A stretch of 64,000 nt of DNA. It comes from Guptibacillus hwajinpoensis (GTDB lineage: Bacteria > Bacillota > Bacilli > Bacillales > Guptibacillaceae). The DNA lies in NCBI RefSeq assembly GCF_001039475.1, contig NZ_LELK01000001.1, positions 1,275,735-1,339,734 on the forward strand. The letters run 5' to 3'. Shown one piece after another: positions 1-64,000 of this stretch. Under the pieces are notes generated by a model, which saw only the letters and a program-made list of their open reading frames with translations, was not told the DNA's origin and searched no databases. The translations under genes and the position numbers were made by a program. Positions within the stretch are counted from its first letter, which is position 1, and each line of letters starts with the position of its first letter.

Positions 1-774
1 GTCGAAGCACAGACAGGGCAAAAAGTCCCTCTTTCTGCAGTTGCTGAAATAAAGCGAGGATTAGGTCCATCTGAAATTACTAGGACAGATCGTTTACGAC
101 AAGTGGAAATAACAGCTAGCCTTCTAAATCGAGATCTTGGTACTGTCACAGATGAAATTAGAGCCAAACTTGTAAAGGACGTTCCTTTACCTGGTAATGC
201 TTACAAAATTACATTTGGCGGGCAGGACGAGCAGATGAACGATGCATTCTTTAAACTCTCAGGTGCCCTAGCACTTGCAATTGTTCTTGTGTATATGGTG
301 ATGGCTGGACAATTTGAATCATTCTTATATCCATTCATTATTATGTTCTCTGTTCCATTAACAGCTATTGGGATTATCTTTGGATTACTAATTTCATTCC
401 AACCTTTAGGAGTTGGATCGCTAATTGGAATGCTTATCTTAACAGGAATAGTTGTTAACAATGCCATCGTGCTCGTTGATTATATTAATCAGCTCAGAGA
501 AACTGGTATGGATACGCGTTCAGCTATATTAGAAGCTGGACCCATTAGACTTAGACCGATCCTTATGACGGCTCTAACGACAATCCTCGGGCTTGTGCCA
601 CTCTCTCTTGGATTTGGAGAAGGTACAGAAATCCAACAGCCTATGGCCATTGTTATTGTATTTGGACTTAGTGTTGCAACCTTTATTACGTTAGTATTTA
701 TACCAGTCGTTTATTATTTGATTGATCAACGTCGTCAAAAGCGTCAAGATAAGAAAAAGGAAATAGAAGCATAA
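1..774 (+). CDS. RND-family efflux pump permease, C-terminal part (5' truncated by window)
   Basis: The reading frame is open from base 1, so only the last 257 residues of a roughly 1000-residue protein are present. The visible part has the end of the second periplasmic-type loop (GGQDEQMNDAF) and about five membrane segments. Between them are the family-typical stretches 'GIVVNNAIVLVDYINQ' and 'RLRPILMTALTTILG' of AcrB/SwrC-like transporters, which use the proton gradient to export drugs or surfactants. It ends in a charged cytoplasmic tail (DQRRQKRQDKKKE). In Bacillus the closest known family member is SwrC (YerP), but the substrate cannot be told from this fragment. A strong terminator follows directly. 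Confidence 0.9.
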   Translation, partial: VEAQTGQKVPLSAVAEIKRGLGPSEITRTDRLRQVEITASLLNRDLGTVTDEIRAKLVKDVPLPGNAYKITFGGQDEQMNDAFFKLSGALALAIVLVYMVMAGQFESFLYPFIIMFSVPLTAIGIIFGLLISFQPLGVGSLIGMLILTGIVVNNAIVLVDYINQLRETGMDTRSAILEAGPIRLRPILMTALTTILGLVPLSLGFGEGTEIQQPMAIVIVFGLSVATFITLVFIPVVYYLIDQRRQKRQDKKKEIEA

Positions 775-806
775 AAAAAAGAAAGCCGTTTGGCTTTCTT
801 TTTTTA
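775..806 (+). terminator. Rho-independent terminator after the RND pump gene
   Basis: A GAAAGCC/GGCTTTC stem with a four-base loop is followed by TTTTTTT. The run of A before the stem lets it work in both directions, so it can also serve the convergent 42-residue gene that ends at 804. Confidence 0.85.
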
Positions 807-932
807 TGCGGAAGTTTTCGTATTGGAGGCGGGTTCTTTAGAAGACTGCGGTTTCCAGCTTTTCCATCGTTTCTTAAACAAATCCTTCAACCAATCACGC
901 TTCTTTTTCTTTTTCTTTTCACGATTTTTCAT
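804..932 (-). CDS. Small very basic protein, 42 aa
   Basis: Short gene supported by a strong ribosome site (ACAGGAGGG) about nine bases before its ATG at 932. The product starts MKNREKKKKKKRDWLKDLF and is rich in Lys, Arg and Trp, with a polar Ser/Thr/Pro tail and no membrane segment. The predicted charge would suit binding to nucleic acid or membrane surfaces, but no family is recognised. It faces the RND pump gene and shares its terminator region. Function unknown; the ribosome site is the main reason to accept it. Confidence 0.6.
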   Translation of the reverse strand: MKNREKKKKKKRDWLKDLFKKRWKSWKPQSSKEPASNTKTSA

Positions 933-965
933 TAGAAGCTTCCCTCCTGTTAGAAAACAGAAATC

Positions 966-1529
966 TTAATCTTCTACTAACTCATGCGTTTCTTTAAGAC
1001 TTAGAACTTCTTCCACAGGCTGATAAGATTCACCATACAACTGCTTGTCCTTGTATGCATGAATTTCTTGGTACGTATGCTTCATAGCCTCGTAAACCTC
1101 TTTTTCACCGGCTTCACTCGGCGACCAATATAGAATTTCCATTTCATTGATTTCATTTGTTGCGAGAGAACGTCTGCGATATCCTATTGACTTCGCATGC
1201 TTGAAACCTTCTCTTAAATAAAAGCGCTGTCTTTTTTCTGTATCCGTCTCTTCATAATCTACAGGTTCTACTTCAAGAATGATTGGTTTGTTCTTTTCTT
1301 TCAATTTCTCAATCAATTTCTTTCCTAGCCCTTGACCTCTGGCATCACTGGAAACGAAAATATAATCCACGAATATGAAATCAGGCAAATCGGCGTACAT
1401 TAATACATGATTGGGACCTTCATCCTTATTGTAAATATGACCCTTCTCACTTAATAACAAATCCATATGCTCTTTAGATTTCATTTCTTCAATGGGGAAA
1501 TATTGCTTCAGCTTCTCATACCAGTTCAT
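966..1529 (-). CDS. GNAT-family N-acetyltransferase, 187 aa
   Basis: The acetyl-CoA pyrophosphate-binding motif is visible as 'SSDARGQGLGKKLIEKL' after the beta strand 'FIFVDYIFV', as in GNAT enzymes, which move an acetyl group from acetyl-CoA to an amine. The C-terminal 60 residues are acidic and helical and may help in substrate recognition. The start at 1529 (MNWYEKLKQ) is chosen because AAAAGGAG lies seven bases upstream. The in-frame ATG at 1559 has no ribosome site. The acceptor cannot be predicted. It appears to be a single-gene unit. Confidence 0.85.
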   Translation of the reverse strand: MNWYEKLKQYFPIEEMKSKEHMDLLLSEKGHIYNKDEGPNHVLMYADLPDFIFVDYIFVSSDARGQGLGKKLIEKLKEKNKPIILEVEPVDYEETDTEKRQRFYLREGFKHAKSIGYRRRSLATNEINEMEILYWSPSEAGEKEVYEAMKHTYQEIHAYKDKQLYGESYQPVEEVLSLKETHELVED

Positions 1530-1699
1530 TGATCTACTCCTTTTAAATGTATTCATCATTATTATTATAACACATTTATCCAGTAAAATAGTGCTATGCT
1601 CTAGTGTTCTTTGTTAATTTTCCCTCTTTTCACCTAAGTAAACATTCAACAAATTGTATAAAATACTAATATTGGTGTGTATCAATAAGATCAATAAAA

Positions 1700-1728
1700 C
1701 AGAAAAAACCGCCTCAAAGTGAGGCGGT
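1700..1728 (-). terminator. Terminator of the DUF4015-type gene
   Basis: A perfect ACCGCCTCA/TGAGGCGGT stem with an AAG loop, followed on the minus strand by TTTTTT. It lies just past the stop codon at 1741. Confidence 0.88.
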
Positions 1729-1740
1729 CTATGCTTATCA

Positions 1741-2952
1741 TTAAGGTGTATAATCAACATTTCTCGTGTAACTGTTACTTGCATCCCATAGAAGGAATTC
1801 ATCAATACCATTATCGTTCAATGCTTTAATTTGCGCCTCAACTTCAGCTTTACCATAGTTTAAATAATTCCCACTACCAAGATAACTTGCTGTAAAGTCT
1901 TGAATCCATGGTCTACTTGTAGGAGCTTCTTCAAGATCACCTAATACTTTATTCTCAACTTTAGCGTATTCGTTTACCAAGTTATAAGGCTCTAAATCCG
2001 GCTTCGAAATACCAAAATACGAGCCCCAGTGACTAGGGTAAATCATAGATGAGATCACATCAACATTACTTGAGATTTTGGAGAAGTTTTGTCCGATACC
2101 TGGTGCTTCTGGAATTGTTGCTGAATAACCAAAAATATCTACAGAAACGTCAACATCATATTGCTCTAGCTTTGAATTTGCGTATGCAACAAAGTCTGTA
2201 ACGGCTTGTACACGTTTCTGTACGTTATCCATGTCCATATCTTTGTATTTACCCATCGTATATTCTAGCTTGTCATCACGTGTTTCGAATCCTTCAGGAA
2301 ATCGCACATAATCAAATTGAATTTCTTTAAAGCCCATTTTAGCTGCTTCAATTGCAATCTGAACATTATAATCCCAAACTTCTTCTTTAAATGGATTTAC
2401 AAACGCTTCACCGCGTCCGTTCTTCCATACTGATCCACCTTCTTTATAAGAAAGCTCAGGTCTAGCTTCAGCAAGCACTGTGTCCTTAAACACTACTACT
2501 CTAGCAATAGGGTAGATTTCATGCTTCTCAAGCTCTTCTAACACCTTACGAGGTTCTTTCATATAAGGTTTACCAATCTCATATTCTGCTAAAGGGGAAT
2601 CTTTTTTTGGTACATATGTAAGATTACCAAAATCATCTTTGAAATCAATGACCATAGCATTCAATTCAGTTGAGTCAAGTAACTCAGTCAAATTGCTAAA
2701 TCGACTACCACCAGCTGAGTTTCCTGTTACATAAATTCCTCTTACTGCATCAGGATATTCAAAATCAAGTCCTGAATCATAAACGAACCTCGGTAGACGA
2801 TCAGGGAGTGTTAGTTCTTTACTCGCTGTTTCTATCCCCTTAAGATTTGACGCTGATAACGCTTCACCTTCTGCTAATGCAGGTTGTCCGAACACAGAAA
2901 ATAGCATTATCGATGCGATTACACTCTTTAATCCAACATTCAACATACGCAC
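1741..2952 (-). CDS. Secreted putative glycoside hydrolase (DUF4015 type)
   Basis: A signal peptide (MLNVGLKSVIASIMLFSVFG..ALA, about 27 residues) is followed by a roughly 370-residue domain with the features of the DUF4015 putative glycosidase family: 'VRGIYVTGNSAGG' at its start, 'AMVIDFKDDFGNL', 'IQFDYVRFPEGF' and 'DVISSMIYPSHWG'. Members are predicted TIM-barrel hydrolases acting on cell wall or extracellular polysaccharide, but the substrate is not established. The start is a GTG at 2952, eight bases after AAAGGAGAG; the ATG at 2946 is an alternative. A terminator follows. Its promoter region is shared with the divergent HD-domain gene. Confidence 0.85.
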   Translation of the reverse strand: MRMLNVGLKSVIASIMLFSVFGQPALAEGEALSASNLKGIETASKELTLPDRLPRFVYDSGLDFEYPDAVRGIYVTGNSAGGSRFSNLTELLDSTELNAMVIDFKDDFGNLTYVPKKDSPLAEYEIGKPYMKEPRKVLEELEKHEIYPIARVVVFKDTVLAEARPELSYKEGGSVWKNGRGEAFVNPFKEEVWDYNVQIAIEAAKMGFKEIQFDYVRFPEGFETRDDKLEYTMGKYKDMDMDNVQKRVQAVTDFVAYANSKLEQYDVDVSVDIFGYSATIPEAPGIGQNFSKISSNVDVISSMIYPSHWGSYFGISKPDLEPYNLVNEYAKVENKVLGDLEEAPTSRPWIQDFTASYLGSGNYLNYGKAEVEAQIKALNDNGIDEFLLWDASNSYTRNVDYTP

Positions 2953-3129
2953 GATTTCTCTCTCCTTTATTAGTTTGCCTTCTCTATTATAAGATGAATA
3001 CGCACTCTTTGAAAGAACTTCCAGTAAAATTGAATAAGTCTTTTTCGTGAACTTAGTGAATTGATTTATTTGTAGTATCATGGTATGATTTTTAGAAACA
3101 ATTTTCGGATAGTCAGGAGGACGTAAACC

Positions 3130-3666
3130 ATGAGACATGTAACATTATCAGACATCTATCAACTACCATTCGCACGTAAGTATTTAAAACGGGCTGGACT
3201 GGCTCATGCGATTACTGTTGCAAGGCACGCCTACTACTTTGCAATTGAATACTCAGTAAATCCTGATCTTGCAACAAAGGCAGCACTACTCCATGATATT
3301 GGCCATTACACCTGGTATCGTAACGGTAAATGGGATTATAATTTATATAAACAAAATGATATTCATGCGATTAAAGGGGCTGAGCGAGCACACAAAATGC
3401 TCATTCGACTCGGGGAAGATCCAGTTGGAGCAAAAGAAATAGCCGTCGCTATTCTTTTCCATACTGATTCATATTTCTTAGGCACGGTTAATCGTAATGC
3501 ACTTCAAGAAGTCGTAGCAATGGCAGATGAAGCCGACGAAGAGCCTGGTGGCAATCACCACTATAAGGTCATTTCAGATCAAGAAGCAGCATCAGCTCTA
3601 TCCGACTTGGATCAATTAGTTGAGCAGAGCATGACCACACAGGAAGAATGGCAAAAGAGTGTTTAA
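3130..3666 (+). CDS. HD-domain phosphohydrolase, 178 aa
   Basis: Contains 'ATVARHAYYFA'-like helix residues, then 'AALLHDIGHYTW' with the metal-binding His-Asp pair of HD phosphohydrolases, and a later His in 'AILFHTDSYF' plus 'VAMADEADE'. These enzymes cleave nucleotide or phosphomonoester bonds using two metal ions; the specific substrate is unknown. The start ATG is preceded by TCAGGAGGACG. It is transcribed divergently from the secreted glycosidase and convergently with the next gene. No partner domain is fused, and the length fits stand-alone bacterial HD proteins. Confidence 0.85.
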   Translation: MRHVTLSDIYQLPFARKYLKRAGLAHAITVARHAYYFAIEYSVNPDLATKAALLHDIGHYTWYRNGKWDYNLYKQNDIHAIKGAERAHKMLIRLGEDPVGAKEIAVAILFHTDSYFLGTVNRNALQEVVAMADEADEEPGGNHHYKVISDQEAASALSDLDQLVEQSMTTQEEWQKSV

Positions 3667-3677
3667 TACTACTTATT

Positions 3678-4058
3678 TTACTTTTGGAAAGGGATCTCAA
3701 TAAGTAAATCCTTTCCGTCCCTTTCCCTTATCTTCCCACCCCATTTCTTTCTTATATCTTCACTCATGAATTCTGGAATCTTCATAAGCAGAAATGGTCT
3801 AGATTGATTTTTTGCTAGCTTCACTATAAAATCATAAAGCCCTCTTTTTTTACCCTCTGATCCTTTGAAAAAGAAATCCACTAACATAACATGATCTCCG
3901 TTTACTTCCATCCACATGTAGCCAATCGTTTCTTCCTGTTCTTCAAATAAATAAACAATTGATTCTTCAGAAGGAAAACGATTATAGGATGGATTCTCAA
4001 TTCGTAAGGAATGAAGCACTTCTTCATCAAACTCAGGATTATAAACGTAAAAAATCAT
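3678..4058 (-). CDS. Hypothetical GNAT-like protein, 126 aa
   Basis: Small soluble protein (MIFYVYNPEFDEEVLHSLR..). The pattern of strands 'ESIVYLFEEQEETIGYMWMEV' and 'DHVMLVDFFFKGSEGKKRG', followed by a helix, resembles the core of GNAT acetyltransferases, but the R/Q-x-x-G-x-G/A acetyl-CoA loop is not clear, so activity is uncertain. The ATG at 4058 follows AGGGGGG by five bases; a TTG at 4061 is also possible but too close to the ribosome site. It is divergent from the small membrane gene at 4095. Confidence 0.6.
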   Translation of the reverse strand: MIFYVYNPEFDEEVLHSLRIENPSYNRFPSEESIVYLFEEQEETIGYMWMEVNGDHVMLVDFFFKGSEGKKRGLYDFIVKLAKNQSRPFLLMKIPEFMSEDIRKKWGGKIRERDGKDLLIEIPFQK

Positions 4059-4094
4059 CAAATCCCCCCTACCAATTTAGTTAAGGAGCAAAAT

Positions 4095-4271
4095 ATGACT
4101 ACATTACGAATCAGTTTATTTGTAATTACGATTGTTCTTGGAGTGGTGGTTTTAATAGACTATTCGCTACCTGCAGACTTATCCCTTTATGTGAAATCTA
4201 TTCTCTTTCTAGCAATTATCCTATACATACCTTATTTGGTTATCAAATATAAGACCAAAGAACAAAAATAA
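4095..4271 (+). CDS. Small membrane protein with two predicted transmembrane segments, 58 aa
   Basis: The ATG at 4095 follows TTAAGGAG by six bases. The product (MTTLRISLFVITIVLGVVVL..) has two hydrophobic segments joined by the short loop DYSLPADLSLYVK, and a basic tail (KYKTKEQK). No family recognised. A family A mobile element is inserted directly after it: the stop codon lies inside the 8-bp target duplication, so the native 3' end and any terminator have been pushed away by about 200 bp. Confidence 0.65.
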   Translation: MTTLRISLFVITIVLGVVVLIDYSLPADLSLYVKSILFLAIILYIPYLVIKYKTKEQK

Positions 4272-4473
4272 AGGCTATGTTAATGACCATTGTTGATTTT
4301 AGGCTCAATTTACGCCCTGCGGTGACCAATCGCTTCGAGCAAATTCATTTGCTCAGACGATTGGTCACAGGGCGACCTTTCAGCAGAGCTGAAAGGCGAG
4401 TGAAACTGAGGTTTCACTCGAATGAGCCAAAAATCGAGAAATCAACAATATGAGCCAACATAGCCAAAATAAA
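4265..4473. mobile_element. Family A palindromic MITE, copy 1 (element 4273-4465, 8-bp target repeats AAAATAAA)
   Basis: Element ends are GGCTATGTTA and CCAACATAGCC, imperfect inverted repeats that continue inward (GTTGATTTT / AAATCAAC). The perfect direct repeat AAAATAAA occurs at 4265-4272 and 4466-4473. This is the longest copy (193 bp). It carries two extra internal hairpins (GACCAATCG../..CGATTGGTC and CCTTTCAGC/GCTGAAAGG) not found in the others. There is no coding capacity. It sits between a stop codon and the A-tract of the opp terminator. Confidence 0.88.
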
Positions 4474-4512
4474 AAAAGAGCGACATTTCAAATGAAATGT
4501 CGCTCTTTTTCT
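4471..4512 (-). terminator. Terminator at the end of the opp operon
   Basis: A long perfect stem (AAAGAGCGACATTTC and complement) with loop AAAT, flanked by runs of A and T so that it can act in both directions. It ends just before the oppF stop. Confidence 0.9.
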
Positions 4513-4514
4513 TA

Positions 4515-5447
4515 TTAAACCGTAACGTTGAACTTATTAAATTCCTCTTCTGTACATGCAATCCAATGGCCTTCTGTTACCTCACGTAAAACGCGCTTTT
4601 CACCGTTTTCAGAAAGGTGTTTCTCAGGATCATAGATTTTACGTTTTCTAGAACGCTCATATTCAGGATCCGGAAGTGGGATTGCTGAAAGTAATGACTG
4701 CGTGTATGGATGAAGCGGATTGCGGTACAACTCTTCACTTTCTGCTAGCTCTACAATCTCACCGCGGTACATCACACCAATACGATCGCTAATATATTTA
4801 ACCATAGACAAATCATGCGCGATGAAGAGATACGTTAATCCCTTTTCCCTTTGCAACTTTTTCATTAGGTTAACAACCTGAGCTTGAATCGAAACATCAA
4901 GCGCAGAAATTGGCTCATCGGCAATAATGAACTCTGGATCTACCGCAAGAGCACGAGCAATTCCGATACGCTGGCGCTGTCCACCGCTAAATTCATGTGG
5001 ATAGCGATTCGCATGCTCTTTGTTAAGACCAACCGTCTCAAGAAGCTCATGAACTTTGTCCATACGAGCTTTCTTGGAGCTTGCAAGGCCATGGATATCA
5101 ATACCTTCAGCAATGATATCTGAAACCGTCATACGTGGGTTAAGGGATGCATAAGGATCCTGGAAGATCATCTGCATTTTACGATTGAATTTCTTCAATT
5201 CCTTAGCAGATTTCTTTCCATGAACATCCTCTCCGTTAAAAATAACCTCTCCGTCTGTCGCATTGTAAAGACGAATAATAGTACGGCCAGTTGTCGATTT
5301 ACCACAACCAGATTCCCCAACAAGACCAAATGTTTCACCTTTATAAATATCAAACGTTAACCCATCAACAGCTTTCACAGTTCCTTTACCAACCTTGAAA
5401 TGTTGTTTCAGGTTTTTAATTTCTAGAAGTTTTTCTTGATTAGACAT
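4515..5447 (-). CDS. oppF: Oligopeptide ABC transporter ATP-binding protein OppF
   Basis: ABC ATPase with Walker A 'GESGCGKST', signature 'FSGGQRQRIGIARALA', Walker B 'FIIADEPISAL' and switch His 'FIAHDLSM'. The C-terminal oligopeptide/dipeptide extension (YTQSLLSAIPLPDPE) is typical of OppF and DppF. It powers peptide import together with OppD. The start at 5447 overlaps the oppD stop by eight bases (ATGTCTAA), pointing to translational coupling. Last gene of the opp unit, closed by a strong terminator. At 310 residues the length is normal. Confidence 0.93.
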   Translation of the reverse strand: MSNQEKLLEIKNLKQHFKVGKGTVKAVDGLTFDIYKGETFGLVGESGCGKSTTGRTIIRLYNATDGEVIFNGEDVHGKKSAKELKKFNRKMQMIFQDPYASLNPRMTVSDIIAEGIDIHGLASSKKARMDKVHELLETVGLNKEHANRYPHEFSGGQRQRIGIARALAVDPEFIIADEPISALDVSIQAQVVNLMKKLQREKGLTYLFIAHDLSMVKYISDRIGVMYRGEIVELAESEELYRNPLHPYTQSLLSAIPLPDPEYERSRKRKIYDPEKHLSENGEKRVLREVTEGHWIACTEEEFNKFNVTV

Positions 5448-6510
5448 GTTTACCACCATCTTTCGCACCAATAATCGGCTCATCCGGAGCCATCCCTTGC
5501 ATTCGTTTCTTAATCGCTGCAGGTGGTTCTACCTTAGGCGCTTTCTCATGCAAGAGCCATGTTGCTGCATAGTGTGTATCTGAAACCTTAAATAAAGGAG
5601 GCTCCATTTCCGTATCAATCTGCATTGCATATGGATTACGCGGTGCAAATGCATCACCTTTTGGAGGATCAAGTAGATCAGGAGGTGAACCAGGAATTGC
5701 AATTAGCTCTTCATCTGTTGAATCAAGGCTTGGCATTGATCCGAGAAGTCCCCACGTGTAAGGATGTTGTGGATTATAGAAAATCTCATCAACAGTACCC
5801 GTTTCAACAATTTTCCCGGCATACATGACTGCTACTCGATCAGCAATGTTAGCTACAACACCAAGATCATGTGTAATAAAGATAATGGATGTTCCCATTT
5901 TTTCTTGTAAATCATTCAAAAGCTCAAGAATTTGCGCTTGAATCGTAACATCAAGTGCTGTAGTTGGTTCATCTGCAATAAGAACACGTGGATTACAAGC
6001 AAGTGCAATTGCAATAACAACACGCTGTCTCATTCCACCTGAGAATTGGTGAGGATATTCGGTCACTCTTCCCTCTGCATTTGGAATACCAACTAATTTC
6101 AATAGCTCAATGGCTCGCTCTTTTGCTTCTGACTTGTTCATGTTCTGGTGCTTAATAAGACCTTCCATGATCTGTTTCCCAATTGTCATCGTCGGGTTTA
6201 GAGATGTCATCGGATCTTGGAAGATCATTGAAATTTCGGAACCACGGATTTTTTGCATTTCTTTTTCAGGCAATTGTGCAAGGTTGCGGTCGCCAAACTT
6301 AATTTCGCCTTGCTTAATGCGTCCAGGAGGATTAGGAATCAAGCCCATAACTGCTTTAGATGTTACTGATTTACCTGAACCAGACTCTCCAACAATTGCT
6401 AATGTTTCACCTTTATTTAAATGGAAGTTTACTCCACGAACTGCTTTGACCTCTCCAGCAAACGTATCAAAGGAGACGTGCAAATCGTTCACTTCTAGAA
6501 TCTTTTCCAT
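5440..6510 (-). CDS. oppD: Oligopeptide ABC transporter ATP-binding protein OppD
   Basis: Walker A '[11 protein letters not shown]', Q-loop region '[13 protein letters not shown]', signature '[16 protein letters not shown]', Walker B '[11 protein letters not shown]' and 'FITHDLG'. The C-terminal Opp/Dpp extension is present, with '[22 protein letters not shown]', though it lacks the Cys-rich iron-sulfur motif seen in some homologues. It pairs with OppF to hydrolyse ATP for peptide uptake. It starts 12 bases after oppC, with GGGGGGAAT just before the ATG. Confidence 0.93.
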
Positions 6511-6522
6511 TCTAATTCCCCC

Positions 6523-7548
6523 CTATTTACGTAGCTTTGGATCAAATGCATCTCTTAGTCCGTCACCAAGCAGGTTAAATGCAATCATAATAAGTGAAAT
6601 AATGATTGACGGCCATAGAACAAGGTGCGGATAGATTTGTAAGCTTTTGAAACCATCGTTAATAATCGAACCAAGCGATGCTTCAGGTGGGCGAATACCA
6701 AGCCCGATAAAGCTAAGAAATGCTTCAAAGAAGATCGCATTTGGAATTGTAAACATTGTTGTAATGATAATTTGACCTAATACGTTTGGAATCAAGTGTT
6801 TTCCGATAACACGGCCACTCGTTGCCCCGAGCGTACGTGATGCTAATACAAATTCTTGTGTTTTAAGCTTCAATACTTGTCCACGAACAATACGCGACAT
6901 GCCTACCCAACCTGTGACGGAGAGGGCTAGTATAATCGAGAATATCCCTGGCTCAAAGATTAAGATAAAGAGAATGATGAGAATTAAGTTTGGAATACCG
7001 ATTAATACTTCAATAATACGCTGTAAAATGTTATCAACACGACCGCCGTAGTAGGCTGAAATTCCACCGTAAGCTACACCGATTACAAAGTCAATGAATG
7101 CAGCCGCTGCTGCAATGAAAAGTGAGATACGAGTACCCTGCCATACCCGAGTCCATTGGTCACGACCGAAGCCGTCTGTACCAAACCAAAAGTACTCTTC
7201 AACTCCCTTAGCTTCGTACTGATCTGTACCACGAATATCCACACCGTTTAATCCTAGGAAATCTACATTCTCAAGTACAGGTACTTTAGCAGGAAGCTTC
7301 GCTCTTGATAGATCCTGCTGAGAATATGAGTATTCATTCATTCCAGGGCCGATGATAGACATTAAAACGATTATTAGTATAATGATTAATCCTGTAATTG
7401 CACCAGGGTTCTTCTTTAATCTTCTCCATGCATCTTTCCAAAAACCAGTACTTTCACCGGCAATCTGTTCATTTTCTAAAGCATCAGTATTAGCGGGCTG
7501 AAACATGTGGTCTGAAAGTTCATCTAGTTTCTCTTGTTTCATACTCAT
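6523..7548 (-). CDS. oppC: Oligopeptide ABC transporter permease OppC
   Basis: Has the N-terminal OppC-type extension, one membrane segment and a large outer loop (residues about 60-140), then the inner-membrane permease domain. The EAA-type coupling motif is 'REFVLASRTLGATSGRVIGKHLIPN'-like ('QEFVLASRTLGA..'), near residue 230. About six membrane segments, consistent with OppC/DppC. The start codon overlaps the oppB stop (TAATG arrangement), with GGGAGGT upstream. Confidence 0.93.
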   Translation of the reverse strand: MSMKQEKLDELSDHMFQPANTDALENEQIAGESTGFWKDAWRRLKKNPGAITGLIIILIIVLMSIIGPGMNEYSYSQQDLSRAKLPAKVPVLENVDFLGLNGVDIRGTDQYEAKGVEEYFWFGTDGFGRDQWTRVWQGTRISLFIAAAAAFIDFVIGVAYGGISAYYGGRVDNILQRIIEVLIGIPNLILIILFILIFEPGIFSIILALSVTGWVGMSRIVRGQVLKLKTQEFVLASRTLGATSGRVIGKHLIPNVLGQIIITTMFTIPNAIFFEAFLSFIGLGIRPPEASLGSIINDGFKSLQIYPHLVLWPSIIISLIMIAFNLLGDGLRDAFDPKLRK

Positions 7549-8477
7549 TAATCTTTACCTCCCGCTAAACGAATTCGAGGATCGATGATACCATACATGA
7601 TATCTACAAGTAAGATCACTACGATAAATAACAAACTATAGAAGAGCGTCGTACCCATAATAATTGGGAAATCATTTGTCATAATTGAATTAACAAATTT
7701 TTCTCCAAGTCCTGGGATAACGAAGATCTGCTCAATTACAAGAGTACCTGTCATTAGAGCTACAACCAGTGGTCCCATAATGGTAATGATAGGTATAGAA
7801 GCATTACGGATTGTATGTCTAATAACAACCGCTGTGCTACTTAAGCCTTTTGCTTTCGCTGTTGTAATATAGTCCTGTCCAAGAACCTCTAGCATTTCCG
7901 TTCTCATAAAACGAGCAATGGTAGCTACAACAATTGAAGCAATTGCAATCGTCGGCATGATTGTGTAAGCGAAACCATCCCAGTAAGCAACTGGTAGCAG
8001 TTCCCACTTAACACCTAGCCAATACTGCATTAGGCCTGCAATAACAAAGTTTGGTATTGAAATACCAAGTACAGCGATGACCATTGTCCCGTAATCAAGA
8101 AATGAATTATGTCTTAGTGCTGCAATAATACCAAGGAATAGTCCAACAATTGTCCCAAGTACAATAGACTGGAACCCTAAATACGCTGATGGCCCAATTC
8201 GTTCCCCAATAATCGTTGATACTTCACGACCATCCTGCTGGAAGGATACTCCAAGATCACCAACGAATAGATTCTTCATGTAACTGAAGTATTGCACAGC
8301 AACTGGATCATTTAAGCCATACTTTTCATTTAATTGAACAATTTGTGTATCAGTTAGCTTTTCCTGGTTATTAAACGGTGTACCAGGGAGAAGCTTCATC
8401 AAAAAAAACGTTAGCGAAGCAATAATTAGGAAGGTAATAACCATTGATACTACTCTTCCGCCAATATAACGTCCCAC
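7548..8477 (-). CDS. oppB: Oligopeptide ABC transporter permease OppB
   Basis: Six-segment permease with the typical N-terminal 'GRYIGGRVVSMVITFLIIASLTFFLMKLLPG' and the coupling helix 'DYITTAKAKGLSSTAVVIRHTIRNA'. It forms the membrane pore with OppC. The GTG start at 8477 lies nine bases after GAGGAGG; starting further upstream would run through the ribosome site. At 309 residues this matches family length. It is separated from oppA by a terminator, so the oppBCDF part is probably expressed at a lower level. Confidence 0.92.
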   Translation of the reverse strand: MGRYIGGRVVSMVITFLIIASLTFFLMKLLPGTPFNNQEKLTDTQIVQLNEKYGLNDPVAVQYFSYMKNLFVGDLGVSFQQDGREVSTIIGERIGPSAYLGFQSIVLGTIVGLFLGIIAALRHNSFLDYGTMVIAVLGISIPNFVIAGLMQYWLGVKWELLPVAYWDGFAYTIMPTIAIASIVVATIARFMRTEMLEVLGQDYITTAKAKGLSSTAVVIRHTIRNASIPIITIMGPLVVALMTGTLVIEQIFVIPGLGEKFVNSIMTNDFPIIMGTTLFYSLLFIVVILLVDIMYGIIDPRIRLAGGKD

Positions 8478-8602
8478 TACAACCAACCTCCTCAATAGAT
8501 ACCTGCTTATACATTATAAGTCGAATTTTGAAATATCACTAGAAAAAATTTTCTATCTATTTCAATTTCTAGTTTTATTTCGACATATTTCTTATTACAG
8601 GT

Positions 8603-8639
8603 AAAAAAGAGAGCATATGTCAGGATGACATATACTCTC
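8603..8639 (-). terminator. Terminator between oppA and oppB
   Basis: A GAGAGCATATGTCA/TGACATATACTCTC stem (one mismatch) with a three-base loop, followed on the minus strand by TTTTTT. It lies 15 bases beyond the oppA stop and before oppB. Confidence 0.85.
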
Positions 8640-8653
8640 CTGAAAATCTAAGA

Positions 8654-10348
8654 TTATTTACCTTCGATCTTAACCCACTTGTAAGATGCGTCTGCACCAA
8701 ATGTGTGTACATAGTAGTTCTTAACGTAAGGCTGCTGAATGATAGCAAGTCCACGCTGATAAGTTGGAACGATCGCAATATCTTCTTCCATTAGTACTTT
8801 CTCAGCTTCTTGCATCATTTCCCAACGCTTAGCTTCATCTGTTTCTTTCTTAGCGTCTGAAACAAGTTGGTCATACTTTTCGCTTGAGTAACCCATGCGG
8901 TTGTATGCTCCATCAGTTTCAAACATGTAAAGGAATGTCATTGGATCTGGATAGTCAGGTCCCCAACCACCGGTTGAGATGTCGAAATCGCCTGCATCTT
9001 CAAGTTTAAGGAATTGCTTCCAAGGTTGCTTGTTGATTGTAATTGTTAGACCATCAAGCTTAGATTCAAACTGCTCTTTCGCATACTCAGCGATTGTTGA
9101 AGAAAGTTCAGTATCAGTAGTAAGGAATTCAAAATCTACTGAATCAGTTCCAAGAGCTTCAAGTCCTGCTTCCCATGCTTCTTTAGCTTCTGCTTCACCT
9201 TGATCAGCGAAGAAACCATCTTTAGCAAATTCACGGAAGTCAGCGCCATCTGGGCCTTTAACAAAGTCTTTTGGTACGAAATATTTCGCTGCAACAGAAC
9301 CGTTGTTTAGAAGAACATTTACAAGTCCTTCACGGTCATAAGCAAGGAATAGTGCTTTACGAATATCTTTGTTAGCTAGTGCTTCGTTCTCTCCCTGGTT
9401 TAGACGAAGGAAGAACATAGTTGGTTCAAGGATAGTTGAGAAATCTTCACCATCTTTAAACTGATCAACGAAGTCAGCATCAAGAGTAGCACGGTCAACT
9501 TTTCCTGTTTCATATAGGTTTACACTTGTTGCAGTATCTTTAACAACTTTAACAGTGATTTCTTCAAGGTTTACAACTTCAGCATCCCAGTATTCAGGAT
9601 TCTTTTTGTAGTTCCAGCCTTCACCGTGATTCCATTCAGAGAATACGAATGGTCCGTTGTAAAGCATAGTATCTGCTTCAAGAGCGAATTCTTCACCTTG
9701 CTCTTCAGCAAATGCTTTCGGTTGTGGATAGAACGTTGCAAATGTTAGAAGTGATTTGAAGTAAGGGACTTGGTTCTCAACAGTTACTTCAAGAGTCTTC
9801 TCATCTACTGCTTTAGCTCCGAGCTCTTCTACTTTACCGTAAAGAGGATCGCCTTCAGTAATGATTGCATTACCGTTCTTGATTCCTGCAGTACCGAACA
9901 TAGAAGCGTAAGGAGAAATAGTTTCTGGATTTAGAGCTTTATGCCAAGCATAAATGAAATCTTCTGCCGTTACAGCAGAACCGTCAGACCATTTCGCATC
10001 ATCGCGAATTGTGAAGGTATAGACAGTTTCACCGTCTTTTTCTTCTTCTTTAGGTTCTTCAGCAGCAACACCTAGTGTTGGCTCGTTGTTTTCGTCAAGG
10101 CGATAAAGACCTTCGAAAACTTGGTTCATAGCGTTAAACGATGTTGCATCAGTAGCCTGCGTAGTATCCATTGACGGAATCTCTGCAGTTGCGTATAAAT
10201 TCATAATCTGTTCAGAAGCAGAGTCTCCGTTGCCTTCTCCGCCACCATTGTTCCCCCCGTTGTTTGAGCCGCCGCCGCCGCAAGCCGACAGGAACACGCT
10301 CAATACAAGCACAAGAGATAGGACGAGTGTCCATCTTGATTTCTTCAT
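8654..10348 (-). CDS. oppA: Oligopeptide-binding lipoprotein OppA
   Basis: A lipoprotein signal with lipobox LSAC (Cys23) is followed by a low-complexity Gly/Asn linker (GGGGSNNGGNNGGGEGNGD) and a family 5 extracellular solute-binding domain, including 'VYTFTIRDDAKWSDGSAVTAEDF' and 'DYPDPMTFLYMF'. It captures peptides outside the membrane and delivers them to OppBC. The ribosome site TAAGGGAGGT precedes the ATG. First gene of the opp unit; the protein is acidic, as is common in salt- or alkali-tolerant bacilli. A possible -10 (TATAAT on the minus strand at 10454-10459) lies about 110 bases upstream, without a clear -35. Confidence 0.93.
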   Translation of the reverse strand: MKKSRWTLVLSLVLVLSVFLSACGGGGSNNGGNNGGGEGNGDSASEQIMNLYATAEIPSMDTTQATDATSFNAMNQVFEGLYRLDENNEPTLGVAAEEPKEEEKDGETVYTFTIRDDAKWSDGSAVTAEDFIYAWHKALNPETISPYASMFGTAGIKNGNAIITEGDPLYGKVEELGAKAVDEKTLEVTVENQVPYFKSLLTFATFYPQPKAFAEEQGEEFALEADTMLYNGPFVFSEWNHGEGWNYKKNPEYWDAEVVNLEEITVKVVKDTATSVNLYETGKVDRATLDADFVDQFKDGEDFSTILEPTMFFLRLNQGENEALANKDIRKALFLAYDREGLVNVLLNNGSVAAKYFVPKDFVKGPDGADFREFAKDGFFADQGEAEAKEAWEAGLEALGTDSVDFEFLTTDTELSSTIAEYAKEQFESKLDGLTITINKQPWKQFLKLEDAGDFDISTGGWGPDYPDPMTFLYMFETDGAYNRMGYSSEKYDQLVSDAKKETDEAKRWEMMQEAEKVLMEEDIAIVPTYQRGLAIIQQPYVKNYYVHTFGADASYKWVKIEGK

Positions 10349-10738
10349 GCTGTGTGACCTCCCTTAAAATATGTAGCTATAAAAGCTAATGTACGTGGAA
10401 CAAAATTCATCAAATTATCTAACAATTCATTTGATTCCTTTGCCACAATTCGTATTATACAAGTTTTCTAACTATTTTGCATATGCTTTTTTAACGTAAA
10501 TTTACAAAAACCGCGTCAGGATTACGTTTGGATAACAGAAAATAGTCATAAAGTCCTAGTATTAATTCTCTGTTTTTTGGGTAATTTTTATTTCTTACAG
10601 TGTAATGTATGAAAATCTATCTACGCCCCTTACCTGAAAGTATGTAATATATATAACTGTATATCGTATGCATAACCCCGAATTTTCTGAAATAATAACG
10701 AATTGTAAATGCTACTAGGTAATTTTACGTCATTTCTA
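10349..10738. other. Non-coding region upstream of oppA and the DUF3899-like gene
   Basis: About 390 bases of AT-rich sequence between divergent genes. Apart from a weak minus-strand -10 (10454-10459), no convincing gene, repeat or structured RNA was seen. Confidence 0.5.
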
Positions 10739-10767
10739 TTGTTCTTGCCCTGTTCTTTTTTTATACT
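10739..10767 (+). promoter_or_regulatory. Putative sigma-A promoter for the DUF3899-like gene
   Basis: TTGTTC (10739-10744) and TATACT (10762-10767) are separated by 17 bases, about 30 bases before the start codon. Confidence 0.5.
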
Positions 10768-10798
10768 GAATAAGAGGAAAGAATAATTGGGGGCATAT

Positions 10799-11170
10799 AT
10801 GAAATCACTTCTGTTAAAGTCAACACTTCTTATAATACTCGCACTTGTTTCATCAATCGTTATTTTAATAACATCTGACGAAGGAATTGGAATCCGAGCT
10901 GTATCTGATCTTCTTTTTATGATTGGACTTGCGATGGTTCTCATTGGTGCAACACTTCACGTTGTACAAACTGGATTCTTTGATGGAATTGTCTATTCTT
11001 TTAAGCGCTATTTCAAAAATAGCACAAAGCATCAAATGATTGAGGAGGATAAAAGCGAATTAAGTTATCAATTAAATTACGATAATCCGATTACATATCC
11101 ATTGTTACTAGCAGGAGCATTTTGGACGTTCGTTACAATTATCATATCCATTGTTATTGTAAGTTCTTAA
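10799..11170 (+). CDS. Small membrane protein, DUF3899-like, 123 aa
   Basis: Three hydrophobic segments are visible: residues about 5-25, 33-55 ('DLLFMIGLAMVLIGATLHVV') and the C-terminal 'PLLLAGAFWTFVTIIISIVIV'. The loop 'TGFFDGIVYSFKRYFK' followed by a charged stretch matches the DUF3899 layout. Function unknown. The ATG at 10799 follows TTGGGGGC closely; a TTG at 10787 behind AAGAGGAAA is a possible alternative. It lies upstream of the trpS T-box leader and has its own promoter. Confidence 0.7.
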   Translation: MKSLLLKSTLLIILALVSSIVILITSDEGIGIRAVSDLLFMIGLAMVLIGATLHVVQTGFFDGIVYSFKRYFKNSTKHQMIEEDKSELSYQLNYDNPITYPLLLAGAFWTFVTIIISIVIVSS

Positions 11171-11174
11171 CTTC

Positions 11175-11204
11175 TTGCATGACACGTTTCAAATAAGCTA
11201 TACT
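11175..11204 (+). promoter_or_regulatory. Putative promoter of the trpS T-box leader
   Basis: TTGCAT (11175-11180) and TATACT (11199-11204), spacing 18. Transcription from here would begin just before the T-box stem I. Confidence 0.5.
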
Positions 11205-11214
11205 AAAAGTGGAT

Positions 11215-11478
11215 ATAGAATACAGATCGGCTATGATAAAGAGTAGTACAATTTGTTGTGTTAAGTAGAGAGCCTGTGGTTGGTGAAAACAGGTAGCACA
11301 CTAATTGGAATGGACTTTTGAGCCCCTTTGCTGAACAGATAGTAAGTAAAGGCGTGAGCATTCACGTTATCACTAGCGGTTTTGATAGAAACCATAAAGT
11401 GATCCAGTCTAACTGGATAAGCAGGGTGGCACCACGGTCCATTCGTCCCTAGCAATAGGGATGAATGGGCCTTTTTGT
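11215..11478 (+). promoter_or_regulatory. T-box leader (tryptophan) controlling trpS
   Basis: The conserved T-box sequence AGGGTGGCACCACGG lies at 11423-11437. It is followed by an attenuator stem (TCCATTCGTCCCT / AGGGATGAATGGG) and a CTTTTTG tract. Upstream are the stem I landmarks AGAG.. and GGTTGGTGAAAACAGG, and a candidate specifier TGG at 11311-11313, which fits tryptophan. In this family, uncharged tRNA pairs with the specifier and T-box and prevents termination, so trpS is raised when charged tRNA-Trp is short. Confidence 0.92.
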
Positions 11479-11509
11479 GTTCTATTGCATTTATTTTGAA
11501 AGGGGATAA

Positions 11510-12505
<996 letters not shown>

Positions 12506-12507
12506 AT

Positions 12508-12541
12508 AAAAAGAAGGCTGCCATTCGGGAGCCTTCTTTAC
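12508..12541. terminator. Terminator between convergent trpS and yjbA
   Basis: AAGAAGGCT/AGCCTTCTT stem with extra G-C pairs near the loop. The minus-strand U-rich tail (TTTTTATTTA) is the stronger one. Confidence 0.75.
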
Positions 12542-12544
12542 GTC

Positions 12545-13291
12545 TTAATTAACGTGTGTTCCTTTTTCAAGTTCCCATATCTTCTCGAAGTACGGTTGGC
12601 CTTTAATAATGCGCTCGCATATTAGTTCATGCTTCATTGACCATCCTGCCTTCACTTCCCGGTATAGCCCTTCCCATGCCTCGTCCATTTCCATGCTTTG
12701 AATTTGGATATACTTCTTAGGTTGACACTCCGTAAACCAGTATCTTATTTCTGCCGAATTGCCACTCGAATACAATTGATCGAGCGCCATAAACAATAAC
12801 TGTTTTAATTGCCTTTCCTTCCTCGTAAGCCCCCTCATAATGGTAGGCTCTGGAGAAAGAATGTGATGCTCTTTAATAGGTTGATTATCCTCGAATGGAT
12901 ACACTGTAGCCTCTACATCAGCTACCATCTCATAAACAGCTTTCTCCTGTCTTGGAATCACTCTACTTTTGCGAATTGGAATTTTATATCCAAGTGTGTC
13001 AATCACGATCACACCTCTACCATCCGTTGCAAGGAAGCAATACTCCAAAGGTGACCGTTCATTGTTTTTACGAATGTAGCTTTGTTGAAAAACATCGCTA
13101 AGCAAACTCTCTGGAAGCTCAGATAAATCATTTTCAATATAGTGATACAAAAGAGATTCCACCTTAATAACAGGCACTTGATCCAAAAGCTCAATAAAAT
13201 CATCTTTTCTCCATTCATGAAAATCACAAACGTTATATCCGTTTTCCTCACCTTCAAACCAATTTACCCAAACATCACGCAAATACAACAT
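12545..13291 (-). CDS. yjbA: UPF0736 / DUF3603 protein YjbA
   Basis: A 248-residue soluble protein starting [31 protein letters not shown], which matches the Bacillus YjbA family. No enzyme motif is known and the function is undetermined. The ATG at 13291 is chosen: GAGGGG lies eight bases upstream and the product then begins exactly at the family start. It sits next to trpS and convergent to it, as in B. subtilis. Upstream lies the 120-bp repeat array that separates it from fabF. Confidence 0.9.
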
Positions 13292-13394
13292 TTGGCTACC
13301 CCTCACTTCGCTACTGTTGTTTGTAAAAACAGTATAGTCAGGACCAAGTCAAAATATTCCATGATAAGCATATTCGTTGGAAAAGATTAATAGA

Positions 13395-13875
13395 ACACCG
13401 AAAAGCGGAAGTGGCCGTTTAGACCCGGCAGGCACTGGAGCCTTTCAAAATGAACACGGTTTTTGTGTTCAATTTGAAAGGTGAAGTGACCGAGGGGCTG
13501 GCCACTGCAGCTGGACACCGAAAAGCGGAAGTGGGCGGTTAGGTCCGACAAGCGCTGGAAGGATTTCATTTGAACACGCCTTTTGTGTTCAGATGAAATC
13601 CTGAAGCGACTCGAGGACCTGCCCACTGCAGCTGGACACCGAAAAGCGAAGACGAGCGTTTAGAAACGGAGATATTGGAACTCTTGAATAGGAACACGCT
13701 TTTTGTGTTCCTGTGAAAGAGTGAAATATCTCCGTTTCTGCGAGTCGTAGCTGGAACACCGAAAAGCGGAAGTGGCCGTTTAGCCTCGACAAGCGCTGGA
13801 GGCAAACCAAAAGAACACGCCCTTTGTGTTCATTTGGTTTGGTGAAGCGATCGAGAGGCTGCCCACTGCAGCTAG
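13395..13875. repeat. Family C tandem array: four head-to-tail units of about 120 bp
   Basis: Units begin at each 'ACACCGAAAAGCG': 13395-13514, 13515-13635, 13636-13755 and 13756-13875. Each unit is a long palindrome with a constant apical hairpin (GAACAC..TTTGTGTTC) and constant outer edges, but the arms vary. Unit 1 pairs GTGGCC with GGCCAC; unit 2 pairs GTGGGC with GCCCAC and AGGTCC with GGACCT. Unit 3 pairs 13663-13676 with 13725-13738 over 14 bp in a sequence unlike the others. Pairing is kept while the sequence changes. Reading frames across it are incidental. Confidence 0.9.
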
Positions 13876-13961
13876 ACACCGAAAAGCGGAGCAGGCCCGC
13901 TTAAATCCGCAGGATGTTGGAGCCCGTGAAGGTGAGACGCTGAAAAGTGAACACGAACAAT
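13876..13961. repeat. Truncated family C unit fused to family B sequence
   Basis: Starts with the family C edge (ACACCGAAAAGCGG), then departs from the consensus and runs directly into family B sequence at about 13962. It looks like a recombination or insertion junction. Confidence 0.55.
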
Positions 13962-14067
13962 TAGGAGCGTTAGCGACGAAGAAGCTCACCGCCCGCCCCG
14001 CGGAAAGCGAGCATTCTGGAGCGGAAATTAACCAACTCATATAGCAACAATGTTTACCAAAAGAGTC
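13962..14067. repeat. Family B GC-rich palindromic repeat, partial copy
   Basis: Contains the family B core GGAGCGTTAGCGACGA, CGCCCGCCCCGCGGAAAGCG and GGAGCGGAAATTAACC, then the end sequence TAGCAACAATGTTTACC..AAAAGAG. The other half of the palindrome is missing, replaced by the family C fragment. Confidence 0.75.
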
Positions 14068-14080
14068 TTAAAAATAAAAC

Positions 14081-14110
14081 AAAAAACACCCCCCCTGTCT
14101 TCAGGGGGGG
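14081..14110 (-). terminator. Terminator of the fabH-fabF operon
   Basis: CCCCCCCTG/CAGGGGGGG stem, loop TCTT, followed on the minus strand by TTTTTTG. Very stable hairpin. Confidence 0.9.
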
Positions 14111-14117
14111 ATGCATC

Positions 14118-15356
14118 TTACTTCACAAATTTCTTAAATACTAGCGTTGCGTTATGGCCACCGAAGCCGAGTGAGTTGTTCATCACAGCATTAACTTCAG
14201 CTTTACGCGCTGTATTTGGAACATAATCAAGATCACAATCCGGATCTGGTGTTTCATAGTTGATTGTTGGAGGAAGAATGCCTTCTTCTAGCACTTTTGC
14301 ACAGAAAACACCTTCAACCGCACCTGCAGCACCAAGTAAATGGCCAGTCATTGATTTTGTTGAGCTTACTGCTAGTTTATAAGCATGCTCACCAAATACT
14401 GATTTAATGGCAGCAGTTTCGAATTTGTCGTTATAATCCGTGCTTGTACCATGAGCGTTAATATAACCAATATCAGATGGCGAAAGACCAGCATCGTCAA
14501 TTGCTTGTTTCATTGCACGAGCGCCGCCTTCACCGTCTGGAGCAGGAGCAGTAACGTGATAAGCATCTCCAGTAGAACCGTAGCCTACAATCTCTCCATA
14601 GATTTTGGCACCGCGCTTTTCAGCAGATTCAAGGCTTTCAATAACGAGAATTCCTGCACCTTCACCGATGACAAACCCATTTCGATTAGCATCGAATGGA
14701 CGGCTAGCCGTAGCAGGATCTGGATTAGTTGATAGAGCTTTCATCGAACCGAAGCCTGCAACGCTCATACTTGTAATAGGCGCTTCTGACCCACCAGTAA
14801 TCATAACGTCTGCATCACCGCGCTGAATGACCTTAAACGAATCTCCGATGGAATTTGTACCTGATGCACATGCCGTTACAGTACAAGAATTAATTCCTTT
14901 TGCACCTAGCATTATTGATACTTGTCCCGAGGCCATATCAGGAATCATCATTGGAACAAAGAAAGGACTTACTCTTCTTGCTCCTTTATCGATAAATGTA
15001 CGGAATTGAGATTCATATGTTTCCATTCCGCCAATCCCAGAACCAATCCACACGCCAACTCTTTCAGCATTCTCATCATTAATTGTTAAACCAGCGTCTT
15101 CAACAGCCATTTGAGAAGCTGCCACGGCAAATTGCGTAAATCGATCCATTTTACGAACTTCTTTACGATCCATGAATTGCTCTGGATCAAATTCGAGCGC
15201 TTCACCTGATACCTTAGCAGCGAATTGCTCTTTATCTAGTCTTGTTAATGGGTTAATTCCTGAAACACCATTTACAATATTTGTCCACGTTTCTGATACG
15301 GAATTTCCGAGTGGGGAAACTGTCCCCAATCCTGTAATAACGACTCTTCTTTTCAT
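14118..15356 (-). CDS. fabF: Beta-ketoacyl-ACP synthase II
   Basis: A 412-residue thiolase-fold condensing enzyme. Active-site Cys163 is in '[11 protein letters not shown]', with the two catalytic histidines in '[12 protein letters not shown]' and '[10 protein letters not shown]'. The glycine-rich end is '[14 protein letters not shown]'. It elongates acyl-ACP with malonyl-ACP in fatty acid synthesis. It follows fabH by about 40 bases in the same direction, giving the conserved Bacillus fabHA-fabF pair, and should share the FapR-controlled promoter upstream of fabH. Confidence 0.96.
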
Positions 15357-15394
15357 TTCAACCAGCTCTCCTTTTTGAAACTTGATCCTATTTC

Positions 15395-16336
15395 TTAACG
15401 TCCTATTTTAAGGGCAACTGCTCCCCATGTTAAACCGCCACCAAAACCAACAAGAACCACTACATCATCTTCTTTAACACGACCTTCTTCCATTGCTTCT
15501 GAAAGGGCAATTGGAATCGTAGATGAAGATGTATTGCCATACTTCTTAACCGTTGTTGCCATTTTCTCAATTGGTAATTCAAGACGCTGTCTTGATGCTT
15601 CCATAATTCGAATATTCGCTTGGTGAGGAACGAGGAAATCAACGTCTTCCTTCGTTAAGCCTGCTTTTTCAATTACATTAACGGCTGACTGACCCATTTG
15701 TCTAACAGCAAATTTAAATACTTCTCTACCGTTCATTTCCATGAAACCTTGTGGTTCCTGGTAAAGGTGCTTAGAACCAGATCCATCAGAACCAAGTTCA
15801 AAGGATAGAATTCCTCTTCCTTCTGTTACAGGACCAACAACAGCTGCTCCTGCTCCATCACCGAACAACACCGCTGTATTTCGATCTTCCCAGTTCGTGA
15901 TTTTAGAAAGCTTTTCTACACCCACGACAAGAACGTTTTGATACGTATCATTATTAATAAACTGACTTGCTGTAATCATGCCGTACATAAATCCTGCACA
16001 GGCAGCACTTACATCCATTGCTGCAGCATTTGTTGCACCAAGCTTTTCTTGAAGCAAGCACCCTACAGAAGGAAATGGATAATCTGGTGTTACAGTCGCA
16101 ACCAGAATAAGATCAAGATCTTCCGCGTTTATCTTAGCATTTTCCAGTGCTTTCTTTGAAGCTAAATAAGCCATATCAGATGTATTCATATCATCGTCTG
16201 CGATTCGACGTTCTTCAATTCCAGTTCTTGTGCGGATCCATTCATCCGATGTATCAACCATTTTCTCTAAATCTTGGTTCGTTAATACGCGTTCTGGAAC
16301 ATAGTGGCCAATACCTAGTAAACCTGCGTTCATCAT
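15395..16336 (-). CDS. fabH: Beta-ketoacyl-ACP synthase III
   Basis: A 313-residue initiation enzyme of fatty acid synthesis that condenses an acyl-CoA primer with malonyl-ACP. Catalytic Cys113 is in '[11 protein letters not shown]', His in '[10 protein letters not shown]' and Asn in '[10 protein letters not shown]'. Gene order (fabH before fabF, near comZ and trpS) corresponds to fabHA rather than fabHB of B. subtilis. The start has two adjacent ATG codons (16336 and 16333) after AAAGGGG; either may be used. A FapR-type operator lies 44 bases upstream. Confidence 0.95.
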
Positions 16337-16379
16337 GAATTTCCCCTTTATAGAATATTTTCTAATTTAAAACCAAACT

Positions 16380-16407
16380 TTAGTATCTGGTACTAATTTT
16401 AATCCAA
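16380..16407 (-). promoter_or_regulatory. FapR-type operator and possible promoter for fabH-fabF
   Basis: A 17-bp palindrome, TTAGTACCAGATACTAA on the minus strand (16380-16396), fits the FapR box that controls lipid synthesis genes in Bacillus. It overlaps a possible promoter: TTGGAT (16402-16407) and TACTAA (16380-16385), spacing 16. FapR bound here would block transcription until malonyl-CoA or malonyl-ACP rises. The operator is the firmer call; the promoter hexamers are weak. Confidence 0.75.
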
Positions 16408-16512
16408 GTTTAAACTATTGTCCACCTTTCAAACTCAAGGTGACCCACACCATCCCATCTTTTCGTTCATAAACTAGATGTAAATAAACAAACCATAAAG
16501 GAGGATCTAAGG

Positions 16513-16899
16513 ATGTATCCGTACAACCAACAACCGCCCCATCACTACCAACAGCCAATTTACCCACAAAACTACTATAACTACTACCCGTATGACCAGT
16601 ACAATTATCAGCCGCCGCAGCAACCAAGCTACTTCCAACCACATCAACAACCTTACCAACAGCATCCCTATCACCAGCCGCCATACCAACAGCAACCATA
16701 CCAACAACAACAACAACCTTACAATCAATATCAAGGGTATCCGGGTGGTCCACCGTTTTTGCAACAATTCAAAAAACAAAACGGCAATTATGATATGCCT
16801 AAGATGATGAACTCAGCCAATCAAATGATGAATACTGTTAAACAAGTCGGTCCTATGGTAAAACAGATGGGCTCATTGCTTAATTTATTTGTTAAATAG
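16513..16899 (+). CDS. Pro/Tyr/Gln-rich protein, YppG-like, 128 aa
   Basis: Residues 1-75 are almost entirely Gln, Pro, Tyr, His and Asn in repeats like PYQQQPY. The C-terminal 45 residues form a conserved-looking domain, 'PPFLQQFKKQNGNYDMPKMMNSANQMMNTVKQVGPMVKQMGSLLNLF', which resembles YppG-family proteins of Bacillus. In the family the role is unknown; the composition is typical of spore-coat-associated proteins, which is only an inference here. AAAGGAGG precedes the ATG. It is divergent from fabH. Confidence 0.75.
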   Translation: MYPYNQQPPHHYQQPIYPQNYYNYYPYDQYNYQPPQQPSYFQPHQQPYQQHPYHQPPYQQQPYQQQQQPYNQYQGYPGGPPFLQQFKKQNGNYDMPKMMNSANQMMNTVKQVGPMVKQMGSLLNLFVK

Positions 16900-16900
16900 G

Positions 16901-16924
16901 TAAAAAGACGTGAAATCACGTCTT
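16901..16924 (-). terminator. Terminator between the YppG-like gene and the 52-aa gene
   Basis: AAGACGTGA/TCACGTCTT hairpin followed on the minus strand by TTTTTACC. The 52-aa gene's stop codon lies inside the stem. Confidence 0.6.
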
Positions 16925-17074
16925 CTTACCTGATTTAGAAGGAAATAACATGCTACCGGCACTAACAAACAACAAAATTCCAGATATAACAATTAAGCTT
17001 AAACTCCCGATTAGGATCCCAATTAACAGACCACCAAGTGGGATAAACCAGATCCAGAATAGTTTAGGGGCCAA
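16916..17074 (-). CDS. Small membrane protein, 52 aa, TTG start
   Basis: Starts at a TTG at 17074, six bases after AAGGAGGG, one of the strongest ribosome sites in the area. The product (MAPKLFWIWFIPLGGLL..) is two hydrophobic segments (residues about 7-24 and 25-43) with a short basic tail (SKSGKK). It follows comZ by 12 bases and lies before fabH, the same place as yjzB in B. subtilis, but similarity to YjzB could not be judged. Probably co-transcribed with comZ. Function unknown. Confidence 0.7.
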   Translation of the reverse strand: MAPKLFWIWFIPLGGLLIGILIGSLSLIVISGILLFVSAGSMLFPSKSGKKT

Positions 17075-17086
17075 ATGTTTCCCTCC

Positions 17087-17263
17087 TTATTCCTGTGCGT
17101 CCTGCTTTCCAAGCTCATAAGCATCTTCCATCGCTTTAAGAAATAGCTGTAAAAGCGGCTGCATTTTCTCTAGATCAAGTTCAACTTCCTGCTCGCCAAG
17201 AGATTGCTTTGCTTCGGGTAAATACTTCATTGCAATTTGCATAAACTTCATGTTTTGTTCCAT
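17087..17263 (-). CDS. comZ: ComZ, late competence gene regulator
   Basis: A 58-residue protein with 'MKFMQIAMKYLPEAKQSL' and 'MQPLLQLFLKAMEDAYELGKQDA', the conserved halves of ComZ. In B. subtilis ComZ lowers transcription of the comG operon needed for DNA uptake. The ATG at 17263 is chosen because TAATAGGAG lies eight bases upstream. The position next to fabH matches B. subtilis, but the usual upstream partner med is absent and a DinB-like gene stands there. Confidence 0.92.
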   Translation of the reverse strand: MEQNMKFMQIAMKYLPEAKQSLGEQEVELDLEKMQPLLQLFLKAMEDAYELGKQDAQE

Positions 17264-17307
17264 TTCAATCACTCCTATTACACTTTCGCCTTATCGGCTC
17301 TTTTCTA

Positions 17308-17862
17308 TTATAACGACAAATACGGTGTATTGAAATGTTCCCAATCTTCTCGTTGGCCAGAAACCATTTTCAATACCATCGCTGCCTGTCCTCTATGGTA
17401 GGCCTCATGATCAATTAGATGGCTAATAACCCATTCTGGGGAATAAGCATGACGCTCTCCATTTACGATAACTTCTGGCCCAGGTTTACGGTACTCAACA
17501 TCAGAAAGCCGATTAAAGTAGTCTCTAATCAAGTCTCTCGATTCTGCAAGTCTTGCAAGAAACCAGGAAAGTTCTTTGTCATCTGGAGCAGATATGATTT
17601 GTTTTTCTTGAAAATAGAATTTCTTCATTTCTTCTTCCGTAACACTTTCCCCTATTAACGCATTCTTAGCCCACCATAGCTCAATTTGGGCGATATGAAG
17701 CAGATAAGCTCCCACTGTTGGGAAGCTTGAATATTTATAGTTTAGCTCCTGAGACTCTACACGGCTTACCATCGAAAGGAGCTTTTCCCTCGTTTCTTTA
17801 AGAGCCTGAAGTCCATGCGAAGAGTCATGTACATCATAGTTGCCAAGCGTCTTTTCCATCAT
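17308..17862 (-). CDS. DinB-family putative metal-dependent protein
   Basis: Four-helix DinB/YfiT-like protein of 184 residues with the metal-ligand pattern His in 'AYLLHIAQIELWW' and 'SHLIDHEAYHRGQAAMVLKM' (H-x3-H). Members are predicted thiol or small-molecule transferases; the substrate is unknown. The ATG at 17862 follows GGAAGGGAAG; an ATG at 17886 overlapping the epimerase stop (ATGA) is an alternative. Either way it is tightly linked to the epimerase-like gene, suggesting one operon. Confidence 0.82.
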   Translation of the reverse strand: MMEKTLGNYDVHDSSHGLQALKETREKLLSMVSRVESQELNYKYSSFPTVGAYLLHIAQIELWWAKNALIGESVTEEEMKKFYFQEKQIISAPDDKELSWFLARLAESRDLIRDYFNRLSDVEYRKPGPEVIVNGERHAYSPEWVISHLIDHEAYHRGQAAMVLKMVSGQREDWEHFNTPYLSL

Positions 17863-17882
17863 AAACAATCTTCCCTTCCGTT

Positions 17883-18794
17883 TCATTCAGATCTTCCCAG
17901 ATAAATGGCAGGATCAATTAGCATCATCTTTTCAACATGGTCTCGTTGTTGCTCAAGACCTTTATGGATGGGTGTTAGATTTGTAAAGTCTACCTTGCTA
18001 ACACAATCCTTATTTGAGATTGCACATCGTAACCTTTTCTTTCTATTTAACTTCTCACCTATACACCATTCGACCCCGTTTTGCCATTCTCCTTCTCCCC
18101 CACTTGATAGATTAATCGTTTCAGACCCTTCTTTTCTTACAGCTGTTTGATACATCGCCTGACAAACGTCTTTCACATACAAAGAATCGAAATGATATCT
18201 CTCGCCTTCTGTTTCATAAGCTTTCATGAGTGTCCCATTGATGAAAAAGTCTTGAAACACATAATGAACTGGCTGCCATGGACCGTAGACTAGGGGTACG
18301 CGAATGATTTTCACAGTTGTGTTTCGATCGACAGTATTAATCACAGCTTCTTCTTCAGCTTTCACTCTTCCATCACTAGTAACTGGGTTAATCGGGGTTC
18401 TTTCCGTTATGTTTCCGTACCGCCTTCCAAAAATTTCGATACTAGATAAGTAAACAAGTACTTTTCCTTCACAAACTTCCAACAGTTTCTTTGTAGTCGA
18501 AACTCCTTCCTGAATCATGTGAGATGCGCGCTTCTCGCCATGTGGTGAAGCTAAATGAAAGACCGTGTCGCACTCTTCGACTTCTTTTTCAAGTGAACAG
18601 TCCTGCAGCCGGCTGTCAACTTGCCTATAGTTGCTATTTCTTATAAAATACATCTCTTTCATTTTGTACTCCGATACTCTGGTTGGATCAATACGTCCAT
18701 CAATTCCAACCACTTCAACACCTTCATTTAGAAGGAACTCTGTTAAGTGAAAACCTATAAATCCCAGTGCACCAGTTATCATAACCTTCTTCAT
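17883..18794 (-). CDS. NAD-dependent epimerase/dehydratase-like protein with altered active site
   Basis: Extended SDR fold: Gly motif 'ITGALGFIGFHL' at the N-terminus, acidic residue at the end of strand 2 ('VVGIDGR'), 'VFHLASPHG' and 'VYLSSIEIFG'. The usual YxxxK catalytic pair is seen as D-G-R-V-K ('PVTSDGRVKAEEE'), so the Tyr is replaced by Asp while Lys stays. It may bind NAD without the normal sugar-epimerase chemistry. At 303 residues, the length is normal. Probably an operon with the DinB-like gene. Confidence 0.82.
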   Translation of the reverse strand: MKKVMITGALGFIGFHLTEFLLNEGVEVVGIDGRIDPTRVSEYKMKEMYFIRNSNYRQVDSRLQDCSLEKEVEECDTVFHLASPHGEKRASHMIQEGVSTTKKLLEVCEGKVLVYLSSIEIFGRRYGNITERTPINPVTSDGRVKAEEEAVINTVDRNTTVKIIRVPLVYGPWQPVHYVFQDFFINGTLMKAYETEGERYHFDSLYVKDVCQAMYQTAVRKEGSETINLSSGGEGEWQNGVEWCIGEKLNRKKRLRCAISNKDCVSKVDFTNLTPIHKGLEQQRDHVEKMMLIDPAIYLGRSE

Positions 18795-18874
18795 TTGGCA
18801 CCCACCTCGAATACTTTCTGTTCTGTCAGATCATTCTAATAGATGACTATTACTTTACGGAAGGAAACATTCAT

Positions 18875-20062
18875 ATGGAACTTTACCAGGGAAACTTATA
18901 CTGGCCATCGACCGTGGAAGAAACACCATCGTTTCCCGCTCTAACGTCGTCGATTCATTGTGACGTTTTGATTATTGGCGGTGGTATGTCTGGAACGATT
19001 ATGGCTAGGGTACTTGCAGACTATGATATTAAGACAGTTTTAATCGAGAAAAATCAAATCGGAACTGGAAGTACGTCAGTGAATACCGGACTTCTGCAAT
19101 TTTCTAACGATGCAATGCTTATCGATTTAATTGATCGGTTTGGTAAAGAAAAAGCCGTTTACTTCTATAAACTTTGTTTAAAAGCGATTGATGAACTTGA
19201 TAAGTACAGCACTTATTTGTCAGAACCTACCGACTTCAGACGAGCCGACAGCCTTTATTATGCTAGTAATGAACACGACCTTAAGAAATTGAAAAATGAA
19301 TACGATGCATTAATTCAACATGGATTTCATGCTGACTACCTGGATAAACACGCAATTAGTAACTTATATTCCTTCGAAGCTCCCGGAGGTATTTATACTA
19401 AAGCAGAAGCAGAAGTAAATCCCTACAAGTTCTCTCTACAACTAGCGAAAGATTCCAATCAATTAGGCGTAGACATTTATGAAAACACCGAAATTCTTTC
19501 TCACCGATTTTCAAAAGATGAATTATGTTTTGAAACGGAAAAAGGAGATATTCAAGCAAAAAAAGTCATTTATGCAACAGGATATGCCACCCAAGAATTT
19601 GCAAAAACAAAAGGCGCTCTACTTGAGCGCACCTATACAATCGCAACAAAACCAATCGATCAATTTATTGGATGGCATAATCGTTCACTGATCTGGGAAA
19701 CGGCTCGCCCGTATCATTATTTAAGAACAACATCAGATAATCGAATCATAATAGGTGGATTAGACGAAAAGTTAACGAACGATGATGACCTAATGTGTAA
19801 AGGGGAACAGTTATTATCTAAACTAAATACACTTTTCCCCCATATATCGCCATCTATTGAATTCGAATGGAGTGCTGTGTTTGGATCTACAAAGGATGGA
19901 CTTCCTTTTATTGGCGAGCACCCTAAATATGAAAATGTTTATTTTATGCTTGGATATGGTGGTAACGGAACAGTCTACAGTATGCTAGGAGCTGAAATGC
20001 TGAAAGACTTAATTCTTTATGGGTTTCATCCTGCAATGGACATAACGCGGCTTGGTCGATAG
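18875..20062 (+). CDS. FAD-dependent amino-acid-oxidase-type oxidoreductase
   Basis: A 395-residue DAO-family flavoenzyme. The FAD-binding dinucleotide fold is 'CDVLIIGGGMSGTIMARVLADYDIKTVLIEKNQIGTG', with the second FAD motif 'VIYATGYAT' and a C-terminal 'GYGGNGTVYSMLGAEML'. Related enzymes oxidise amino acids, sarcosine or polyamines; the substrate is not predictable here. GGAAGGAAA precedes the ATG. It is divergent from the epimerase-like gene and convergent with the next. Confidence 0.88.
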   Translation: MELYQGNLYWPSTVEETPSFPALTSSIHCDVLIIGGGMSGTIMARVLADYDIKTVLIEKNQIGTGSTSVNTGLLQFSNDAMLIDLIDRFGKEKAVYFYKLCLKAIDELDKYSTYLSEPTDFRRADSLYYASNEHDLKKLKNEYDALIQHGFHADYLDKHAISNLYSFEAPGGIYTKAEAEVNPYKFSLQLAKDSNQLGVDIYENTEILSHRFSKDELCFETEKGDIQAKKVIYATGYATQEFAKTKGALLERTYTIATKPIDQFIGWHNRSLIWETARPYHYLRTTSDNRIIIGGLDEKLTNDDDLMCKGEQLLSKLNTLFPHISPSIEFEWSAVFGSTKDGLPFIGEHPKYENVYFMLGYGGNGTVYSMLGAEMLKDLILYGFHPAMDITRLGR

Positions 20063-20063
20063 C

Positions 20064-20789
20064 TTAAAGATCGCCCTCATGAAGTTGGAAGAATCGAATC
20101 ATTTTTTTTCCTAATGATTGATAGCTGTCACTTAACAAAGCAAGCTCAATCGGACAATTTATTTCCTCTTGAAGACGTTCATAACGCCTTATTTGTTCTA
20201 AAGAATATGGACTTCTGATTGAATGGTGCCATATTTTAATAGGTGAATTTGCTACGTGTATTTCCTTTTTATCTAGTTCATCTATGACACGTTCACTCTC
20301 GATCTCATAAGCTTTGGCAATTTCTCGAACTAATCTTTTATAGAAGAGACGATTTTGTTGCTCTTGAAGAACAAGGTTCTTCACATCGAAGCATGGATTT
20401 AGCCACGCAGCAGATCTCACCTGACTCGTCTTGTTTTTGAGAAATGCATTCGCAGCCAGAACCCCCATTCCTTCTGCAAGGATATGAATTCTAGGGTTCA
20501 AAATCTCCTGTTTATGAACAAGGTTATAAATTCGCTCGGTTAGTTTAGCTGCTTTTGGCGATCCCCAATGCCTTCCGTATAAGTTACTTGTATAAATTGT
20601 ATAGCCTGCTTCAAGAAGTTCTACAATCATCCCTGACCTTGTATGGTTTTGTAACCAGAAACTTGTTTCGGAATCAACAAAGTGGGTTAAACCACCAATA
20701 ATGAAGACGCCAAACCCGTTAGGCCTTTCAGGGACTAGAACGATCGTCCACTCCCCGTCTAATTGATAGGCTCGTTTACGAATACACAT
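20064..20789 (-). CDS. Alpha/beta-hydrolase-like protein, 241 aa
   Basis: The pattern 'GFGVFIIGGLTHFVD', 'YTIYTSNLYGRHWG' and 'PRIHILAEGMGVLAANAF' fits an alpha/beta-hydrolase core, but the nucleophile elbow (G-x-S-x-G) reads 'AEGMG' with no Ser, so classical esterase activity is doubtful. Later residues are basic and helical. In B. subtilis the corresponding position near yjzD is occupied by yjaU; identity with it is possible but untested. GAGGGGAGA precedes the ATG. Confidence 0.6.
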   Translation of the reverse strand: MCIRKRAYQLDGEWTIVLVPERPNGFGVFIIGGLTHFVDSETSFWLQNHTRSGMIVELLEAGYTIYTSNLYGRHWGSPKAAKLTERIYNLVHKQEILNPRIHILAEGMGVLAANAFLKNKTSQVRSAAWLNPCFDVKNLVLQEQQNRLFYKRLVREIAKAYEIESERVIDELDKKEIHVANSPIKIWHHSIRSPYSLEQIRRYERLQEEINCPIELALLSDSYQSLGKKMIRFFQLHEGDL

Positions 20790-21086
20790 ACTCTCCCCTC
20801 GCCCTTTTATCGCATTCTGTATAACCTATGCAAGTTGCATATGGAAGAAAGGGTGAAGTGCCTATTTCAAGGGAATTTCATGGCACGATCCTTAACGAAA
20901 TGACGAACAGCCCCCTTCTATGACAATATGCATTATAGGGCGGTACCATGATATCTTTTTGTTTTAGATGATATCTTCAATTGTTGCTTCTAATAAATCT
21001 TGTGAATAATGAATTCATAGATGCCGTTTTCAAATGTTTTGTGGTATGATAATCGTTAGAATACGTTTACAAATGAGGTGAATTTA
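20790..21086. promoter_or_regulatory. Intergenic region with extended -10 for yjzD
   Basis: Holds a TGGTATGAT extended -10 about 40 bases before yjzD, with no good -35. A direct repeat ATGATATCTT occurs at 20948-20957 and 20968-20977, exactly 20 bases apart. No gene seen. Confidence 0.4.
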
Positions 21087-21266
21087 GTGCGTTATATTTG
21101 GGCGATTATTTGGGGTACTCTTCTAAGCAATATGAGCTTCTATGTACTTGCTTCAATGCAAGGCGGTCATTACAACTTTGCTTCCGCATCTTTTTTCGGA
21201 ATTATTCTAGCTGTAGCAGCAATGATTATTGGAGACGGTCTTATCTCGGATCCAGCTGAACAATAG
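21087..21266 (+). CDS. yjzD: YjzD-like membrane protein (DUF2929), 59 aa
   Basis: Two short hydrophobic segments ('MRYIWAIIWGTLLSNMSFYVL' and 'FFGIILAVAAMIIGDGLI') match the small DUF2929 protein YjzD. The GTG start at 21087 lies eight bases after GAGGT. Its neighbour yjzC and the nearby comZ-fab block match B. subtilis order. Function is not firmly known. Closed by a strong hairpin shared with the convergent yjzC. Confidence 0.8.
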   Translation: MRYIWAIIWGTLLSNMSFYVLASMQGGHYNFASASFFGIILAVAAMIIGDGLISDPAEQ

Positions 21267-21267
21267 A

Positions 21268-21302
21268 AACAAGCGCCTTCGCTCGAAGGCGCTTGTTTTT
21301 TT
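21268..21302. terminator. Bidirectional terminator between yjzD and yjzC
   Basis: A 12-13 bp stem AACAAGCGCCTTC with its complement, loop GCTC, followed by TTTTTTT; overlaps the yjzC stop. Confidence 0.88.
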
Positions 21303-21489
21303 AGTGATGAGGCTTTGGCTTACGTGACCATTTACGGTTCTGGTTCGTACACTCTGGAAATGCCTGTCCAGCTCGAAGCTCAATCTGCTGAGGATCTTTT
21401 ACCATATTATTAGTCTCACCTATTTCTATATATACACCGTTATTAGGTGCCTTCTGTCCTGGTGTGTATAGACGATTTTCTCCGCCCAT
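21301..21489 (-). CDS. yjzC: YjzC-family small protein, 62 aa
   Basis: 'GENRLYTPGQKAPNNGVYIEIGET' and 'AFPECTNQNRKWSRKPKP' are the conserved blocks of YjzC. Soluble, basic C-terminus; the family has no assigned function. GGAAGGAGGTAG lies just before the ATG. Confidence 0.88.
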   Translation of the reverse strand: MGGENRLYTPGQKAPNNGVYIEIGETNNMVKDPQQIELRAGQAFPECTNQNRKWSRKPKPHH

Positions 21490-21660
21490 TCGTCTACCTC
21501 CTTCCTCTCTTTTACTTCGCCCCCTTTATCAGCATTCATCATCGAATACTGTTTTATGTAAACAGCACGTTAAATACCCCTTTACAAAATTGGAAGCATT
21601 GGTGTTTAATGGTTACATGTGTCAATTTACTTTGCATCGATTATTGGAGGAACAATCATT

Positions 21661-22455
21661 ATGGAATTGCTTGAATTACTAAAGTTCGCTTTTCTCGGGC
21701 TTCTTCAAGGATTTACAGAACCCATCCCGATTTCATCAAGTGGACACCTTGTCATTGCACAAGAACTATTCGGGTTAGATATTAAAGGCCTAAGTTTTGA
21801 AATTCTAATGAACTTCGCTTCACTACTCGCTGTCTTACTTGTCTACCGCAAAGATCTCATTCGCCTTACAGCAAACGGTGTTCAATATATCGTTTCTCGC
21901 GAAGAGAGCTCTAAAAGTGATTTTATGTTTATCGTCTATCTTGTGATTGCTACGATCCCTGCTGCAGTGCTTGGTCTTACTTTTGAGGATTTTATCGGCG
22001 ATCAACTAAAAGGACTTAAAATCGTAGGAGCAACCCTCATTATTACAGGAATCGCATTATGGTTAATTCGTAACCTTAGAGGCTCAAAAGGTGAATCCGA
22101 ACTTAATCTAAGAGATGCCATTATTGTAGGACTAGCTCAAGCAGTTGCATTAATTCCTGGAATTAGTCGATCTGGGGCTACAATCGTTGCAGCAATGGGA
22201 ATTGGCATGAAGCAAGAAACAGCCCTTCGCTTTTCTTTCCTGCTTTTTATACCAGTTAGTGTTGGAACAATGGTGTTTGGTATTAGCGATCTTCATTTTG
22301 GTGACCTACTCATACCTTATATCGTCGCATTCCTTTTATCTTTAATGGCTTCTTATTTTTCTTTAAAATGGTTTATGAATATTATGGCACGCGGTAATTT
22401 AATTTATTTTGCGATCTACTGCTTTATCGCAGGTGCACTTATCCTCATTATTTAA
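21661..22455 (+). CDS. uppP: Undecaprenyl-diphosphate phosphatase
   Basis: A 264-residue integral membrane enzyme. Signature 1 is '[17 protein letters not shown]' (normally EFLPVSSSGHL), and signature 2 is '[14 protein letters not shown]' around residue 175; about eight membrane segments. It regenerates undecaprenyl phosphate for cell-wall synthesis and can give bacitracin resistance. The ATG at 21661 is set by TTGGAGGA ten bases upstream. Confidence 0.92.
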
Positions 22456-22462
22456 TTCATCT

Positions 22463-22494
22463 AAAAAAACACCCTTAAAATGGGTGTTTTTTCT
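22463..22494. terminator. Bidirectional terminator between uppP and moaD
   Basis: AAAAACACCC/GGGTGTTTTTT hairpin with A- and T-runs on both sides. Confidence 0.85.
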
Positions 22495-22499
22495 TGCAT

Positions 22500-22733
22500 T
22501 TATCCTCCACTTACTGGTGGAATGAACGCAACGATATCATTGTCTCCTGCAAATTCTTCTTCTTCCGCATACACTTCATTTATAGCCGTCATTGTATGTT
22601 GAAGAGAAAGTTTAGGGTATTCTTCCATCAGCTTCGCTTTAAGATCTGATATTTTGATATGAGACTCAGGTCGTTCAAGTTTGTTCTCACCGATTAACTC
22701 TTGTTGTCCTGCAAAAAAAAGTACAGTAATCAT
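22500..22733 (-). CDS. moaD: Molybdopterin synthase small subunit MoaD
   Basis: A 77-residue ubiquitin-like protein ending in the essential Gly-Gly ('VAFIPPVSGG'), which carries the thiocarboxylate sulfur used to make molybdopterin. 'VLFFAGQQELIG' is the typical first strand. The start overlaps the moaE stop (ATGA), so it is translated with its partner subunit. Last gene of the molybdenum cofactor operon. Confidence 0.93.
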   Translation of the reverse strand: MITVLFFAGQQELIGENKLERPESHIKISDLKAKLMEEYPKLSLQHTMTAINEVYAEEEEFAGDNDIVAFIPPVSGG

Positions 22734-23191
22734 TTGCTACCCTCCTCAGGTTTACCATCGGGATAAGCTTTATTCTCAAGCTGATCGCCAATCCACTCTT
22801 CGCCATTCACCCAATATTCCTTCTTCCATATTGGCACAATTTGTTTAATCCGTTCAATAGCATAGCGACTTGCTTCATAACTTTCTGCACGATGAGGCGA
22901 TGCTACAGCAATTACTACCGCAATATCACTAATCGCTAGCATGCCTATTCGATGGACGATGGATGTTTTAACACCTGGCCATTTCTCGCTTATTTCGTCA
23001 CCAATTCCCTTTAACTGTTTCTCTGCCATAGAAGCATACGCTTCATATTGAAGCGACACCGTTTGCTTTCCTTTCGTAAATTCTCTTACAGTTCCGATAA
23101 ACGTATTAACCGCTCCAGCCTCAGGGTGTATCACGCTGTTTATCACAGCACTCACATCAATCTCTTCTGATGTAATCGAATACTTTTCCAT
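22730..23191 (-). CDS. moaE: Molybdopterin synthase catalytic subunit MoaE
   Basis: 153 residues with 'GAVNTFIGTVREFTKGK', 'LQYEAYASMAEKQL', 'IVHRIGMLAISDIAVVIAVASPHR' and the Lys-rich end 'VPIWKKEYWVNGEEW', all family hallmarks including the active-site Lys. It converts precursor Z to molybdopterin with MoaD. It lies one base after mobB in the same operon. Confidence 0.95.
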   Translation of the reverse strand: MEKYSITSEEIDVSAVINSVIHPEAGAVNTFIGTVREFTKGKQTVSLQYEAYASMAEKQLKGIGDEISEKWPGVKTSIVHRIGMLAISDIAVVIAVASPHRAESYEASRYAIERIKQIVPIWKKEYWVNGEEWIGDQLENKAYPDGKPEEGSK

Positions 23192-23192
23192 C

Positions 23193-23693
23193 TCATTCTC
23201 CCTTCAACTCTTTCAATAATTCTTTAATACATAACCCCATGTTGTAAAATGAATAAGTAGGTATTAATTCGGTATCAATGTGCTCTTTCGTTACGATAGC
23301 ACGGATATTTTTCATAGTAAGCAGCGTGAGATCTGCTTGCGTTCTAATCATCAACACTTTTGGAAGTGGCTTCTCTTTATATCCTTCTACTAAGATTAGA
23401 TCAAGTTGAAATGATTTATATAAATCCAATAAGCGTTCAAGCTGCCAATCGTCCTCTTGCGTCGCTTGTATGGAAATCACTCCGCCACCACTAACGCCCG
23501 TTACTACAGCACCTGCACTACGGTGACGTCCCGTGTCTTTCTTCTCATCATAAAGATCTGGTGAACCATGTCCATGATGTTTAATCACACCTATTCGAAA
23601 CCCATCTACCGCTGCTTCTTCAATAAACCTTTCTAGAAAAAGCGTTTTCCCGCTATCTTGATACCCAACGACTTGAAGAATGGGTGTATTCAC
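23193..23693 (-). CDS. mobB: Molybdopterin-guanine dinucleotide biosynthesis adapter MobB
   Basis: 166-residue P-loop GTPase: Walker A 'VVGYQDSGKTLFLERF', 'IGVIKHHGHG', 'DLILVEGYKEKPLPKV'. In the family it binds GTP and assists attachment of GMP to molybdopterin. It overlaps moeA by four bases (ATGA), so it is translationally coupled. The GTP-transfer partner MobA is not in the window. Confidence 0.93.
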   Translation of the reverse strand: MNTPILQVVGYQDSGKTLFLERFIEEAAVDGFRIGVIKHHGHGSPDLYDEKKDTGRHRSAGAVVTGVSGGGVISIQATQEDDWQLERLLDLYKSFQLDLILVEGYKEKPLPKVLMIRTQADLTLLTMKNIRAIVTKEHIDTELIPTYSFYNMGLCIKELLKELKGE

Positions 23694-24949
23694 AAGTAAT
23701 CAGATCCACCATCGCGAAGATGGATGAGATCAACAAGATCTCCTGATTTATAACCTCGTGTTCCTCCAGGTAAAACGGCGAAGGCATTTGCTTCTGCGAG
23801 TGATGTTACACTCCCTGACTTATCAAGACCAGTCGGCTTTACGTAAATTCGGCCTTCTCGTTCTTCCGTTCTGCACCGAACAAATCGCGTAAACGGATTC
23901 GGCTTAGGAAAGTCTGTTAGAAGCGTTCCCATACTTTTCATCCGATAGGGATATTGAGAAAACAGCGCTCGCTTAAGAATGGGTCTTGCAAATAGCTCAA
24001 ATCCAACAAAGCAGGCTGAGGGATTACCAGAAAGTCCGAATAACAGCTTACCATTCCATTCTGCAACGGTCGTCACACTACCTGGTCTCATTCCAACTTT
24101 ATTGAATAACACTGTTGCACCTAACTTCTCATAAATTGCTGGAAGGTAATCATAGTCTCCAACCGACACACCACCCGTGGTAATAAGTAAATCAACTTTC
24201 TCCAGTGCCTGTTGCACAGACGTAAAACAGGTTTCAAAATCATCGTCTAGCTTCCCAAAGTATAGTGGATTAGCTCCCGCTGCCTTTACTTGTCCTTCAA
24301 TCATTGGAGAGTTACTATTCCTTATTTTCCCTGGTTCGAGTGCTTCTTCTGGGTCTAAGAGCTCTGTACCGGTTGCAAAAATACCAACATCAGGCTTTAC
24401 CGCCACAGGAACCTTTGCATATCCGAATGTGGCTAAAAGCGCTTTAACACCAGGCGTAATGATTGATCCTTTTTCAACTAAAATTGTCCCTTTTCTTGTA
24501 TCTTCACCTTGTAAAGAAAGGTTGTCCCCTTTCTTTACTCTACGTTTAATCTTAATGAAATGTTGAGCCTCAACTTGGAGTTCTTGAACGAGTTCGAGCA
24601 TAATCACAGCATCAGTACCTTCTGGAATAGGAGCTCCAGTCATGATTCTTATTGCTTGATTCGCTTCAGGAATTTTCGTAGCTACAGTTCCTGCTCCAAT
24701 CTCCTCAATCACTTCTAACTCAATTGGTGAATCCTGCCCAGCATTATATGTATCCACAGACCGTATGGCAAAGCCATCATACGGGGAACGGTCAAAAGGT
24801 GGTACATCATGATCCGCTTTGACATCCTCACTGAGATGACGACCATCGCTTTCAGATAATGAGATTAGTTCTGTTGATCCTTCGTATGAAAGCGCCATTA
24901 CTTTATCTACTGCTTCTTGAACTGGTATCGGTTTCCTTCTCTCCACCAC
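23690..24949 (-). CDS. moeA: Molybdopterin molybdenumtransferase MoeA
   Basis: 419 residues with 'DHDVPPFDRSPYDGFA', 'IMTGAPIPEGTDAVI', 'IFATGTELLDPE', 'LLITTGGVSVGDYDYL' and 'LSGNPSACFVGFE', the conserved blocks of MoeA. It inserts molybdate into adenylylated molybdopterin. First gene of moeA-mobB-moaE-moaD. The start is one of two GTG codons at 24949/24946, both close behind GAGGT; the exact one is uncertain. moaA, moaB, moaC and mobA are not nearby. Confidence 0.93.
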   Translation of the reverse strand: MVERRKPIPVQEAVDKVMALSYEGSTELISLSESDGRHLSEDVKADHDVPPFDRSPYDGFAIRSVDTYNAGQDSPIELEVIEEIGAGTVATKIPEANQAIRIMTGAPIPEGTDAVIMLELVQELQVEAQHFIKIKRRVKKGDNLSLQGEDTRKGTILVEKGSIITPGVKALLATFGYAKVPVAVKPDVGIFATGTELLDPEEALEPGKIRNSNSPMIEGQVKAAGANPLYFGKLDDDFETCFTSVQQALEKVDLLITTGGVSVGDYDYLPAIYEKLGATVLFNKVGMRPGSVTTVAEWNGKLLFGLSGNPSACFVGFELFARPILKRALFSQYPYRMKSMGTLLTDFPKPNPFTRFVRCRTEEREGRIYVKPTGLDKSGSVTSLAEANAFAVLPGGTRGYKSGDLVDLIHLRDGGSDYL

Positions 24950-25081
24950 GACCTCAACTCCATTGTTATGATTTTCCTATTCATTGTATCAAAGATATTG
25001 ATGACATATAAAAAGTAATGATTAAACAGTGCTCTGAATAGATTTGTAGTGATGCATCTTATATAGGAAGGAGTGATGATT

Positions 25082-26755
25082 ATGCCTCAAAGCCAATATC
25101 TTGTTAAACCTGGAGATACTTTGCTTAACATAGCTGAATCACACGATCGATCAGTCCAACAAATTAGACAGCTCAATAACCTTAATTCCAATATTATTTA
25201 TGTAGGTCAGATGCTGCGTATCCCTACTTCAACAGCTACTTATACTGTACAACAGGGAGACACACTGCTTACTATTTCAGATCGTTTTCAAGTTCCTGTT
25301 GATGAAGTAAAAGAATTAAATCAATTACAATCCAACCTCATATATGTAGGACAGCACCTTGATATTCCTTCTACCCGAAATCGAATGACGCGAATCGATT
25401 ATACAGTGAAATCAGGAGATAGCCTCTATCAAATTGCAAACAATTACAAAACCACGGCGAAAAGCATCATGACATTAAATAATTTATCTTCTGATGCTTT
25501 AACAATTGGCCAAACGCTCAAAATACCAGTTTATTCAGAAGCTGTTGTGAAATCAGATCGTGCTAATGTAAGAACCGGTCCAGGCAAAGGGTATAATGTC
25601 ATTACTCAGGTGAAGGCAGGGGCAAAGTTTTTCGTTGAAGGTATTCGAGAGAATTGGTTTAAAGTTAAATTGTATGACGGTACAAACGGATGGATTTCAG
25701 ACAGCGTTGTTACATTTAATGCATATGGTGATGATCAACCTGTCTCGAGAATCATAGGCTATTACACGCTTGAAGAAGGTCCATCACTTCCTTCTTCCTA
25801 TAAATCCTTTGTATCAAATCGACCAGAGTTATCTCAACTCGCATTGTTCTTGTTTCGAATTAGTGAGTCGAATCCAACTACGATTGAGAAGTTTGGAAAG
25901 TTCTCTGATCGTGAAATCGAAAAACTTGTTCAGCTTGCTCATGATCAAAACATTAAAGTGATGCCAGTCGTTCACAACCTTCTTTATAAAAAGGGCGACA
26001 CTGAACCAAGCAAGAAAGTTGTTCAGACACTCGTATCAAGCGAAGAAAACCGACGTGCCTTTGCTTTAAATTTAGTGAAGCTTATTGAGAAGTACAATTT
26101 TGATGGTGTGGATATTGATATAGAAGATGTCTATATTGAAGACTCGGAAAAACTATCACTGCTCTACAAAGCTATTGGTGAAGAGTTGCATAAGAAAGGG
26201 TATTTCTTCTCTGCAAGCGTCCCTTCTAGAGCTTCAGATGAGCCAGTTAACCCTTTCTCAGATCCATTTGATTATGCTGAAATTGGCAAGCATGTCGATC
26301 AATTTATCGTTATGTTGTATAACGAGTTTGGATGGCCAGGTAGTCCAGCTGGACCTGCGGTTACTGCAGGTTGGATGGAGAAAGTAATGACTTATGCTAA
26401 AACAAGAATCCCACCAGAAAAATTAGTATCAGCTATTTCCGTTTTTGGATTTGACTTTAACCTTGATGAAGATAAAAGCACTTACGTGACGTATGATATG
26501 GCTATGAAATTAAAGAAGAAATATAAAGCAGAAGTTCAATTTAACGAGGAGAGGAAAACGCCTTTCTTCACGTATGAAGATGAAGAAGGCAATAAACACG
26601 AAGTATGGTTCGAAAATGAACAGAGTATTGAAGCCAAAACCCGTTTAGCAGATGAACTCGGCGTGCAAGGGGTAGCGTTGTGGCGACTTGGCATGGAAGA
26701 TCCTGCGATTTGGAGCATGTTTAAAGAGAATATCGTTATTGATCGAACGCAATAG
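25082..26755 (+). CDS. LysM-SH3-GH18 spore/cell wall glycosidase
   Basis: 557 residues. Three LysM peptidoglycan-binding repeats ('YLVKPGDTLLNIAE', 'YTVQQGDTLLTISDRF', 'YTVKSGDSLYQIANNY', residues about 4-155). Then a bacterial SH3 domain ('DRANVRTGPGKGYNV', about 160-220) and a GH18 domain with the catalytic motif 'FDGVDIDIEDV'. There is no signal peptide, as in the spore germination glucosaminidase family SleL/YaaH, which hydrolyses spore cortex fragments; the extra SH3 domain is different from YaaH. The ATG at 25082 follows GGAAGGAG by nine bases. Confidence 0.88.
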   Translation: MPQSQYLVKPGDTLLNIAESHDRSVQQIRQLNNLNSNIIYVGQMLRIPTSTATYTVQQGDTLLTISDRFQVPVDEVKELNQLQSNLIYVGQHLDIPSTRNRMTRIDYTVKSGDSLYQIANNYKTTAKSIMTLNNLSSDALTIGQTLKIPVYSEAVVKSDRANVRTGPGKGYNVITQVKAGAKFFVEGIRENWFKVKLYDGTNGWISDSVVTFNAYGDDQPVSRIIGYYTLEEGPSLPSSYKSFVSNRPELSQLALFLFRISESNPTTIEKFGKFSDREIEKLVQLAHDQNIKVMPVVHNLLYKKGDTEPSKKVVQTLVSSEENRRAFALNLVKLIEKYNFDGVDIDIEDVYIEDSEKLSLLYKAIGEELHKKGYFFSASVPSRASDEPVNPFSDPFDYAEIGKHVDQFIVMLYNEFGWPGSPAGPAVTAGWMEKVMTYAKTRIPPEKLVSAISVFGFDFNLDEDKSTYVTYDMAMKLKKKYKAEVQFNEERKTPFFTYEDEEGNKHEVWFENEQSIEAKTRLADELGVQGVALWRLGMEDPAIWSMFKENIVIDRTQ

Positions 26756-26799
26756 ATTTCGTTTTGCTCTTATATACCACCTACTATAGACTCCATCTT

Positions 26800-26859
26800 A
26801 ATAAAAAGGCTATATTAGTTCATATTGTTGATTTCTCGATTTCATATAGCCAATAAAAA
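26800..26859. mobile_element. Family A palindromic MITE, copy 2 (element 26808-26851, repeats AATAAAAA)
   Basis: A short 44-bp deletion form, GGCTATATTAGTTCATATTG through TATAGCC, still flanked by perfect 8-bp direct repeats AATAAAAA (26800-26807 and 26852-26859). The right repeat forms part of the A-tract of the following terminator. Confidence 0.82.
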
Positions 26860-26885
26860 AAGGAAGAGGTTCCCCCTCTTCCTTT
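26852..26885 (-). terminator. Terminator of the yitW-like gene
   Basis: AGGAAGAGG/CCTCTTCCT stem followed on the minus strand by TTTTTTTATT. Its T-tract overlaps the MITE target repeat. Confidence 0.85.
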
Positions 26886-26896
26886 CTCTATTTGCA

Positions 26897-27217
26897 TCAC
26901 GTTATGCCAAGAGCAATCTTTGCATAACGTGACATGTTATCTTTTGACCATGGTGGGTTCCATACGATGTTAACATCAGCGTCTTTAACTTCTTCTACGT
27001 CTGACAGACAACGTTTCACGTCATTCACAATTGTGCCTGCAAGAGGACAACCCATAGCGGTTAATGTCATAACAACTTGAGCAACACCTTCATCATTGAG
27101 GTCTGCTTCGTATACTAGTCCAAGATTAACAATGTCAATTCCAAGTTCAGGGTCGATGACATTCTCAAGTGCTTCGAACAATTTATCTCTCATTTCTTGA
27201 TCTGTTTGATCTGACAT
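26897..27217 (-). CDS. yitW: Metal-sulfur cluster biosynthetic factor (MIP18/PaaD type, YitW)
   Basis: 106 residues with 'ALENVIDPELGIDIVNLGLVYE' and 'MTLTAMGCPLAGTIVNDV', the core of DUF59/MIP18 proteins including the reactive Cys. The family helps mature iron-sulfur proteins. Start ATG at 27217 behind AAAGGAGAG. It sits next to the YitV-like esterase as in B. subtilis. Confidence 0.9.
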   Translation of the reverse strand: MSDQTDQEMRDKLFEALENVIDPELGIDIVNLGLVYEADLNDEGVAQVVMTLTAMGCPLAGTIVNDVKRCLSDVEEVKDADVNIVWNPPWSKDNMSRYAKIALGIT

Positions 27218-27299
27218 TTCATTCTCTCCTTTCTTACATGTACATCCATCTATCATTATAACAAACTGAGTTTTAACTTAAACCGAAAAGCCTTGATTT

Positions 27300-28067
27300 T
27301 TATAAATGAGTTTTGAACCACTCGACAAGAGCAAGGACAGCTTCTCTTGAAACTTTATGACCAGAAGTCTCATCTTTCATGAATTTAAGGTTTTGTTCTC
27401 GCCCCTCATAAGAAGGTTTGATTTGATTATAGAAGTCATATGTAAGGGTATATGGAACAACTTTATCAACTGTGCTATGCCACATCATGAGCGGTCGTCC
27501 GTCGAGTTTGTCTTCTTGAAGTGATAAATCATAAGATTGTAATCCTTCAATTTGCTGTTTCATTTCTTCTTCTGAAATCGGAAGACTAAATCCTTCTTCT
27601 TTTAAGTAGCGAATTTGGGCATTTGCAAGTTTGAAGTAAGATGGTGAGCCCATTAATGAAACCGCCGTTTTGATCCAAGGATATTGCGTTAGTGCTCCAA
27701 ACGTTAGAATGCCACCCATTGAAGTGCCTGACATACCGATTCGATCTTCCTGGACTAACTGTTTATCAACGAAATGCTGTCTTAGTTGATCGAGCTCCGT
27801 TAAGCTTTGGATTACGATTTCCCAGAACACATGCTGACGTTTTTGGCCAGAGAGATCCTTCTCTCTTTCACCATGATGAACGGCATCCGGTAGTAATACA
27901 CGGTAACCTTCCTCAGCAAGAAGATAGGCGATATGTAGATTATGCTCTTTAGCACTTGTAAAGCCATGCTGAAACATGACAAGAGGAAGTTTCTGATTTG
28001 CGAGATCCGCCTCAACAACATGCAGAACAGGTATATGTTGGATTGTTTGATTCTCAATTGTAATCAT
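27300..28067 (-). CDS. yitV: Alpha/beta-hydrolase esterase YitV
   Basis: 255 residues with 'VMFQHGFTSAKEHNLHIAYLLAEEGY', nucleophile elbow 'GMSGTSMGGILTFGAL', acid in 'WHSTVDKVVPY' and a late His ('SGHKVSREAVL'). The triad Ser-Asp-His is complete, unlike the hydrolase at 20064. It matches the YitV family closely in layout and neighbours (yitW). The natural ester is unknown. It is preceded by an AAAGGAG ribosome site. Confidence 0.9.
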   Translation of the reverse strand: MITIENQTIQHIPVLHVVEADLANQKLPLVMFQHGFTSAKEHNLHIAYLLAEEGYRVLLPDAVHHGEREKDLSGQKRQHVFWEIVIQSLTELDQLRQHFVDKQLVQEDRIGMSGTSMGGILTFGALTQYPWIKTAVSLMGSPSYFKLANAQIRYLKEEGFSLPISEEEMKQQIEGLQSYDLSLQEDKLDGRPLMMWHSTVDKVVPYTLTYDFYNQIKPSYEGREQNLKFMKDETSGHKVSREAVLALVEWFKTHL

Positions 28068-28130
28068 TTATAAGCTCCTTTCACTGAGTGTACCCAATTA
28101 ATACTACCATTGTAGTTAAACTTTGGAAAA

Positions 28131-28279
28131 CATTGTTACTATGGAGAGTTAATTTCCGCTCCTACCCGCTTTCCGCGGGGCGGGCGGTGAGCCTCCTCGT
28201 CACTTACGCTCCAATTAGCGAAGTGTGGTGTTTTATTCAATGATTGTTTCATTAGCAACAATCTTTTAGAGTAAGAGCC
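28131..28279. repeat. Family B GC-rich palindromic repeat, internally deleted copy
   Basis: From CATTGTTACTATGG..GTTAATTTCCGCTCC through CCGCGGGGCGGGCGGTGAGC and CTCCAATTAGCGAAGTGTGG to TTAGCAACAATCTTTTAGAG..AGAGCC. The central CCTGTGGGGTCTCACCTG part found in the full copies is missing. Confidence 0.8.
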
Positions 28280-28282
28280 AAT

Positions 28283-28311
28283 AAAAAACATGCAAGCATT
28301 GCTTGCATGTT
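28283..28311 (-). terminator. Terminator after the 106-aa gene
   Basis: AACATGCAAG/CTTGCATGTT stem, followed on the minus strand by TTTTTATT. Confidence 0.8.
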
Positions 28312-28318
28312 AACTAGG

Positions 28319-28639
28319 TTAATTCTTTAGTTGCTCTTCGTGACTTTTCTCAACTGACTTCATATTCTCTAGCTTATTGTAATATTGCGTTGGAAATTGC
28401 GAGCCTTCATAAACCATCTTGCTATCGCCGCTATCTTCAGATTGATCTGGTGTTGTAGGGTTTCCAGCTTTCTGGATTGGTAATCCTTCGCTGAACTTTC
28501 TCGTTACTTGCTTTCGAAAATCATTTGCTTTTGTTTTAACCTTGTCTCTCTTTTGCTCATCTTTAAGCAAGTAGGATGAAATGCCGATTGTACCAGCAGC
28601 TGCAATACTCGATAAAAGCAATGTTTGTTTTTTCGTCAT
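28319..28639 (-). CDS. Hypothetical membrane-anchored protein, 106 aa
   Basis: One N-terminal hydrophobic segment ('TLLLSSIAAAGTIGISSYLL'), then a charged, probably helical region and a polar linker (NPTTPDQSEDSGDS), ending in a Lys/Glu-rich helix. The N-terminus could be a membrane anchor or an uncleaved signal. No family recognised. GGAGGTGGC precedes the ATG. It lies between the yitV and yitU-like genes. Confidence 0.65.
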   Translation of the reverse strand: MTKKQTLLLSSIAAAGTIGISSYLLKDEQKRDKVKTKANDFRKQVTRKFSEGLPIQKAGNPTTPDQSEDSGDSKMVYEGSQFPTQYYNKLENMKSVEKSHEEQLKN

Positions 28640-28752
28640 AATCGACTGCCACCTCCATTGGAATGATAATTTAAATGTACCCTAGTTATTAATTCCTCAA
28701 ACGACTATTGTATCCTTTTAACATTCTTGTCATTTTCTTAATAGATACAAAA

Positions 28753-28781
28753 TAGACACATTTTCCTATGACATGTACAAT
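28753..28781 (+). promoter_or_regulatory. Putative sigma-A promoter for the yitU-like gene
   Basis: TAGACA (28753-28758) and TACAAT (28776-28781) with 17-base spacing. Confidence 0.55.
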
Positions 28782-28833
28782 AATGATAGAGGCTTTAAAG
28801 CCTTCTAAAATGACACTTTTCAAAGGAGCTTCT

Positions 28834-29673
28834 ATGACAACTAAACCGCATCTAATCGCAATTGATCTTGATGGAACGTTGTTAAACGGTGAAAAGAATA
28901 TTACAGAGCGAACAAAAGCTGTAATATATGAAGCAAAAAAACAGGGTCACCATGTTGCAATTGCAACGGGCCGTCCTTATCGCGCAAGCGTTCGCTATTA
29001 TCGTGAACTAGCTCTTGATACACCAATTGTTAACTTCAATGGTGCATTCGTGCATCATCCTCTTGACCAATCCTTTGGTACGTATCACTCTCCAATGGAG
29101 TTAGAAACAGCAAAAACAATCGTTGCTTCGTGTCATGAAATTAGTGTAAAGAATATGATAGCTGAAGTAATAGACGATGTATACTTACATCAACATGACG
29201 AGCTCATAATGCAGAATATGATTATGGGGAATTCTTCTATTTATACGGGGGGAATTCACACGAATTTAAAAGATCATCCAACCTCACTTTTAATTCATCC
29301 TCACGAAGAACAATTGGCTACTCTTCGAGCCATGTTAAAAGAGCAGCACGCAGAAATGATTGAGCATCGCGTTTGGGCGGCACCTTTAAACATTATTGAG
29401 ATTGTTAGGGCTGGATTAAACAAAGCAGTTGGTTTAAAACGATTAGCTGAGCATTTCAACGTGCCTCAAGAGCGGATCATTGCATTCGGTGATGAAGATA
29501 ATGACTTAGAAATGATTGAGTACGCTGGTACTGGAGTTGCTATGGGGAATGCGATTGATCAATTAAAGAATATCGCCAATGAAACAACAATCACAAATGA
29601 AGAAGATGGGGTAGCCACGTTCCTTGAGAACAGGCTTAACCTTGCCATATCGGATGAAAGACGGCTCTCATAA
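28834..29673 (+). CDS. yitU: HAD-superfamily Cof-type phosphatase (YitU-like)
   Basis: 279 residues. HAD motif I 'LIAIDLDGTLLN', motif II 'VAIATGRPYR', and motif IV 'IIAFGDEDNDLEMIEYAGTGVAMGNA' are intact; the middle is a type-IIB cap. Such enzymes dephosphorylate sugar phosphates or cofactors such as FMN precursors and PLP. Start at 28834, behind AAAGGAG. The name rests on neighbouring yitV/yitW and family type, so the exact orthology is moderately sure. Confidence 0.82.
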   Translation: MTTKPHLIAIDLDGTLLNGEKNITERTKAVIYEAKKQGHHVAIATGRPYRASVRYYRELALDTPIVNFNGAFVHHPLDQSFGTYHSPMELETAKTIVASCHEISVKNMIAEVIDDVYLHQHDELIMQNMIMGNSSIYTGGIHTNLKDHPTSLLIHPHEEQLATLRAMLKEQHAEMIEHRVWAAPLNIIEIVRAGLNKAVGLKRLAEHFNVPQERIIAFGDEDNDLEMIEYAGTGVAMGNAIDQLKNIANETTITNEEDGVATFLENRLNLAISDERRLS

Positions 29674-29687
29674 GCCGTCTTTTTTCA
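29657..29687 (+). terminator. Terminator of the yitU-like gene
   Basis: AGACGGCT/AGCCGTCT stem that includes the stop codon in its loop region, followed by TTTTTT. Confidence 0.85.
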
Positions 29688-29769
29688 GCCTTCTTTTTAA
29701 TGAAACATATCCTACTCGCATAATATACGTACCATGAACTCATCCTAATCTTAAAGGGAGGGAATGATC

Positions 29770-29913
29770 ATGGCTAAGAATAGTAAAACAAAGCGTATGG
29801 TTAAAGAAGGTGCTGATCGAGCTGTTCGAAACATGGACCAGCATGATCTTACAAGCCTAAGCAATCAGCAGCGCAAGCAACAACAACAAGAAAATTTGTC
29901 TGGTGGTGAATAA
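29770..29913 (+). CDS. Small hydrophilic protein, 47 aa
   Basis: MAKNSKTKRMVKEGADRAVR.. with a Gln-rich stretch (QQRKQQQQEN) and no membrane segment. AAAGGGAGGGA precedes its ATG. It ends two bases before the next small gene, so the two are probably co-translated. No family recognised; the composition resembles small spore-associated proteins, which is only a suggestion. Confidence 0.65.
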   Translation: MAKNSKTKRMVKEGADRAVRNMDQHDLTSLSNQQRKQQQQENLSGGE

Positions 29914-29915
29914 AA

Positions 29916-30134
29916 ATGGCCAACCGTCATTTTCAACTTGCTCGAGAAGCTGTGGAAAAAGCACAGCAAATGGCTGCTAGTGGACAAACAGATTTACAGA
30001 ATCAAATTGAAATTGCTACGAATAATCTCTCTGCAGCATTCCATCAATCGACGAGTGCTGAAAAAGAACAACTCACTTCTTATCAACAAACCATTCAAGA
30101 ATTAAGCCATGAATCGTCAAACAAACCCTTTTAA
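29916..30134 (+). CDS. DUF3813-like small helical protein, 72 aa
   Basis: MANRHFQLAREAVEKAQQMAASGQ.. is amphipathic and Gln/Ala-rich, consistent with DUF3813 proteins of bacilli that lie near yitU-type HAD genes. It starts two bases after the preceding small gene and is closed by a shared strong terminator. Function unknown. Confidence 0.7.
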   Translation: MANRHFQLAREAVEKAQQMAASGQTDLQNQIEIATNNLSAAFHQSTSAEKEQLTSYQQTIQELSHESSNKPF

Positions 30135-30142
30135 TTTTCATC

Positions 30143-30178
30143 ATAAAGGAACCTGGACACCGTCCAGGTTCCTTTATT
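30143..30178. terminator. Bidirectional terminator between the DUF3813-like and SGNH-like genes
   Basis: AAAGGAACCTGGAC/GTCCAGGTTCCTTT, 14-bp stem with loop ACC. Confidence 0.88.
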
Positions 30179-30758
30179 AGAACAACTTAATACTTGGTTT
30201 AAATTTTCTTCTTCGTCCAAGGGATTGGAGAACTTCTTTCGTTATGAGCTTATACCCTTTCCCACTTAGTTGGACTCCATCCTTCTCATAAAGCGAACTA
30301 TTTCTTCTATGTTCATGAACGAGCTGCCATAAATCAATATGACGGGTTCCAAACCTCTCAGCGAGCTGCTTGATTCGTTCAGCATAGCCCTCTATTTTAC
30401 GATTGGTTACATTCGTATTCTCTTCATTCATTACGGGTGAAGGAGAAATAAGAATGACTCGTTCTGGAGGAAGATTGTTCACCATATAACCAATATTTCT
30501 CTCAAATTCACTAAGATCAGAACTATAATCTAGGCACGCTTCCTGTGTTCCAAAGAAGATCGTTACATAATCAGGTTGGTAGCTAAGAACATCAGATTGA
30601 AACCTCGAAACCCCGTCTCTAGAAGTAGGTGATGACCCAGCGTTAATGACAATCCACTCATCAAGCGCACCACGAATCCGAGATGTTAATCGCTCGTTAC
30701 CTTTGTCGTCTACTTCTCTTGCAGTTAAACAATCCCCAAAACAAACTAAAACTGGCAT
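30177..30758 (-). CDS. SGNH/GDSL-fold protein with substituted catalytic residues, 193 aa
   Basis: The fold is recognisable by block I 'VLVCFGDCLTAREV', block II 'VINAGSSPTSRDG', block III 'VTIFFGTQEA' and block V 'EKDGVQLSGKGY'. In active enzymes these are GDSLT, G, GTND and DGVH. Here Ser is Cys (TGT codon), Asn is Gln and the catalytic His is Gln (CAA). The frame is otherwise intact and has normal length, so this looks like a retained non-catalytic or changed protein rather than a decaying gene. Confidence 0.85.
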   Translation of the reverse strand: MPVLVCFGDCLTAREVDDKGNERLTSRIRGALDEWIVINAGSSPTSRDGVSRFQSDVLSYQPDYVTIFFGTQEACLDYSSDLSEFERNIGYMVNNLPPERVILISPSPVMNEENTNVTNRKIEGYAERIKQLAERFGTRHIDLWQLVHEHRRNSSLYEKDGVQLSGKGYKLITKEVLQSLGRRRKFKPSIKLF

Positions 30759-30800
30759 TCATTGCCCTCCCCCTTTATTCCGTTTCTGCTAACAGTTATT

Positions 30801-31454
30801 TCATGTTAGTAATGCCGTTATGTATTGTCCCTCTATAACCTTATCCGTTACTGTATAATCCACTTCTCGCTGAAAGATCGGGCCATCAAAAACGAATGTA
30901 TGAAATTCTCCGTTCTCACCGCAAGGATCAACATTTTGCGAAAGATTCGCAAGAAACTCCTTGTTGAATTCTTTCCCAATCCATTTATCATCAATTTTAG
31001 TTTGATCTACAGTTGTGATAACGGCTTTAAAGCCTTTGGAGATAAATCGCTTTGCTGTATGTAAGGTTGACTTTCTCCATAAAGGGAATACACCCTCTAG
31101 CCCTTTAAGATTAAGCTGTTCTTCTCTATATTGACGAATATCTTCTAAGTACAAGTCAGCAAAACCAATCGCATCTACATTTTTTTGGAGAAAATAGTCA
31201 TATTGATCGTTAATGAGTGCTTCGTATTGCTTATTCGAACAGTTATCTGGTAAATTTGTAATCGAAATTGGCAGTCCTAGTGAAGCTGCCTGTTTGTTAA
31301 GTAACCCTTTACTTACACCGTGATAGGAAATGTACTCACGCTCTTCATTAAACGTTGTCCACAGTCCTTTCACCTGAACATCTGAATTCTGAATACAATC
31401 GTACAAGGCAAGTGCACTATCTTTCCCTGAACTCCATGAAAAGAGAAGATTCAC
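30801..31454 (-). CDS. PP-loop ATP pyrophosphatase, diphthine-ammonia-ligase-like (DUF71)
   Basis: 217 residues with PP-loop 'LLFSWSSGKDSALALYDC' at the N-terminus and the family block 'VFPLWRKST'. 'DPCGENGEFHTFVFDGPIF' is the hallmark of Dph6-type proteins. Bacteria lack diphthamide, so the substrate in this organism is something else and unknown. AAGGAGCTGATCAAG precedes the ATG. Confidence 0.87.
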   Translation of the reverse strand: MNLLFSWSSGKDSALALYDCIQNSDVQVKGLWTTFNEEREYISYHGVSKGLLNKQAASLGLPISITNLPDNCSNKQYEALINDQYDYFLQKNVDAIGFADLYLEDIRQYREEQLNLKGLEGVFPLWRKSTLHTAKRFISKGFKAVITTVDQTKIDDKWIGKEFNKEFLANLSQNVDPCGENGEFHTFVFDGPIFQREVDYTVTDKVIEGQYITALLT

Positions 31455-31601
31455 TTGATCAGCTCCTTCCTACTCTTATAGACGATTGGAAATAGCTGAA
31501 TGTTTCAAATTTCTAGAAATTATTTAAATTTATTATTCAAGACTTACTAACAGGGATTATGATCGATAAAGTCGAAACAGTATGACGGAGGTGGAACGGT
31601 A

Positions 31602-32060
31602 ATGAATGTTTACCAGCTATCAAGCCAAACAAGCGAAGAAATGATTGCGAACGTATCGAAGTTATTAATGAAGCAGATTACACGTTCAGAACACGATGGT
31701 AGCTACGACAAACTTGTCAAAGGCATTAAACTTGCTCTTGATGAACAATCAGCTTCTCGCATTGTTGTTGCAGAAACTGATGATGAAGTATTTGGAGTGG
31801 CATTCTTCAACATAGGTGTTAGTCTTACAAGCGGCGGACCATACTTATGGCTAAATGAATTGTATGTTGATCCTGATACACGAAACAGAGGGATCGGCCG
31901 AAAGCTTTTACTTCACGTCATTTATTGGGCTGAAAATGAAGGTATTAAAGGAATTGAACTCGAGACTGGAATTAATAACGCTGTAACTAAGCATCTATAT
32001 AATTCACTAGGCTTTCATGACATCGTCTCAAAGCGATACGGTTTCACCTTCTCTTCTTAA
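31602..32060 (+). CDS. GNAT-family N-acetyltransferase, 152 aa
   Basis: Motif A 'LWLNELYVDPDTRNRGIGRKLLLHVIYWAE' is complete, followed by motif B 'AVTKHLYNSLGFHD'. It transfers acetyl groups from acetyl-CoA to an unknown amine. Preceded by ACGGAGGTGG. It is divergent from the PP-loop gene; no operon partner. Confidence 0.9.
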   Translation: MNVYQLSSQTSEEMIANVSKLLMKQITRSEHDGSYDKLVKGIKLALDEQSASRIVVAETDDEVFGVAFFNIGVSLTSGGPYLWLNELYVDPDTRNRGIGRKLLLHVIYWAENEGIKGIELETGINNAVTKHLYNSLGFHDIVSKRYGFTFSS

Positions 32061-32125
32061 GATCGTTTTCTGATTAAGATGTTTCTGATACACTAAGTAA
32101 GGTAGAGAAAGGAGGCGTTCAAGAC

Positions 32126-32392
32126 ATGGCAATTGAATTACGCGTAGATCGTACACCGAACCCTAACGCAATCAAAATAACTGCTGATCAGCAATTATTT
32201 GAAGGTACTTCTAGTCATTCTTTCAAAAAGAATGATAACCCTGAGCACCCAATGGCAGCAGCTCTTCTAAAATTAGATGGAGTTGATAACGTATTTGGTT
32301 ATCAGGACTTTATTACAATTAACAAAATGCCTGAGGCAGATTGGGATAGCTTGCTTCCAGAAGTGAAAGAAACAATCTCAAATAACGCATAA
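32126..32392 (+). CDS. Nfu/NifU N-terminal-domain protein, 88 aa
   Basis: 'ELRVDRTPNPNAIKITADQQLFEG' and 'HPMAAALLKLDGVDNVFGYQDFITINK' match the scaffold Nfu/NifU N-terminal domain. The C-terminal CxxC iron-sulfur domain is absent; a stand-alone N-domain is common in bacilli. Likely helps iron-sulfur transfer or protein contact, though no activity is proven. AAAGGAGGCG precedes the ATG. Confidence 0.88.
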   Translation: MAIELRVDRTPNPNAIKITADQQLFEGTSSHSFKKNDNPEHPMAAALLKLDGVDNVFGYQDFITINKMPEADWDSLLPEVKETISNNA

Positions 32393-32402
32393 AGGTAAAC
32401 AC

Positions 32403-32436
32403 ATAAAAAAAGTTCCCAGTTGGGAACTTTTTTTAT
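32403..32436. terminator. Bidirectional terminator after the Nfu-N gene
   Basis: AAAAGTTCCCA/TGGGAACTTTT, loop GT, followed by TTTTTTT. Confidence 0.88.
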
Positions 32437-32467
32437 GTAGTGATGAGGTTGATTTAAGTATCTTGAC

Positions 32468-33304
32468 CTATTCCGTTCTGAAGAAGCCGAAGATTCCTGT
32501 TGTGTTTACAATGTTTGTGAAGGCTGTTGGGTCGATGTCTTGAATGATATGTTCTAAGTCGTATAGTTCATAGCGAGTGACGACGATCATGAGCATTTCT
32601 TTGTCTTCACCTCTATAAGCTCCTTTAGCTGGTAGCTTGGTGATACCTCGGACTAGACGATCGTGAATGGCTTTTTGCAGCTCGTCCCCTTTAGCCGTAA
32701 CAATCATTGCTGTAAGTTTTTCGTGTCGAGTGTGAATGACGTCAATGACTCGTGATGAAACGTATAGCGTCACGAGGGTATATAGCGCTTTTTCCCAACC
32801 GTAAAGCATTCCAGCGGTTAAGATAATTAACGCATTTAAACTAAAGAAATAAGTACCAATCGGACGGTCTTTCATTCTTGAGAGAATCATTGCGACGATG
32901 TCCATTCCTCCAGTAGAAGCACCCCATTTTAAGGTGAATCCAATTCCAATTGCTGCAATAACACCACCGAATACAGCATTAAGGAGAATGTCTTCTGATA
33001 ATGCTTGAACGGGAATAACTTCAAGAAAGAACGTTGTCGCAGCAACACTGATGACACTATATAACGTGAACCCTTTCCCTACCTTTTTCCAACCAAGTAC
33101 GGCAACTGGGATATTGAGTAGAAATAGTAAGATACCCGTTGAAATATTGATTGGCGTGTAATCTCCTAATACGCTCGATAGAAGCTGTGCAATTCCGGTA
33201 AATCCACTAGCATATACATTTGCAGGGATTAAGAATAAATTTAGAGAAACAGCTCCAAGTATTGCACCTAAGAGAATAACAATAATTTTTTTCACTTCTT
33301 CCAA
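32468..33304 (-). CDS. yitT: YitT-family membrane protein (DUF161/DUF2179)
   Basis: 278 residues: five hydrophobic segments in the first 170 residues with 'GAVSLNLFLIPANVYASGFTGIAQLL', 'GFTLKWGASTGGMDIVAMIL' and 'TYFFSLNALIIL', then the soluble DUF2179 domain ('TRHEKLTAMIVTAKGDELQKAIHDRLVRGIT..'). Function is unknown, but the family is common in bacilli. The TTG start at 33304 lies eight bases after AAAGAGGG; a GTG at 33313 overlaps that site. Divergent from the DegV-like gene. Confidence 0.88.
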   Translation of the reverse strand: MEEVKKIIVILLGAILGAVSLNLFLIPANVYASGFTGIAQLLSSVLGDYTPINISTGILLFLLNIPVAVLGWKKVGKGFTLYSVISVAATTFFLEVIPVQALSEDILLNAVFGGVIAAIGIGFTLKWGASTGGMDIVAMILSRMKDRPIGTYFFSLNALIILTAGMLYGWEKALYTLVTLYVSSRVIDVIHTRHEKLTAMIVTAKGDELQKAIHDRLVRGITKLPAKGAYRGEDKEMLMIVVTRYELYDLEHIIQDIDPTAFTNIVNTTGIFGFFRTE

Positions 33305-33581
33305 TAGTAACACCCTCTTTTACGAAACGGAGCTTTAACTCGTTTACTAAATATAAGTTCAAATACGATTCATATGTATCAAAAGTTGATTCATACGATG
33401 TTGGTCGAACAGAAACTCTCTACTAAACCATGTTTATCTAAACAAACTAAATCTTCTACGTCAACTGTTTTCTATTTAAACCAACCAATAGCATTGATTT
33501 TACGACAGGTACGGGATAAACTTTAAAGTAACATAAGCCTTCTACATAAGTACATAATCCATAATGAAAGGACGATTGTCC

Positions 33582-34436
33582 GTGAATGTGAAAATAATTA
33601 CCGATAGCGCGTCAGATCTTCCCGATGAGCTAATTACAAAGTACGATATTGATATCATGCCCCTCGTGGTGATTATGGGAAATGACGAGTTTTATGACCG
33701 CGAAGACATTCATGCCAAAGAATTATATAAAGCTCTTAGAGAAGGGGAAATGGCAAAAACATCGCAAATTCCTCCAGCAAGGATGAAAGAAACTTTTGTT
33801 AAATATGCTGAGCAAGGACAACCTTTTATTTATATTGCCCTATCCTCGGGGATATCAGGCACTTATCAGTCAGCCTCTATTATTAAAAATGAAGTGCAGG
33901 AAGAATTCCCTAACGTACAAATGGAAGTCATAGACTCAAAAGCGGCTTCACTTGGCTATGGTCTCATGGCTATTTCTGCAGCTGAGCTTGCTTCCAATGG
34001 TAAAACAGCTGACGAAATCAAACAGCACTTATCTACCACTTACCTCACGCACATGGAACATATTTTCACTGTTGATGACCTAGAATTTCTTCAACGAGGC
34101 GGAAGGGTTAGCAGAGCCTCTGCTTTCGTTGGCGGAATGCTTAAAATCAAACCAGTTCTTCATGTTGAAGACGGGAAACTTGTGCCAATAGAAAAAATTC
34201 GTGGTAAAAACAAAGTGGTGAAACGAATGGTCGATATTATGAAAGAACGTGGTGTTAACCTACAGTCTCAGCTTATTGGCATTACTCATGGAGACGACCT
34301 TGAAAGCGCTGAAAAGCTTAAGAGCGCAATCCAAGAAGCATTTGGAAGTGAACGCTTTGTCATCCATGAAGTTGGGGCAACGATCGGTTCTCATTCAGGA
34401 CCTGGCACTCTTGCCTTATTCTTTCTAAATAAATAG
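33582..34436 (+). CDS. yitS: DegV-family fatty-acid-binding protein (YitS-like)
   Basis: 284 residues, 'VKIITDSASDLP' at the start, 'MAKTSQIPPARMKE', 'ALSSGISGTYQSA', 'RGGRVSRASAFVG' and a final 'GATIGSHSGPGTLALFF', all typical of DegV (FakB-like) proteins that hold a fatty acid for phosphorylation by FakA. GTG start at 33582 after AAAGGA (nine bases); an upstream ATG at 33564 lacks a site. Divergent from yitT, as part of the yit group. Confidence 0.87.
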   Translation: MNVKIITDSASDLPDELITKYDIDIMPLVVIMGNDEFYDREDIHAKELYKALREGEMAKTSQIPPARMKETFVKYAEQGQPFIYIALSSGISGTYQSASIIKNEVQEEFPNVQMEVIDSKAASLGYGLMAISAAELASNGKTADEIKQHLSTTYLTHMEHIFTVDDLEFLQRGGRVSRASAFVGGMLKIKPVLHVEDGKLVPIEKIRGKNKVVKRMVDIMKERGVNLQSQLIGITHGDDLESAEKLKSAIQEAFGSERFVIHEVGATIGSHSGPGTLALFFLNK

Positions 34437-34511
34437 CCTCTACATAGGATCTCACATAATCGTAAAACCTAAGTGTGCGTTACGATTATTTCCTAAAAGG
34501 GAGGCCTATCG

Positions 34512-34643
34512 ATGTCAACAACGAAAGATAACAACAAGAAGCCTGTTGATGCGAATGCAAAACGAATGTTGAAAAACAGGTTGAAAGAAGAGAATCGTGA
34601 AGGCGGCAAGCACCAATATTCAAAAGACACAGATCATCTATAG
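34512..34643 (+). CDS. Small hydrophilic protein, 43 aa
   Basis: MSTTKDNNKKPVDANAKRML.. is Lys/Asn/Glu-rich with no hydrophobic segment. AAAGGGAGGCC lies before the ATG and a strong terminator follows at once, which supports a real gene. No family recognised. Confidence 0.65.
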   Translation: MSTTKDNNKKPVDANAKRMLKNRLKEENREGGKHQYSKDTDHL

Positions 34644-34657
34644 ACTCCTTATCCAAG

Positions 34658-34690
34658 AAATAAACCGGCTCATAGTGAGCCGGTTTATTT
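34658..34690. terminator. Bidirectional terminator between the 43-aa gene and ykoC
   Basis: A 15-bp stem AAATAAACCGGCTCA with complement, loop TAG; overlaps the ykoC stop. Confidence 0.88.
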
Positions 34691-35482
34691 CTGTCTTACA
34701 TCTGTACTATCAAAATAAGGAAAGGTATCCCCCACCCAAAAAGCAACTCCAAAGCCAATTGTTGTGTAAAGCAGGAAAAGCAAGTCGAATTTCGAGAATG
34801 TTGGCTTGTAGTAATAGGTACGCTTATTGTTATTAAACCGCTTCGCTTCCATAGCAACGGCAATGCGGTGCGCTCTTCTAATACTTTGCGATAAAAGCGG
34901 TACAGCATACAACGTAATCGTCTGTGTGATGCGGCGATAGCCCTTCTTCTTCTTTACTCCTCTTATAAGTAGCGCAGCTCTTAGCTGCTGAAATTCTTCT
35001 AACATAACTGGAAGAATTCGAACGGCAGCCATGAAACTATATGCAAAACGAGGAGGTACCTTAAGCTGCTGGATAAGAGAATAAAAAAGATAAACAGGTC
35101 TTGTTGTAAGAGCAAACAGCAACCCAAGTAAAGCAAAATTTAACGCACGAAAACCAATATGCAAGCCCCTATAAAAACTTTCTTCCGTTATATGAATCAG
35201 TCCCCACTTCCACCAGGTCGTTGATCCCTGGCCAAAGAACATCATGCTAGAAGCGCTGGAGAAGAACAAGAGAAGAAACGGCAGCATTAAAATCAGAAGT
35301 ACCTTCTTTTGATGTCCTGTTGAGAACAGTAGAAGCAAGAGCGGCACAACCGTTATATTTGTAATTATATTTGGATTATGAATAAAGAGAAGCAAAAGAA
35401 ACAACAAAAGAAAGAAAACCAACTTGAACGCGGGATTTAAGCGATGAACCCATGTTTCTTCATAGTTAAGAGTCCATTGCAT
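34685..35482 (-). CDS. ykoC: ECF transporter transmembrane subunit (EcfT), YkoC-like
   Basis: 265 residues with about six hydrophobic segments, opening 'HRLNPAFKLVFFLLLFLLLLF', and the EcfT coupling motifs with Ala-Arg-Gly pattern ('QLRAALLIRGVKKKKGYRR' and 'RRAHRIAVAMEAKRF'). It links the ATPases to the substrate-binding subunit. ATG at 35482 behind AGAGGG, overlapping the end of ykoD by 17 bases. Last gene of the TPP-riboswitch operon. Confidence 0.9.
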   Translation of the reverse strand: MQWTLNYEETWVHRLNPAFKLVFFLLLFLLLLFIHNPNIITNITVVPLLLLLFSTGHQKKVLLILMLPFLLLFFSSASSMMFFGQGSTTWWKWGLIHITEESFYRGLHIGFRALNFALLGLLFALTTRPVYLFYSLIQQLKVPPRFAYSFMAAVRILPVMLEEFQQLRAALLIRGVKKKKGYRRITQTITLYAVPLLSQSIRRAHRIAVAMEAKRFNNNKRTYYYKPTFSKFDLLFLLYTTIGFGVAFWVGDTFPYFDSTDVRQK

Positions 35483-36911
35483 ACGCTTTTCCCTCTCCAA
35501 CTCGCTCCAAGTTCCGATCAGCAACGAGCAATCCTTTTTCAATAATCCATTGCCTCGTTGCATAGTTGTTCACAATCTTCTCATCATGCGTCACCATAAT
35601 AATGATCAATCCTTTTGCCCTTAATTCCTCAAATAGTTGAAGTAATTTAAACGTATTTTGAGCATCCTGACCAAATGTTGGTTCATCTAGAAGTAATACT
35701 GGCTGACTACCAAATAAAGCAGTCCCTACGCTTAATCGTCGCTTTTGACCAGTTGAAAGTTGATAAGGATGAAGCAATTTAACATGCTCAAGTTGATAAG
35801 ACGTTAGCCAACCGTTCACCTTTTCATCTACGTTTGGATCATTGATCATTTCTAACGAATAAGCTAACTCTTTGTAAACAGAATGTGTTATGAATTGAAA
35901 CTCAGGGTTCTGAAAAACAAAAGCCAGTTGACTTCGTGCATCATGCACCGTTTTTATTAATTGGTTTGAAACCTTTATTTCGCCTGACGTTTTCATTACA
36001 TTCATCAAGCTTAATAGAAGAGAGCTTTTTCCTGCACCATTTTTTCCAGTAATGGCTACCCATTCACCTTCACAAACGGATATTTCTGGTGCTTGAATCT
36101 TAGGATGCTTCCCCCTATACCCTTTTAAATTAGTGACTGACAGAACCTCTTTCCCCCGCACAATATCCTTTGGCAAATCAGTTTCCTTTATATGCTCATC
36201 CCACACTTCAGGATACCAAATACCAAACTCTCTGATTTTGTGTTTATAAAACGAAAACACCGTATTGGGATCGGAATCTGCAATAATCTTTCCTTCAGAA
36301 TTAAATAAAACGATGCGGTCAACAAAGTCGACTACTTCATCAATTTTATGCTCAACAATAATCATCGTTTGCTTTGCTTCAATTTGTTTAATTGTAGACC
36401 AAATTTCAGATGTACCTTCAGGATCTAACAGAGCTGTTGGTTCGTCTAAGAAAATCACTTCTGGTTCAAGTGCAATCATAGAAGAAATCGCTAGTCTCTG
36501 TTTCATCCCTTGTGAAAGTGTACTAATTTCCACGTGTGGATCTTGAAAAGACAGACCAACTTTATCTAAATAATACTGGATTAGGTCATTCATTTCGTGC
36601 TGCGGAACGGCCCTGTTTTCTAACACGAACGCTATTTCCTCATCCACATACGGCATACAAAACTGTGCATCGGGATCCTGAAATACAACACCAGTCGATT
36701 CACAAATCACCATATCATCTGCCTTCATCGGAACAGGAACTGCGTTAGGAATTAATCCAGCCAACACTTGTAATAACGTCGATTTCCCACAACCACTAGG
36801 GCCTAGAAATAGTATTTTCTCACTTTCTTTTACATGAAGAGAAAGATCCTCAAATTGCAATGAAGGGGCACCCGCAAATTTCAACCTAAGATTTGATACT
36901 CCTACCTTCAT
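35466..36911 (-). CDS. ykoD: ECF transporter double ATPase, YkoD-like
   Basis: 481 residues holding two ABC ATPase domains in one chain. First: Walker A 'LGPSGCGKSTLL', signature 'LSQGMKQRLAIS', 'VIFLDEPTALLD'. Second: 'TGKNGAGKSSLL', 'LSTGQKRRLSVG', 'VLLLDEPTFGQD'. This fusion is characteristic of YkoD in the thiamine precursor (HMP) transporter. ATG at 36911 behind GAGGGGG; ykoE stop lies 12 bases upstream. Confidence 0.92.
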   Translation of the reverse strand: MKVGVSNLRLKFAGAPSLQFEDLSLHVKESEKILFLGPSGCGKSTLLQVLAGLIPNAVPVPMKADDMVICESTGVVFQDPDAQFCMPYVDEEIAFVLENRAVPQHEMNDLIQYYLDKVGLSFQDPHVEISTLSQGMKQRLAISSMIALEPEVIFLDEPTALLDPEGTSEIWSTIKQIEAKQTMIIVEHKIDEVVDFVDRIVLFNSEGKIIADSDPNTVFSFYKHKIREFGIWYPEVWDEHIKETDLPKDIVRGKEVLSVTNLKGYRGKHPKIQAPEISVCEGEWVAITGKNGAGKSSLLLSLMNVMKTSGEIKVSNQLIKTVHDARSQLAFVFQNPEFQFITHSVYKELAYSLEMINDPNVDEKVNGWLTSYQLEHVKLLHPYQLSTGQKRRLSVGTALFGSQPVLLLDEPTFGQDAQNTFKLLQLFEELRAKGLIIIMVTHDEKIVNNYATRQWIIEKGLLVADRNLERVGEGKAYAMDS

Positions 36912-36922
36912 ATCATTCCCCC

Positions 36923-37498
36923 TCATCGATCCAATGCTTTGTAGTCTTCATCACTTGCTGGTCTAATAAGACTTGTCACACCTGTTTTTTCAAGTGCTTC
37001 AACAAGGAAGTAAGCTAGAAGACCCGCTATAAGAAAGCCACCAATCAACCGAGCACCTATTAAGAGCAATAAATTCCATAAAGCAAGATCCATTACATAT
37101 CCGTAAGCAGCATCCATGATAAGCGACCCTACTGCTGCAGCAATACCACCTAATGCCGCAACAAATGCGGTATACCGTTTATAGCCAAATAACGCAAACA
37201 TCAATTCAGTACCTAGCCCTTGAATAATGCCATATAACAAAACAGACAGCCCATATTCTGATCCTACAAGAAATTCTCCAGAAGCTGCAGCGGTTTCAGC
37301 TAATAAAGCAACTCCCGGTTTACGGAGAAGGAGCATAGCTACAGTCCCAGCGATAAACCACATTCCGTATATAACATCTCCTATGTGAAGTCCAAATGGC
37401 TTAAACAGACTATATACCGGTCCCCACAGCTTATAAATAATCCCAAATACAAGGGCAATAACGATCGTAATTAAAATATCAGAGAGTTTTAACTTCAT
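36923..37498 (-). CDS. ykoE: ECF transporter substrate-specific subunit, YkoE (thiamine/HMP precursor)
   Basis: 191 residues with about five hydrophobic segments: 'LSDILITIVIALVFGIIYKLWGPVYSL', 'VIYGMWFIAGTVAMLLL' and 'GSEYGLSVLLYGIIQGLGTELMFALFGYK' match YkoE, the S-component for hydroxymethylpyrimidine uptake. The ATG overlaps the tenA stop (ATGA), so translation is coupled. Confidence 0.9.
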   Translation of the reverse strand: MKLKLSDILITIVIALVFGIIYKLWGPVYSLFKPFGLHIGDVIYGMWFIAGTVAMLLLRKPGVALLAETAAASGEFLVGSEYGLSVLLYGIIQGLGTELMFALFGYKRYTAFVAALGGIAAAVGSLIMDAAYGYVMDLALWNLLLLIGARLIGGFLIAGLLAYFLVEALEKTGVTSLIRPASDEDYKALDR

Positions 37499-38187
37499 AT
37501 TCTTTTCTCTTTCTGCAGTGCAACAGGCCATTCTTCAACGTTGTATCCCATGTCCCAGAAGCCGTATTCCAATTGACAGCTTAGAATAAAATAATCTCTT
37601 ATTCGCTTCAGTTCCTTCTCAGGTGCCGTTTTGGCCCACTCGTCAAGAATACTGCGAAGTTGATTTGTTACAGGTTCCATCGACTCCTGTCCATAGAAAG
37701 TAATCCAATCATAGAAAGGGTGGTCTTCACTAGGATTAACTTCATGCATTAATCGCTGACCTATTTCTAGATACGTCCATGGGCACGGTAACAGTGCTGC
37801 AATGATCTCTCCAAGAGTACCCGTATGAGCTGCATCCAACATATGTCTTGTATAGTGATGCGCTGTAGGTGCAAGTGGATAACCTTGTAGCTCGTCATAT
37901 GAAACTCCCGCTGCTCGACATAAATTATTGTGAGGATGAATCTCACTGTGTAGCACGAATGAAATTTGCTCATTAAATAACGCCATTTCCTCTCTTGTTT
38001 CACACTTTGAGATTGCAACTCCATAAATTCTTACAAAGGTATTTAAATACTCAAAATCCTGCTTCACATAATGCACAAGCTGTTCCTTCTCCAACTTCCC
38101 ATTCGCAAGACCTCTCACAAATGGATGATCATAAATAGCCTCGAAAATGGGTGCTGCTTCCTCACGTAATTTTTCAGTAAATAACAT
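37495..38187 (-). CDS. tenA: Aminopyrimidine aminohydrolase / thiaminase II TenA
   Basis: 230-residue all-helical protein with 'HPFVRGLANGKLEKEQLVHYVKQDFEYL', the active-site Cys segment 'ALLPCPWTYLEIGQRL' and C-terminal Glu in 'LEYGFWDMGYN'. TenA hydrolyses aminopyrimidine breakdown products to HMP, so it fits with an HMP importer in one operon. ATG at 38187 behind AGAGGAG. First gene after the TPP riboswitch. Confidence 0.93.
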   Translation of the reverse strand: MLFTEKLREEAAPIFEAIYDHPFVRGLANGKLEKEQLVHYVKQDFEYLNTFVRIYGVAISKCETREEMALFNEQISFVLHSEIHPHNNLCRAAGVSYDELQGYPLAPTAHHYTRHMLDAAHTGTLGEIIAALLPCPWTYLEIGQRLMHEVNPSEDHPFYDWITFYGQESMEPVTNQLRSILDEWAKTAPEKELKRIRDYFILSCQLEYGFWDMGYNVEEWPVALQKEKRI

Positions 38188-38311
38188 AAAAAACTCCTCT
38201 CCGCTTTTCATCCGCCTGATGAAGAGGAAAGGAGCCAAGATGCTGTATGTCTACCATTTCTGAAGACGTAAGATGGGTTAAACATCTCTGCTTTTCATAC
38301 GTTATAAACAT

Positions 38312-38341
38312 ATTAAAAGCCGCTCCAAAAATGGAGCGGCT
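38312..38341 (-). terminator. Expression-platform terminator of the TPP riboswitch
   Basis: GCCGCTCC/GGAGCGGC stem with an A/T loop, followed on the minus strand by TTTTAAT, between the aptamer and tenA. Confidence 0.8.
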
Positions 38342-38345
38342 ACAA

Positions 38346-38442
38346 GTGCACCCGTCTCCACTTTCCTCCGCTGGCGCTAACCAGATCAGGTTCAAAGGGT
38401 CCAGGCACTCCTGTCTCAGTCACGTATATGACTCCCCTAGTG
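38346..38442 (-). promoter_or_regulatory. TPP riboswitch upstream of tenA-ykoEDC
   Basis: Minus strand reads GGGGAGTC.., then GACTGAGACAGG (conserved CUGAGA), ACCCTTTGAACCTGATCTGG and TTAGCGCCAGCGGAGGAAAG, which are the thi-box landmarks. With TPP bound, the downstream terminator should form and shut the operon off. A TATAAT (38472-38477, minus strand) is a possible -10. Confidence 0.95.
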
Positions 38443-38486
38443 GATATATAAAAGCATTTTTAAAATTCTTAATTATACATAATAAG

Positions 38487-39650
38487 CTACGCTTCTTTTA
38501 CACCTTTGTCAACCATTATTGGAAGTTCAATCACAAAGGTTGTCTCTTTCCTATTCGTCCGAACTGAAATCACGCCTTCGTGCTTTTCAATAATTTGTTT
38601 ACAAACAGATAGACCAAGTCCCGTTCCTAGCTTCTTTGTACTAATAAACGGCTCGAAAATACTTTCAACAATATGAGAAGGAATTTGTCGTCCATTGTTC
38701 GTTATTTCAATTATAATTCTCCCGAGATTTTCTTTCGCTTTCATTATAATTTTTCTGTTCTTCGGCCTACTATCACTCAATTCTTCAATCGAGTTAATCA
38801 TAATGTTGAGAATAACTTGCTTGATTTGTTCCTCGACTCCAAATAAAGGAATGTCTGGCTCAATAGAAGTTTCCACTTCAATTTTAGATTCAAGGAGGCG
38901 TGGGTATACAATCTCAATAGTGTACCGTAAGAGTCCACTTAAATTTATTGATAATGGCTTATCATCAATCGCTCGCATTTTCGAAAGAAAAAGGAATTGA
39001 CTAACTTTTTCTTCCAGGTTTTTCATTTCCCCATTAAGAATTTCAAAATAATGCTTTCGCACTTTATTGCTCTCTTCATAATCGTCTTCAAGAAGTTTAA
39101 GAAATCCTTTGATAGAGGTTAGTGGATTTCTGAATTCATGGGCAAAACTTGCGCCTAACTGCCCAAGAATAGTCAGACGATCACTGTGCATTTCTTGGAT
39201 AAATTTATTCTTATCTTGAATAATACTATCTTTTAATTTGGTGTACTCCGTAACCGAATGATATAAATACGCATTAAAATAATTATTAATGATTTCAAGC
39301 GCCGTTGAAAGTTCTTTCCGATCAAACGAAGATTCTTTTAGAACAGAAATGACTACCGATCGACCTGAGTTAATATTTGCAACAAATTCACCAATATTAA
39401 CATTTGCATTAATACGTTCTTTCGCAATTTTCTTTGTCAATTTCTGGATCCAGTTCTCGTCAGGATTGCGAATGTAACGTGAAATAAGTTCTACCGTTCT
39501 CTTCCCGTTTTTTATTACTTCCTTATAATAAGGATCGTCCGGAGAAAGCCTTACAATCGCTAACCATTTATTCAAGATAATAGGCTGACTTGATTCAAGA
39601 AACACTGCAAGGTGTTCTTTAAATTGATTATCAACTCGATCACTACTCAT
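38487..39650 (-). CDS. Soluble orphan sensor histidine kinase (sporulation-kinase-like)
   Basis: 387 residues with no membrane segment. The N-terminal roughly 140 residues (LNKWLAIVRLSPDDPYY..) resemble RsbR-type N-domains or helical sensory bundles. Then HisKA with phospho-acceptor His171 in 'GASFAHEFRNPLTSIKGFLKLL' and a complete HATPase ('NIMINSIEEL', 'GTGLGLSVCKQI'). The His-box resembles Bacillus sporulation kinases. No response regulator is adjacent, so the partner, possibly Spo0F, must be elsewhere. Confidence 0.85.
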   Translation of the reverse strand: MSSDRVDNQFKEHLAVFLESSQPIILNKWLAIVRLSPDDPYYKEVIKNGKRTVELISRYIRNPDENWIQKLTKKIAKERINANVNIGEFVANINSGRSVVISVLKESSFDRKELSTALEIINNYFNAYLYHSVTEYTKLKDSIIQDKNKFIQEMHSDRLTILGQLGASFAHEFRNPLTSIKGFLKLLEDDYEESNKVRKHYFEILNGEMKNLEEKVSQFLFLSKMRAIDDKPLSINLSGLLRYTIEIVYPRLLESKIEVETSIEPDIPLFGVEEQIKQVILNIMINSIEELSDSRPKNRKIIMKAKENLGRIIIEITNNGRQIPSHIVESIFEPFISTKKLGTGLGLSVCKQIIEKHEGVISVRTNRKETTFVIELPIMVDKGVKEA

Positions 39651-39732
39651 GACATCCGCCTCACAAACTACATTGGTTTGGCTTTATTTTATCATGTAAC
39701 ATAACTGTCATCATTAACTTAACAAAAATAAT

Positions 39733-39758
39733 GTTTGAAACAAGGGCCAATTGGTAAA
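39733..39758 (+). promoter_or_regulatory. Possible sigma-B-like promoter for the SDR gene
   Basis: GTTTGA (39733-39738) and GGTAAA (39753-39758), spaced by 14. The -10 is a weak match to GGGTAT; proposed only because related SDR genes are often stress induced. Confidence 0.3.
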
Positions 39759-39795
39759 TCCTTTCATATATACCATTTTGAAAGGAGCAAGTTAA

Positions 39796-40665
39796 ATGCG
39801 CCCAGATTATAGACAAACCGATGGTCAACCAGCACAACACCAAAACCATCAACCTGGTTCTGAACAAGAAATGACGCCTCATCCAATTACAGAGAACAAC
39901 GATTATAAAGGATCAGGCAAATTAACGAACAAAGTAGCTCTCATCACTGGAGGTGACAGTGGTATTGGTGAAGCAGCAGCAATTGCTTATGCCAAAGAAG
40001 GTGCGAAGTTAGCAATCGTTTATCTTGATGAGCATGATGATGCCACAAATACAAAGAATCAAATTGAATCTGAAGGAAGCGAATGTCTTCTCTTATCAGG
40101 AGATATTGGTGACGAAGCATTTTGTGCTAGCGTGATTAACCAGGTCATGGAACATTACGGACAGCTTGATATCCTTATTAACAACGCTGCCGAACAACAT
40201 CCACAGCAGGGTATTGAGGACATTACCGCCGAACAGTTAGAAAAAACCTTCCGCACAAATGTATTTTCGATGTTCCACTTAACGAAAGCAGCCCTTCCAC
40301 ATCTTAAAAAAGGAAGTGCGATTATTAACACGTCATCCGTCACAGGTTATGAAGGAAATGAGCAGTTAATCGATTATTCGAGCACAAAAGGAGCCATTAC
40401 TGCATTTACTAGAAGTCTTGCGAAATCTCTTGTTGGCAAAGGTATCCGAGTGAATAGCGTTGCACCAGGACCAATTTGGACTCCGCTTATTCCGTCGACG
40501 TTCTCTGCCGATAAAGTAAAGAATTTCGGAACGAATACGCCTATGGGTCGACCTGGACAACCTGAAGAACTAGCACCCGCCTACGTCCTGCTTGGATCTG
40601 ATGATTCTTCTTACATGACAGGCCAGACAATTCATATTAATGGCGGACAGTTTTTATCAACCTAA
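39796..40665 (+). CDS. SDR-family oxidoreductase, general-stress type
   Basis: 289 residues. A polar N-terminal tail (RPDYRQTDGQPAQHQ..) precedes the SDR domain: 'VALITGGDSGIGEAAAIAYAKEGA', 'NNAAEQ', 'SSVTGYEGNEQLIDYSSTKGAITAF' with YxxxK, and 'VNSVAPGPIWTPL'. The tail plus 'YKGSGKL' is the layout of the YhxD/YdaD-like group of bacilli, often stress regulated. Substrate unknown. GAAAGGAGCAAG precedes the ATG. Confidence 0.9.
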   Translation: MRPDYRQTDGQPAQHQNHQPGSEQEMTPHPITENNDYKGSGKLTNKVALITGGDSGIGEAAAIAYAKEGAKLAIVYLDEHDDATNTKNQIESEGSECLLLSGDIGDEAFCASVINQVMEHYGQLDILINNAAEQHPQQGIEDITAEQLEKTFRTNVFSMFHLTKAALPHLKKGSAIINTSSVTGYEGNEQLIDYSSTKGAITAFTRSLAKSLVGKGIRVNSVAPGPIWTPLIPSTFSADKVKNFGTNTPMGRPGQPEELAPAYVLLGSDDSSYMTGQTIHINGGQFLST

Positions 40666-40690
40666 ACCTCCTATCTAGGAGGTTTTTTCT
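40662..40690 (+). terminator. Terminator of the SDR gene
   Basis: AAACCTCC/GGAGGTTT stem with a short loop, followed by TTTTTT; begins at the stop codon. Confidence 0.85.
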
Positions 40691-40757
40691 ATGTTATTAC
40701 CCATTCTCAGGAAGAGACTGACAGTTATTGAATTCAGATCTAGTGAGAAACTAACTT

Positions 40758-40879
40758 AAAAAGAAGGCTATGTTAGCTCATATTGTTGACTTCTCGATTT
40801 TTGGCTCATTCGAGTGAAACCTCAGTTTCACTCGAATGAGCCAAAAATCAACACTGTTCATTAACTTAGCCAAAAAGAA
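40758..40879. mobile_element. Family A palindromic MITE, copy 3 (element 40766-40871, repeats AAAAAGAA)
   Basis: GGCTATGTTAGCTCATATTG at the left, CATTAACTTAGCC at the right, with an internal hairpin GGCTCATTCGAGTGAAAC../..GTTTCACTCGAATGAGCC. Perfect 8-bp repeats AAAAAGAA at 40758-40765 and 40872-40879. The right repeat runs into the ku ribosome site. Confidence 0.88.
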
Positions 40880-40891
40880 AGGATGATATCA

Positions 40892-41719
40892 ATGCATACA
40901 ATGTGGAAAGGGGCGATTAGTTTTGGGCTTGTTAATATTCCGGTTAAGCTTTATGCAGCTACTGAAGATAAAGATATTAAAATGCGTTATCTTCATCAAG
41001 ACTGTCATACTCCGATTAAGTATGAGAAACAGTGTCCTAATTGTGATCGTGAAATTGAATCTGAGGAAATTGTACGTGGATACGAATATGAAGAAGGTAA
41101 ATATGTCATTATGGAAAAAGATGAAATAGAAGCTCTTGCTCATGAAAAAAGCAAGTCTGTTGAAATTGTTGATTTTATTGAACTAGCTGATGTAGATCCA
41201 GTTTACTTTAATAAGTCTTATTTTATTGGTCCGAACGATAACGGAAGTAAACCTTATATGCTGCTTAAGCAAGCAATGGAAGAGTCAGGTAGGATTGGCA
41301 TTGCCAAAATTACGATTCGTTCTAAACAACACTTAGCCGCTGTTCGGGTCTATGAAAAAGGTCTCATGTTAGAAACCATGTATTTTCCAGATGAGGTAAG
41401 AACAATTGACAATGTTCCCGATCTCCCAGAGGAACTTGAAGTAAACGAGAAAGAGAAGAAATTAGCAAGGCAGTTAATTGAACAGCTAACGACGGAATTT
41501 GAACCTTCCAACTACAAAGATGAACGACGAGAAGCCATGCTTGCATTAATTGAAAGTAAAATATCAGGAGATGAAATTAAAGTCGTTGAAGAAATACCGA
41601 AGAAAAATGTTGCTGATTTAATGGATGCGCTTCAAGCAAGTCTCGATTCCTCTCCACCGAAAGCTTCTCCGAAGAAAAAGAAAAAGGCAGCACCTAAAAA
41701 GAAGAAAGTCGCAAAATGA
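40892..41719 (+). CDS. ku: Ku protein, non-homologous end joining
   Basis: 275 residues starting 'MHTMWKGAISFGLVNIPVKLY', the signature of bacterial Ku, with 'YLHQDCHTPIKYEKQCPNCDRE'. The Lys-rich tail 'PKKKKKAAPKKKKVAK' is typical and can bind DNA. Ku binds broken DNA ends and recruits LigD. The ATG at 40892 follows AAAGGA by eight bases. A MITE sits immediately upstream of the ribosome site. It overlaps the ligase gene by four bases. Confidence 0.94.
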   Translation: MHTMWKGAISFGLVNIPVKLYAATEDKDIKMRYLHQDCHTPIKYEKQCPNCDREIESEEIVRGYEYEEGKYVIMEKDEIEALAHEKSKSVEIVDFIELADVDPVYFNKSYFIGPNDNGSKPYMLLKQAMEESGRIGIAKITIRSKQHLAAVRVYEKGLMLETMYFPDEVRTIDNVPDLPEELEVNEKEKKLARQLIEQLTTEFEPSNYKDERREAMLALIESKISGDEIKVVEEIPKKNVADLMDALQASLDSSPPKASPKKKKKAAPKKKKVAK

Positions 41720-42618
41720 GTAAGCCTTTGCTTCCTATGATCCCTAAGCTTTCTCACTCATTTCCAACTAATGATGATTGGATATATGAAGTGAAATACG
41801 ATGGCTATCGTTCGATCCTAGCTTGGGATGGAAAGACTCTATCACTAACGAGTCGGAACGGCCATGATTTAAATAGTCGTTTCGCTCCATTACATGACAA
41901 GTTAGCGCTTCTCCTCCTAAATCATAAAGTCGATCCATGCATCTTAGACGGGGAAATCTGTATGCTAAGTAACACCTACAGAGCTGATTTCGAATCACTG
42001 CATAAACGCAAGGAAAAAAACCTCTCATTCATTTGCTTTGATATGCTAAAGAAAGACGAAGTGTCACTAACAGCCTCTCCTTTAGTAACTAGGAAGGATG
42101 AACTGCGTCGCCTTTTCAAAAACATCCCTAATCAAGACATTCTAATTGAGATTTCTTTTTCTCCTTCTGCCCAAGACCTTTTTGAATTAGTCAAAAACCA
42201 CAATGGTGAAGGTGTGGTTTGTAAAAAGGTACATAGCGTATATAGAGAAGGAAAAAGAACTAGCAACTGGCTTAAGGTAAAGAACTGGAAAAGCGCCTAT
42301 GTCTTTCTTTACGCCTACGAAAAAACAAATGGTTACTTCTATACGGGCGTTAACCGTGAAGGGGAAATTTATGAAGTTGGTCATTTCTCACACGGTCTTT
42401 CTTCAGAAGAAAGAGAAGCGTTACTTCAGGTAATCAAACGCAATAAAATAAAAGAAGCAAATGGCTTTATTTATGTTCAACCTGCTATAGTGTTGGAGCT
42501 TGTCTTTTTGGATCTCTATAACGAGAAATTAAGACAACCTCGTTTCAAGCAATTCTGTTTCCAAACTTCCTTGGAGGTATGTACGTGGGACACCATTCAA
42601 TCATCGTTAATGACATAG
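41716..42618 (+). CDS. ligD: ATP-dependent DNA ligase, LigD ligase domain (separate gene)
   Basis: 300 residues. The nucleotidyl-transfer motif I has Lys27 in 'YEVKYDGYR', then 'LTSRNGHDL', 'CILDGEICML', 'LIEISF..GEGVVCKK' and 'NWLKVKNWK', and an OB-fold end 'VLELVFLDLYNEKLRQPRFKQF'. It seals breaks in NHEJ. In B. subtilis LigD the polymerase domain is fused C-terminally; here the frame ends at 42618 and the polymerase is the next gene. It starts with ATGA overlap behind ku. Confidence 0.92.
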   Translation: MSKPLLPMIPKLSHSFPTNDDWIYEVKYDGYRSILAWDGKTLSLTSRNGHDLNSRFAPLHDKLALLLLNHKVDPCILDGEICMLSNTYRADFESLHKRKEKNLSFICFDMLKKDEVSLTASPLVTRKDELRRLFKNIPNQDILIEISFSPSAQDLFELVKNHNGEGVVCKKVHSVYREGKRTSNWLKVKNWKSAYVFLYAYEKTNGYFYTGVNREGEIYEVGHFSHGLSSEEREALLQVIKRNKIKEANGFIYVQPAIVLELVFLDLYNEKLRQPRFKQFCFQTSLEVCTWDTIQSSLMT

Positions 42619-43478
42619 AAGTAGGAATAACGAATCCAGATAAATTGCTCTGGCCATCTATTACAAAAGCCGAGTATCTTACTTATCTATCCAACATTGC
42701 GCCATTCATGCTTCCTTGCTTGCACAATAAACCGTTAACTGTTATTCGTTTTCCTGACGGCATAGATGGAGAAGCTTTCTACCAGCGAAATTGCCCTGAG
42801 TACGCGCCTGAATATATATCTACTGTTCAATATGACGACCATAACCAAATCATTTGTTCTGATCTTCAAACGCTATTATGGCTTGGCAACCAGGCTGCCA
42901 TTGAGTTTCATGTTCCGTTCTCACCATACGATACTAATAAGCCGTCGGAAATTGTTTTCGACCTCGATCCACCTTCAAAAGAGGCCTTTCATTTAGCCAT
43001 TAAAGCCGCTCAGCGAATAAAAACCATTCTGGATCAACTTCATATAATAGGGTTTATTAAGCTTTCGGGAAATAAAGGCATCCAAATTCACATACCACTT
43101 CCACACAAAACCTTTACCTATAATCAAACAAAGAAATTCACTCGTTTCATTGCAAACTATTTAACAGAAAAAGATCCAGACTCTTTTACAACTGAGCGAC
43201 TAAAAGAAAAACGGAATGGTCGACTTTATATTGACTATGTGCAGCATGCAGCAGGAAAAACAATTATCGCACCATATTCAGCACGTGGTAACAAAGAAGG
43301 TCTTATAGCAGCGCCAATCAAATGGCAAGAACTCACTTCTACTCTAACTCCTAGAGATTATACGATGAAGGATATAAGGAATCGTAAGGATGATCCTTTT
43401 TCAACTATTAATGAAGTACGTAACGAACAACCTTTTAAACCGATTCTTGATTGGCTAAGTAAGAATAAAACAGAATAA
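42585..43478 (+). CDS. LigD polymerase/primase domain protein (separate gene)
   Basis: 297 residues: 'EVGITNPDKLLWPSITKAEYLTYL', 'LTVIRFPDGIDGEAFYQRN', catalytic 'IVFDLDPPS', 'SGNKGIQIHIPL' and 'RLYIDYVQHAAGKTIIAPYSAR' are the AEP primase-polymerase blocks of LigD. It fills gaps with ribonucleotides before ligation. The GTG at 42585 lies seven bases after TTGGAGG and 34 bases before the ligase stop, so it has its own initiation signal inside the upstream gene. Confidence 0.9.
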   Translation: MGHHSIIVNDIEVGITNPDKLLWPSITKAEYLTYLSNIAPFMLPCLHNKPLTVIRFPDGIDGEAFYQRNCPEYAPEYISTVQYDDHNQIICSDLQTLLWLGNQAAIEFHVPFSPYDTNKPSEIVFDLDPPSKEAFHLAIKAAQRIKTILDQLHIIGFIKLSGNKGIQIHIPLPHKTFTYNQTKKFTRFIANYLTEKDPDSFTTERLKEKRNGRLYIDYVQHAAGKTIIAPYSARGNKEGLIAAPIKWQELTSTLTPRDYTMKDIRNRKDDPFSTINEVRNEQPFKPILDWLSKNKTE

Positions 43479-43480
43479 GC

Positions 43481-43507
43481 AAATAGCCACCTTAAGGATG
43501 GCTATTT
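43481..43507. terminator. Bidirectional terminator between the NHEJ genes and malR
   Basis: AAATAGCCA/TGGCTATTT stem with an inner short stem (CC TTAAGG); overlaps the malR stop. Confidence 0.7.
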
Positions 43508-44548
43508 GACGTTCTCAATTCCATTTTCAGTCTGCGTTCTAACTGTCCATCGTTCAACTACTTTGTGTGGAATACAAACCCGTTTATTTTCTGCATCAGG
43601 ATCTGCAATTTTCTCAAGTAAACAATTGACTGCTTCATACCCAAGTTCAAAGATGTTAATGTCTACAGATGTGAGAGGAGGACTTGCGTATTCTGCTAAC
43701 ATGACATTGTTAAAGCTAATGATCGAAACATCTTCAGGTACCGAAAGCCCTATCTCATCAAGCTTACTCATAATGCCAAGCGCCATTAAATCATCTACAA
43801 CAACAAGAGCAGTGGGTGGTTTTGGCAGTGAGAACAATTCCATAACAGCTTCTTGTCCACCTTCTTTAAGAAACTCCACATGCACAACATAATCATCATT
43901 ATGTGGAATCCCCGCTTCACGAAGGGCTTTCTCATACCCACTTAAACGGTCAACGGTAACAACAAGATCTAAATTACCTCCAACGAATGCAATACACTCG
44001 TGTCCTTTCTCGATAAAATGCTCTGTTACATCTTTTGCAGCTCTGTAATTATCGTTATCTACATGTGTGATGGTATCTGGAAGAGCGAATGGCTTTCCAA
44101 TCACCGTGAAAGGGAAATTTTGTTCTTGTAGAAACGTCATAATTTTATCGTCGATTCGAGAGTAAAGCATGACAATTCCATCAACTCGTCTTCCATGCAC
44201 CATCCCCATGACACCTTCTAATATGTCCTCCTCCTTTGAGCCTGTTGACATATAGAGTGTATATTCCTTCTCATGCGCTTTCGTACTAATGCCTCGAAGC
44301 ACTTCTGGAAAGAATGGGTTTTGAAAAACTTTATCAGCTGAACTTGGCATAACAAGTCCTATTGTTTGTGTGCTTTTATTCGCTAAACTACGTGCATTAT
44401 AGTTCGGATGATAACCAAGGTACTCCATCGCTTCTCTAACACGTCTTTTTGTTTGTTCACTAATACGTGGGTTGTTCGCAATAACACGAGATACTGTTGA
44501 GGGTGCAACATTTGCGAGTTTTGCCACGTCTTTGATCGTTACCGCCAT
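43502..44548 (-). CDS. malR: LacI-family regulator, probable maltose operon regulator MalR
   Basis: 348 residues: HTH 'VTIKDVAKLANVAPSTVSRVIANNPRIS', hinge 'GYHPNYNARSLANKSTQTIGLVMP' and a sugar-binding domain ('NPFFPEVLRGIS', 'ALVVVDDLMALGIMSKL'). It lies beside malEFG and the GH13 gene, whose control region carries several LacI-type operators. Naming rests on context and family; CcpA is excluded by the divergent sensor part. AGGAGGGGTCC precedes the ATG. Confidence 0.85.
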   Translation of the reverse strand: MAVTIKDVAKLANVAPSTVSRVIANNPRISEQTKRRVREAMEYLGYHPNYNARSLANKSTQTIGLVMPSSADKVFQNPFFPEVLRGISTKAHEKEYTLYMSTGSKEEDILEGVMGMVHGRRVDGIVMLYSRIDDKIMTFLQEQNFPFTVIGKPFALPDTITHVDNDNYRAAKDVTEHFIEKGHECIAFVGGNLDLVVTVDRLSGYEKALREAGIPHNDDYVVHVEFLKEGGQEAVMELFSLPKPPTALVVVDDLMALGIMSKLDEIGLSVPEDVSIISFNNVMLAEYASPPLTSVDINIFELGYEAVNCLLEKIADPDAENKRVCIPHKVVERWTVRTQTENGIENVK

Positions 44549-44630
44549 TTGGACCCCTCCTATCTTACACTTTCTAATGCTCTAACATATTAACAGTCTT
44601 AAGTCATAGTTTCTAAAGTCTTTTTTCGTA

Positions 44631-44844
44631 GGCATTGTTACACTTAGATAAGTGGTTAATTTCCGCTCCAGGATGCTCGCTTTCCGCGGGGCGGGACACT
44701 TGAGCCTCCTCGTCGCTTACGCTCCTGTGGGGTCTCACCTGTCCCGCTAGTCCCGCAGGAGTCGAACATCCTTCCGCTCCAATCACTAAGTGTGGTTTTC
44801 TATAACAAAAATCTTCAAAAGCAACAATCTTTTAGAAAAGAGCC
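44631..44844. repeat. Family B GC-rich palindromic repeat, full-length copy
   Basis: About 214 bp, from GGCATTGTTAC to AGCAACAATCTTTTAG..AGAGCC. Includes CCGCTCCAGGATGCTCGC, CCGCGGGGCGGG, GCTCCTGTGGGGTCTCACCTG and CCGCAGGAGTCG. No 8-bp target duplication could be found. Confidence 0.82.
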
Positions 44845-44926
44845 TTTCTAACACAACTCTGAGCGCCTCTTTCCCTATAATGAACCACAATGTTTAATTG
44901 TAAACGATCTCATTTCAGAATGATAT

Positions 44927-45036
44927 AACATATAGGCTATGTTAGCTCATATTGGTGATTTCTCGATTTTTGGCTCATTCCACAGGGCGTAAATGTGCCA
45001 AAAATCAACACTGTTCATTAACATACCCAACATATA
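44927..45036. mobile_element. Family A palindromic MITE, copy 4 (element 44935-45028, repeats AACATATA)
   Basis: GGCTATGTTAGCTCATATTG to CATTAACATACCC, with inner GGCTCATTCC/..GTGCC. Perfect direct repeats AACATATA at 44927-44934 and 45029-45036. Located downstream of malG. Confidence 0.87.
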
Positions 45037-45100
45037 AAAAGGAGAAAGAAGTAACAAGAGTCGCTTCCCTCTTTATCTTCTTTCTCCATTCATCAAAATT

Positions 45101-45943
45101 TTATCCCTTCGTTCCTCCAGCAGTTAAGCCAGAAATAAAGAAGCGCTGTAGCGATAAGAAAAGAATAGAAATTGGAATCGCGATAAGAACAGATCCGGCA
45201 GCAAACGTTGTGAATTCATTACCGAACTGATCGGAAATCATTTTATACAAACCTACAGCAAGAGTGAATTTATCTTCACTTCTTAAAATAACCTGTGCAA
45301 GGATAAAGTCTGTAAAAGGTGTAATAAAGCTAAATAGCGCTACTACTGCAAGAATAGGTTTTGCAAGTGGTAAGATGATCTGCCAGAAGATACGGAAGTG
45401 ACCCGCACCATCAATTCGAGCTGATTCATCAAGCTCTTTCGGAATTGTATCAAAGTACCCTTTTGCAAGCCATGTATTCATCGGCAGTAAGCCGCCTGCA
45501 TACACAAGAATTAAAGCAAAGTGTGTATCCAATAATCCAGTAACATAAGCAAGCACATAAATAGCAATTAGTGCTGCGAAGTTAGGAATCATTTGCAGGA
45601 TTAGGAACGTCATTAAACCATTCTTACGACCTACGAAACGATAGCGAGAGAATGCATAAGCCATACAAGAGATCATGGCTACAGCAAGTACCATTGTAAT
45701 GATACAAATCTTAAGTGTGTTCCAATACCAAAGAAGGTAATCACTTTCCGCCGTATTAAATAACGACTTATAGTGCTCAAGTGTTGCATCCTTTGGAATA
45801 ATCGATGAACCCGATAAGCTATCTCCCGGATTAAATGATGAGCCGATAATCCATAAGACAGGATATAAGATGATCACACATGCGATTGCAATAGCGACAT
45901 AGGACAGGGTTAAACGGACTGTGTTCTGCATTTTTGGACTCAT
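45101..45943 (-). CDS. malG: Maltodextrin ABC transporter permease MalG
   Basis: 280 residues, six membrane segments, EAA motif 'KELDESARIDGAGHFRIFWQIILPLAKP', and an end 'QRFFISGLTAGGTKG' typical of MalG/GanQ. It pairs with MalF. It starts two bases after the malF stop. The ATPase (an MsmX-like shared subunit) is not in the window, as is usual in bacilli. Confidence 0.92.
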   Translation of the reverse strand: MSPKMQNTVRLTLSYVAIAIACVIILYPVLWIIGSSFNPGDSLSGSSIIPKDATLEHYKSLFNTAESDYLLWYWNTLKICIITMVLAVAMISCMAYAFSRYRFVGRKNGLMTFLILQMIPNFAALIAIYVLAYVTGLLDTHFALILVYAGGLLPMNTWLAKGYFDTIPKELDESARIDGAGHFRIFWQIILPLAKPILAVVALFSFITPFTDFILAQVILRSEDKFTLAVGLYKMISDQFGNEFTTFAAGSVLIAIPISILFLSLQRFFISGLTAGGTKG

Positions 45944-45944
45944 A

Positions 45945-47228
45945 TTACATCATATCCTCTTCTTGGAATGATTTCGTTCTTCTAAACTGCCATAAAGCAA
46001 CTCCGATTACGATAGCTGATAGAATCATTGTAATGGCAGCCGCTTTACCATATTGTGCGGATGTAAAGGTAAGTTTATATATCCACGAAATCAAAATATC
46101 GGTAGATCCTGCAGTTTGACCTGATACAGCAGGTCCTCCTCCATTGAATAAGTAAATCACGTTAAAGTTATTAAAGTTAAACGTATACTGTGTAATCAAG
46201 ATTGGCGCAATCGCAAAAAGAACCATTGGAAGCGTAATGCCTCTGAACTTCTGCCAAATATTTGCACCATCAACTGTTGCAGCTTCGTAAAGCTCTTCTG
46301 GAATGGATTGAAGTACACCCGTTACCATTGCAAAAATGAACGGGAAACCAAGCCAGAACTGTATGAGTATTAAAGCAACTTTCGTCCAAAATGGCTCAGT
46401 AAGCCAAGGAATGGCGTCAATACCGAAAGCAGCTAAGATGTCATTATTAATCGCACCAAACGTTTCATTAAACATTCCAGCGAATACTAGAATTGAAACG
46501 AATGCTGGTACCGCCCAAGGCAGAATAAAGATTGTTCTAAAAAGTCCTTTGAATTTAAGGTCTTTTTGGTTCATTAAGACAGCTAGGAAAATACCGATGG
46601 CAATTTGGCCAGTGGTTGCTACAAATGTCCATACGATCGTCCATGAGAATACATCGATAAATGTATTACGCCAAATATCAAGTTTGAATATATCGATATA
46701 GTTTTGAATGCCAATCCAGTCAACTAAGTTTGCTGGAGGAGAATGATACAGATCATAGTTCGTAAATGATAGTAAGATTACAAACAAAATTGGAAAGATA
46801 ACAACAAAGATTAATAAGAAAAATCCTGGCGTTAACATTAAGTAAGGGAAACCTTGTTCTGATACATTACGGTATTGCTCTCTAACAGAATTAAGAGGAA
46901 TGCCAAAATCACGATTTCTTCCGTTCAAATACGCATCCCTAAGATTTAAGAAATAAATCACAAGGCCAATCAAGATTACTAGGACTGCGATAATCCCCTG
47001 TGTTAATAGGAAGATAGAATGATCGCGCGGAAGTTCTTCTCCCAGCGTTACGATGCCCCATAATCCGATATTGATTAAATCAGCAAATGCCACTCCAAAA
47101 GATACAGTTAAGATCAAGAACATTAACCCTTTGAGTAGTTGCTTATTGTAGAACTGACCAAATCCTGGTATCAGTGATAAAGCGAGTGCTGTTTTTCTAT
47201 GCTTTGTTTGACGTACAGTTGCCTCCAT
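45945..47228 (-). CDS. malF: Maltodextrin ABC transporter permease MalF
   Basis: 427 residues. An N-terminal extension with 'ALALSLIPGFGQFYNKQLLKGLMFLIL' (TM2-like hairpin) precedes the permease domain, with EAA motif 'EELYEAATVDGANIWQKFRGITLPM'. About eight hydrophobic segments. ATG at 47228; GAAAGGGG is 12 bases away, rather far, so an upstream non-ATG start is possible. Operon malE-malF-malG. Confidence 0.92.
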   Translation of the reverse strand: MEATVRQTKHRKTALALSLIPGFGQFYNKQLLKGLMFLILTVSFGVAFADLINIGLWGIVTLGEELPRDHSIFLLTQGIIAVLVILIGLVIYFLNLRDAYLNGRNRDFGIPLNSVREQYRNVSEQGFPYLMLTPGFFLLIFVVIFPILFVILLSFTNYDLYHSPPANLVDWIGIQNYIDIFKLDIWRNTFIDVFSWTIVWTFVATTGQIAIGIFLAVLMNQKDLKFKGLFRTIFILPWAVPAFVSILVFAGMFNETFGAINNDILAAFGIDAIPWLTEPFWTKVALILIQFWLGFPFIFAMVTGVLQSIPEELYEAATVDGANIWQKFRGITLPMVLFAIAPILITQYTFNFNNFNVIYLFNGGGPAVSGQTAGSTDILISWIYKLTFTSAQYGKAAAITMILSAIVIGVALWQFRRTKSFQEEDMM

Positions 47229-47280
47229 CGTGATGGCAATCCCCTTTCTCCACCTCACTTTTCTATCTTTAAAGTGAGAA

Positions 47281-47306
47281 GCAGTACCCCGTTTCCGGAG
47301 TACCGC
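47281..47306 (-). other. Intercistronic hairpin between malE and malF
   Basis: Minus-strand RNA can fold GCGGTACTCC with GGGGTACTGC (two G-U pairs), loop GGAAAC. No U-tract follows, so it more likely protects the 3' end of malE mRNA or slows read-through than terminates. Confidence 0.6.
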
Positions 47307-47323
47307 TTTGATTTTTCAAGAAT

Positions 47324-48607
47324 CTAGTTGCTGTGGTTCTGTTCAATCTGAGACTTAATTGTTTTAGTAGCTTCATCAAGAGCAGCTTTCGGCTCTTGCT
47401 TACCAGTTGCTACAAGTTGAAGTGCTGATGCTGCAGGCTCCCAAACTTCTGCCATTTCAGGAATGTTTGGCATTGGAACACCGTATGAAGACTGAACTGC
47501 AACTGCGTTTGCAGCTTCATTGTCAGCAATAATTGGATCTTCAATAAGAGACTTAACCGGAGGGATTTCTCCTGTCTTCTCATAACGAATTTTGCCGTTC
47601 TCAGCATTTGAAATCCATTCTACAAGCTTAGTAGCCCATTCTTTGTTCTCTGAGAAATTACTTACGTGCCAGCCTTTAACACCAATAAACGTTTGGAAAT
47701 TCTCACCGTTAGGAAGCTTAGGCATTGGAGCTACACCAATTTCAATACCAGCATCTTTATAGCCCTGGAATGACCATGGTCCATTCATTACAGACGCAGC
47801 TTTCCCTTCGTTAAAGAGACCATCCATTGAAGATCCACCATTCTCGCCGATAAGTCCTTTAGGGAATAGTTTTTCGTCATACCATTTCTGGATATACTCT
47901 GTACCTTCTACAGCCCCTTCATTGTTTAAACCAAGGTTCTGTGGATCAAGACCTTCATCCGTACGCTCAAACACATAACCGCCATAACCTGCTAGTACAG
48001 CGTTTGCAAAGTAGAAGTTATCCCAAAGCGCAAGGAAACCATAGTTCTTGTCTTTCGTGAAATCTGTAGCGAAATCATAGACCTCATCCATTGTTTCTGG
48101 AGCTTCGTCCATTAACTCTTTGTTATAAATGAAAACCGGTGTTTCAGTAGCCTTTGGAAGACCATAAAGGTTTCCTTCATAGCTCTCTGCTTGAATTGAA
48201 GATTCAGTGAATGTATCAACGACAGATTGATCTACTTCAATTGGAGAAATAAGACCTTCAACTGCAGCTTGTCCAATCTGATCGTGGGGAAGTGTAATAA
48301 CGTCAGGACCAGTACCGGCTGGGCCATCTAGACGAATTTGCTCTCTAATCTCGTCAGCCATACCAAGTTCTTTAAATTCTACAGTAATACCATACTCTTC
48401 TTCGAAACTCGCAATGGCAGGTTCAAGTGCAACTGCTTTATCTGTATCTTCCCAAACAACTAGCTTCTCAGGTTTGTTAGCATCGTCACCTTCAGAGCCA
48501 CTACCCTCGTTGCTGTTAGAAGAACTTTGGTTATTTTGCGGTCCGCATGCTGCTAGGACACCAATCGCAAGAACCAGTGTTAGAAATAAGGCGAAAAAAC
48601 GTTTCAT
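47324..48607 (-). CDS. malE: Maltodextrin-binding lipoprotein MalE
   Basis: 427 residues. Lipobox LAAC with Cys21, a Ser/Asn-rich linker, then a family 1 solute-binding domain ('KLVVWEDTDKAVALEPAIASFEEEYGITVEF', 'GTGPDVITLPHDQIG', 'MNGPWSFQGYKDAGI'). It captures maltodextrins for MalFG. First gene of the operon. GAGGGGG is present before the ATG; the control region upstream has three LacI-type operators. Confidence 0.93.
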   Translation of the reverse strand: MKRFFALFLTLVLAIGVLAACGPQNNQSSSNSNEGSGSEGDDANKPEKLVVWEDTDKAVALEPAIASFEEEYGITVEFKELGMADEIREQIRLDGPAGTGPDVITLPHDQIGQAAVEGLISPIEVDQSVVDTFTESSIQAESYEGNLYGLPKATETPVFIYNKELMDEAPETMDEVYDFATDFTKDKNYGFLALWDNFYFANAVLAGYGGYVFERTDEGLDPQNLGLNNEGAVEGTEYIQKWYDEKLFPKGLIGENGGSSMDGLFNEGKAASVMNGPWSFQGYKDAGIEIGVAPMPKLPNGENFQTFIGVKGWHVSNFSENKEWATKLVEWISNAENGKIRYEKTGEIPPVKSLIEDPIIADNEAANAVAVQSSYGVPMPNIPEMAEVWEPAASALQLVATGKQEPKAALDEATKTIKSQIEQNHSN

Positions 48608-48638
48608 GTGTTAACCCCCTCTTAATTTACGATAGCGG

Positions 48639-48652
48639 TACAAGCGCTTTCA
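48639..48652. promoter_or_regulatory. LacI-family/cre-like operator O1 (malE leader)
   Basis: TACAAGCGCTTTCA, near match to the CcpA cre consensus, between the malE -10 and start codon. Confidence 0.55.
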
Positions 48653-48662
48653 AAAACTTTCG

Positions 48663-48676
48663 TGAAAACGATTGCA
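48663..48676. promoter_or_regulatory. LacI-family/cre-like operator O2 (malE leader)
   Basis: TGAAAACGATTGCA, good match to cre and MalR-type half-sites, downstream of the malE -10. Confidence 0.6.
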
Positions 48677-48693
48677 CTAGCTTTCTATAACCT

Positions 48694-48730
48694 ATTATAC
48701 ATGCCCCCATCATTTTCGCAACCGTTTGCA
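48694..48730 (-). promoter_or_regulatory. malE promoter with operator O3 over the -35
   Basis: -10 TATAAT (48694-48699, minus strand) and -35 TTGCGA (48716-48721), spacing 16. CGCAACCGTTTGCA (48717-48730), a LacI-type palindrome, covers the -35 and would block RNA polymerase. Confidence 0.65.
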
Positions 48731-48781
48731 CAAACTTTTTTTACGTTTTTTCAAAATATTATTTTGGCCATGTTTTTACAT

Positions 48782-48810
48782 TTGACTACTACTCTATTAT
48801 CTTCTACATT
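48782..48810 (+). promoter_or_regulatory. Promoter of the GH13 gene
   Basis: TTGACT (48782-48787) and TACATT (48805-48810), spacing 17. Confidence 0.65.
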
Positions 48811-48871
48811 TGTATAGAAAGAAGGACAATCACTATTAATATAGACAGTTGATGCAAAGGTAAACAAAAAA

Positions 48872-48885
48872 TGCAAACGATTGCA
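48872..48885. promoter_or_regulatory. LacI-family operator O4 before the GH13 gene
   Basis: TGCAAACGATTGCA, an almost perfect palindrome, placed between the GH13 promoter and its ribosome site, where bound protein would act as a roadblock. Confidence 0.7.
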
Positions 48886-48899
48886 TATGGAGGTTATGA

Positions 48900-50636
<1,737 letters not shown>

Positions 50637-50640
50637 TGAT

Positions 50641-50679
50641 GAAGAAGCACCTGGACACCTTCCAGGTGCTTCTTTTTTG
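50641..50679 (+). terminator. Terminator of the GH13 gene
   Basis: GAAGCACCTGGA/TCCAGGTGCTTC with a short loop, followed by TTTTTT. Confidence 0.88.
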
Positions 50680-50780
50680 GTCTTTATTTAACTAAATAAT
50701 CTGTAAGCGCAACCACCCTTACCTTGTCTATCTTCAACCAATTTACCGATTATACTGATGGAATATTATCTAACGTAGTT

Positions 50781-50797
50781 TTTTAAATTTTCTAAAA
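50781..50797. promoter_or_regulatory. TnrA-type site upstream of the glnK promoter
   Basis: TTTTAAATTTTCTAAAA fits the inner part of TGTNANAWWWTMTNACA with two outer mismatches. Its centre is about 50 bases before the expected start site, the position used by TnrA when it activates nrgAB in B. subtilis. Confidence 0.45.
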
Positions 50798-50803
50798 ATA
50801 TAC

Positions 50804-50832
50804 TTGAATTTACGTGTACCTCAGCATACTAT
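50804..50832 (+). promoter_or_regulatory. glnK-amt promoter
   Basis: TTGAAT (50804-50809) and TACTAT (50827-50832), spacing 17. Confidence 0.65.
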
Positions 50833-50853
50833 TAGGATACAGAAGAAAGATGA

Positions 50854-50870
50854 TGTTAGATAAACTGACA
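50854..50870. promoter_or_regulatory. GlnR/TnrA box downstream of the glnK promoter
   Basis: TGTTAGATAAACTGACA differs from the consensus at one fixed position. It lies at about +15 to +31 and ends just before the GGAGGG ribosome site, a repressing position. Confidence 0.75.
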
Positions 50871-50883
50871 TGGAGGGTCTAAA

Positions 50884-51225
50884 ATGAAAAAAGTTGAAGC
50901 CATTATTCGTCCTGAAGCTTTCCAAAATTTACGGGATCGTTTGAGTGATGAGGGTATTACAGGAATGACAGTTTCTGAAGTAGCAGGATGTGGGTTACAG
51001 AAAAAGCAAACAGGCGTGTTCAGAGGAAGTCATTTTGAAGTCTCTCTCCAGCCTAAGATTAAAGTCGAACTCATCTTTGATGATCACCTGCTTGACCACG
51101 TTGTAAAGAATATACGAGATGTATGCGCAACAGGTGAAATTGGAGATGGTAAAATTTTCGTCTACCCTGTAGAAGATGTTATTCGTATTCGTTCTGGTGA
51201 ACACGGTCTTACAGCTATTAAATAA
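50884..51225 (+). CDS. glnK: P-II nitrogen regulator GlnK
   Basis: 113-residue P-II protein: 'KKVEAIIRPEAFQNLRDRLSDEGITGMTVSEVAGCG', T-loop 'LQKKQTGVFRGSHFE', and 'TGEIGDGKIFVYPVEDVIRIRSGE' for ATP binding. The T-loop Tyr that is uridylylated in enterics is Phe46 here; uridylylation is not used in Bacillus. It senses 2-oxoglutarate and ATP and closes the Amt channel. Co-transcribed with amt. Confidence 0.93.
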   Translation: MKKVEAIIRPEAFQNLRDRLSDEGITGMTVSEVAGCGLQKKQTGVFRGSHFEVSLQPKIKVELIFDDHLLDHVVKNIRDVCATGEIGDGKIFVYPVEDVIRIRSGEHGLTAIK

Positions 51226-51247
51226 CTTGAAAAGGATGATGGAAGCA

Positions 51248-52642
51248 ATGAAAAAGATATCTGCCTTATTTATAGCACTCTTCCTACTTTCTGGAGGTCA
51301 AGCATTTGCTGCAGGAGATGCAGCCGTAGCAACATTAAGTCAATCAATGGACACCATTTGGGTTATGATCGCTGCATTTCTTGTCTTCTTCATGCATGCC
51401 GGGTTTGCAATGGTCGAAACAGGTTTCACCCGATCGAAAAACGCTCTCAATATTTTAATGAAGAACTTACTAACAATGTCAATAGGAGCCGTGTTGTATT
51501 TCATTATCGGCTACGGAATAATGTTTGGTACATCCTCAGGTGGATTTATTGGAACGAATGGGTTCTTCCTCCTAGGACAATCTGAAAACATTGGTTTCTT
51601 CGTATTCCAAGCTGTTTTTGCTGCCACGTGCGCCACAATTATTTCAGGTGCCGTTGCGGAACGAATGAAGCTAATTAGTTATATCGCTGTAACGATCGCA
51701 ATGGTCGCAATCGTCTATCCAGTAGTAGGTCACTGGATTTGGGGCGGCGGATGGCTTTCAGAGCTTGGGTTTACAGACTTTGCTGGATCAACTGTTGTTC
51801 ATTTAACTGGTGCAATTGGTGCTGTCGTAGCTGTCTCTTTTCTTGGAGGTCGTATTGGGAAGTACTCTAATGGCAAAGTAAATGTTATTCAGGGTCACAA
51901 TATTCCTCTCGGTGCTCTAGGTGTGTTCATCCTTTGGTTCGGCTGGTTTGGATTTAATGCAGGTAGTACTCTCTCAGCTAGTGATGCACTTATTCCTATT
52001 ATTGTAGCAACAACCCTTCTTTCAGCTTCAGGTGGTGTAATTGGAAGTGCACTCTATTCTTACATTCGTTACAAACAAATCGATGCCTCATTAACATTAA
52101 ACGGCGCTCTTGCAGGACTGGTCGGAATCACAGCCGGTACAGCAAGCGTATCACCAATAGGCGCCATCTTCATTGGATTAATTGCAGGTGTTATTCTAAT
52201 TGAAGCTGTTCAATTAATTGACCGTCGAGTTAAACTTGATGATCCAGTTGGAGCAATCGCTGTTCACGGTGTATGTGGTGTTTGGGGTACAGTAGCTGTC
52301 GGACTATTCGCTGTAGAAGGTGGTCTATTCTACGGGGGCGGCGCAGCACTCCTGCTAGTTCAAGCAATAGGCGTACTCGCTGTCATCGCCTGGACTTCCG
52401 TTACTCTCGGTACGTTTCTATTTATCTACACACGATTCTCCTCTATCCGCGTATCACGGGAAGAAGAAATTCAAGGTCTCGACTTCGCAGAACACGGATC
52501 AACAGCCTACGAACTACGCGGCGGGATCCTAAACAATAACGAAAGCCCATCAACAGGTTCTCCCTTCGGCCACGGCTTAGTAGACCGCCTAAACGGACTA
52601 GAAAAACCAAAAGTTGATAGAAAAGCGGAAGTGGGCGGTTAG
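51248..52642 (+). CDS. amt: Ammonium transporter Amt (NrgA)
   Basis: 464 residues. Signal-like first helix (MKKISALFIALFLLSGGQAFA), then eleven membrane segments with 'DTIWVMIAAFLVFFMHAGFAMVE', 'GHWIWGGGWLSELGFTDFAGSTVVHLTG', 'LGVFILWFGWFGFNAGS' and 'AIAVHGVCGVWGTVAVGLF', all Amt hallmarks. The start is uncertain: ATG at 51248, or 51236/51239 right behind AAAGGA. The last residues (RKAEVGG) and stop codon come from a family C repeat, so the native C-terminus has been replaced. Confidence 0.92.
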   Translation: MKKISALFIALFLLSGGQAFAAGDAAVATLSQSMDTIWVMIAAFLVFFMHAGFAMVETGFTRSKNALNILMKNLLTMSIGAVLYFIIGYGIMFGTSSGGFIGTNGFFLLGQSENIGFFVFQAVFAATCATIISGAVAERMKLISYIAVTIAMVAIVYPVVGHWIWGGGWLSELGFTDFAGSTVVHLTGAIGAVVAVSFLGGRIGKYSNGKVNVIQGHNIPLGALGVFILWFGWFGFNAGSTLSASDALIPIIVATTLLSASGGVIGSALYSYIRYKQIDASLTLNGALAGLVGITAGTASVSPIGAIFIGLIAGVILIEAVQLIDRRVKLDDPVGAIAVHGVCGVWGTVAVGLFAVEGGLFYGGGAALLLVQAIGVLAVIAWTSVTLGTFLFIYTRFSSIRVSREEEIQGLDFAEHGSTAYELRGGILNNNESPSTGSPFGHGLVDRLNGLEKPKVDRKAEVGG

Positions 52643-52766
52643 ACTCGAAAAGCGCTGGAACTTCCCAAAAAGAACACGCTCTTTGTGTTCATTTTGGGAA
52701 GTGAAGCGATCGAGAGGCTGCCCACTGCAGCTGGATCAAGAAAAGCGGAAGTGGGAGGTTAGACTC
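52616..52766. repeat. Family C repeat: one full unit and a truncated second unit
   Basis: Unit from about 52616 to 52735: AAAAGCGGAAGTGGGCGG pairs with GCCCACTGCAGCT edges, and arms ACTTCCCAAAA / ATTTTGGGAAGT flank the constant GAACAC..GTGTTC hairpin. A second unit begins at about 52740 (AAAAGCGGAAGTGGGAGG) but stops near 52766. It spans the amt stop codon. Confidence 0.85.
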
Positions 52767-52798
52767 TTCCCCAAAATAACCAGATCATTATTTAGATA

Positions 52799-52980
52799 GG
52801 CTCTTATCTAAAAGTTGTTGCTATTTAAAAATCTTTAGATAAAAAACCACATTACGCTAATTGGAGCGGAAGGATGCTCGACTCCTGCGGGACTAGCGGG
52901 ACAGGTGAGACCCCCGCAGAAATCGGGTAGGAGCGGAAATTCCCCCACTACTCAAATAGCAACAATGTATAAGAGAAAGC
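52799..52980. repeat. Family B GC-rich palindromic repeat copy
   Basis: GGCTCTTATCTAAAAGTTGTTGC at one end and AGCAACAATGTATAAGAG at the other form inverted ends. The core has CGGAAGGATGCTCGACTCC and GACAGGTGAGACCCCCGCAG. The centre is shorter than at 44631. Confidence 0.8.
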
Positions 52981-52988
52981 ATTCATAC

Positions 52989-53024
52989 AAAAAGAACCGA
53001 AGCGAGAATCATAGCTTCGGTTCT
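52989..53024 (-). terminator. Terminator of the asparagine synthetase gene
   Basis: AAGAACCGAAGC/GCTTCGGTTCTT hairpin followed on the minus strand by TTTTTG, 87 bases beyond the stop. Confidence 0.82.
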
Positions 53025-53110
53025 TAATTTAAGTTTTATGAAAGTCATTAATGATTGTAGCGCAAATCAACCACTACTCTTAAACCATTGCCTACGAAAA
53101 CACCCTTAAA

Positions 53111-54952
53111 TTAATCTACAATATTTACACCCTTCTGCTCCATCCAATAATTAATTTGAGCAAGATGTGCGATTAACTGAGGACCTGCCATCAACTGACC
53201 AAACCACGGCACCTTAAAGGCCTTTCCTTCTGAATCAATAATATCCTGAACAACCTGACGATCAATAAGGACAAGAAGTGGCGCTTGCTTATTATCAATC
53301 GTCTGCTGTAGCCAGCTAGATACAGCCTTCGTGTAGGCTGGATGATAGGTTTTGGGATAAGGACTTTTCTTACGATAAAGAACATCATGGGAAAGCGTTC
53401 CTGTCATCGCTCTCCTTAGTAAGCCTTTCTCTCTACCATCAAGCATCTTCATATCCCATGGTACATTCCAAACGTACTCAATTATCCGATGGTCTGAGAA
53501 AGGAACCCTTACTTCAAGACTTGCTCCCATACTCATTCGATCTTTTCGTTCGAGTAACGTTGTCATAAACCAATTTAGATTCAAATAAAAGAGCGATCTT
53601 CTTTTCGCTTCTAACTCACTTTCGCCATCTAGACGAGGCGTTTCGTTAATCGACTCACGATACCGATCTGTTACGTACTGCTCAAGTTTTAACTTATTTC
53701 GAACATCTTCTTTTAACATAGCCTGACGTTCGAGGGTTGAACGCATCCATGGGAACTGTTCTTGATCAAGAAGTTCCGGTTTATGGAACCAGGGGTAGCC
53801 CCCGAATATTTCATCTGCACATTCACCAGAAAGTGCAACAGTTGCATGTTGTTTTATTTGCTTTGAAAACCATAGAAGCGAAGAATCTACATCCGCCATT
53901 CCAGGAAGATCACGACATTGTATAGCTCCTTTTAAATGGTGAACGAGTTGATCGGTATCAATGACACAGTTCGTATGATCCGTAGCAAGTTCTGCCGATA
54001 CTTTTTTGATCCATGGTGCGTCAGCATTTGGCTGGAATTCACTACTTTCAAAGAATTTATCATTATCAACATAATCTACTGAAAACGACCGCAGCGTTCC
54101 TCTGCCATCATTTGCAAATGCGGTTTGAGCAACAGATGTAATGGCGCTTGAATCAACTCCTCCAGATAAAAATGTACAAACAGGAACATCTGCGACGAGC
54201 TGCCTCTTAATTGCATCTTTCAAAAGATCTCCAACTGTTTCAACTGTAGTATCTAAATTATCTGTGTGCTCTTCGCTCTTTACGTTCCAATAACGCCACT
54301 TCTTTAAACCATTTCGATCAAATATCATTGCAAAACCCGGGCGTAGTTCTTGAATACCACGGAAAACTCCGTGACCCGGCGTTCTTGAAGGCCCAAGGCC
54401 GAATATTTCTTGTAACCCTTCCCGATCAATTTCAGTTTTCACAGCAGGATGAGCAAGAATAGCTTTCAGCTCTGAACCAAATTGAACAGAACTGCCACTA
54501 TTTCGATAGAATAATGGTTTCACTCCTAGTCGATCTCGCGCTAGAAACAACTGATCTCCGTCCCAAATAGCGAATGCAAAAATACCGTTTAAGTGATCAA
54601 CACAAGCCTCTCCCCATTCAACATAAGATGTTAAGAGAACTTCTGTATCTGAATGTGATTGAAATGAATATCCTTTGCCAAGCAGAACCTTTCTTATATC
54701 TTCCGTATTGTACAACTCACCGTTATAGCAAATGGTATAGCTTTTCTCACGATGTTTACGCGTCATTGGTTGACCACCACCAGCTGGATCGACGACAATT
54801 AAACGCGTATGTCCAAACCCACAATGGCCTTGTAACCAGCAGGTAGAAGCATCCGGGCCGCGTTTTGATAACGTATTGGCCATCTGTTGAAGAACTTTCT
54901 TCTCCCCTGTCAGATCCTGTTTCCAATCAACCCATCCTGTTATGCCACACAA
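53111..54952 (-). CDS. asnO: Glutamine-hydrolysing asparagine synthetase (AsnO-like)
   Basis: 613 residues. The class II glutaminase needs Cys at position 2: with a TTG start at 54952 the protein begins M-C-G-I-T-G-W, and GGAGGG lies seven bases upstream, which settles the start. 'RGPDASTCW', 'LYNTEDIRKVLL' and 'PVCTFLSGGVDSSAIT' (PP-loop) are intact. It makes asparagine from aspartate, glutamine and ATP. The length matches the sporulation-linked AsnO (YisO) better than AsnB. Confidence 0.92.
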   Translation of the reverse strand: MCGITGWVDWKQDLTGEKKVLQQMANTLSKRGPDASTCWLQGHCGFGHTRLIVVDPAGGGQPMTRKHREKSYTICYNGELYNTEDIRKVLLGKGYSFQSHSDTEVLLTSYVEWGEACVDHLNGIFAFAIWDGDQLFLARDRLGVKPLFYRNSGSSVQFGSELKAILAHPAVKTEIDREGLQEIFGLGPSRTPGHGVFRGIQELRPGFAMIFDRNGLKKWRYWNVKSEEHTDNLDTTVETVGDLLKDAIKRQLVADVPVCTFLSGGVDSSAITSVAQTAFANDGRGTLRSFSVDYVDNDKFFESSEFQPNADAPWIKKVSAELATDHTNCVIDTDQLVHHLKGAIQCRDLPGMADVDSSLLWFSKQIKQHATVALSGECADEIFGGYPWFHKPELLDQEQFPWMRSTLERQAMLKEDVRNKLKLEQYVTDRYRESINETPRLDGESELEAKRRSLFYLNLNWFMTTLLERKDRMSMGASLEVRVPFSDHRIIEYVWNVPWDMKMLDGREKGLLRRAMTGTLSHDVLYRKKSPYPKTYHPAYTKAVSSWLQQTIDNKQAPLLVLIDRQVVQDIIDSEGKAFKVPWFGQLMAGPQLIAHLAQINYWMEQKGVNIVD

Positions 54953-55053
54953 AAGCTCTCCCTCCAATCAATGCTCTCTGTTCACTTTATGCTTCCGCCC
55001 ACTTTTTGTGCATTATTTTATCTCCTTCTGTATTCATCCCATTTCTGAACAAG

Positions 55054-55093
55054 AAAAAAGCTCGAAACCCTTAGTAAGGGTTTCAAGCTTTTT
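55054..55093 (-). terminator. Terminator of the methyltransferase gene
   Basis: AAAAAGCTCGAAACCCTT/AAGGGTTTCAAGCTTTTT, a long stem that contains the stop codon. Confidence 0.85.
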
Positions 55094-56078
55094 GAAATCG
55101 CATGAAATACCATGCTCCTTCTTTCACAACTGGCTTCATTTCCTTTAATTTAAATCCTGTTTCAGAAGCAAGGTTTACCATCTCAGCACGATTAGGTAAC
55201 GGAAACAGGTTGTCGTGTGCACTCATGAAACTATTAAATGCCGCTGAAAATGCAATGCCATGCTTCGACTCATGTATCGGTGAAATGACGATAAGCTCTC
55301 CTTTTTCTCCTGTTACTTCATGGGCTTTTTCGAATAATCCAAAACGGTCTTCAGGTGAAAAGTAGTAGAGCAGGTTATTCATCATGGCAACATCAAAAGG
55401 ATCTCCATCCCACTGCCATGTCATCATATCGTCCGGATAGAGCGAAATAGACGATTTTAAAGGAAAGTGAATGTTTTCCTCTGCCTCAAGACAAACCGAC
55501 TTGTTTTTCTCAATTCCAACTAGCTTCATATCTTCAAGTTTTGCTCCAATACGTGAAAGATACCCCGCATAGCCTGCTCCAAAATCAATAACGGATTTTG
55601 CATTCGTTTTCTTAATACACTTATGAATCTTTGGGAAAGCAAACCTTTCAATAAAACTCGACGTTGCAGCAACAGTTCCACCGTAATCTTCATCCTGATA
55701 AGATGCGTGATCTTCACTATTCAATAAATCTGGATAGGACAGGAGTATGGGAATATGTAACTCCATCATTTCTTTTAACAGTATACCGACTGACTGATCA
55801 CTGTTCTTTGAGATGGATTCAACCATATGTTTCTTGGAATGTATTTTGCCATCCTTATCAAGTTTCAAATGATTAATGGCAACACCCACGTCTGCCCACC
55901 TAGTTAGCAGAAGCTCGTTCATATCTCGTTTATTCGCAACATCGGAGACGGTCGTTCCTTCCTCAAATTCATCGAATAAATCATGAACATAACCAACATG
56001 TGCATGCCAGGCATATAGAAAAGGTTCATTGCTTTTCATCCATTTCCTTGCACGCCAAATCTTTTTCAGTTCCTTCAT
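55083..56078 (-). CDS. Class I SAM-dependent methyltransferase with N-terminal winged-helix part
   Basis: 331 residues. The N-terminal roughly 120 residues ('DEFEEGTTVSDVANKRDMNELLLTRWADVGVAI') look like the dimerisation wHTH of small-molecule methyltransferases. SAM motif I is 'SVIDFGAGYAGYLSRIG', then 'LVGIEKNKSV' and 'DVAMMNNLLYYFSPEDR'. ATG at 56078 behind GGGAGGAAC. It lies 16 bases after the FAD monooxygenase gene: probably one two-gene pathway unit acting on the same aromatic or quinone-like compound. Confidence 0.87.
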   Translation of the reverse strand: MKELKKIWRARKWMKSNEPFLYAWHAHVGYVHDLFDEFEEGTTVSDVANKRDMNELLLTRWADVGVAINHLKLDKDGKIHSKKHMVESISKNSDQSVGILLKEMMELHIPILLSYPDLLNSEDHASYQDEDYGGTVAATSSFIERFAFPKIHKCIKKTNAKSVIDFGAGYAGYLSRIGAKLEDMKLVGIEKNKSVCLEAEENIHFPLKSSISLYPDDMMTWQWDGDPFDVAMMNNLLYYFSPEDRFGLFEKAHEVTGEKGELIVISPIHESKHGIAFSAAFNSFMSAHDNLFPLPNRAEMVNLASETGFKLKEMKPVVKEGAWYFMRFQKA

Positions 56079-56094
56079 TCTAGTTCCTCCCGTC

Positions 56095-57426
56095 TCATTT
56101 GCGATACCATGGATAATCATCGTACGTTGAAAACATAATCTTTTCTTTCTTCTTATCAGAAATTTTCACTCGCCCTGCTTTTACAGGTAGAAGTCCAGCC
56201 TGTTTCATTCGATCCACTAGATTGAATTTCCATATGCCTAGTCCAGATGTATTCAGCATTTGTTTATAATGCAGGCTAAGTGAATGTTCCGTTTGCTTTA
56301 CTCCTTTTATCCTTAGCTTCTGCCATGCTCGATAAGGAAATGAATATAGTAAGGCAGCCTGATGACTGAGTCTTGATACATATTCTGCTCTCGGCTTTCT
56401 AACTTTTTCGTACCATTCTAACTGTGACCATTCCGTTTGATTCGTCTTGAACATCCAACATAGGAGCTCTCCTAGTACATCCGAATCCTGGATAGCAAGA
56501 TTCATACCTTCACCCGCCATAGGATGCACACTATGGGCAGCATCACCGGTTAAAATCATATTGTCTTTCACATAGCTAGATACATTATGCCTTACGGGAA
56601 TCATCAGCTGGATTTTCTTCCACGTATCAATTTGATGAACATACCCTTCAAGCTCAGGCATTAGTTCGCAATACGCTCGATAGAATGACTCCAGTCCTTC
56701 TTCACGCATCGTTTTAAACTCGCCAGGTTTAATCAAAAGCACACTCCGAACTTCATTATTTGGAAGCGGGAATAAGCCAACAAACTTGTTTTGTGTTGTA
56801 ATAATTGTAGACTGATTAAGCGAATCTGGTCTTGGAAATGAAACGGTTAAAAAGTGATGGTTATACTTTGTGTTTTTCATATCTACTTCCATCGCCGTTC
56901 TTGTTGGAGATGCTCTTCCTTCTGCACCAATATAGAAAGAAGCATGAATTTTCCGCTCGCCTTCTTTCGTTTGAATGATGGCTTTTTTATGTTGAGGTTC
57001 TTCATCTGTGAACCCCGTAAATTTAGCCGGTTGGATATAATCGACCGATTCATACTTGGAGGCTTCAATGAATAAAAGCTCTTTTAACTTTTCATGTGGA
57101 ATCATAAGAGACGTATTATAAGGCGAATCAATAAGATCATATCTGAATTCGTTTGCACTAAGCTGTGTCATCGTTTGGTCAGCTTTCTGATCGTATTCGT
57201 AGAATTGAATAGATGGTAAACTAAATCCATTCTCCTTCACTAGCTCTAGCATATTGATTCGATCCAGAATTTCAAGGCTCTTAGGTTGAAGCAACTCGCC
57301 TTTATAGATGAGCCCGCTCTTTTTATCTTTTTCTACTAAGAGCGTCTTAATATTATTCTGCCCTAGCTTAACAGCGAGGGTGAGGCCAGAAATGCCCCCA
57401 CCAATAATCATGACATCGTAATCCAT
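56095..57426 (-). CDS. FAD-dependent monooxygenase (UbiH/PHBH-like)
   Basis: 443 residues: 'YDVMIIGGGISGLTLAVKLGQNNIKTLLVEKD' (FAD fold), 'ASFYIGAEGRASPTRTAM' with the DG-like motif, and 'NMILTGDAAHSVHPMAGEGMNLAIQDSDVL' (second FAD motif), all typical of class A flavin monooxygenases. A C-terminal helical tail follows. First gene of a pair with the methyltransferase. The substrate is not predictable. Short spacer GAGGTG before the ATG. Confidence 0.87.
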   Translation of the reverse strand: MDYDVMIIGGGISGLTLAVKLGQNNIKTLLVEKDKKSGLIYKGELLQPKSLEILDRINMLELVKENGFSLPSIQFYEYDQKADQTMTQLSANEFRYDLIDSPYNTSLMIPHEKLKELLFIEASKYESVDYIQPAKFTGFTDEEPQHKKAIIQTKEGERKIHASFYIGAEGRASPTRTAMEVDMKNTKYNHHFLTVSFPRPDSLNQSTIITTQNKFVGLFPLPNNEVRSVLLIKPGEFKTMREEGLESFYRAYCELMPELEGYVHQIDTWKKIQLMIPVRHNVSSYVKDNMILTGDAAHSVHPMAGEGMNLAIQDSDVLGELLCWMFKTNQTEWSQLEWYEKVRKPRAEYVSRLSHQAALLYSFPYRAWQKLRIKGVKQTEHSLSLHYKQMLNTSGLGIWKFNLVDRMKQAGLLPVKAGRVKISDKKKEKIMFSTYDDYPWYRK

Positions 57427-57533
57427 CTTTCATCACCTCATTCGATATCTTCCTATTCCCTTCCAATCACCCCTTAAAACAGAATAAGAAATCTGTGTGT
57501 GTTATCGAAGGTATTTAAACAAAAACCTTATTG

Positions 57534-57742
57534 GTAGACACTGTTGCTATAGTGGGTTAATATCCGCTTCAGGATGCTCCAATCGGCGAAGTGTGGTTTT
57601 TTATTTGGCTATGTTAATCAGTAGTGTTGATTTTTGGCTCATTCGAGTGAAACTGAGGTTTAACTCGAATGAGCCAAAATCGAGAAATCAACAAAATGAG
57701 CTAACATAGCCTTTTATTTAATAAGTGTTTCAAAAGCAACAC
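57534..57742. repeat. Family B repeat, internally deleted, interrupted by MITE copy 5
   Basis: Left part from ACACTGTTGCTATAGTGG to GAAGTGTGGTTTTTTATTT; right part TTTTATTTAATAAG..AAAAGCAAC after the inserted family A element. The nested order shows that the B copy was there first. Confidence 0.75.
57599..57719. mobile_element. Family A palindromic MITE, copy 5 (element 57607-57711, repeats TTTTATTT)
   Basis: GGCTATGTTAATCAGTAGTG to AGCTAACATAGCC, internal GGCTCATTCGAGTGAAAC hairpin. Perfect 8-bp repeats TTTTATTT at 57599-57606 and 57712-57719, within a family B repeat. Confidence 0.9.
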
Positions 57743-57915
57743 TTCGCTAATTGGAGCGGAAGGATGCTCGACTCCTGCGGGACTAGCGGGACAGGTGAGA
57801 CCCCACAGGAGCGTTAGCGACGAGGAGGCTCACCGCCCGCCCCGCGGAAAGCGAGCATCCTGGAGCGGAAATGAAACCCTATACAGTAAAAGCAACAACG
57901 TCTACGAAAAGAGCC
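57741..57915. repeat. Family B GC-rich palindromic repeat copy
   Basis: ACTTCGCTAATTGGAGCGG, GATGCTCGACTCCTGCGGG, GACAGGTGAGACCCC, CGCCCGCCCCGCGG, GAGCATCCTGGAGCGGAAAT, ending AGCAACAACGTC..AGAGCC. It lies directly after the interrupted copy. Confidence 0.82.
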
Positions 57916-57945
57916 AAACAAAAAGACCAGCCAATAGTGGCTAGT

Positions 57946-60798
57946 CTAAGTTGCTAAAGGAAATTGCTTGGATAATAGGAGTTTCTCGAAACGGTCTCTA
58001 TTCAATGGCTTACTGTAGAAAAAACCTTGCGCAAAGTTACAGCCGAAACTTCGAATAATTTCACCCTGTTCCTTCGTTTCAATTCCTTCTGCTACAATGG
58101 ATAGATTTAAACCTTCACACATCGTAATAACGGCTTTCACAATCGCTGCATCTGCGTTATTTTCTTGAAGATTTCTTATAAACGACTGATCAATTTTCAA
58201 TATATCCAGCGGAAAGTCTTTCAAATAACTAAGAGAAGAATAACCTGTTCCAAAGTCATCAATTGACACCTTTATCCCCATGCCTCTAAGCTCATTAAGC
58301 ATTGTAATACTATAATCTGTATTAACTAGCGTTGTGCTTTCGGTCACTTCAAGGTGAAGGGATTCCGCTGACAGACCTGATGTAGTAAGCGCCCGGCGAA
58401 CTGTTTCTACGAAGTTCGCACTTTGAAACTGTCTTCCAGATACATTTACACTAATTGACAAATCATCATATCCTAATTCTTGCCATTTACGTGTTTGAAT
58501 ACATGCTTCATTTAGTACCCATATTCCGATCTCTTCAATTAAGCCTGTCTCCTCAGCAAGAGGTATGAACTCTGCAGGTGAGACGAGACCGAGCTTCGGA
58601 TGATTCCACCGAATCAAAGCTTCACACGCATATATTTTCTGTTCGTCTAAGTTTACTTGCGGCTGATAGTAAAGTGTTAATTCATCTTTCTCGATCGCTC
58701 TTCTTAAATAGCTTTCAAGTTCAAGGCGTTCGAAAGCTTTGTCCGTCATTTCATCTGTATAGAATTCAATATAGCTCGCACCCTGCTGCTTTGCTCGATC
58801 GAGGGCAATATAAGAATTTCTCATTAATGTATCAAGGTCTAAACCATCATGCGGAAATATACTAATGCCAATCCCAACAGTCATGAAATACTCCACATTC
58901 TGATAAACAATAGGAGCTTTCAATTGATCCATTACTCTCTTTGCAAGCATTAGCGCTTCTTTCTCATCTTTCAATCCCGGTAACAGAACTGTGAATTCAT
59001 CTCCGCCAAATCTCGCAAGTACAGCATCATCCTGAATTGCTTCTTTAATTCGATTCGTTACCTGCTTTAAAATATGATCACCTTGTTGATGTCCTAAGCT
59101 ATCATTTATTAGCTTAAACCTGTCTAGATCGATGAACATAACAGCAAGCTTATCATCCGTATTATTGAGAGATTCATTCAGCAAGTTTTCAAACAGCAAT
59201 CGGTTTGGCAGTTCTGTTAACACATCATAATAAGCGAGGTGCGCAATTTTTTCTTCTGCTTGTAGTTGGTTCATATTGCTTTTGCCAATTCCATAGGCTC
59301 CTATTATTTCACCATTCACAATAATCGGGATGTTGGTTATTGTAAATAACACCTTAGCACCTGACTTATCAACTAGATGGGCATCATACGTTTGAGCTAC
59401 GCCTTGAAACGTTTGATAGAACTTGTCCCTTGTCATTTCGGCATCCTCTGAGGCTACGAATTGAAGCGAATGCTTACTCATTACCTCTTCAGATGTATAG
59501 CCTAATAACGATTTAAGAGCAGGGTTCACGCTTGTGATTTTCCCGTAGTTATCAACAGAATAAACAAGATTCGGATTCTGCTCGAACAGAGACTTAAAAC
59601 GCTGCTCAGAGTGCTGTAAGCTTACATTCAACGTTTCTAATTCTTCCGTAGAAGCTTTAATTAAGTGTGATAATGCCATTAAACCATCCAAGTCCTTCAT
59701 CTCCTGATTGTGTAATGGTTGAGGCTGAACCTTCTCCTGTTCAGCATCTGTTTCGCTAAGCATCGCCATAATTGTACTGTTGTTTGAATGCTCAAAAGTC
59801 GTCCCGTCAGAGAAATATTCTGAAGCTAAGCATACAGATGTAATCGAACTAGATAAATGGCTCGCGTTCAAACTCATCCCATTTGAGAAAAGATCCTTAA
59901 CAGGGACAGACGAGTAAGAGAAGAGACCTTCTAAAGAAAACAAGTCCGCCTGATCATTAATCCGCTTTAAAAAAGACTGGAACGTAATCGCATCAAAGTA
60001 TGAAAAGTTTACTAACGTTCCTTTAGGCAGGAAAGAATCAACTTTGACTGATCCATCATGATAAGATTCAATAACTGAAAATGGCTTCAATTGACCGTTT
60101 ATTACTTGAAGCAAAGGAGCATGTGATACATGATTTGGTAGTCTATTCGCAGCTTGTTTACCAAGGTACTTTTCGAAAAAGGAGTGAGCGATCATCCCCT
60201 CGATTTCAAATAAACGCTGACCAAGGGATTTCGTAACCTTGTATGATCGACTAGCAGACTTCCAAAATGTTTCATAATAAGGAGTAACATCTAACTTCTG
60301 GCCGGTGAGATGAACCCCCACGGTGCCATTGGATAAGACTCGACTCCCTGATAGAACGAAGGATTGATCGTTTCCGTAGGCTTGTCCTCCGATGACAAGT
60401 GTAGGAGCTCCCCTTAATAGAGCTTCTTCGTCTATAACGTCAGAATTAAATAGCAAAACGATTCCATCTTTTTCTGTAATGTGCTTGTTCAAGTCTTTTT
60501 CAAAACCATCCATCACAAATGATTCTATTCTGGTATGTTGAAATAGCGTAAAGGAAAGCAAGATTCCTTCTGTTACACTCGCTTCGTTAAAATAAGCTTC
60601 AGCAGCGGTGGAACCAATAACAACAGCTTCAGGAAGTAAATTTTCTAGCTCTATGGCCACCTCTACCGCATGGTTCATTTCTCTTGATAATGAAAATAAT
60701 TGAATGAGTACGGCATTCGCCTGAAACAGTTCCGGATGATTGTTTATACACTCGCTCAACAGACTATCTTGATGAATCATAACTGAAAATGTTCTCAA
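57946..60798 (-). CDS. FIST-PAS-GGDEF-EAL cyclic-di-GMP signalling protein
   Basis: 950 residues. FIST N and C sensory domains (about 30-345; 'AVVIGSTAAEAYFNE', 'PTLVIGGQAYGNDQSFVL'), a PAS domain (about 400-510), GGDEF with intact motif GGDEF at 598-602, and EAL with E-A-L at 726-728 plus 'DDFGTGYSSL'. Both active sites look competent to make and break c-di-GMP; the balance would be set by ligand at FIST or PAS. No membrane segments. Stand-alone gene; not part of a named Bacillus system. Confidence 0.92.
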   Translation of the reverse strand: MRTFSVMIHQDSLLSECINNHPELFQANAVLIQLFSLSREMNHAVEVAIELENLLPEAVVIGSTAAEAYFNEASVTEGILLSFTLFQHTRIESFVMDGFEKDLNKHITEKDGIVLLFNSDVIDEEALLRGAPTLVIGGQAYGNDQSFVLSGSRVLSNGTVGVHLTGQKLDVTPYYETFWKSASRSYKVTKSLGQRLFEIEGMIAHSFFEKYLGKQAANRLPNHVSHAPLLQVINGQLKPFSVIESYHDGSVKVDSFLPKGTLVNFSYFDAITFQSFLKRINDQADLFSLEGLFSYSSVPVKDLFSNGMSLNASHLSSSITSVCLASEYFSDGTTFEHSNNSTIMAMLSETDAEQEKVQPQPLHNQEMKDLDGLMALSHLIKASTEELETLNVSLQHSEQRFKSLFEQNPNLVYSVDNYGKITSVNPALKSLLGYTSEEVMSKHSLQFVASEDAEMTRDKFYQTFQGVAQTYDAHLVDKSGAKVLFTITNIPIIVNGEIIGAYGIGKSNMNQLQAEEKIAHLAYYDVLTELPNRLLFENLLNESLNNTDDKLAVMFIDLDRFKLINDSLGHQQGDHILKQVTNRIKEAIQDDAVLARFGGDEFTVLLPGLKDEKEALMLAKRVMDQLKAPIVYQNVEYFMTVGIGISIFPHDGLDLDTLMRNSYIALDRAKQQGASYIEFYTDEMTDKAFERLELESYLRRAIEKDELTLYYQPQVNLDEQKIYACEALIRWNHPKLGLVSPAEFIPLAEETGLIEEIGIWVLNEACIQTRKWQELGYDDLSISVNVSGRQFQSANFVETVRRALTTSGLSAESLHLEVTESTTLVNTDYSITMLNELRGMGIKVSIDDFGTGYSSLSYLKDFPLDILKIDQSFIRNLQENNADAAIVKAVITMCEGLNLSIVAEGIETKEQGEIIRSFGCNFAQGFFYSKPLNRDRFEKLLLSKQFPLAT

Positions 60799-60951
60799 GC
60801 TGGATACACCTCATTCCTTAATACCTTTAATTCGAAACTTTCTATTATGTCCATAATATCAAAAAGAAGAGTATAGGAACACAGATATCCCATAAATATG
60901 CCATTCTACCCTACTTCTTATATCGGCAGATGTTGTTCCACCTTTTAATAC

Positions 60952-60980
60952 AAAAAAACCACCTAAATTAAGGTGGTTTC
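60952..60980 (-). terminator. Terminator of yisL
   Basis: AAACCACCT/AGGTGGTTT hairpin, followed on the minus strand by TTTTTTG. Confidence 0.85.
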
Positions 60981-60985
60981 GGGAC

Positions 60986-61336
60986 TTATAACTGATAAAG
61001 ATGCAGTACGTAATACCCATAAAAAAAGACAAGCATAAAAGCAAATAGAAATTGTAGCCAAAAGGCCCAGATTGTTTTCCCTTTAACACCTCTTACGAGA
61101 ATCATTTCCATTGAGAAAAGTAGCCATAAAGCTACAACCATTTTTACGAGCGACGGACCCCAGAAATGGTAGCCAAAAACAAGGAACATTCCTGATACAA
61201 CAGTTAAGATGTATAAGATGCGTAGAATTGTATGTGTAACGTTCTGTGCTTTTCCCTTGCCAGCCCTCATTAAAAAGTAACTAGTCATAAAAACAATAAG
61301 GGTTAATCCCCAGGCTGTATAATGTGCATGAAGCAT
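60986..61336 (-). CDS. yisL: YisL-like membrane protein (UPF0344/DUF1516), 116 aa
   Basis: Four hydrophobic segments, opening 'LHAHYTAWGLTLIVFMTSYFLMRAGKGKAQNVTHTILRILYILTVVSG', which matches UPF0344. ATG at 61336 behind AAGGAGAG. Function unknown; in B. subtilis yisL and asnO (yisO) are also near neighbours. Confidence 0.88.
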   Translation of the reverse strand: MLHAHYTAWGLTLIVFMTSYFLMRAGKGKAQNVTHTILRILYILTVVSGMFLVFGYHFWGPSLVKMVVALWLLFSMEMILVRGVKGKTIWAFWLQFLFAFMLVFFYGYYVLHLYQL

Positions 61337-61510
61337 TTGCAGTCTCTCCTTCTTTCTTATGTATAAACTATTGACTATCATATCACGAAACAAGACATTC
61401 TACATTTTCAGAATATTTCGTGCCATTTTATCACAAATCATAGGAAGCAAGCGATTTCATTGTTATAATGATATCGTGGCATTAACAAAAAGATGGGAGT
61501 GACAGGTAAC

Positions 61511-62704
61511 ATGGTACAAACACAGGATATTATTCAGATGACAGAGCAGTATGGTGCACCCAATTATCACCCACTACCAATCGTAATTGCAGAAGCGGAA
61601 GGTGTTTGGGTTAAAGATCCTGAGGGCAATCGCTATATGGATATGCTTAGTGCTTATTCAGCAGTAAATCAGGGACACAGACATCCGAAGATTATTCAAG
61701 CACTTAAAGATCAAGCGGATCGAGTGACATTAACTTCTCGGGCTTTTCATAATGATCAACTTGGCCCTTTCTATCGTAAAATTTCAGAATTTACAAACAA
61801 AGATATGATTCTTCCTATGAACACTGGTGCTGAAGCAGTAGAAACGGCTGTTAAAGCAATGCGTCGCTGGGCATATGAAGTAAAAGGAGTTCAGAAAGAT
61901 CAGGCGGAGATTATTGCTTGTGAAGGAAACTTCCACGGTCGTACTATGACTGCCGTCTCTCTCTCCTCTGAACAAGAATATCAGCGTGGATTCGGTCCAA
62001 TGCTTCCTGGTATTAAGCTGATCCCTTATGGGGATATTGATGCTTTGAAAAAAGCGATCACACCAAACACAGCAGGCTTCTTATTTGAGCCGATTCAAGG
62101 TGAAGCTGGAATTAATATTCCACCAGAAGGTTTCCTAAAAGAGGCCTATGATTATTGTAGAGAACAGAAAGTGCTTTTCGTTGCAGATGAAATTCAAGCT
62201 GGGCTTTGCCGATCTGGAAAGCGCTTTGCTTGTGACTGGGACAATGTTGAACCAGATATGTACATTCTTGGTAAAGCACTTGGAGGTGGAGTGTTCCCAA
62301 TTTCATGCGTTGCAGCAAATGAAGAAGTTCTCGGTGTATTTACTCCAGGATCGCACGGCTCTACTTTTGGAGGGAATCCACTAGCATGTGCAGTATCCGT
62401 AGCTTCTATTGAAGTTCTTGAAGATGAGAAGCTAGCCGAACGATCTCTTGAACTAGGAAACTACTTCCAGAATAAGTTGAAAGAAATCAAAAACCCACTC
62501 ATTAAAGAAGTTCGCGGTCGCGGCCTTTTCATTGGTGTAGAACTTCATGAAGCAGCAAGACCATACTGTGAGCAGTTGAAAGAAAAAGGACTTCTTTGTA
62601 AAGAAACGCACGAAACAGTTATTAGATTTGCGCCTCCGCTTATTATTAGTGAAGAGGATTTAAACTGGGCGATTGAGCAAATCACCGATGTATTATCAGT
62701 GTAA
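61511..62704 (+). CDS. rocD: Ornithine aminotransferase
   Basis: 397 residues, class III PLP aminotransferase: '[20 protein letters not shown]', '[18 protein letters not shown]', '[16 protein letters not shown]' and '[17 protein letters not shown]' with the PLP Lys, and '[16 protein letters not shown]'. It converts ornithine and 2-oxoglutarate to glutamate semialdehyde and glutamate. The '[14 protein letters not shown]' part is diagnostic of RocD. ATG at 61511 after AGGT; GGGAG is 12 bases away. Confidence 0.94.
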
Positions 62705-62720
62705 ACGAAGCTTATAGACA

Positions 62721-62763
62721 TAGAAGAACCTCGCTAGGGTTGCCCCTAGCGAGGTTCTTCTTT
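62721..62763. terminator. Bidirectional terminator between rocD and the aldehyde dehydrogenase gene
   Basis: AGAACCTCGCTAGGG/CCCTAGCGAGGTTCT, 15-bp perfect stem. Confidence 0.9.
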
Positions 62764-62767
62764 ATGA

Positions 62768-64000
62768 TTACAATCCTATAGACACATACTTCGTTTCAAG
62801 ATATGCTTCGATCCCTTCGTGTCCACCTTCACGACCAATACCACTTTGCTTCATCCCACCAAATGGAGCCTGGGCTGCAGAAGGAACACCATCATTCCAT
62901 CCAACGATCCCATAATCAAGCCCGTTCACAACATGATTTCCTCTTCTGACACTTTCACTAAATACATACGCTGCAAGACCAAATGGCGTCTGATTAGCAA
63001 ACTTAATGGCTTCATCATCCGTTGAAACCTTTTGAATAGGTGCTACAGGGCCAAACGTTTCCTCATTCATGATTAACATGCCTGGCGCCACATCCTTAAG
63101 AATGGTCGGACGATAGAAATAGCAGCCATTCTCTTCATAACCTTCTCCACCTAATACACATTCCGCTCCCTGACTAATCGCATTTTGAACGTGCTTTTCT
63201 ACTTTATCGTAGCCATCTTTATCGATCATTGGACCGATATCAGTTCCTTCTTCAAGTCCGTTACCTACTTGAAGTTCTTTCGCCTTGTTAACGAACTTTG
63301 AAATAAAGTCATCATAGATCTTCTCCTGTACATACACCCGGTTTCCACAAATGCATGTTTGTCCACCGTTTCTAAACTTAGAGGCTATTACTCCATCGAC
63401 AGCTTTATCAATGTCAGCATCATCGAGAACAATAATAGGTGCGTGGCCACCTAACTCAAGCGAGATGTTTTTGACTGTTTCTGCTGACTGCTCCATTAGT
63501 TTCTTTCCTACTTCCGTTGATCCCGTAAATGTTATTTTACGAACGTGCGGGTTACTCATTAGCTCACCAGCTACTTCAGATGATTTACCAGTAACAAGAT
63601 TCACAACCCCTTTAGGAATCCCTGCTTCTTCACATAATTCAACAAGTCTTACCGCTGTTAACGGCGTTGCAGATGGCGGCTTTACGACAAAGGTACACCC
63701 TGCAGCAAGAGCTGGTGCTAGTTTCCTAGCAATCATGGCTGCCGGAAAGTTCCATGGGGTAATTGCTCCAACAACACCAACTGGCTGTTTCCGTACTTCC
63801 ATCATTCGCTTTTCTTTATGTGGCGGAATCGTGCGACCGTATACACGTTTTCCTTCTTCTGCAAACCACTCAACGAAAGACGCAGAATAAGCAACTTCTC
63901 CTTTAGATTCATGAAGTGGCTTACCCATTTCTATTGTCATCAGTTCTGCTAGCTCATCTTCATGCTCGAGCATCAGACTATGGAGTTTCTTTAAGTATGA
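62768..64000 (-). CDS. Succinate-semialdehyde-type aldehyde dehydrogenase (5' end beyond window)
   Basis: 410 C-terminal residues; the frame is open through base 64000, so the N-terminus is missing. 'ITPWNFPAAMIARKLAPALAAGC', 'KITFTGSTEVGKKLM', 'SLELGGHAPIIVLDDADID' with catalytic Glu and 'RNGGQTCICGNRVYV' with catalytic Cys are intact. 'MEQSAETVKNISLELGG' and the short length fit NAD(P) succinate-semialdehyde dehydrogenase (GabD), so the product would feed succinate to the TCA cycle. Other aldehydes cannot be excluded. Confidence 0.88.
   Translation of the reverse strand, partial: SYLKKLHSLMLEHEDELAELMTIEMGKPLHESKGEVAYSASFVEWFAEEGKRVYGRTIPPHKEKRMMEVRKQPVGVVGAITPWNFPAAMIARKLAPALAAGCTFVVKPPSATPLTAVRLVELCEEAGIPKGVVNLVTGKSSEVAGELMSNPHVRKITFTGSTEVGKKLMEQSAETVKNISLELGGHAPIIVLDDADIDKAVDGVIASKFRNGGQTCICGNRVYVQEKIYDDFISKFVNKAKELQVGNGLEEGTDIGPMIDKDGYDKVEKHVQNAISQGAECVLGGEGYEENGCYFYRPTILKDVAPGMLIMNEETFGPVAPIQKVSTDDEAIKFANQTPFGLAAYVFSESVRRGNHVVNGLDYGIVGWNDGVPSAAQAPFGGMKQSGIGREGGHEGIEAYLETKYVSIGL

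Follow-up and report, generated by a model that had tools for sequence, protein, structure and literature searches.

A family of hairpin-bearing MITEs in Guptibacillus hwajinpoensis, most likely mobilised by an IS1595-type transposase and possibly recording template switching

The window analysed here, the whole stretch of 64,000 nucleotides from contig NZ_LELK01000001.1 of Guptibacillus hwajinpoensis, contains five short elements with inverted ends, each lying between two copies of its own 8-bp repeat and none of them carrying a transposase. Which enzyme could have moved such elements, where do they insert, and what keeps the arms of their hairpins paired?

Five elements in the window belong to a genome-wide MITE family

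On re-examination, all five elements, each with its perfect 8-bp target duplication, proved to lie exactly where the sequence-only reading had placed them. Element 1 (4273..4465, running from end A to end B on the minus strand), delineated by sequence and RNA folding, is a 193-bp representative of the full-length class with three internal hairpins and a predicted fold of -98.8 kcal/mol (z -12.2). Its duplication, AAAATAAA, occupies 4265..4272 on the left and 4466..4473 on the right, where it is followed by a hairpin resembling an intrinsic terminator. The other four elements were delineated from sequence. Element 2 (26808..26851, plus strand) is only 44 bp long and is an internally deleted copy, because one end, A, is complete and the other, B, is reduced to its outermost few bases; the duplication AATAAAAA is found at 26800..26807 and 26852..26859, the right copy within the A-tract that precedes a terminator-like hairpin. 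Element 3 (40766..40871, plus strand) belongs to a 106-bp class in which the outer stem extends hairpin I, and hairpins II and III are missing; it is bracketed by AAAAAGAA at 40758..40765 and at 40872..40879, the latter 3 bp before the ORF listed from 40883. Element 4 (44935..45028, plus strand; 94 bp) retains a remnant of hairpin III between copies of AACATATA at 44927..44934 and 45029..45036. Element 5 (57607..57711, minus strand), a 105-bp copy of the 106 class, is flanked by TTTTATTT at 57599..57606 and 57712..57719. An apparent copy of a second MITE family surrounds element 5, with its right end at 57915 and a degenerate left end.

The sequence-only reading took these elements for a five-copy family with a perfect duplication in every copy. 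Both statements describe the window but not the genome (4.26 Mb in 14 contigs), where we anchored at least 76 copies from their ends, 66 of them bounded on both sides among the matches listed. The copies span 35-196 bp, and none has a transposase. The two ends are unlike, which gives the element an orientation, as the same reading had noted: GGCTATGTTAGCTCATATTGTTGATTTCTCGATTT forms end A and GGCTATGTTAATGAACAGTGTTGATTTTTGGCTCA end B, and both conform to the bipartite pattern GGCTNTGTTA-N8-TGTTGATTT. Allowing up to 3 mismatches, end A occurs 57 times and end B 51 times in the genome (controls, 0 each), and a looser end pattern, also with up to 3 mismatches, yields 146 matches compared with 2 for the reversed pattern. 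Among 53 copies in which both ends could be recognised independently of the duplication, the two flanking octamers match at 8/8 positions in 31, at 7/8 in 10, at 6/8 in 6 and at fewer in the remaining 6; with shuffled partners, the corresponding frequencies are 1.3% (8/8), 2.0% (7/8) and 5.8% (6/8). Individual examples include an 86-bp copy with an 8/8 duplication at C8:154328 and a copy at C9:1604 for which the partner end was located. In a contig scan for a long exact A end, from which records of the same genome were possibly left out, the one named match was Bacillus sp. NTK071.

Transposition had been made to depend on empty sites in related genomes, and these are found: the flanking regions of elements 1, 2 and 3 were located in each of the 13 other members of the genus, and in all 13 the three sites are empty, so that these genomes do not refute transposition. 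No MITE end better than 6 mismatches was detected within 450 bp of these three sites in the 13 relatives. There were six loose matches, all with 6 mismatches (element 1 in 5/13 relatives, element 3 in 1/13), and we take them as chance because random pieces of the window match equally loosely (42/200). Direct views of the sites show a single AAAAAGAA in place of element 3 and a single AATAAAAA in place of element 2 in genome G002, and a single AAAATAAA in place of element 1 in G013; the site of element 3 is empty by alignment in both G002 and G013 and by end search in 13/13. A 68-bp copy elsewhere in the genome (C7:1156882) is likewise missing from G013. Short length, inverted ends, many copies, lack of a transposase, target duplications and empty sites together identify the family as a MITE.

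IS1595-family elements share the ends and the duplications of the MITE

The ends of IS6 and ISL3 family elements start with GG, and these elements generate 8-bp duplications; accordingly, the two families had been named as candidate drivers. The search for a full insertion sequence with the same ends, also proposed at that stage, led elsewhere: in other Bacillales, the bipartite ends are shared by complete elements that encode IS1595-family transposases. The pattern GGCTATGTTAR-N7-TGTTGATTT, with at most 1 mismatch, is present in 31 of the 61 genomes searched, including 8 of the 14 genomes of the genus. One such element, L046, is 1636 bp long, with MITE-like bipartite ends and the perfect duplication TTTAAATA, and encodes a 352-aa protein that matches PF12762 over the cut-off and a zinc ribbon below its cut-off. 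With this protein as the query, matches at E 1e-30 were obtained in 39 of 150 genomes of the order. At 10 of the 30 loci examined, we found an element whose duplication matches at 8/8 positions and whose ends match at 22 or more of 30 bases; nine of these have ends of the RGCTNTGTTA type and one (L177) has a sister end type. The locus scan accepted duplications of at least 6/8; apparent chance pairings (L164, L168, L171, L182, L185, L188 and L189) were excluded, and L165 and L180, with duplications of 6/8 and 7/8, were left out of the count. All eight transposases tested score above the NF033547 (IS1595, NCBIfam) cut-off, and PF12762 scores over its cut-off in L046 and in 7/7 further transposases.

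The G. hwajinpoensis genome itself has no match to PF12762 at E 0.001 in a profile search, and 0/14 genomes of the genus reach this threshold. The protein query alone detected a decayed IS1595 relic, a 68-residue fragment with a stop that is 56% identical, adjoined by an IS1595-like end about 0.4 kb away; neither PF12762 nor the protein query revealed an intact IS1595 transposase in this genome. The actual driver is thus not seen beside the MITE, either in its own genome or, by PF12762, across the 14 genomes of the genus; an intact transposase in the same genome is not required of a MITE. Furthermore, the MITE and the insertion sequences have different bases in the 8-bp spacer and different sequence internal to the ends, so none of the observed elements is its direct parent.

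We conclude that the family is very probably non-autonomous and moved in trans by a DDE transposase of the IS1595 family. Such an enzyme would bind both blocks of each end and make staggered cuts 8 bp apart in the target, and may have been lost from the lineage once the family had spread. Mobilisation by an IS6 or ISL3 transposase, which would account for the GG-starting ends and the 8-bp duplications, is highly improbable: IS1595 elements with identified transposases match the MITE in the extended end signature, in the length of the duplication and in target context, and the genome carries a decayed IS1595 copy near which such an end lies. Judging from sequence, the better-matching IS1595 family displaces both earlier candidates as the most likely driver.

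Insertion sites share a palindromic motif and often adjoin terminators

Alignment of 54 sites with duplications of at least 7/8 reveals a palindromic target, YT-WWNNNNWW-AR, that fits 36 of them and misfits 18. The base before the duplication is T in 50/54 and the base after it is A in 46/54, and positions 1, 2, 7 and 8 of the duplication itself are A or T in 98-100% of the sites. The background of the motif is 722 matches in about 250 kb of flanking sequence. The whole motif also fits 7 of the 10 IS elements and, in the relatives, 14 of 21 MITE sites (7 misfit).

A hairpin resembling an intrinsic terminator lies within 15 nt of 26 of 60 insertion sites compared with 43 of 236 motif-matched intergenic controls, about 2.4 times the control frequency (odds ratio 3.4, Fisher p 1.2e-4). 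The A or T tracts of such terminators hold more insertions than expected, and these tracts may be targeted directly. The enrichment may, on the other hand, be a survival bias, with the location merely reflecting the selective removal of insertions elsewhere, an explanation to which we give almost even chances. It is consistent with the position of 55/60 sites outside called ORFs, and the control, being restricted to intergenic motif sites, cannot remove selection on promoters. Against it, insertions occupy tandem (38/60) and divergent (5/60) gene gaps in addition to convergent ones (12/60), and different species hold separate insertions ahead of the same terminator. The clear case is a locus with closely similar flanks in G. 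hwajinpoensis and G013, where the insertions lie a few bp apart ahead of one terminator and both duplications are perfect, yet different; in a less certain parallel with G004, the distance to the terminator is equal, the G004 duplication matches at 7/8 and the flanks are about 75% identical.

Length forms and loss of hairpins

The full-length form of 189-196 bp, in which ends A and B enclose an outer stem and three hairpins, accounts for 17 of the 66 bounded copies among the matches listed. A form of about 195 bp occurs in four species of the genus, namely, G. hwajinpoensis and those represented by G013, G006 and G005, and probably is the ancestral mobile form. Shorter copies lack some of the hairpins, and the shortest, of 35-60 bp (6 of the 66 bounded copies among the matches listed), retain a single end plus a few bases of the opposite one. 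The proposal that length varies through internal changes is supported by these structures. At one insertion shared with G006, with matching flanks, the element is 195 bp long in G. hwajinpoensis and 106 bp long in G006, so in-place loss of hairpins seems to occur. The shorter forms would then arise when hairpins are deleted at short repeats after insertion, as this one shared site suggests. Alternatively, the 142-, 106- and 68-bp forms could be separate mobile subfamilies rather than products of deletion in place: a single 106-bp architecture is common to 11 copies in the genome, most of which have 7/8 or 8/8 duplications. We regard this as a plausible but somewhat less probable account, given the shared insertion, the presence of at least two different junctions among the 142-type copies and the short repeats that mark the ends of several short copies.

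Paired changes concentrate in hairpin III, the longest

Of all the features of this family, its record of hairpin change is the one of interest. To quantify covariation, we used 23 full-length copies, 17 from G. hwajinpoensis and 6 from its relatives, leaving out truncated copies. Both sides of the pair have changed in 11 of the 29 pairs of hairpin III, in 1 of 9 in hairpin I and in 0 of 10 in hairpin II. In the three outer helices, the arms of which are far apart, the count is 0 of 33. Over the entire structure, 12 pairs changed on both sides, a number reached in 0 of 500 shuffles, and structures slid along the alignment give 3 to 6. Change per site and copy amounts to 0.064 in the arms of hairpin III, 0.081 at unpaired sites, 0.015 in hairpin I and 0.013 in hairpin II. 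Hairpin III has 12 distinct double changes, of which 7 are transversions and 5 transitions. Two copies carry an A-C mismatch where most copies have a G-C pair and one copy from G. hwajinpoensis has A-T. Across 17 copies of the 106 class, in which hairpin I continues directly from the outer stem, 6 of the 25 changed cells of the stem are doubly changed Watson-Crick pairs; the corresponding value for the outer ends of these copies is 0/18. Some loops are inverted relative to the rest of the family: that of hairpin I in 2 of 57 scored copies, of hairpin II in 3 of 40 (one weak) and of hairpin III in 2 of 28; the innermost loop shows two more flips, copy L115 being set aside.

These observations allow two explanations. 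The near-perfect stem of hairpin III could be kept if one arm serves as the template for the other in replication, that is, by template switching, and not by selection on RNA; we consider this probable. Alternatively, the hairpins might be maintained by selection on a structured RNA, the paired changes being selected compensatory mutations, as the highly stable fold of element 1, the conservation of hairpins I and II and 16 G-U cells in hairpin III would suggest. Selection on RNA is, however, rather unlikely. The arms of hairpin III vary about as fast as unpaired sites, and covariation is absent from the outer stems of this predicted RNA; the 7 transversions among the double changes lack a paired intermediate, and the A-C mismatch and the inverted loops also count against it. 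A search of Rfam with positions 4200-4540, which include element 1, returned nothing over the gathering score, the sub-threshold matches falling mostly on the neighbouring terminator. We favour template switching because it accounts jointly for the copying of arms, the inversion of loops and the dependence on arm spacing, of which selection on RNA explains the first alone. Not everything fits template switching: hairpins I and II are less variable than unpaired positions, a sign of some constraint on these two. Further points against it are the same G-U cells, the 5 of 12 transitions in hairpin III and the share of copy L112, which holds 3 of the 6 double changes of the 106-class stem.

Somewhat more tentatively, the family as a whole can be seen as a naturally occurring record of template switching during replication, in which close arms are rewritten and loops flip, and arms more than 100 bp apart are not changed in this way; on balance, we lean toward this reading. 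If it is correct, paired 'compensatory' changes appear without selection on RNA, and a single genome with dozens of near-identical, mostly intergenic hairpin copies is enough to read how their rate depends on arm spacing.

Comparison with known systems

The bcr1 repeats of Bacillus cereus and REPINs are, like this MITE, abundant intergenic palindromic repeats; they probably represent other families. The full IS1595 elements L160/L046, L161 and L163 share with the MITE the 8-bp A/T-rich duplication, the bipartite ends and the target context. They differ from it in encoding a DDE transposase, and the three-hairpin core of the MITE was not seen in their ends. ISApl4, another member of the IS1595 family, also produces an 8-bp A/T-rich duplication, and its ends, given as GGGGCTGTACTAGA, are unlike those of the MITE (PMC12561309). 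An IS1595-derived MITE related to ISHwa6 is on record from Haloquadratum walsbyi, with a length of 165 bp, an 8-bp duplication and a 25-bp inverted repeat (PMC3852290); it has 7 copies in an archaeal host, and the passage describing it mentions neither hairpin editing nor a target motif. IS1595-derived MITEs are therefore a known kind already, to which the family described here is new; we found no description of it in the parts of the open-access literature covered. With this family, a likely driver and a target rule can now be named for an abundant repeat type in Bacillales.

Hairpin editing by template switching has been described in RNA genes and coding sequence, with compensatory changes, homogenisation of arms and inversion of loops (PMC8794818, PMC8604942). 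The MITE displays the same features in hairpins that belong to a multi-copy, probably unconstrained mobile element. In the relevant sections of the former study, the strongest evidence for stem maintenance by template switching is called circumstantial, and compensatory change combined with loop inversion is found to be extremely rare in its data (PMC8794818). Compensatory changes and loop inversions are both present within this single MITE family, which provides a multi-copy and probably unconstrained test case for the dispute over whether paired changes in stems signify RNA function or arise by mutation alone.

A second MITE-like family in the window

Besides the IS1595-type palindromic MITEs, the window harbors a second MITE-like family, which is defined by the ends GGCTCTTTTCTAAAAGATTGTTG and GGCTCTTTTCGTA(A/G)ACATTGTTGC and a G+C-rich core. 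Apparent copies of this family lie at 44618-44844 and about 57527-57915, and its ends are also found near 14067 and near 52799-53105. The same end type is present on two IS1595 elements, L177, with an 8/8 duplication, and L180, with a 7/8 duplication. Further ORFs adjoin IS1595 transposases at two other loci (L046, 1798-2211; L040, 500-1792) and are possible passenger genes; a Pfam search with the 138-aa ORF of L046 produced no match.

Hairpins and sequence context of the main family

In the alignment of full-length copies, the rate of change in the short hairpins I and II is roughly one-fifth to one-sixth of that at unpaired sites, and neither template switching during replication nor selection on a structured RNA fully accounts for this low rate. 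Three long copies in contig C14 of the G. hwajinpoensis genome (L018, L030, and L084) contain single N letters, perhaps assembly gaps at strong hairpins. Element 3 is followed by the right-hand copy of its target duplication, which stops 3 bp before an ORF listed from position 40883 (window interval 40872-40883); given this short gap, the element adjoins a likely ribosome-binding site.

Comparison with a genus relative

The MITE locus L112, on contig C3 of the relative G006, is ~91% identical to L055 of the G. hwajinpoensis genome across some 1.7 kb, whereas the remaining G006 regions searched are 77-81% identical to that genome. Judged by sequence identity, this local excess might reflect interspecies transfer.
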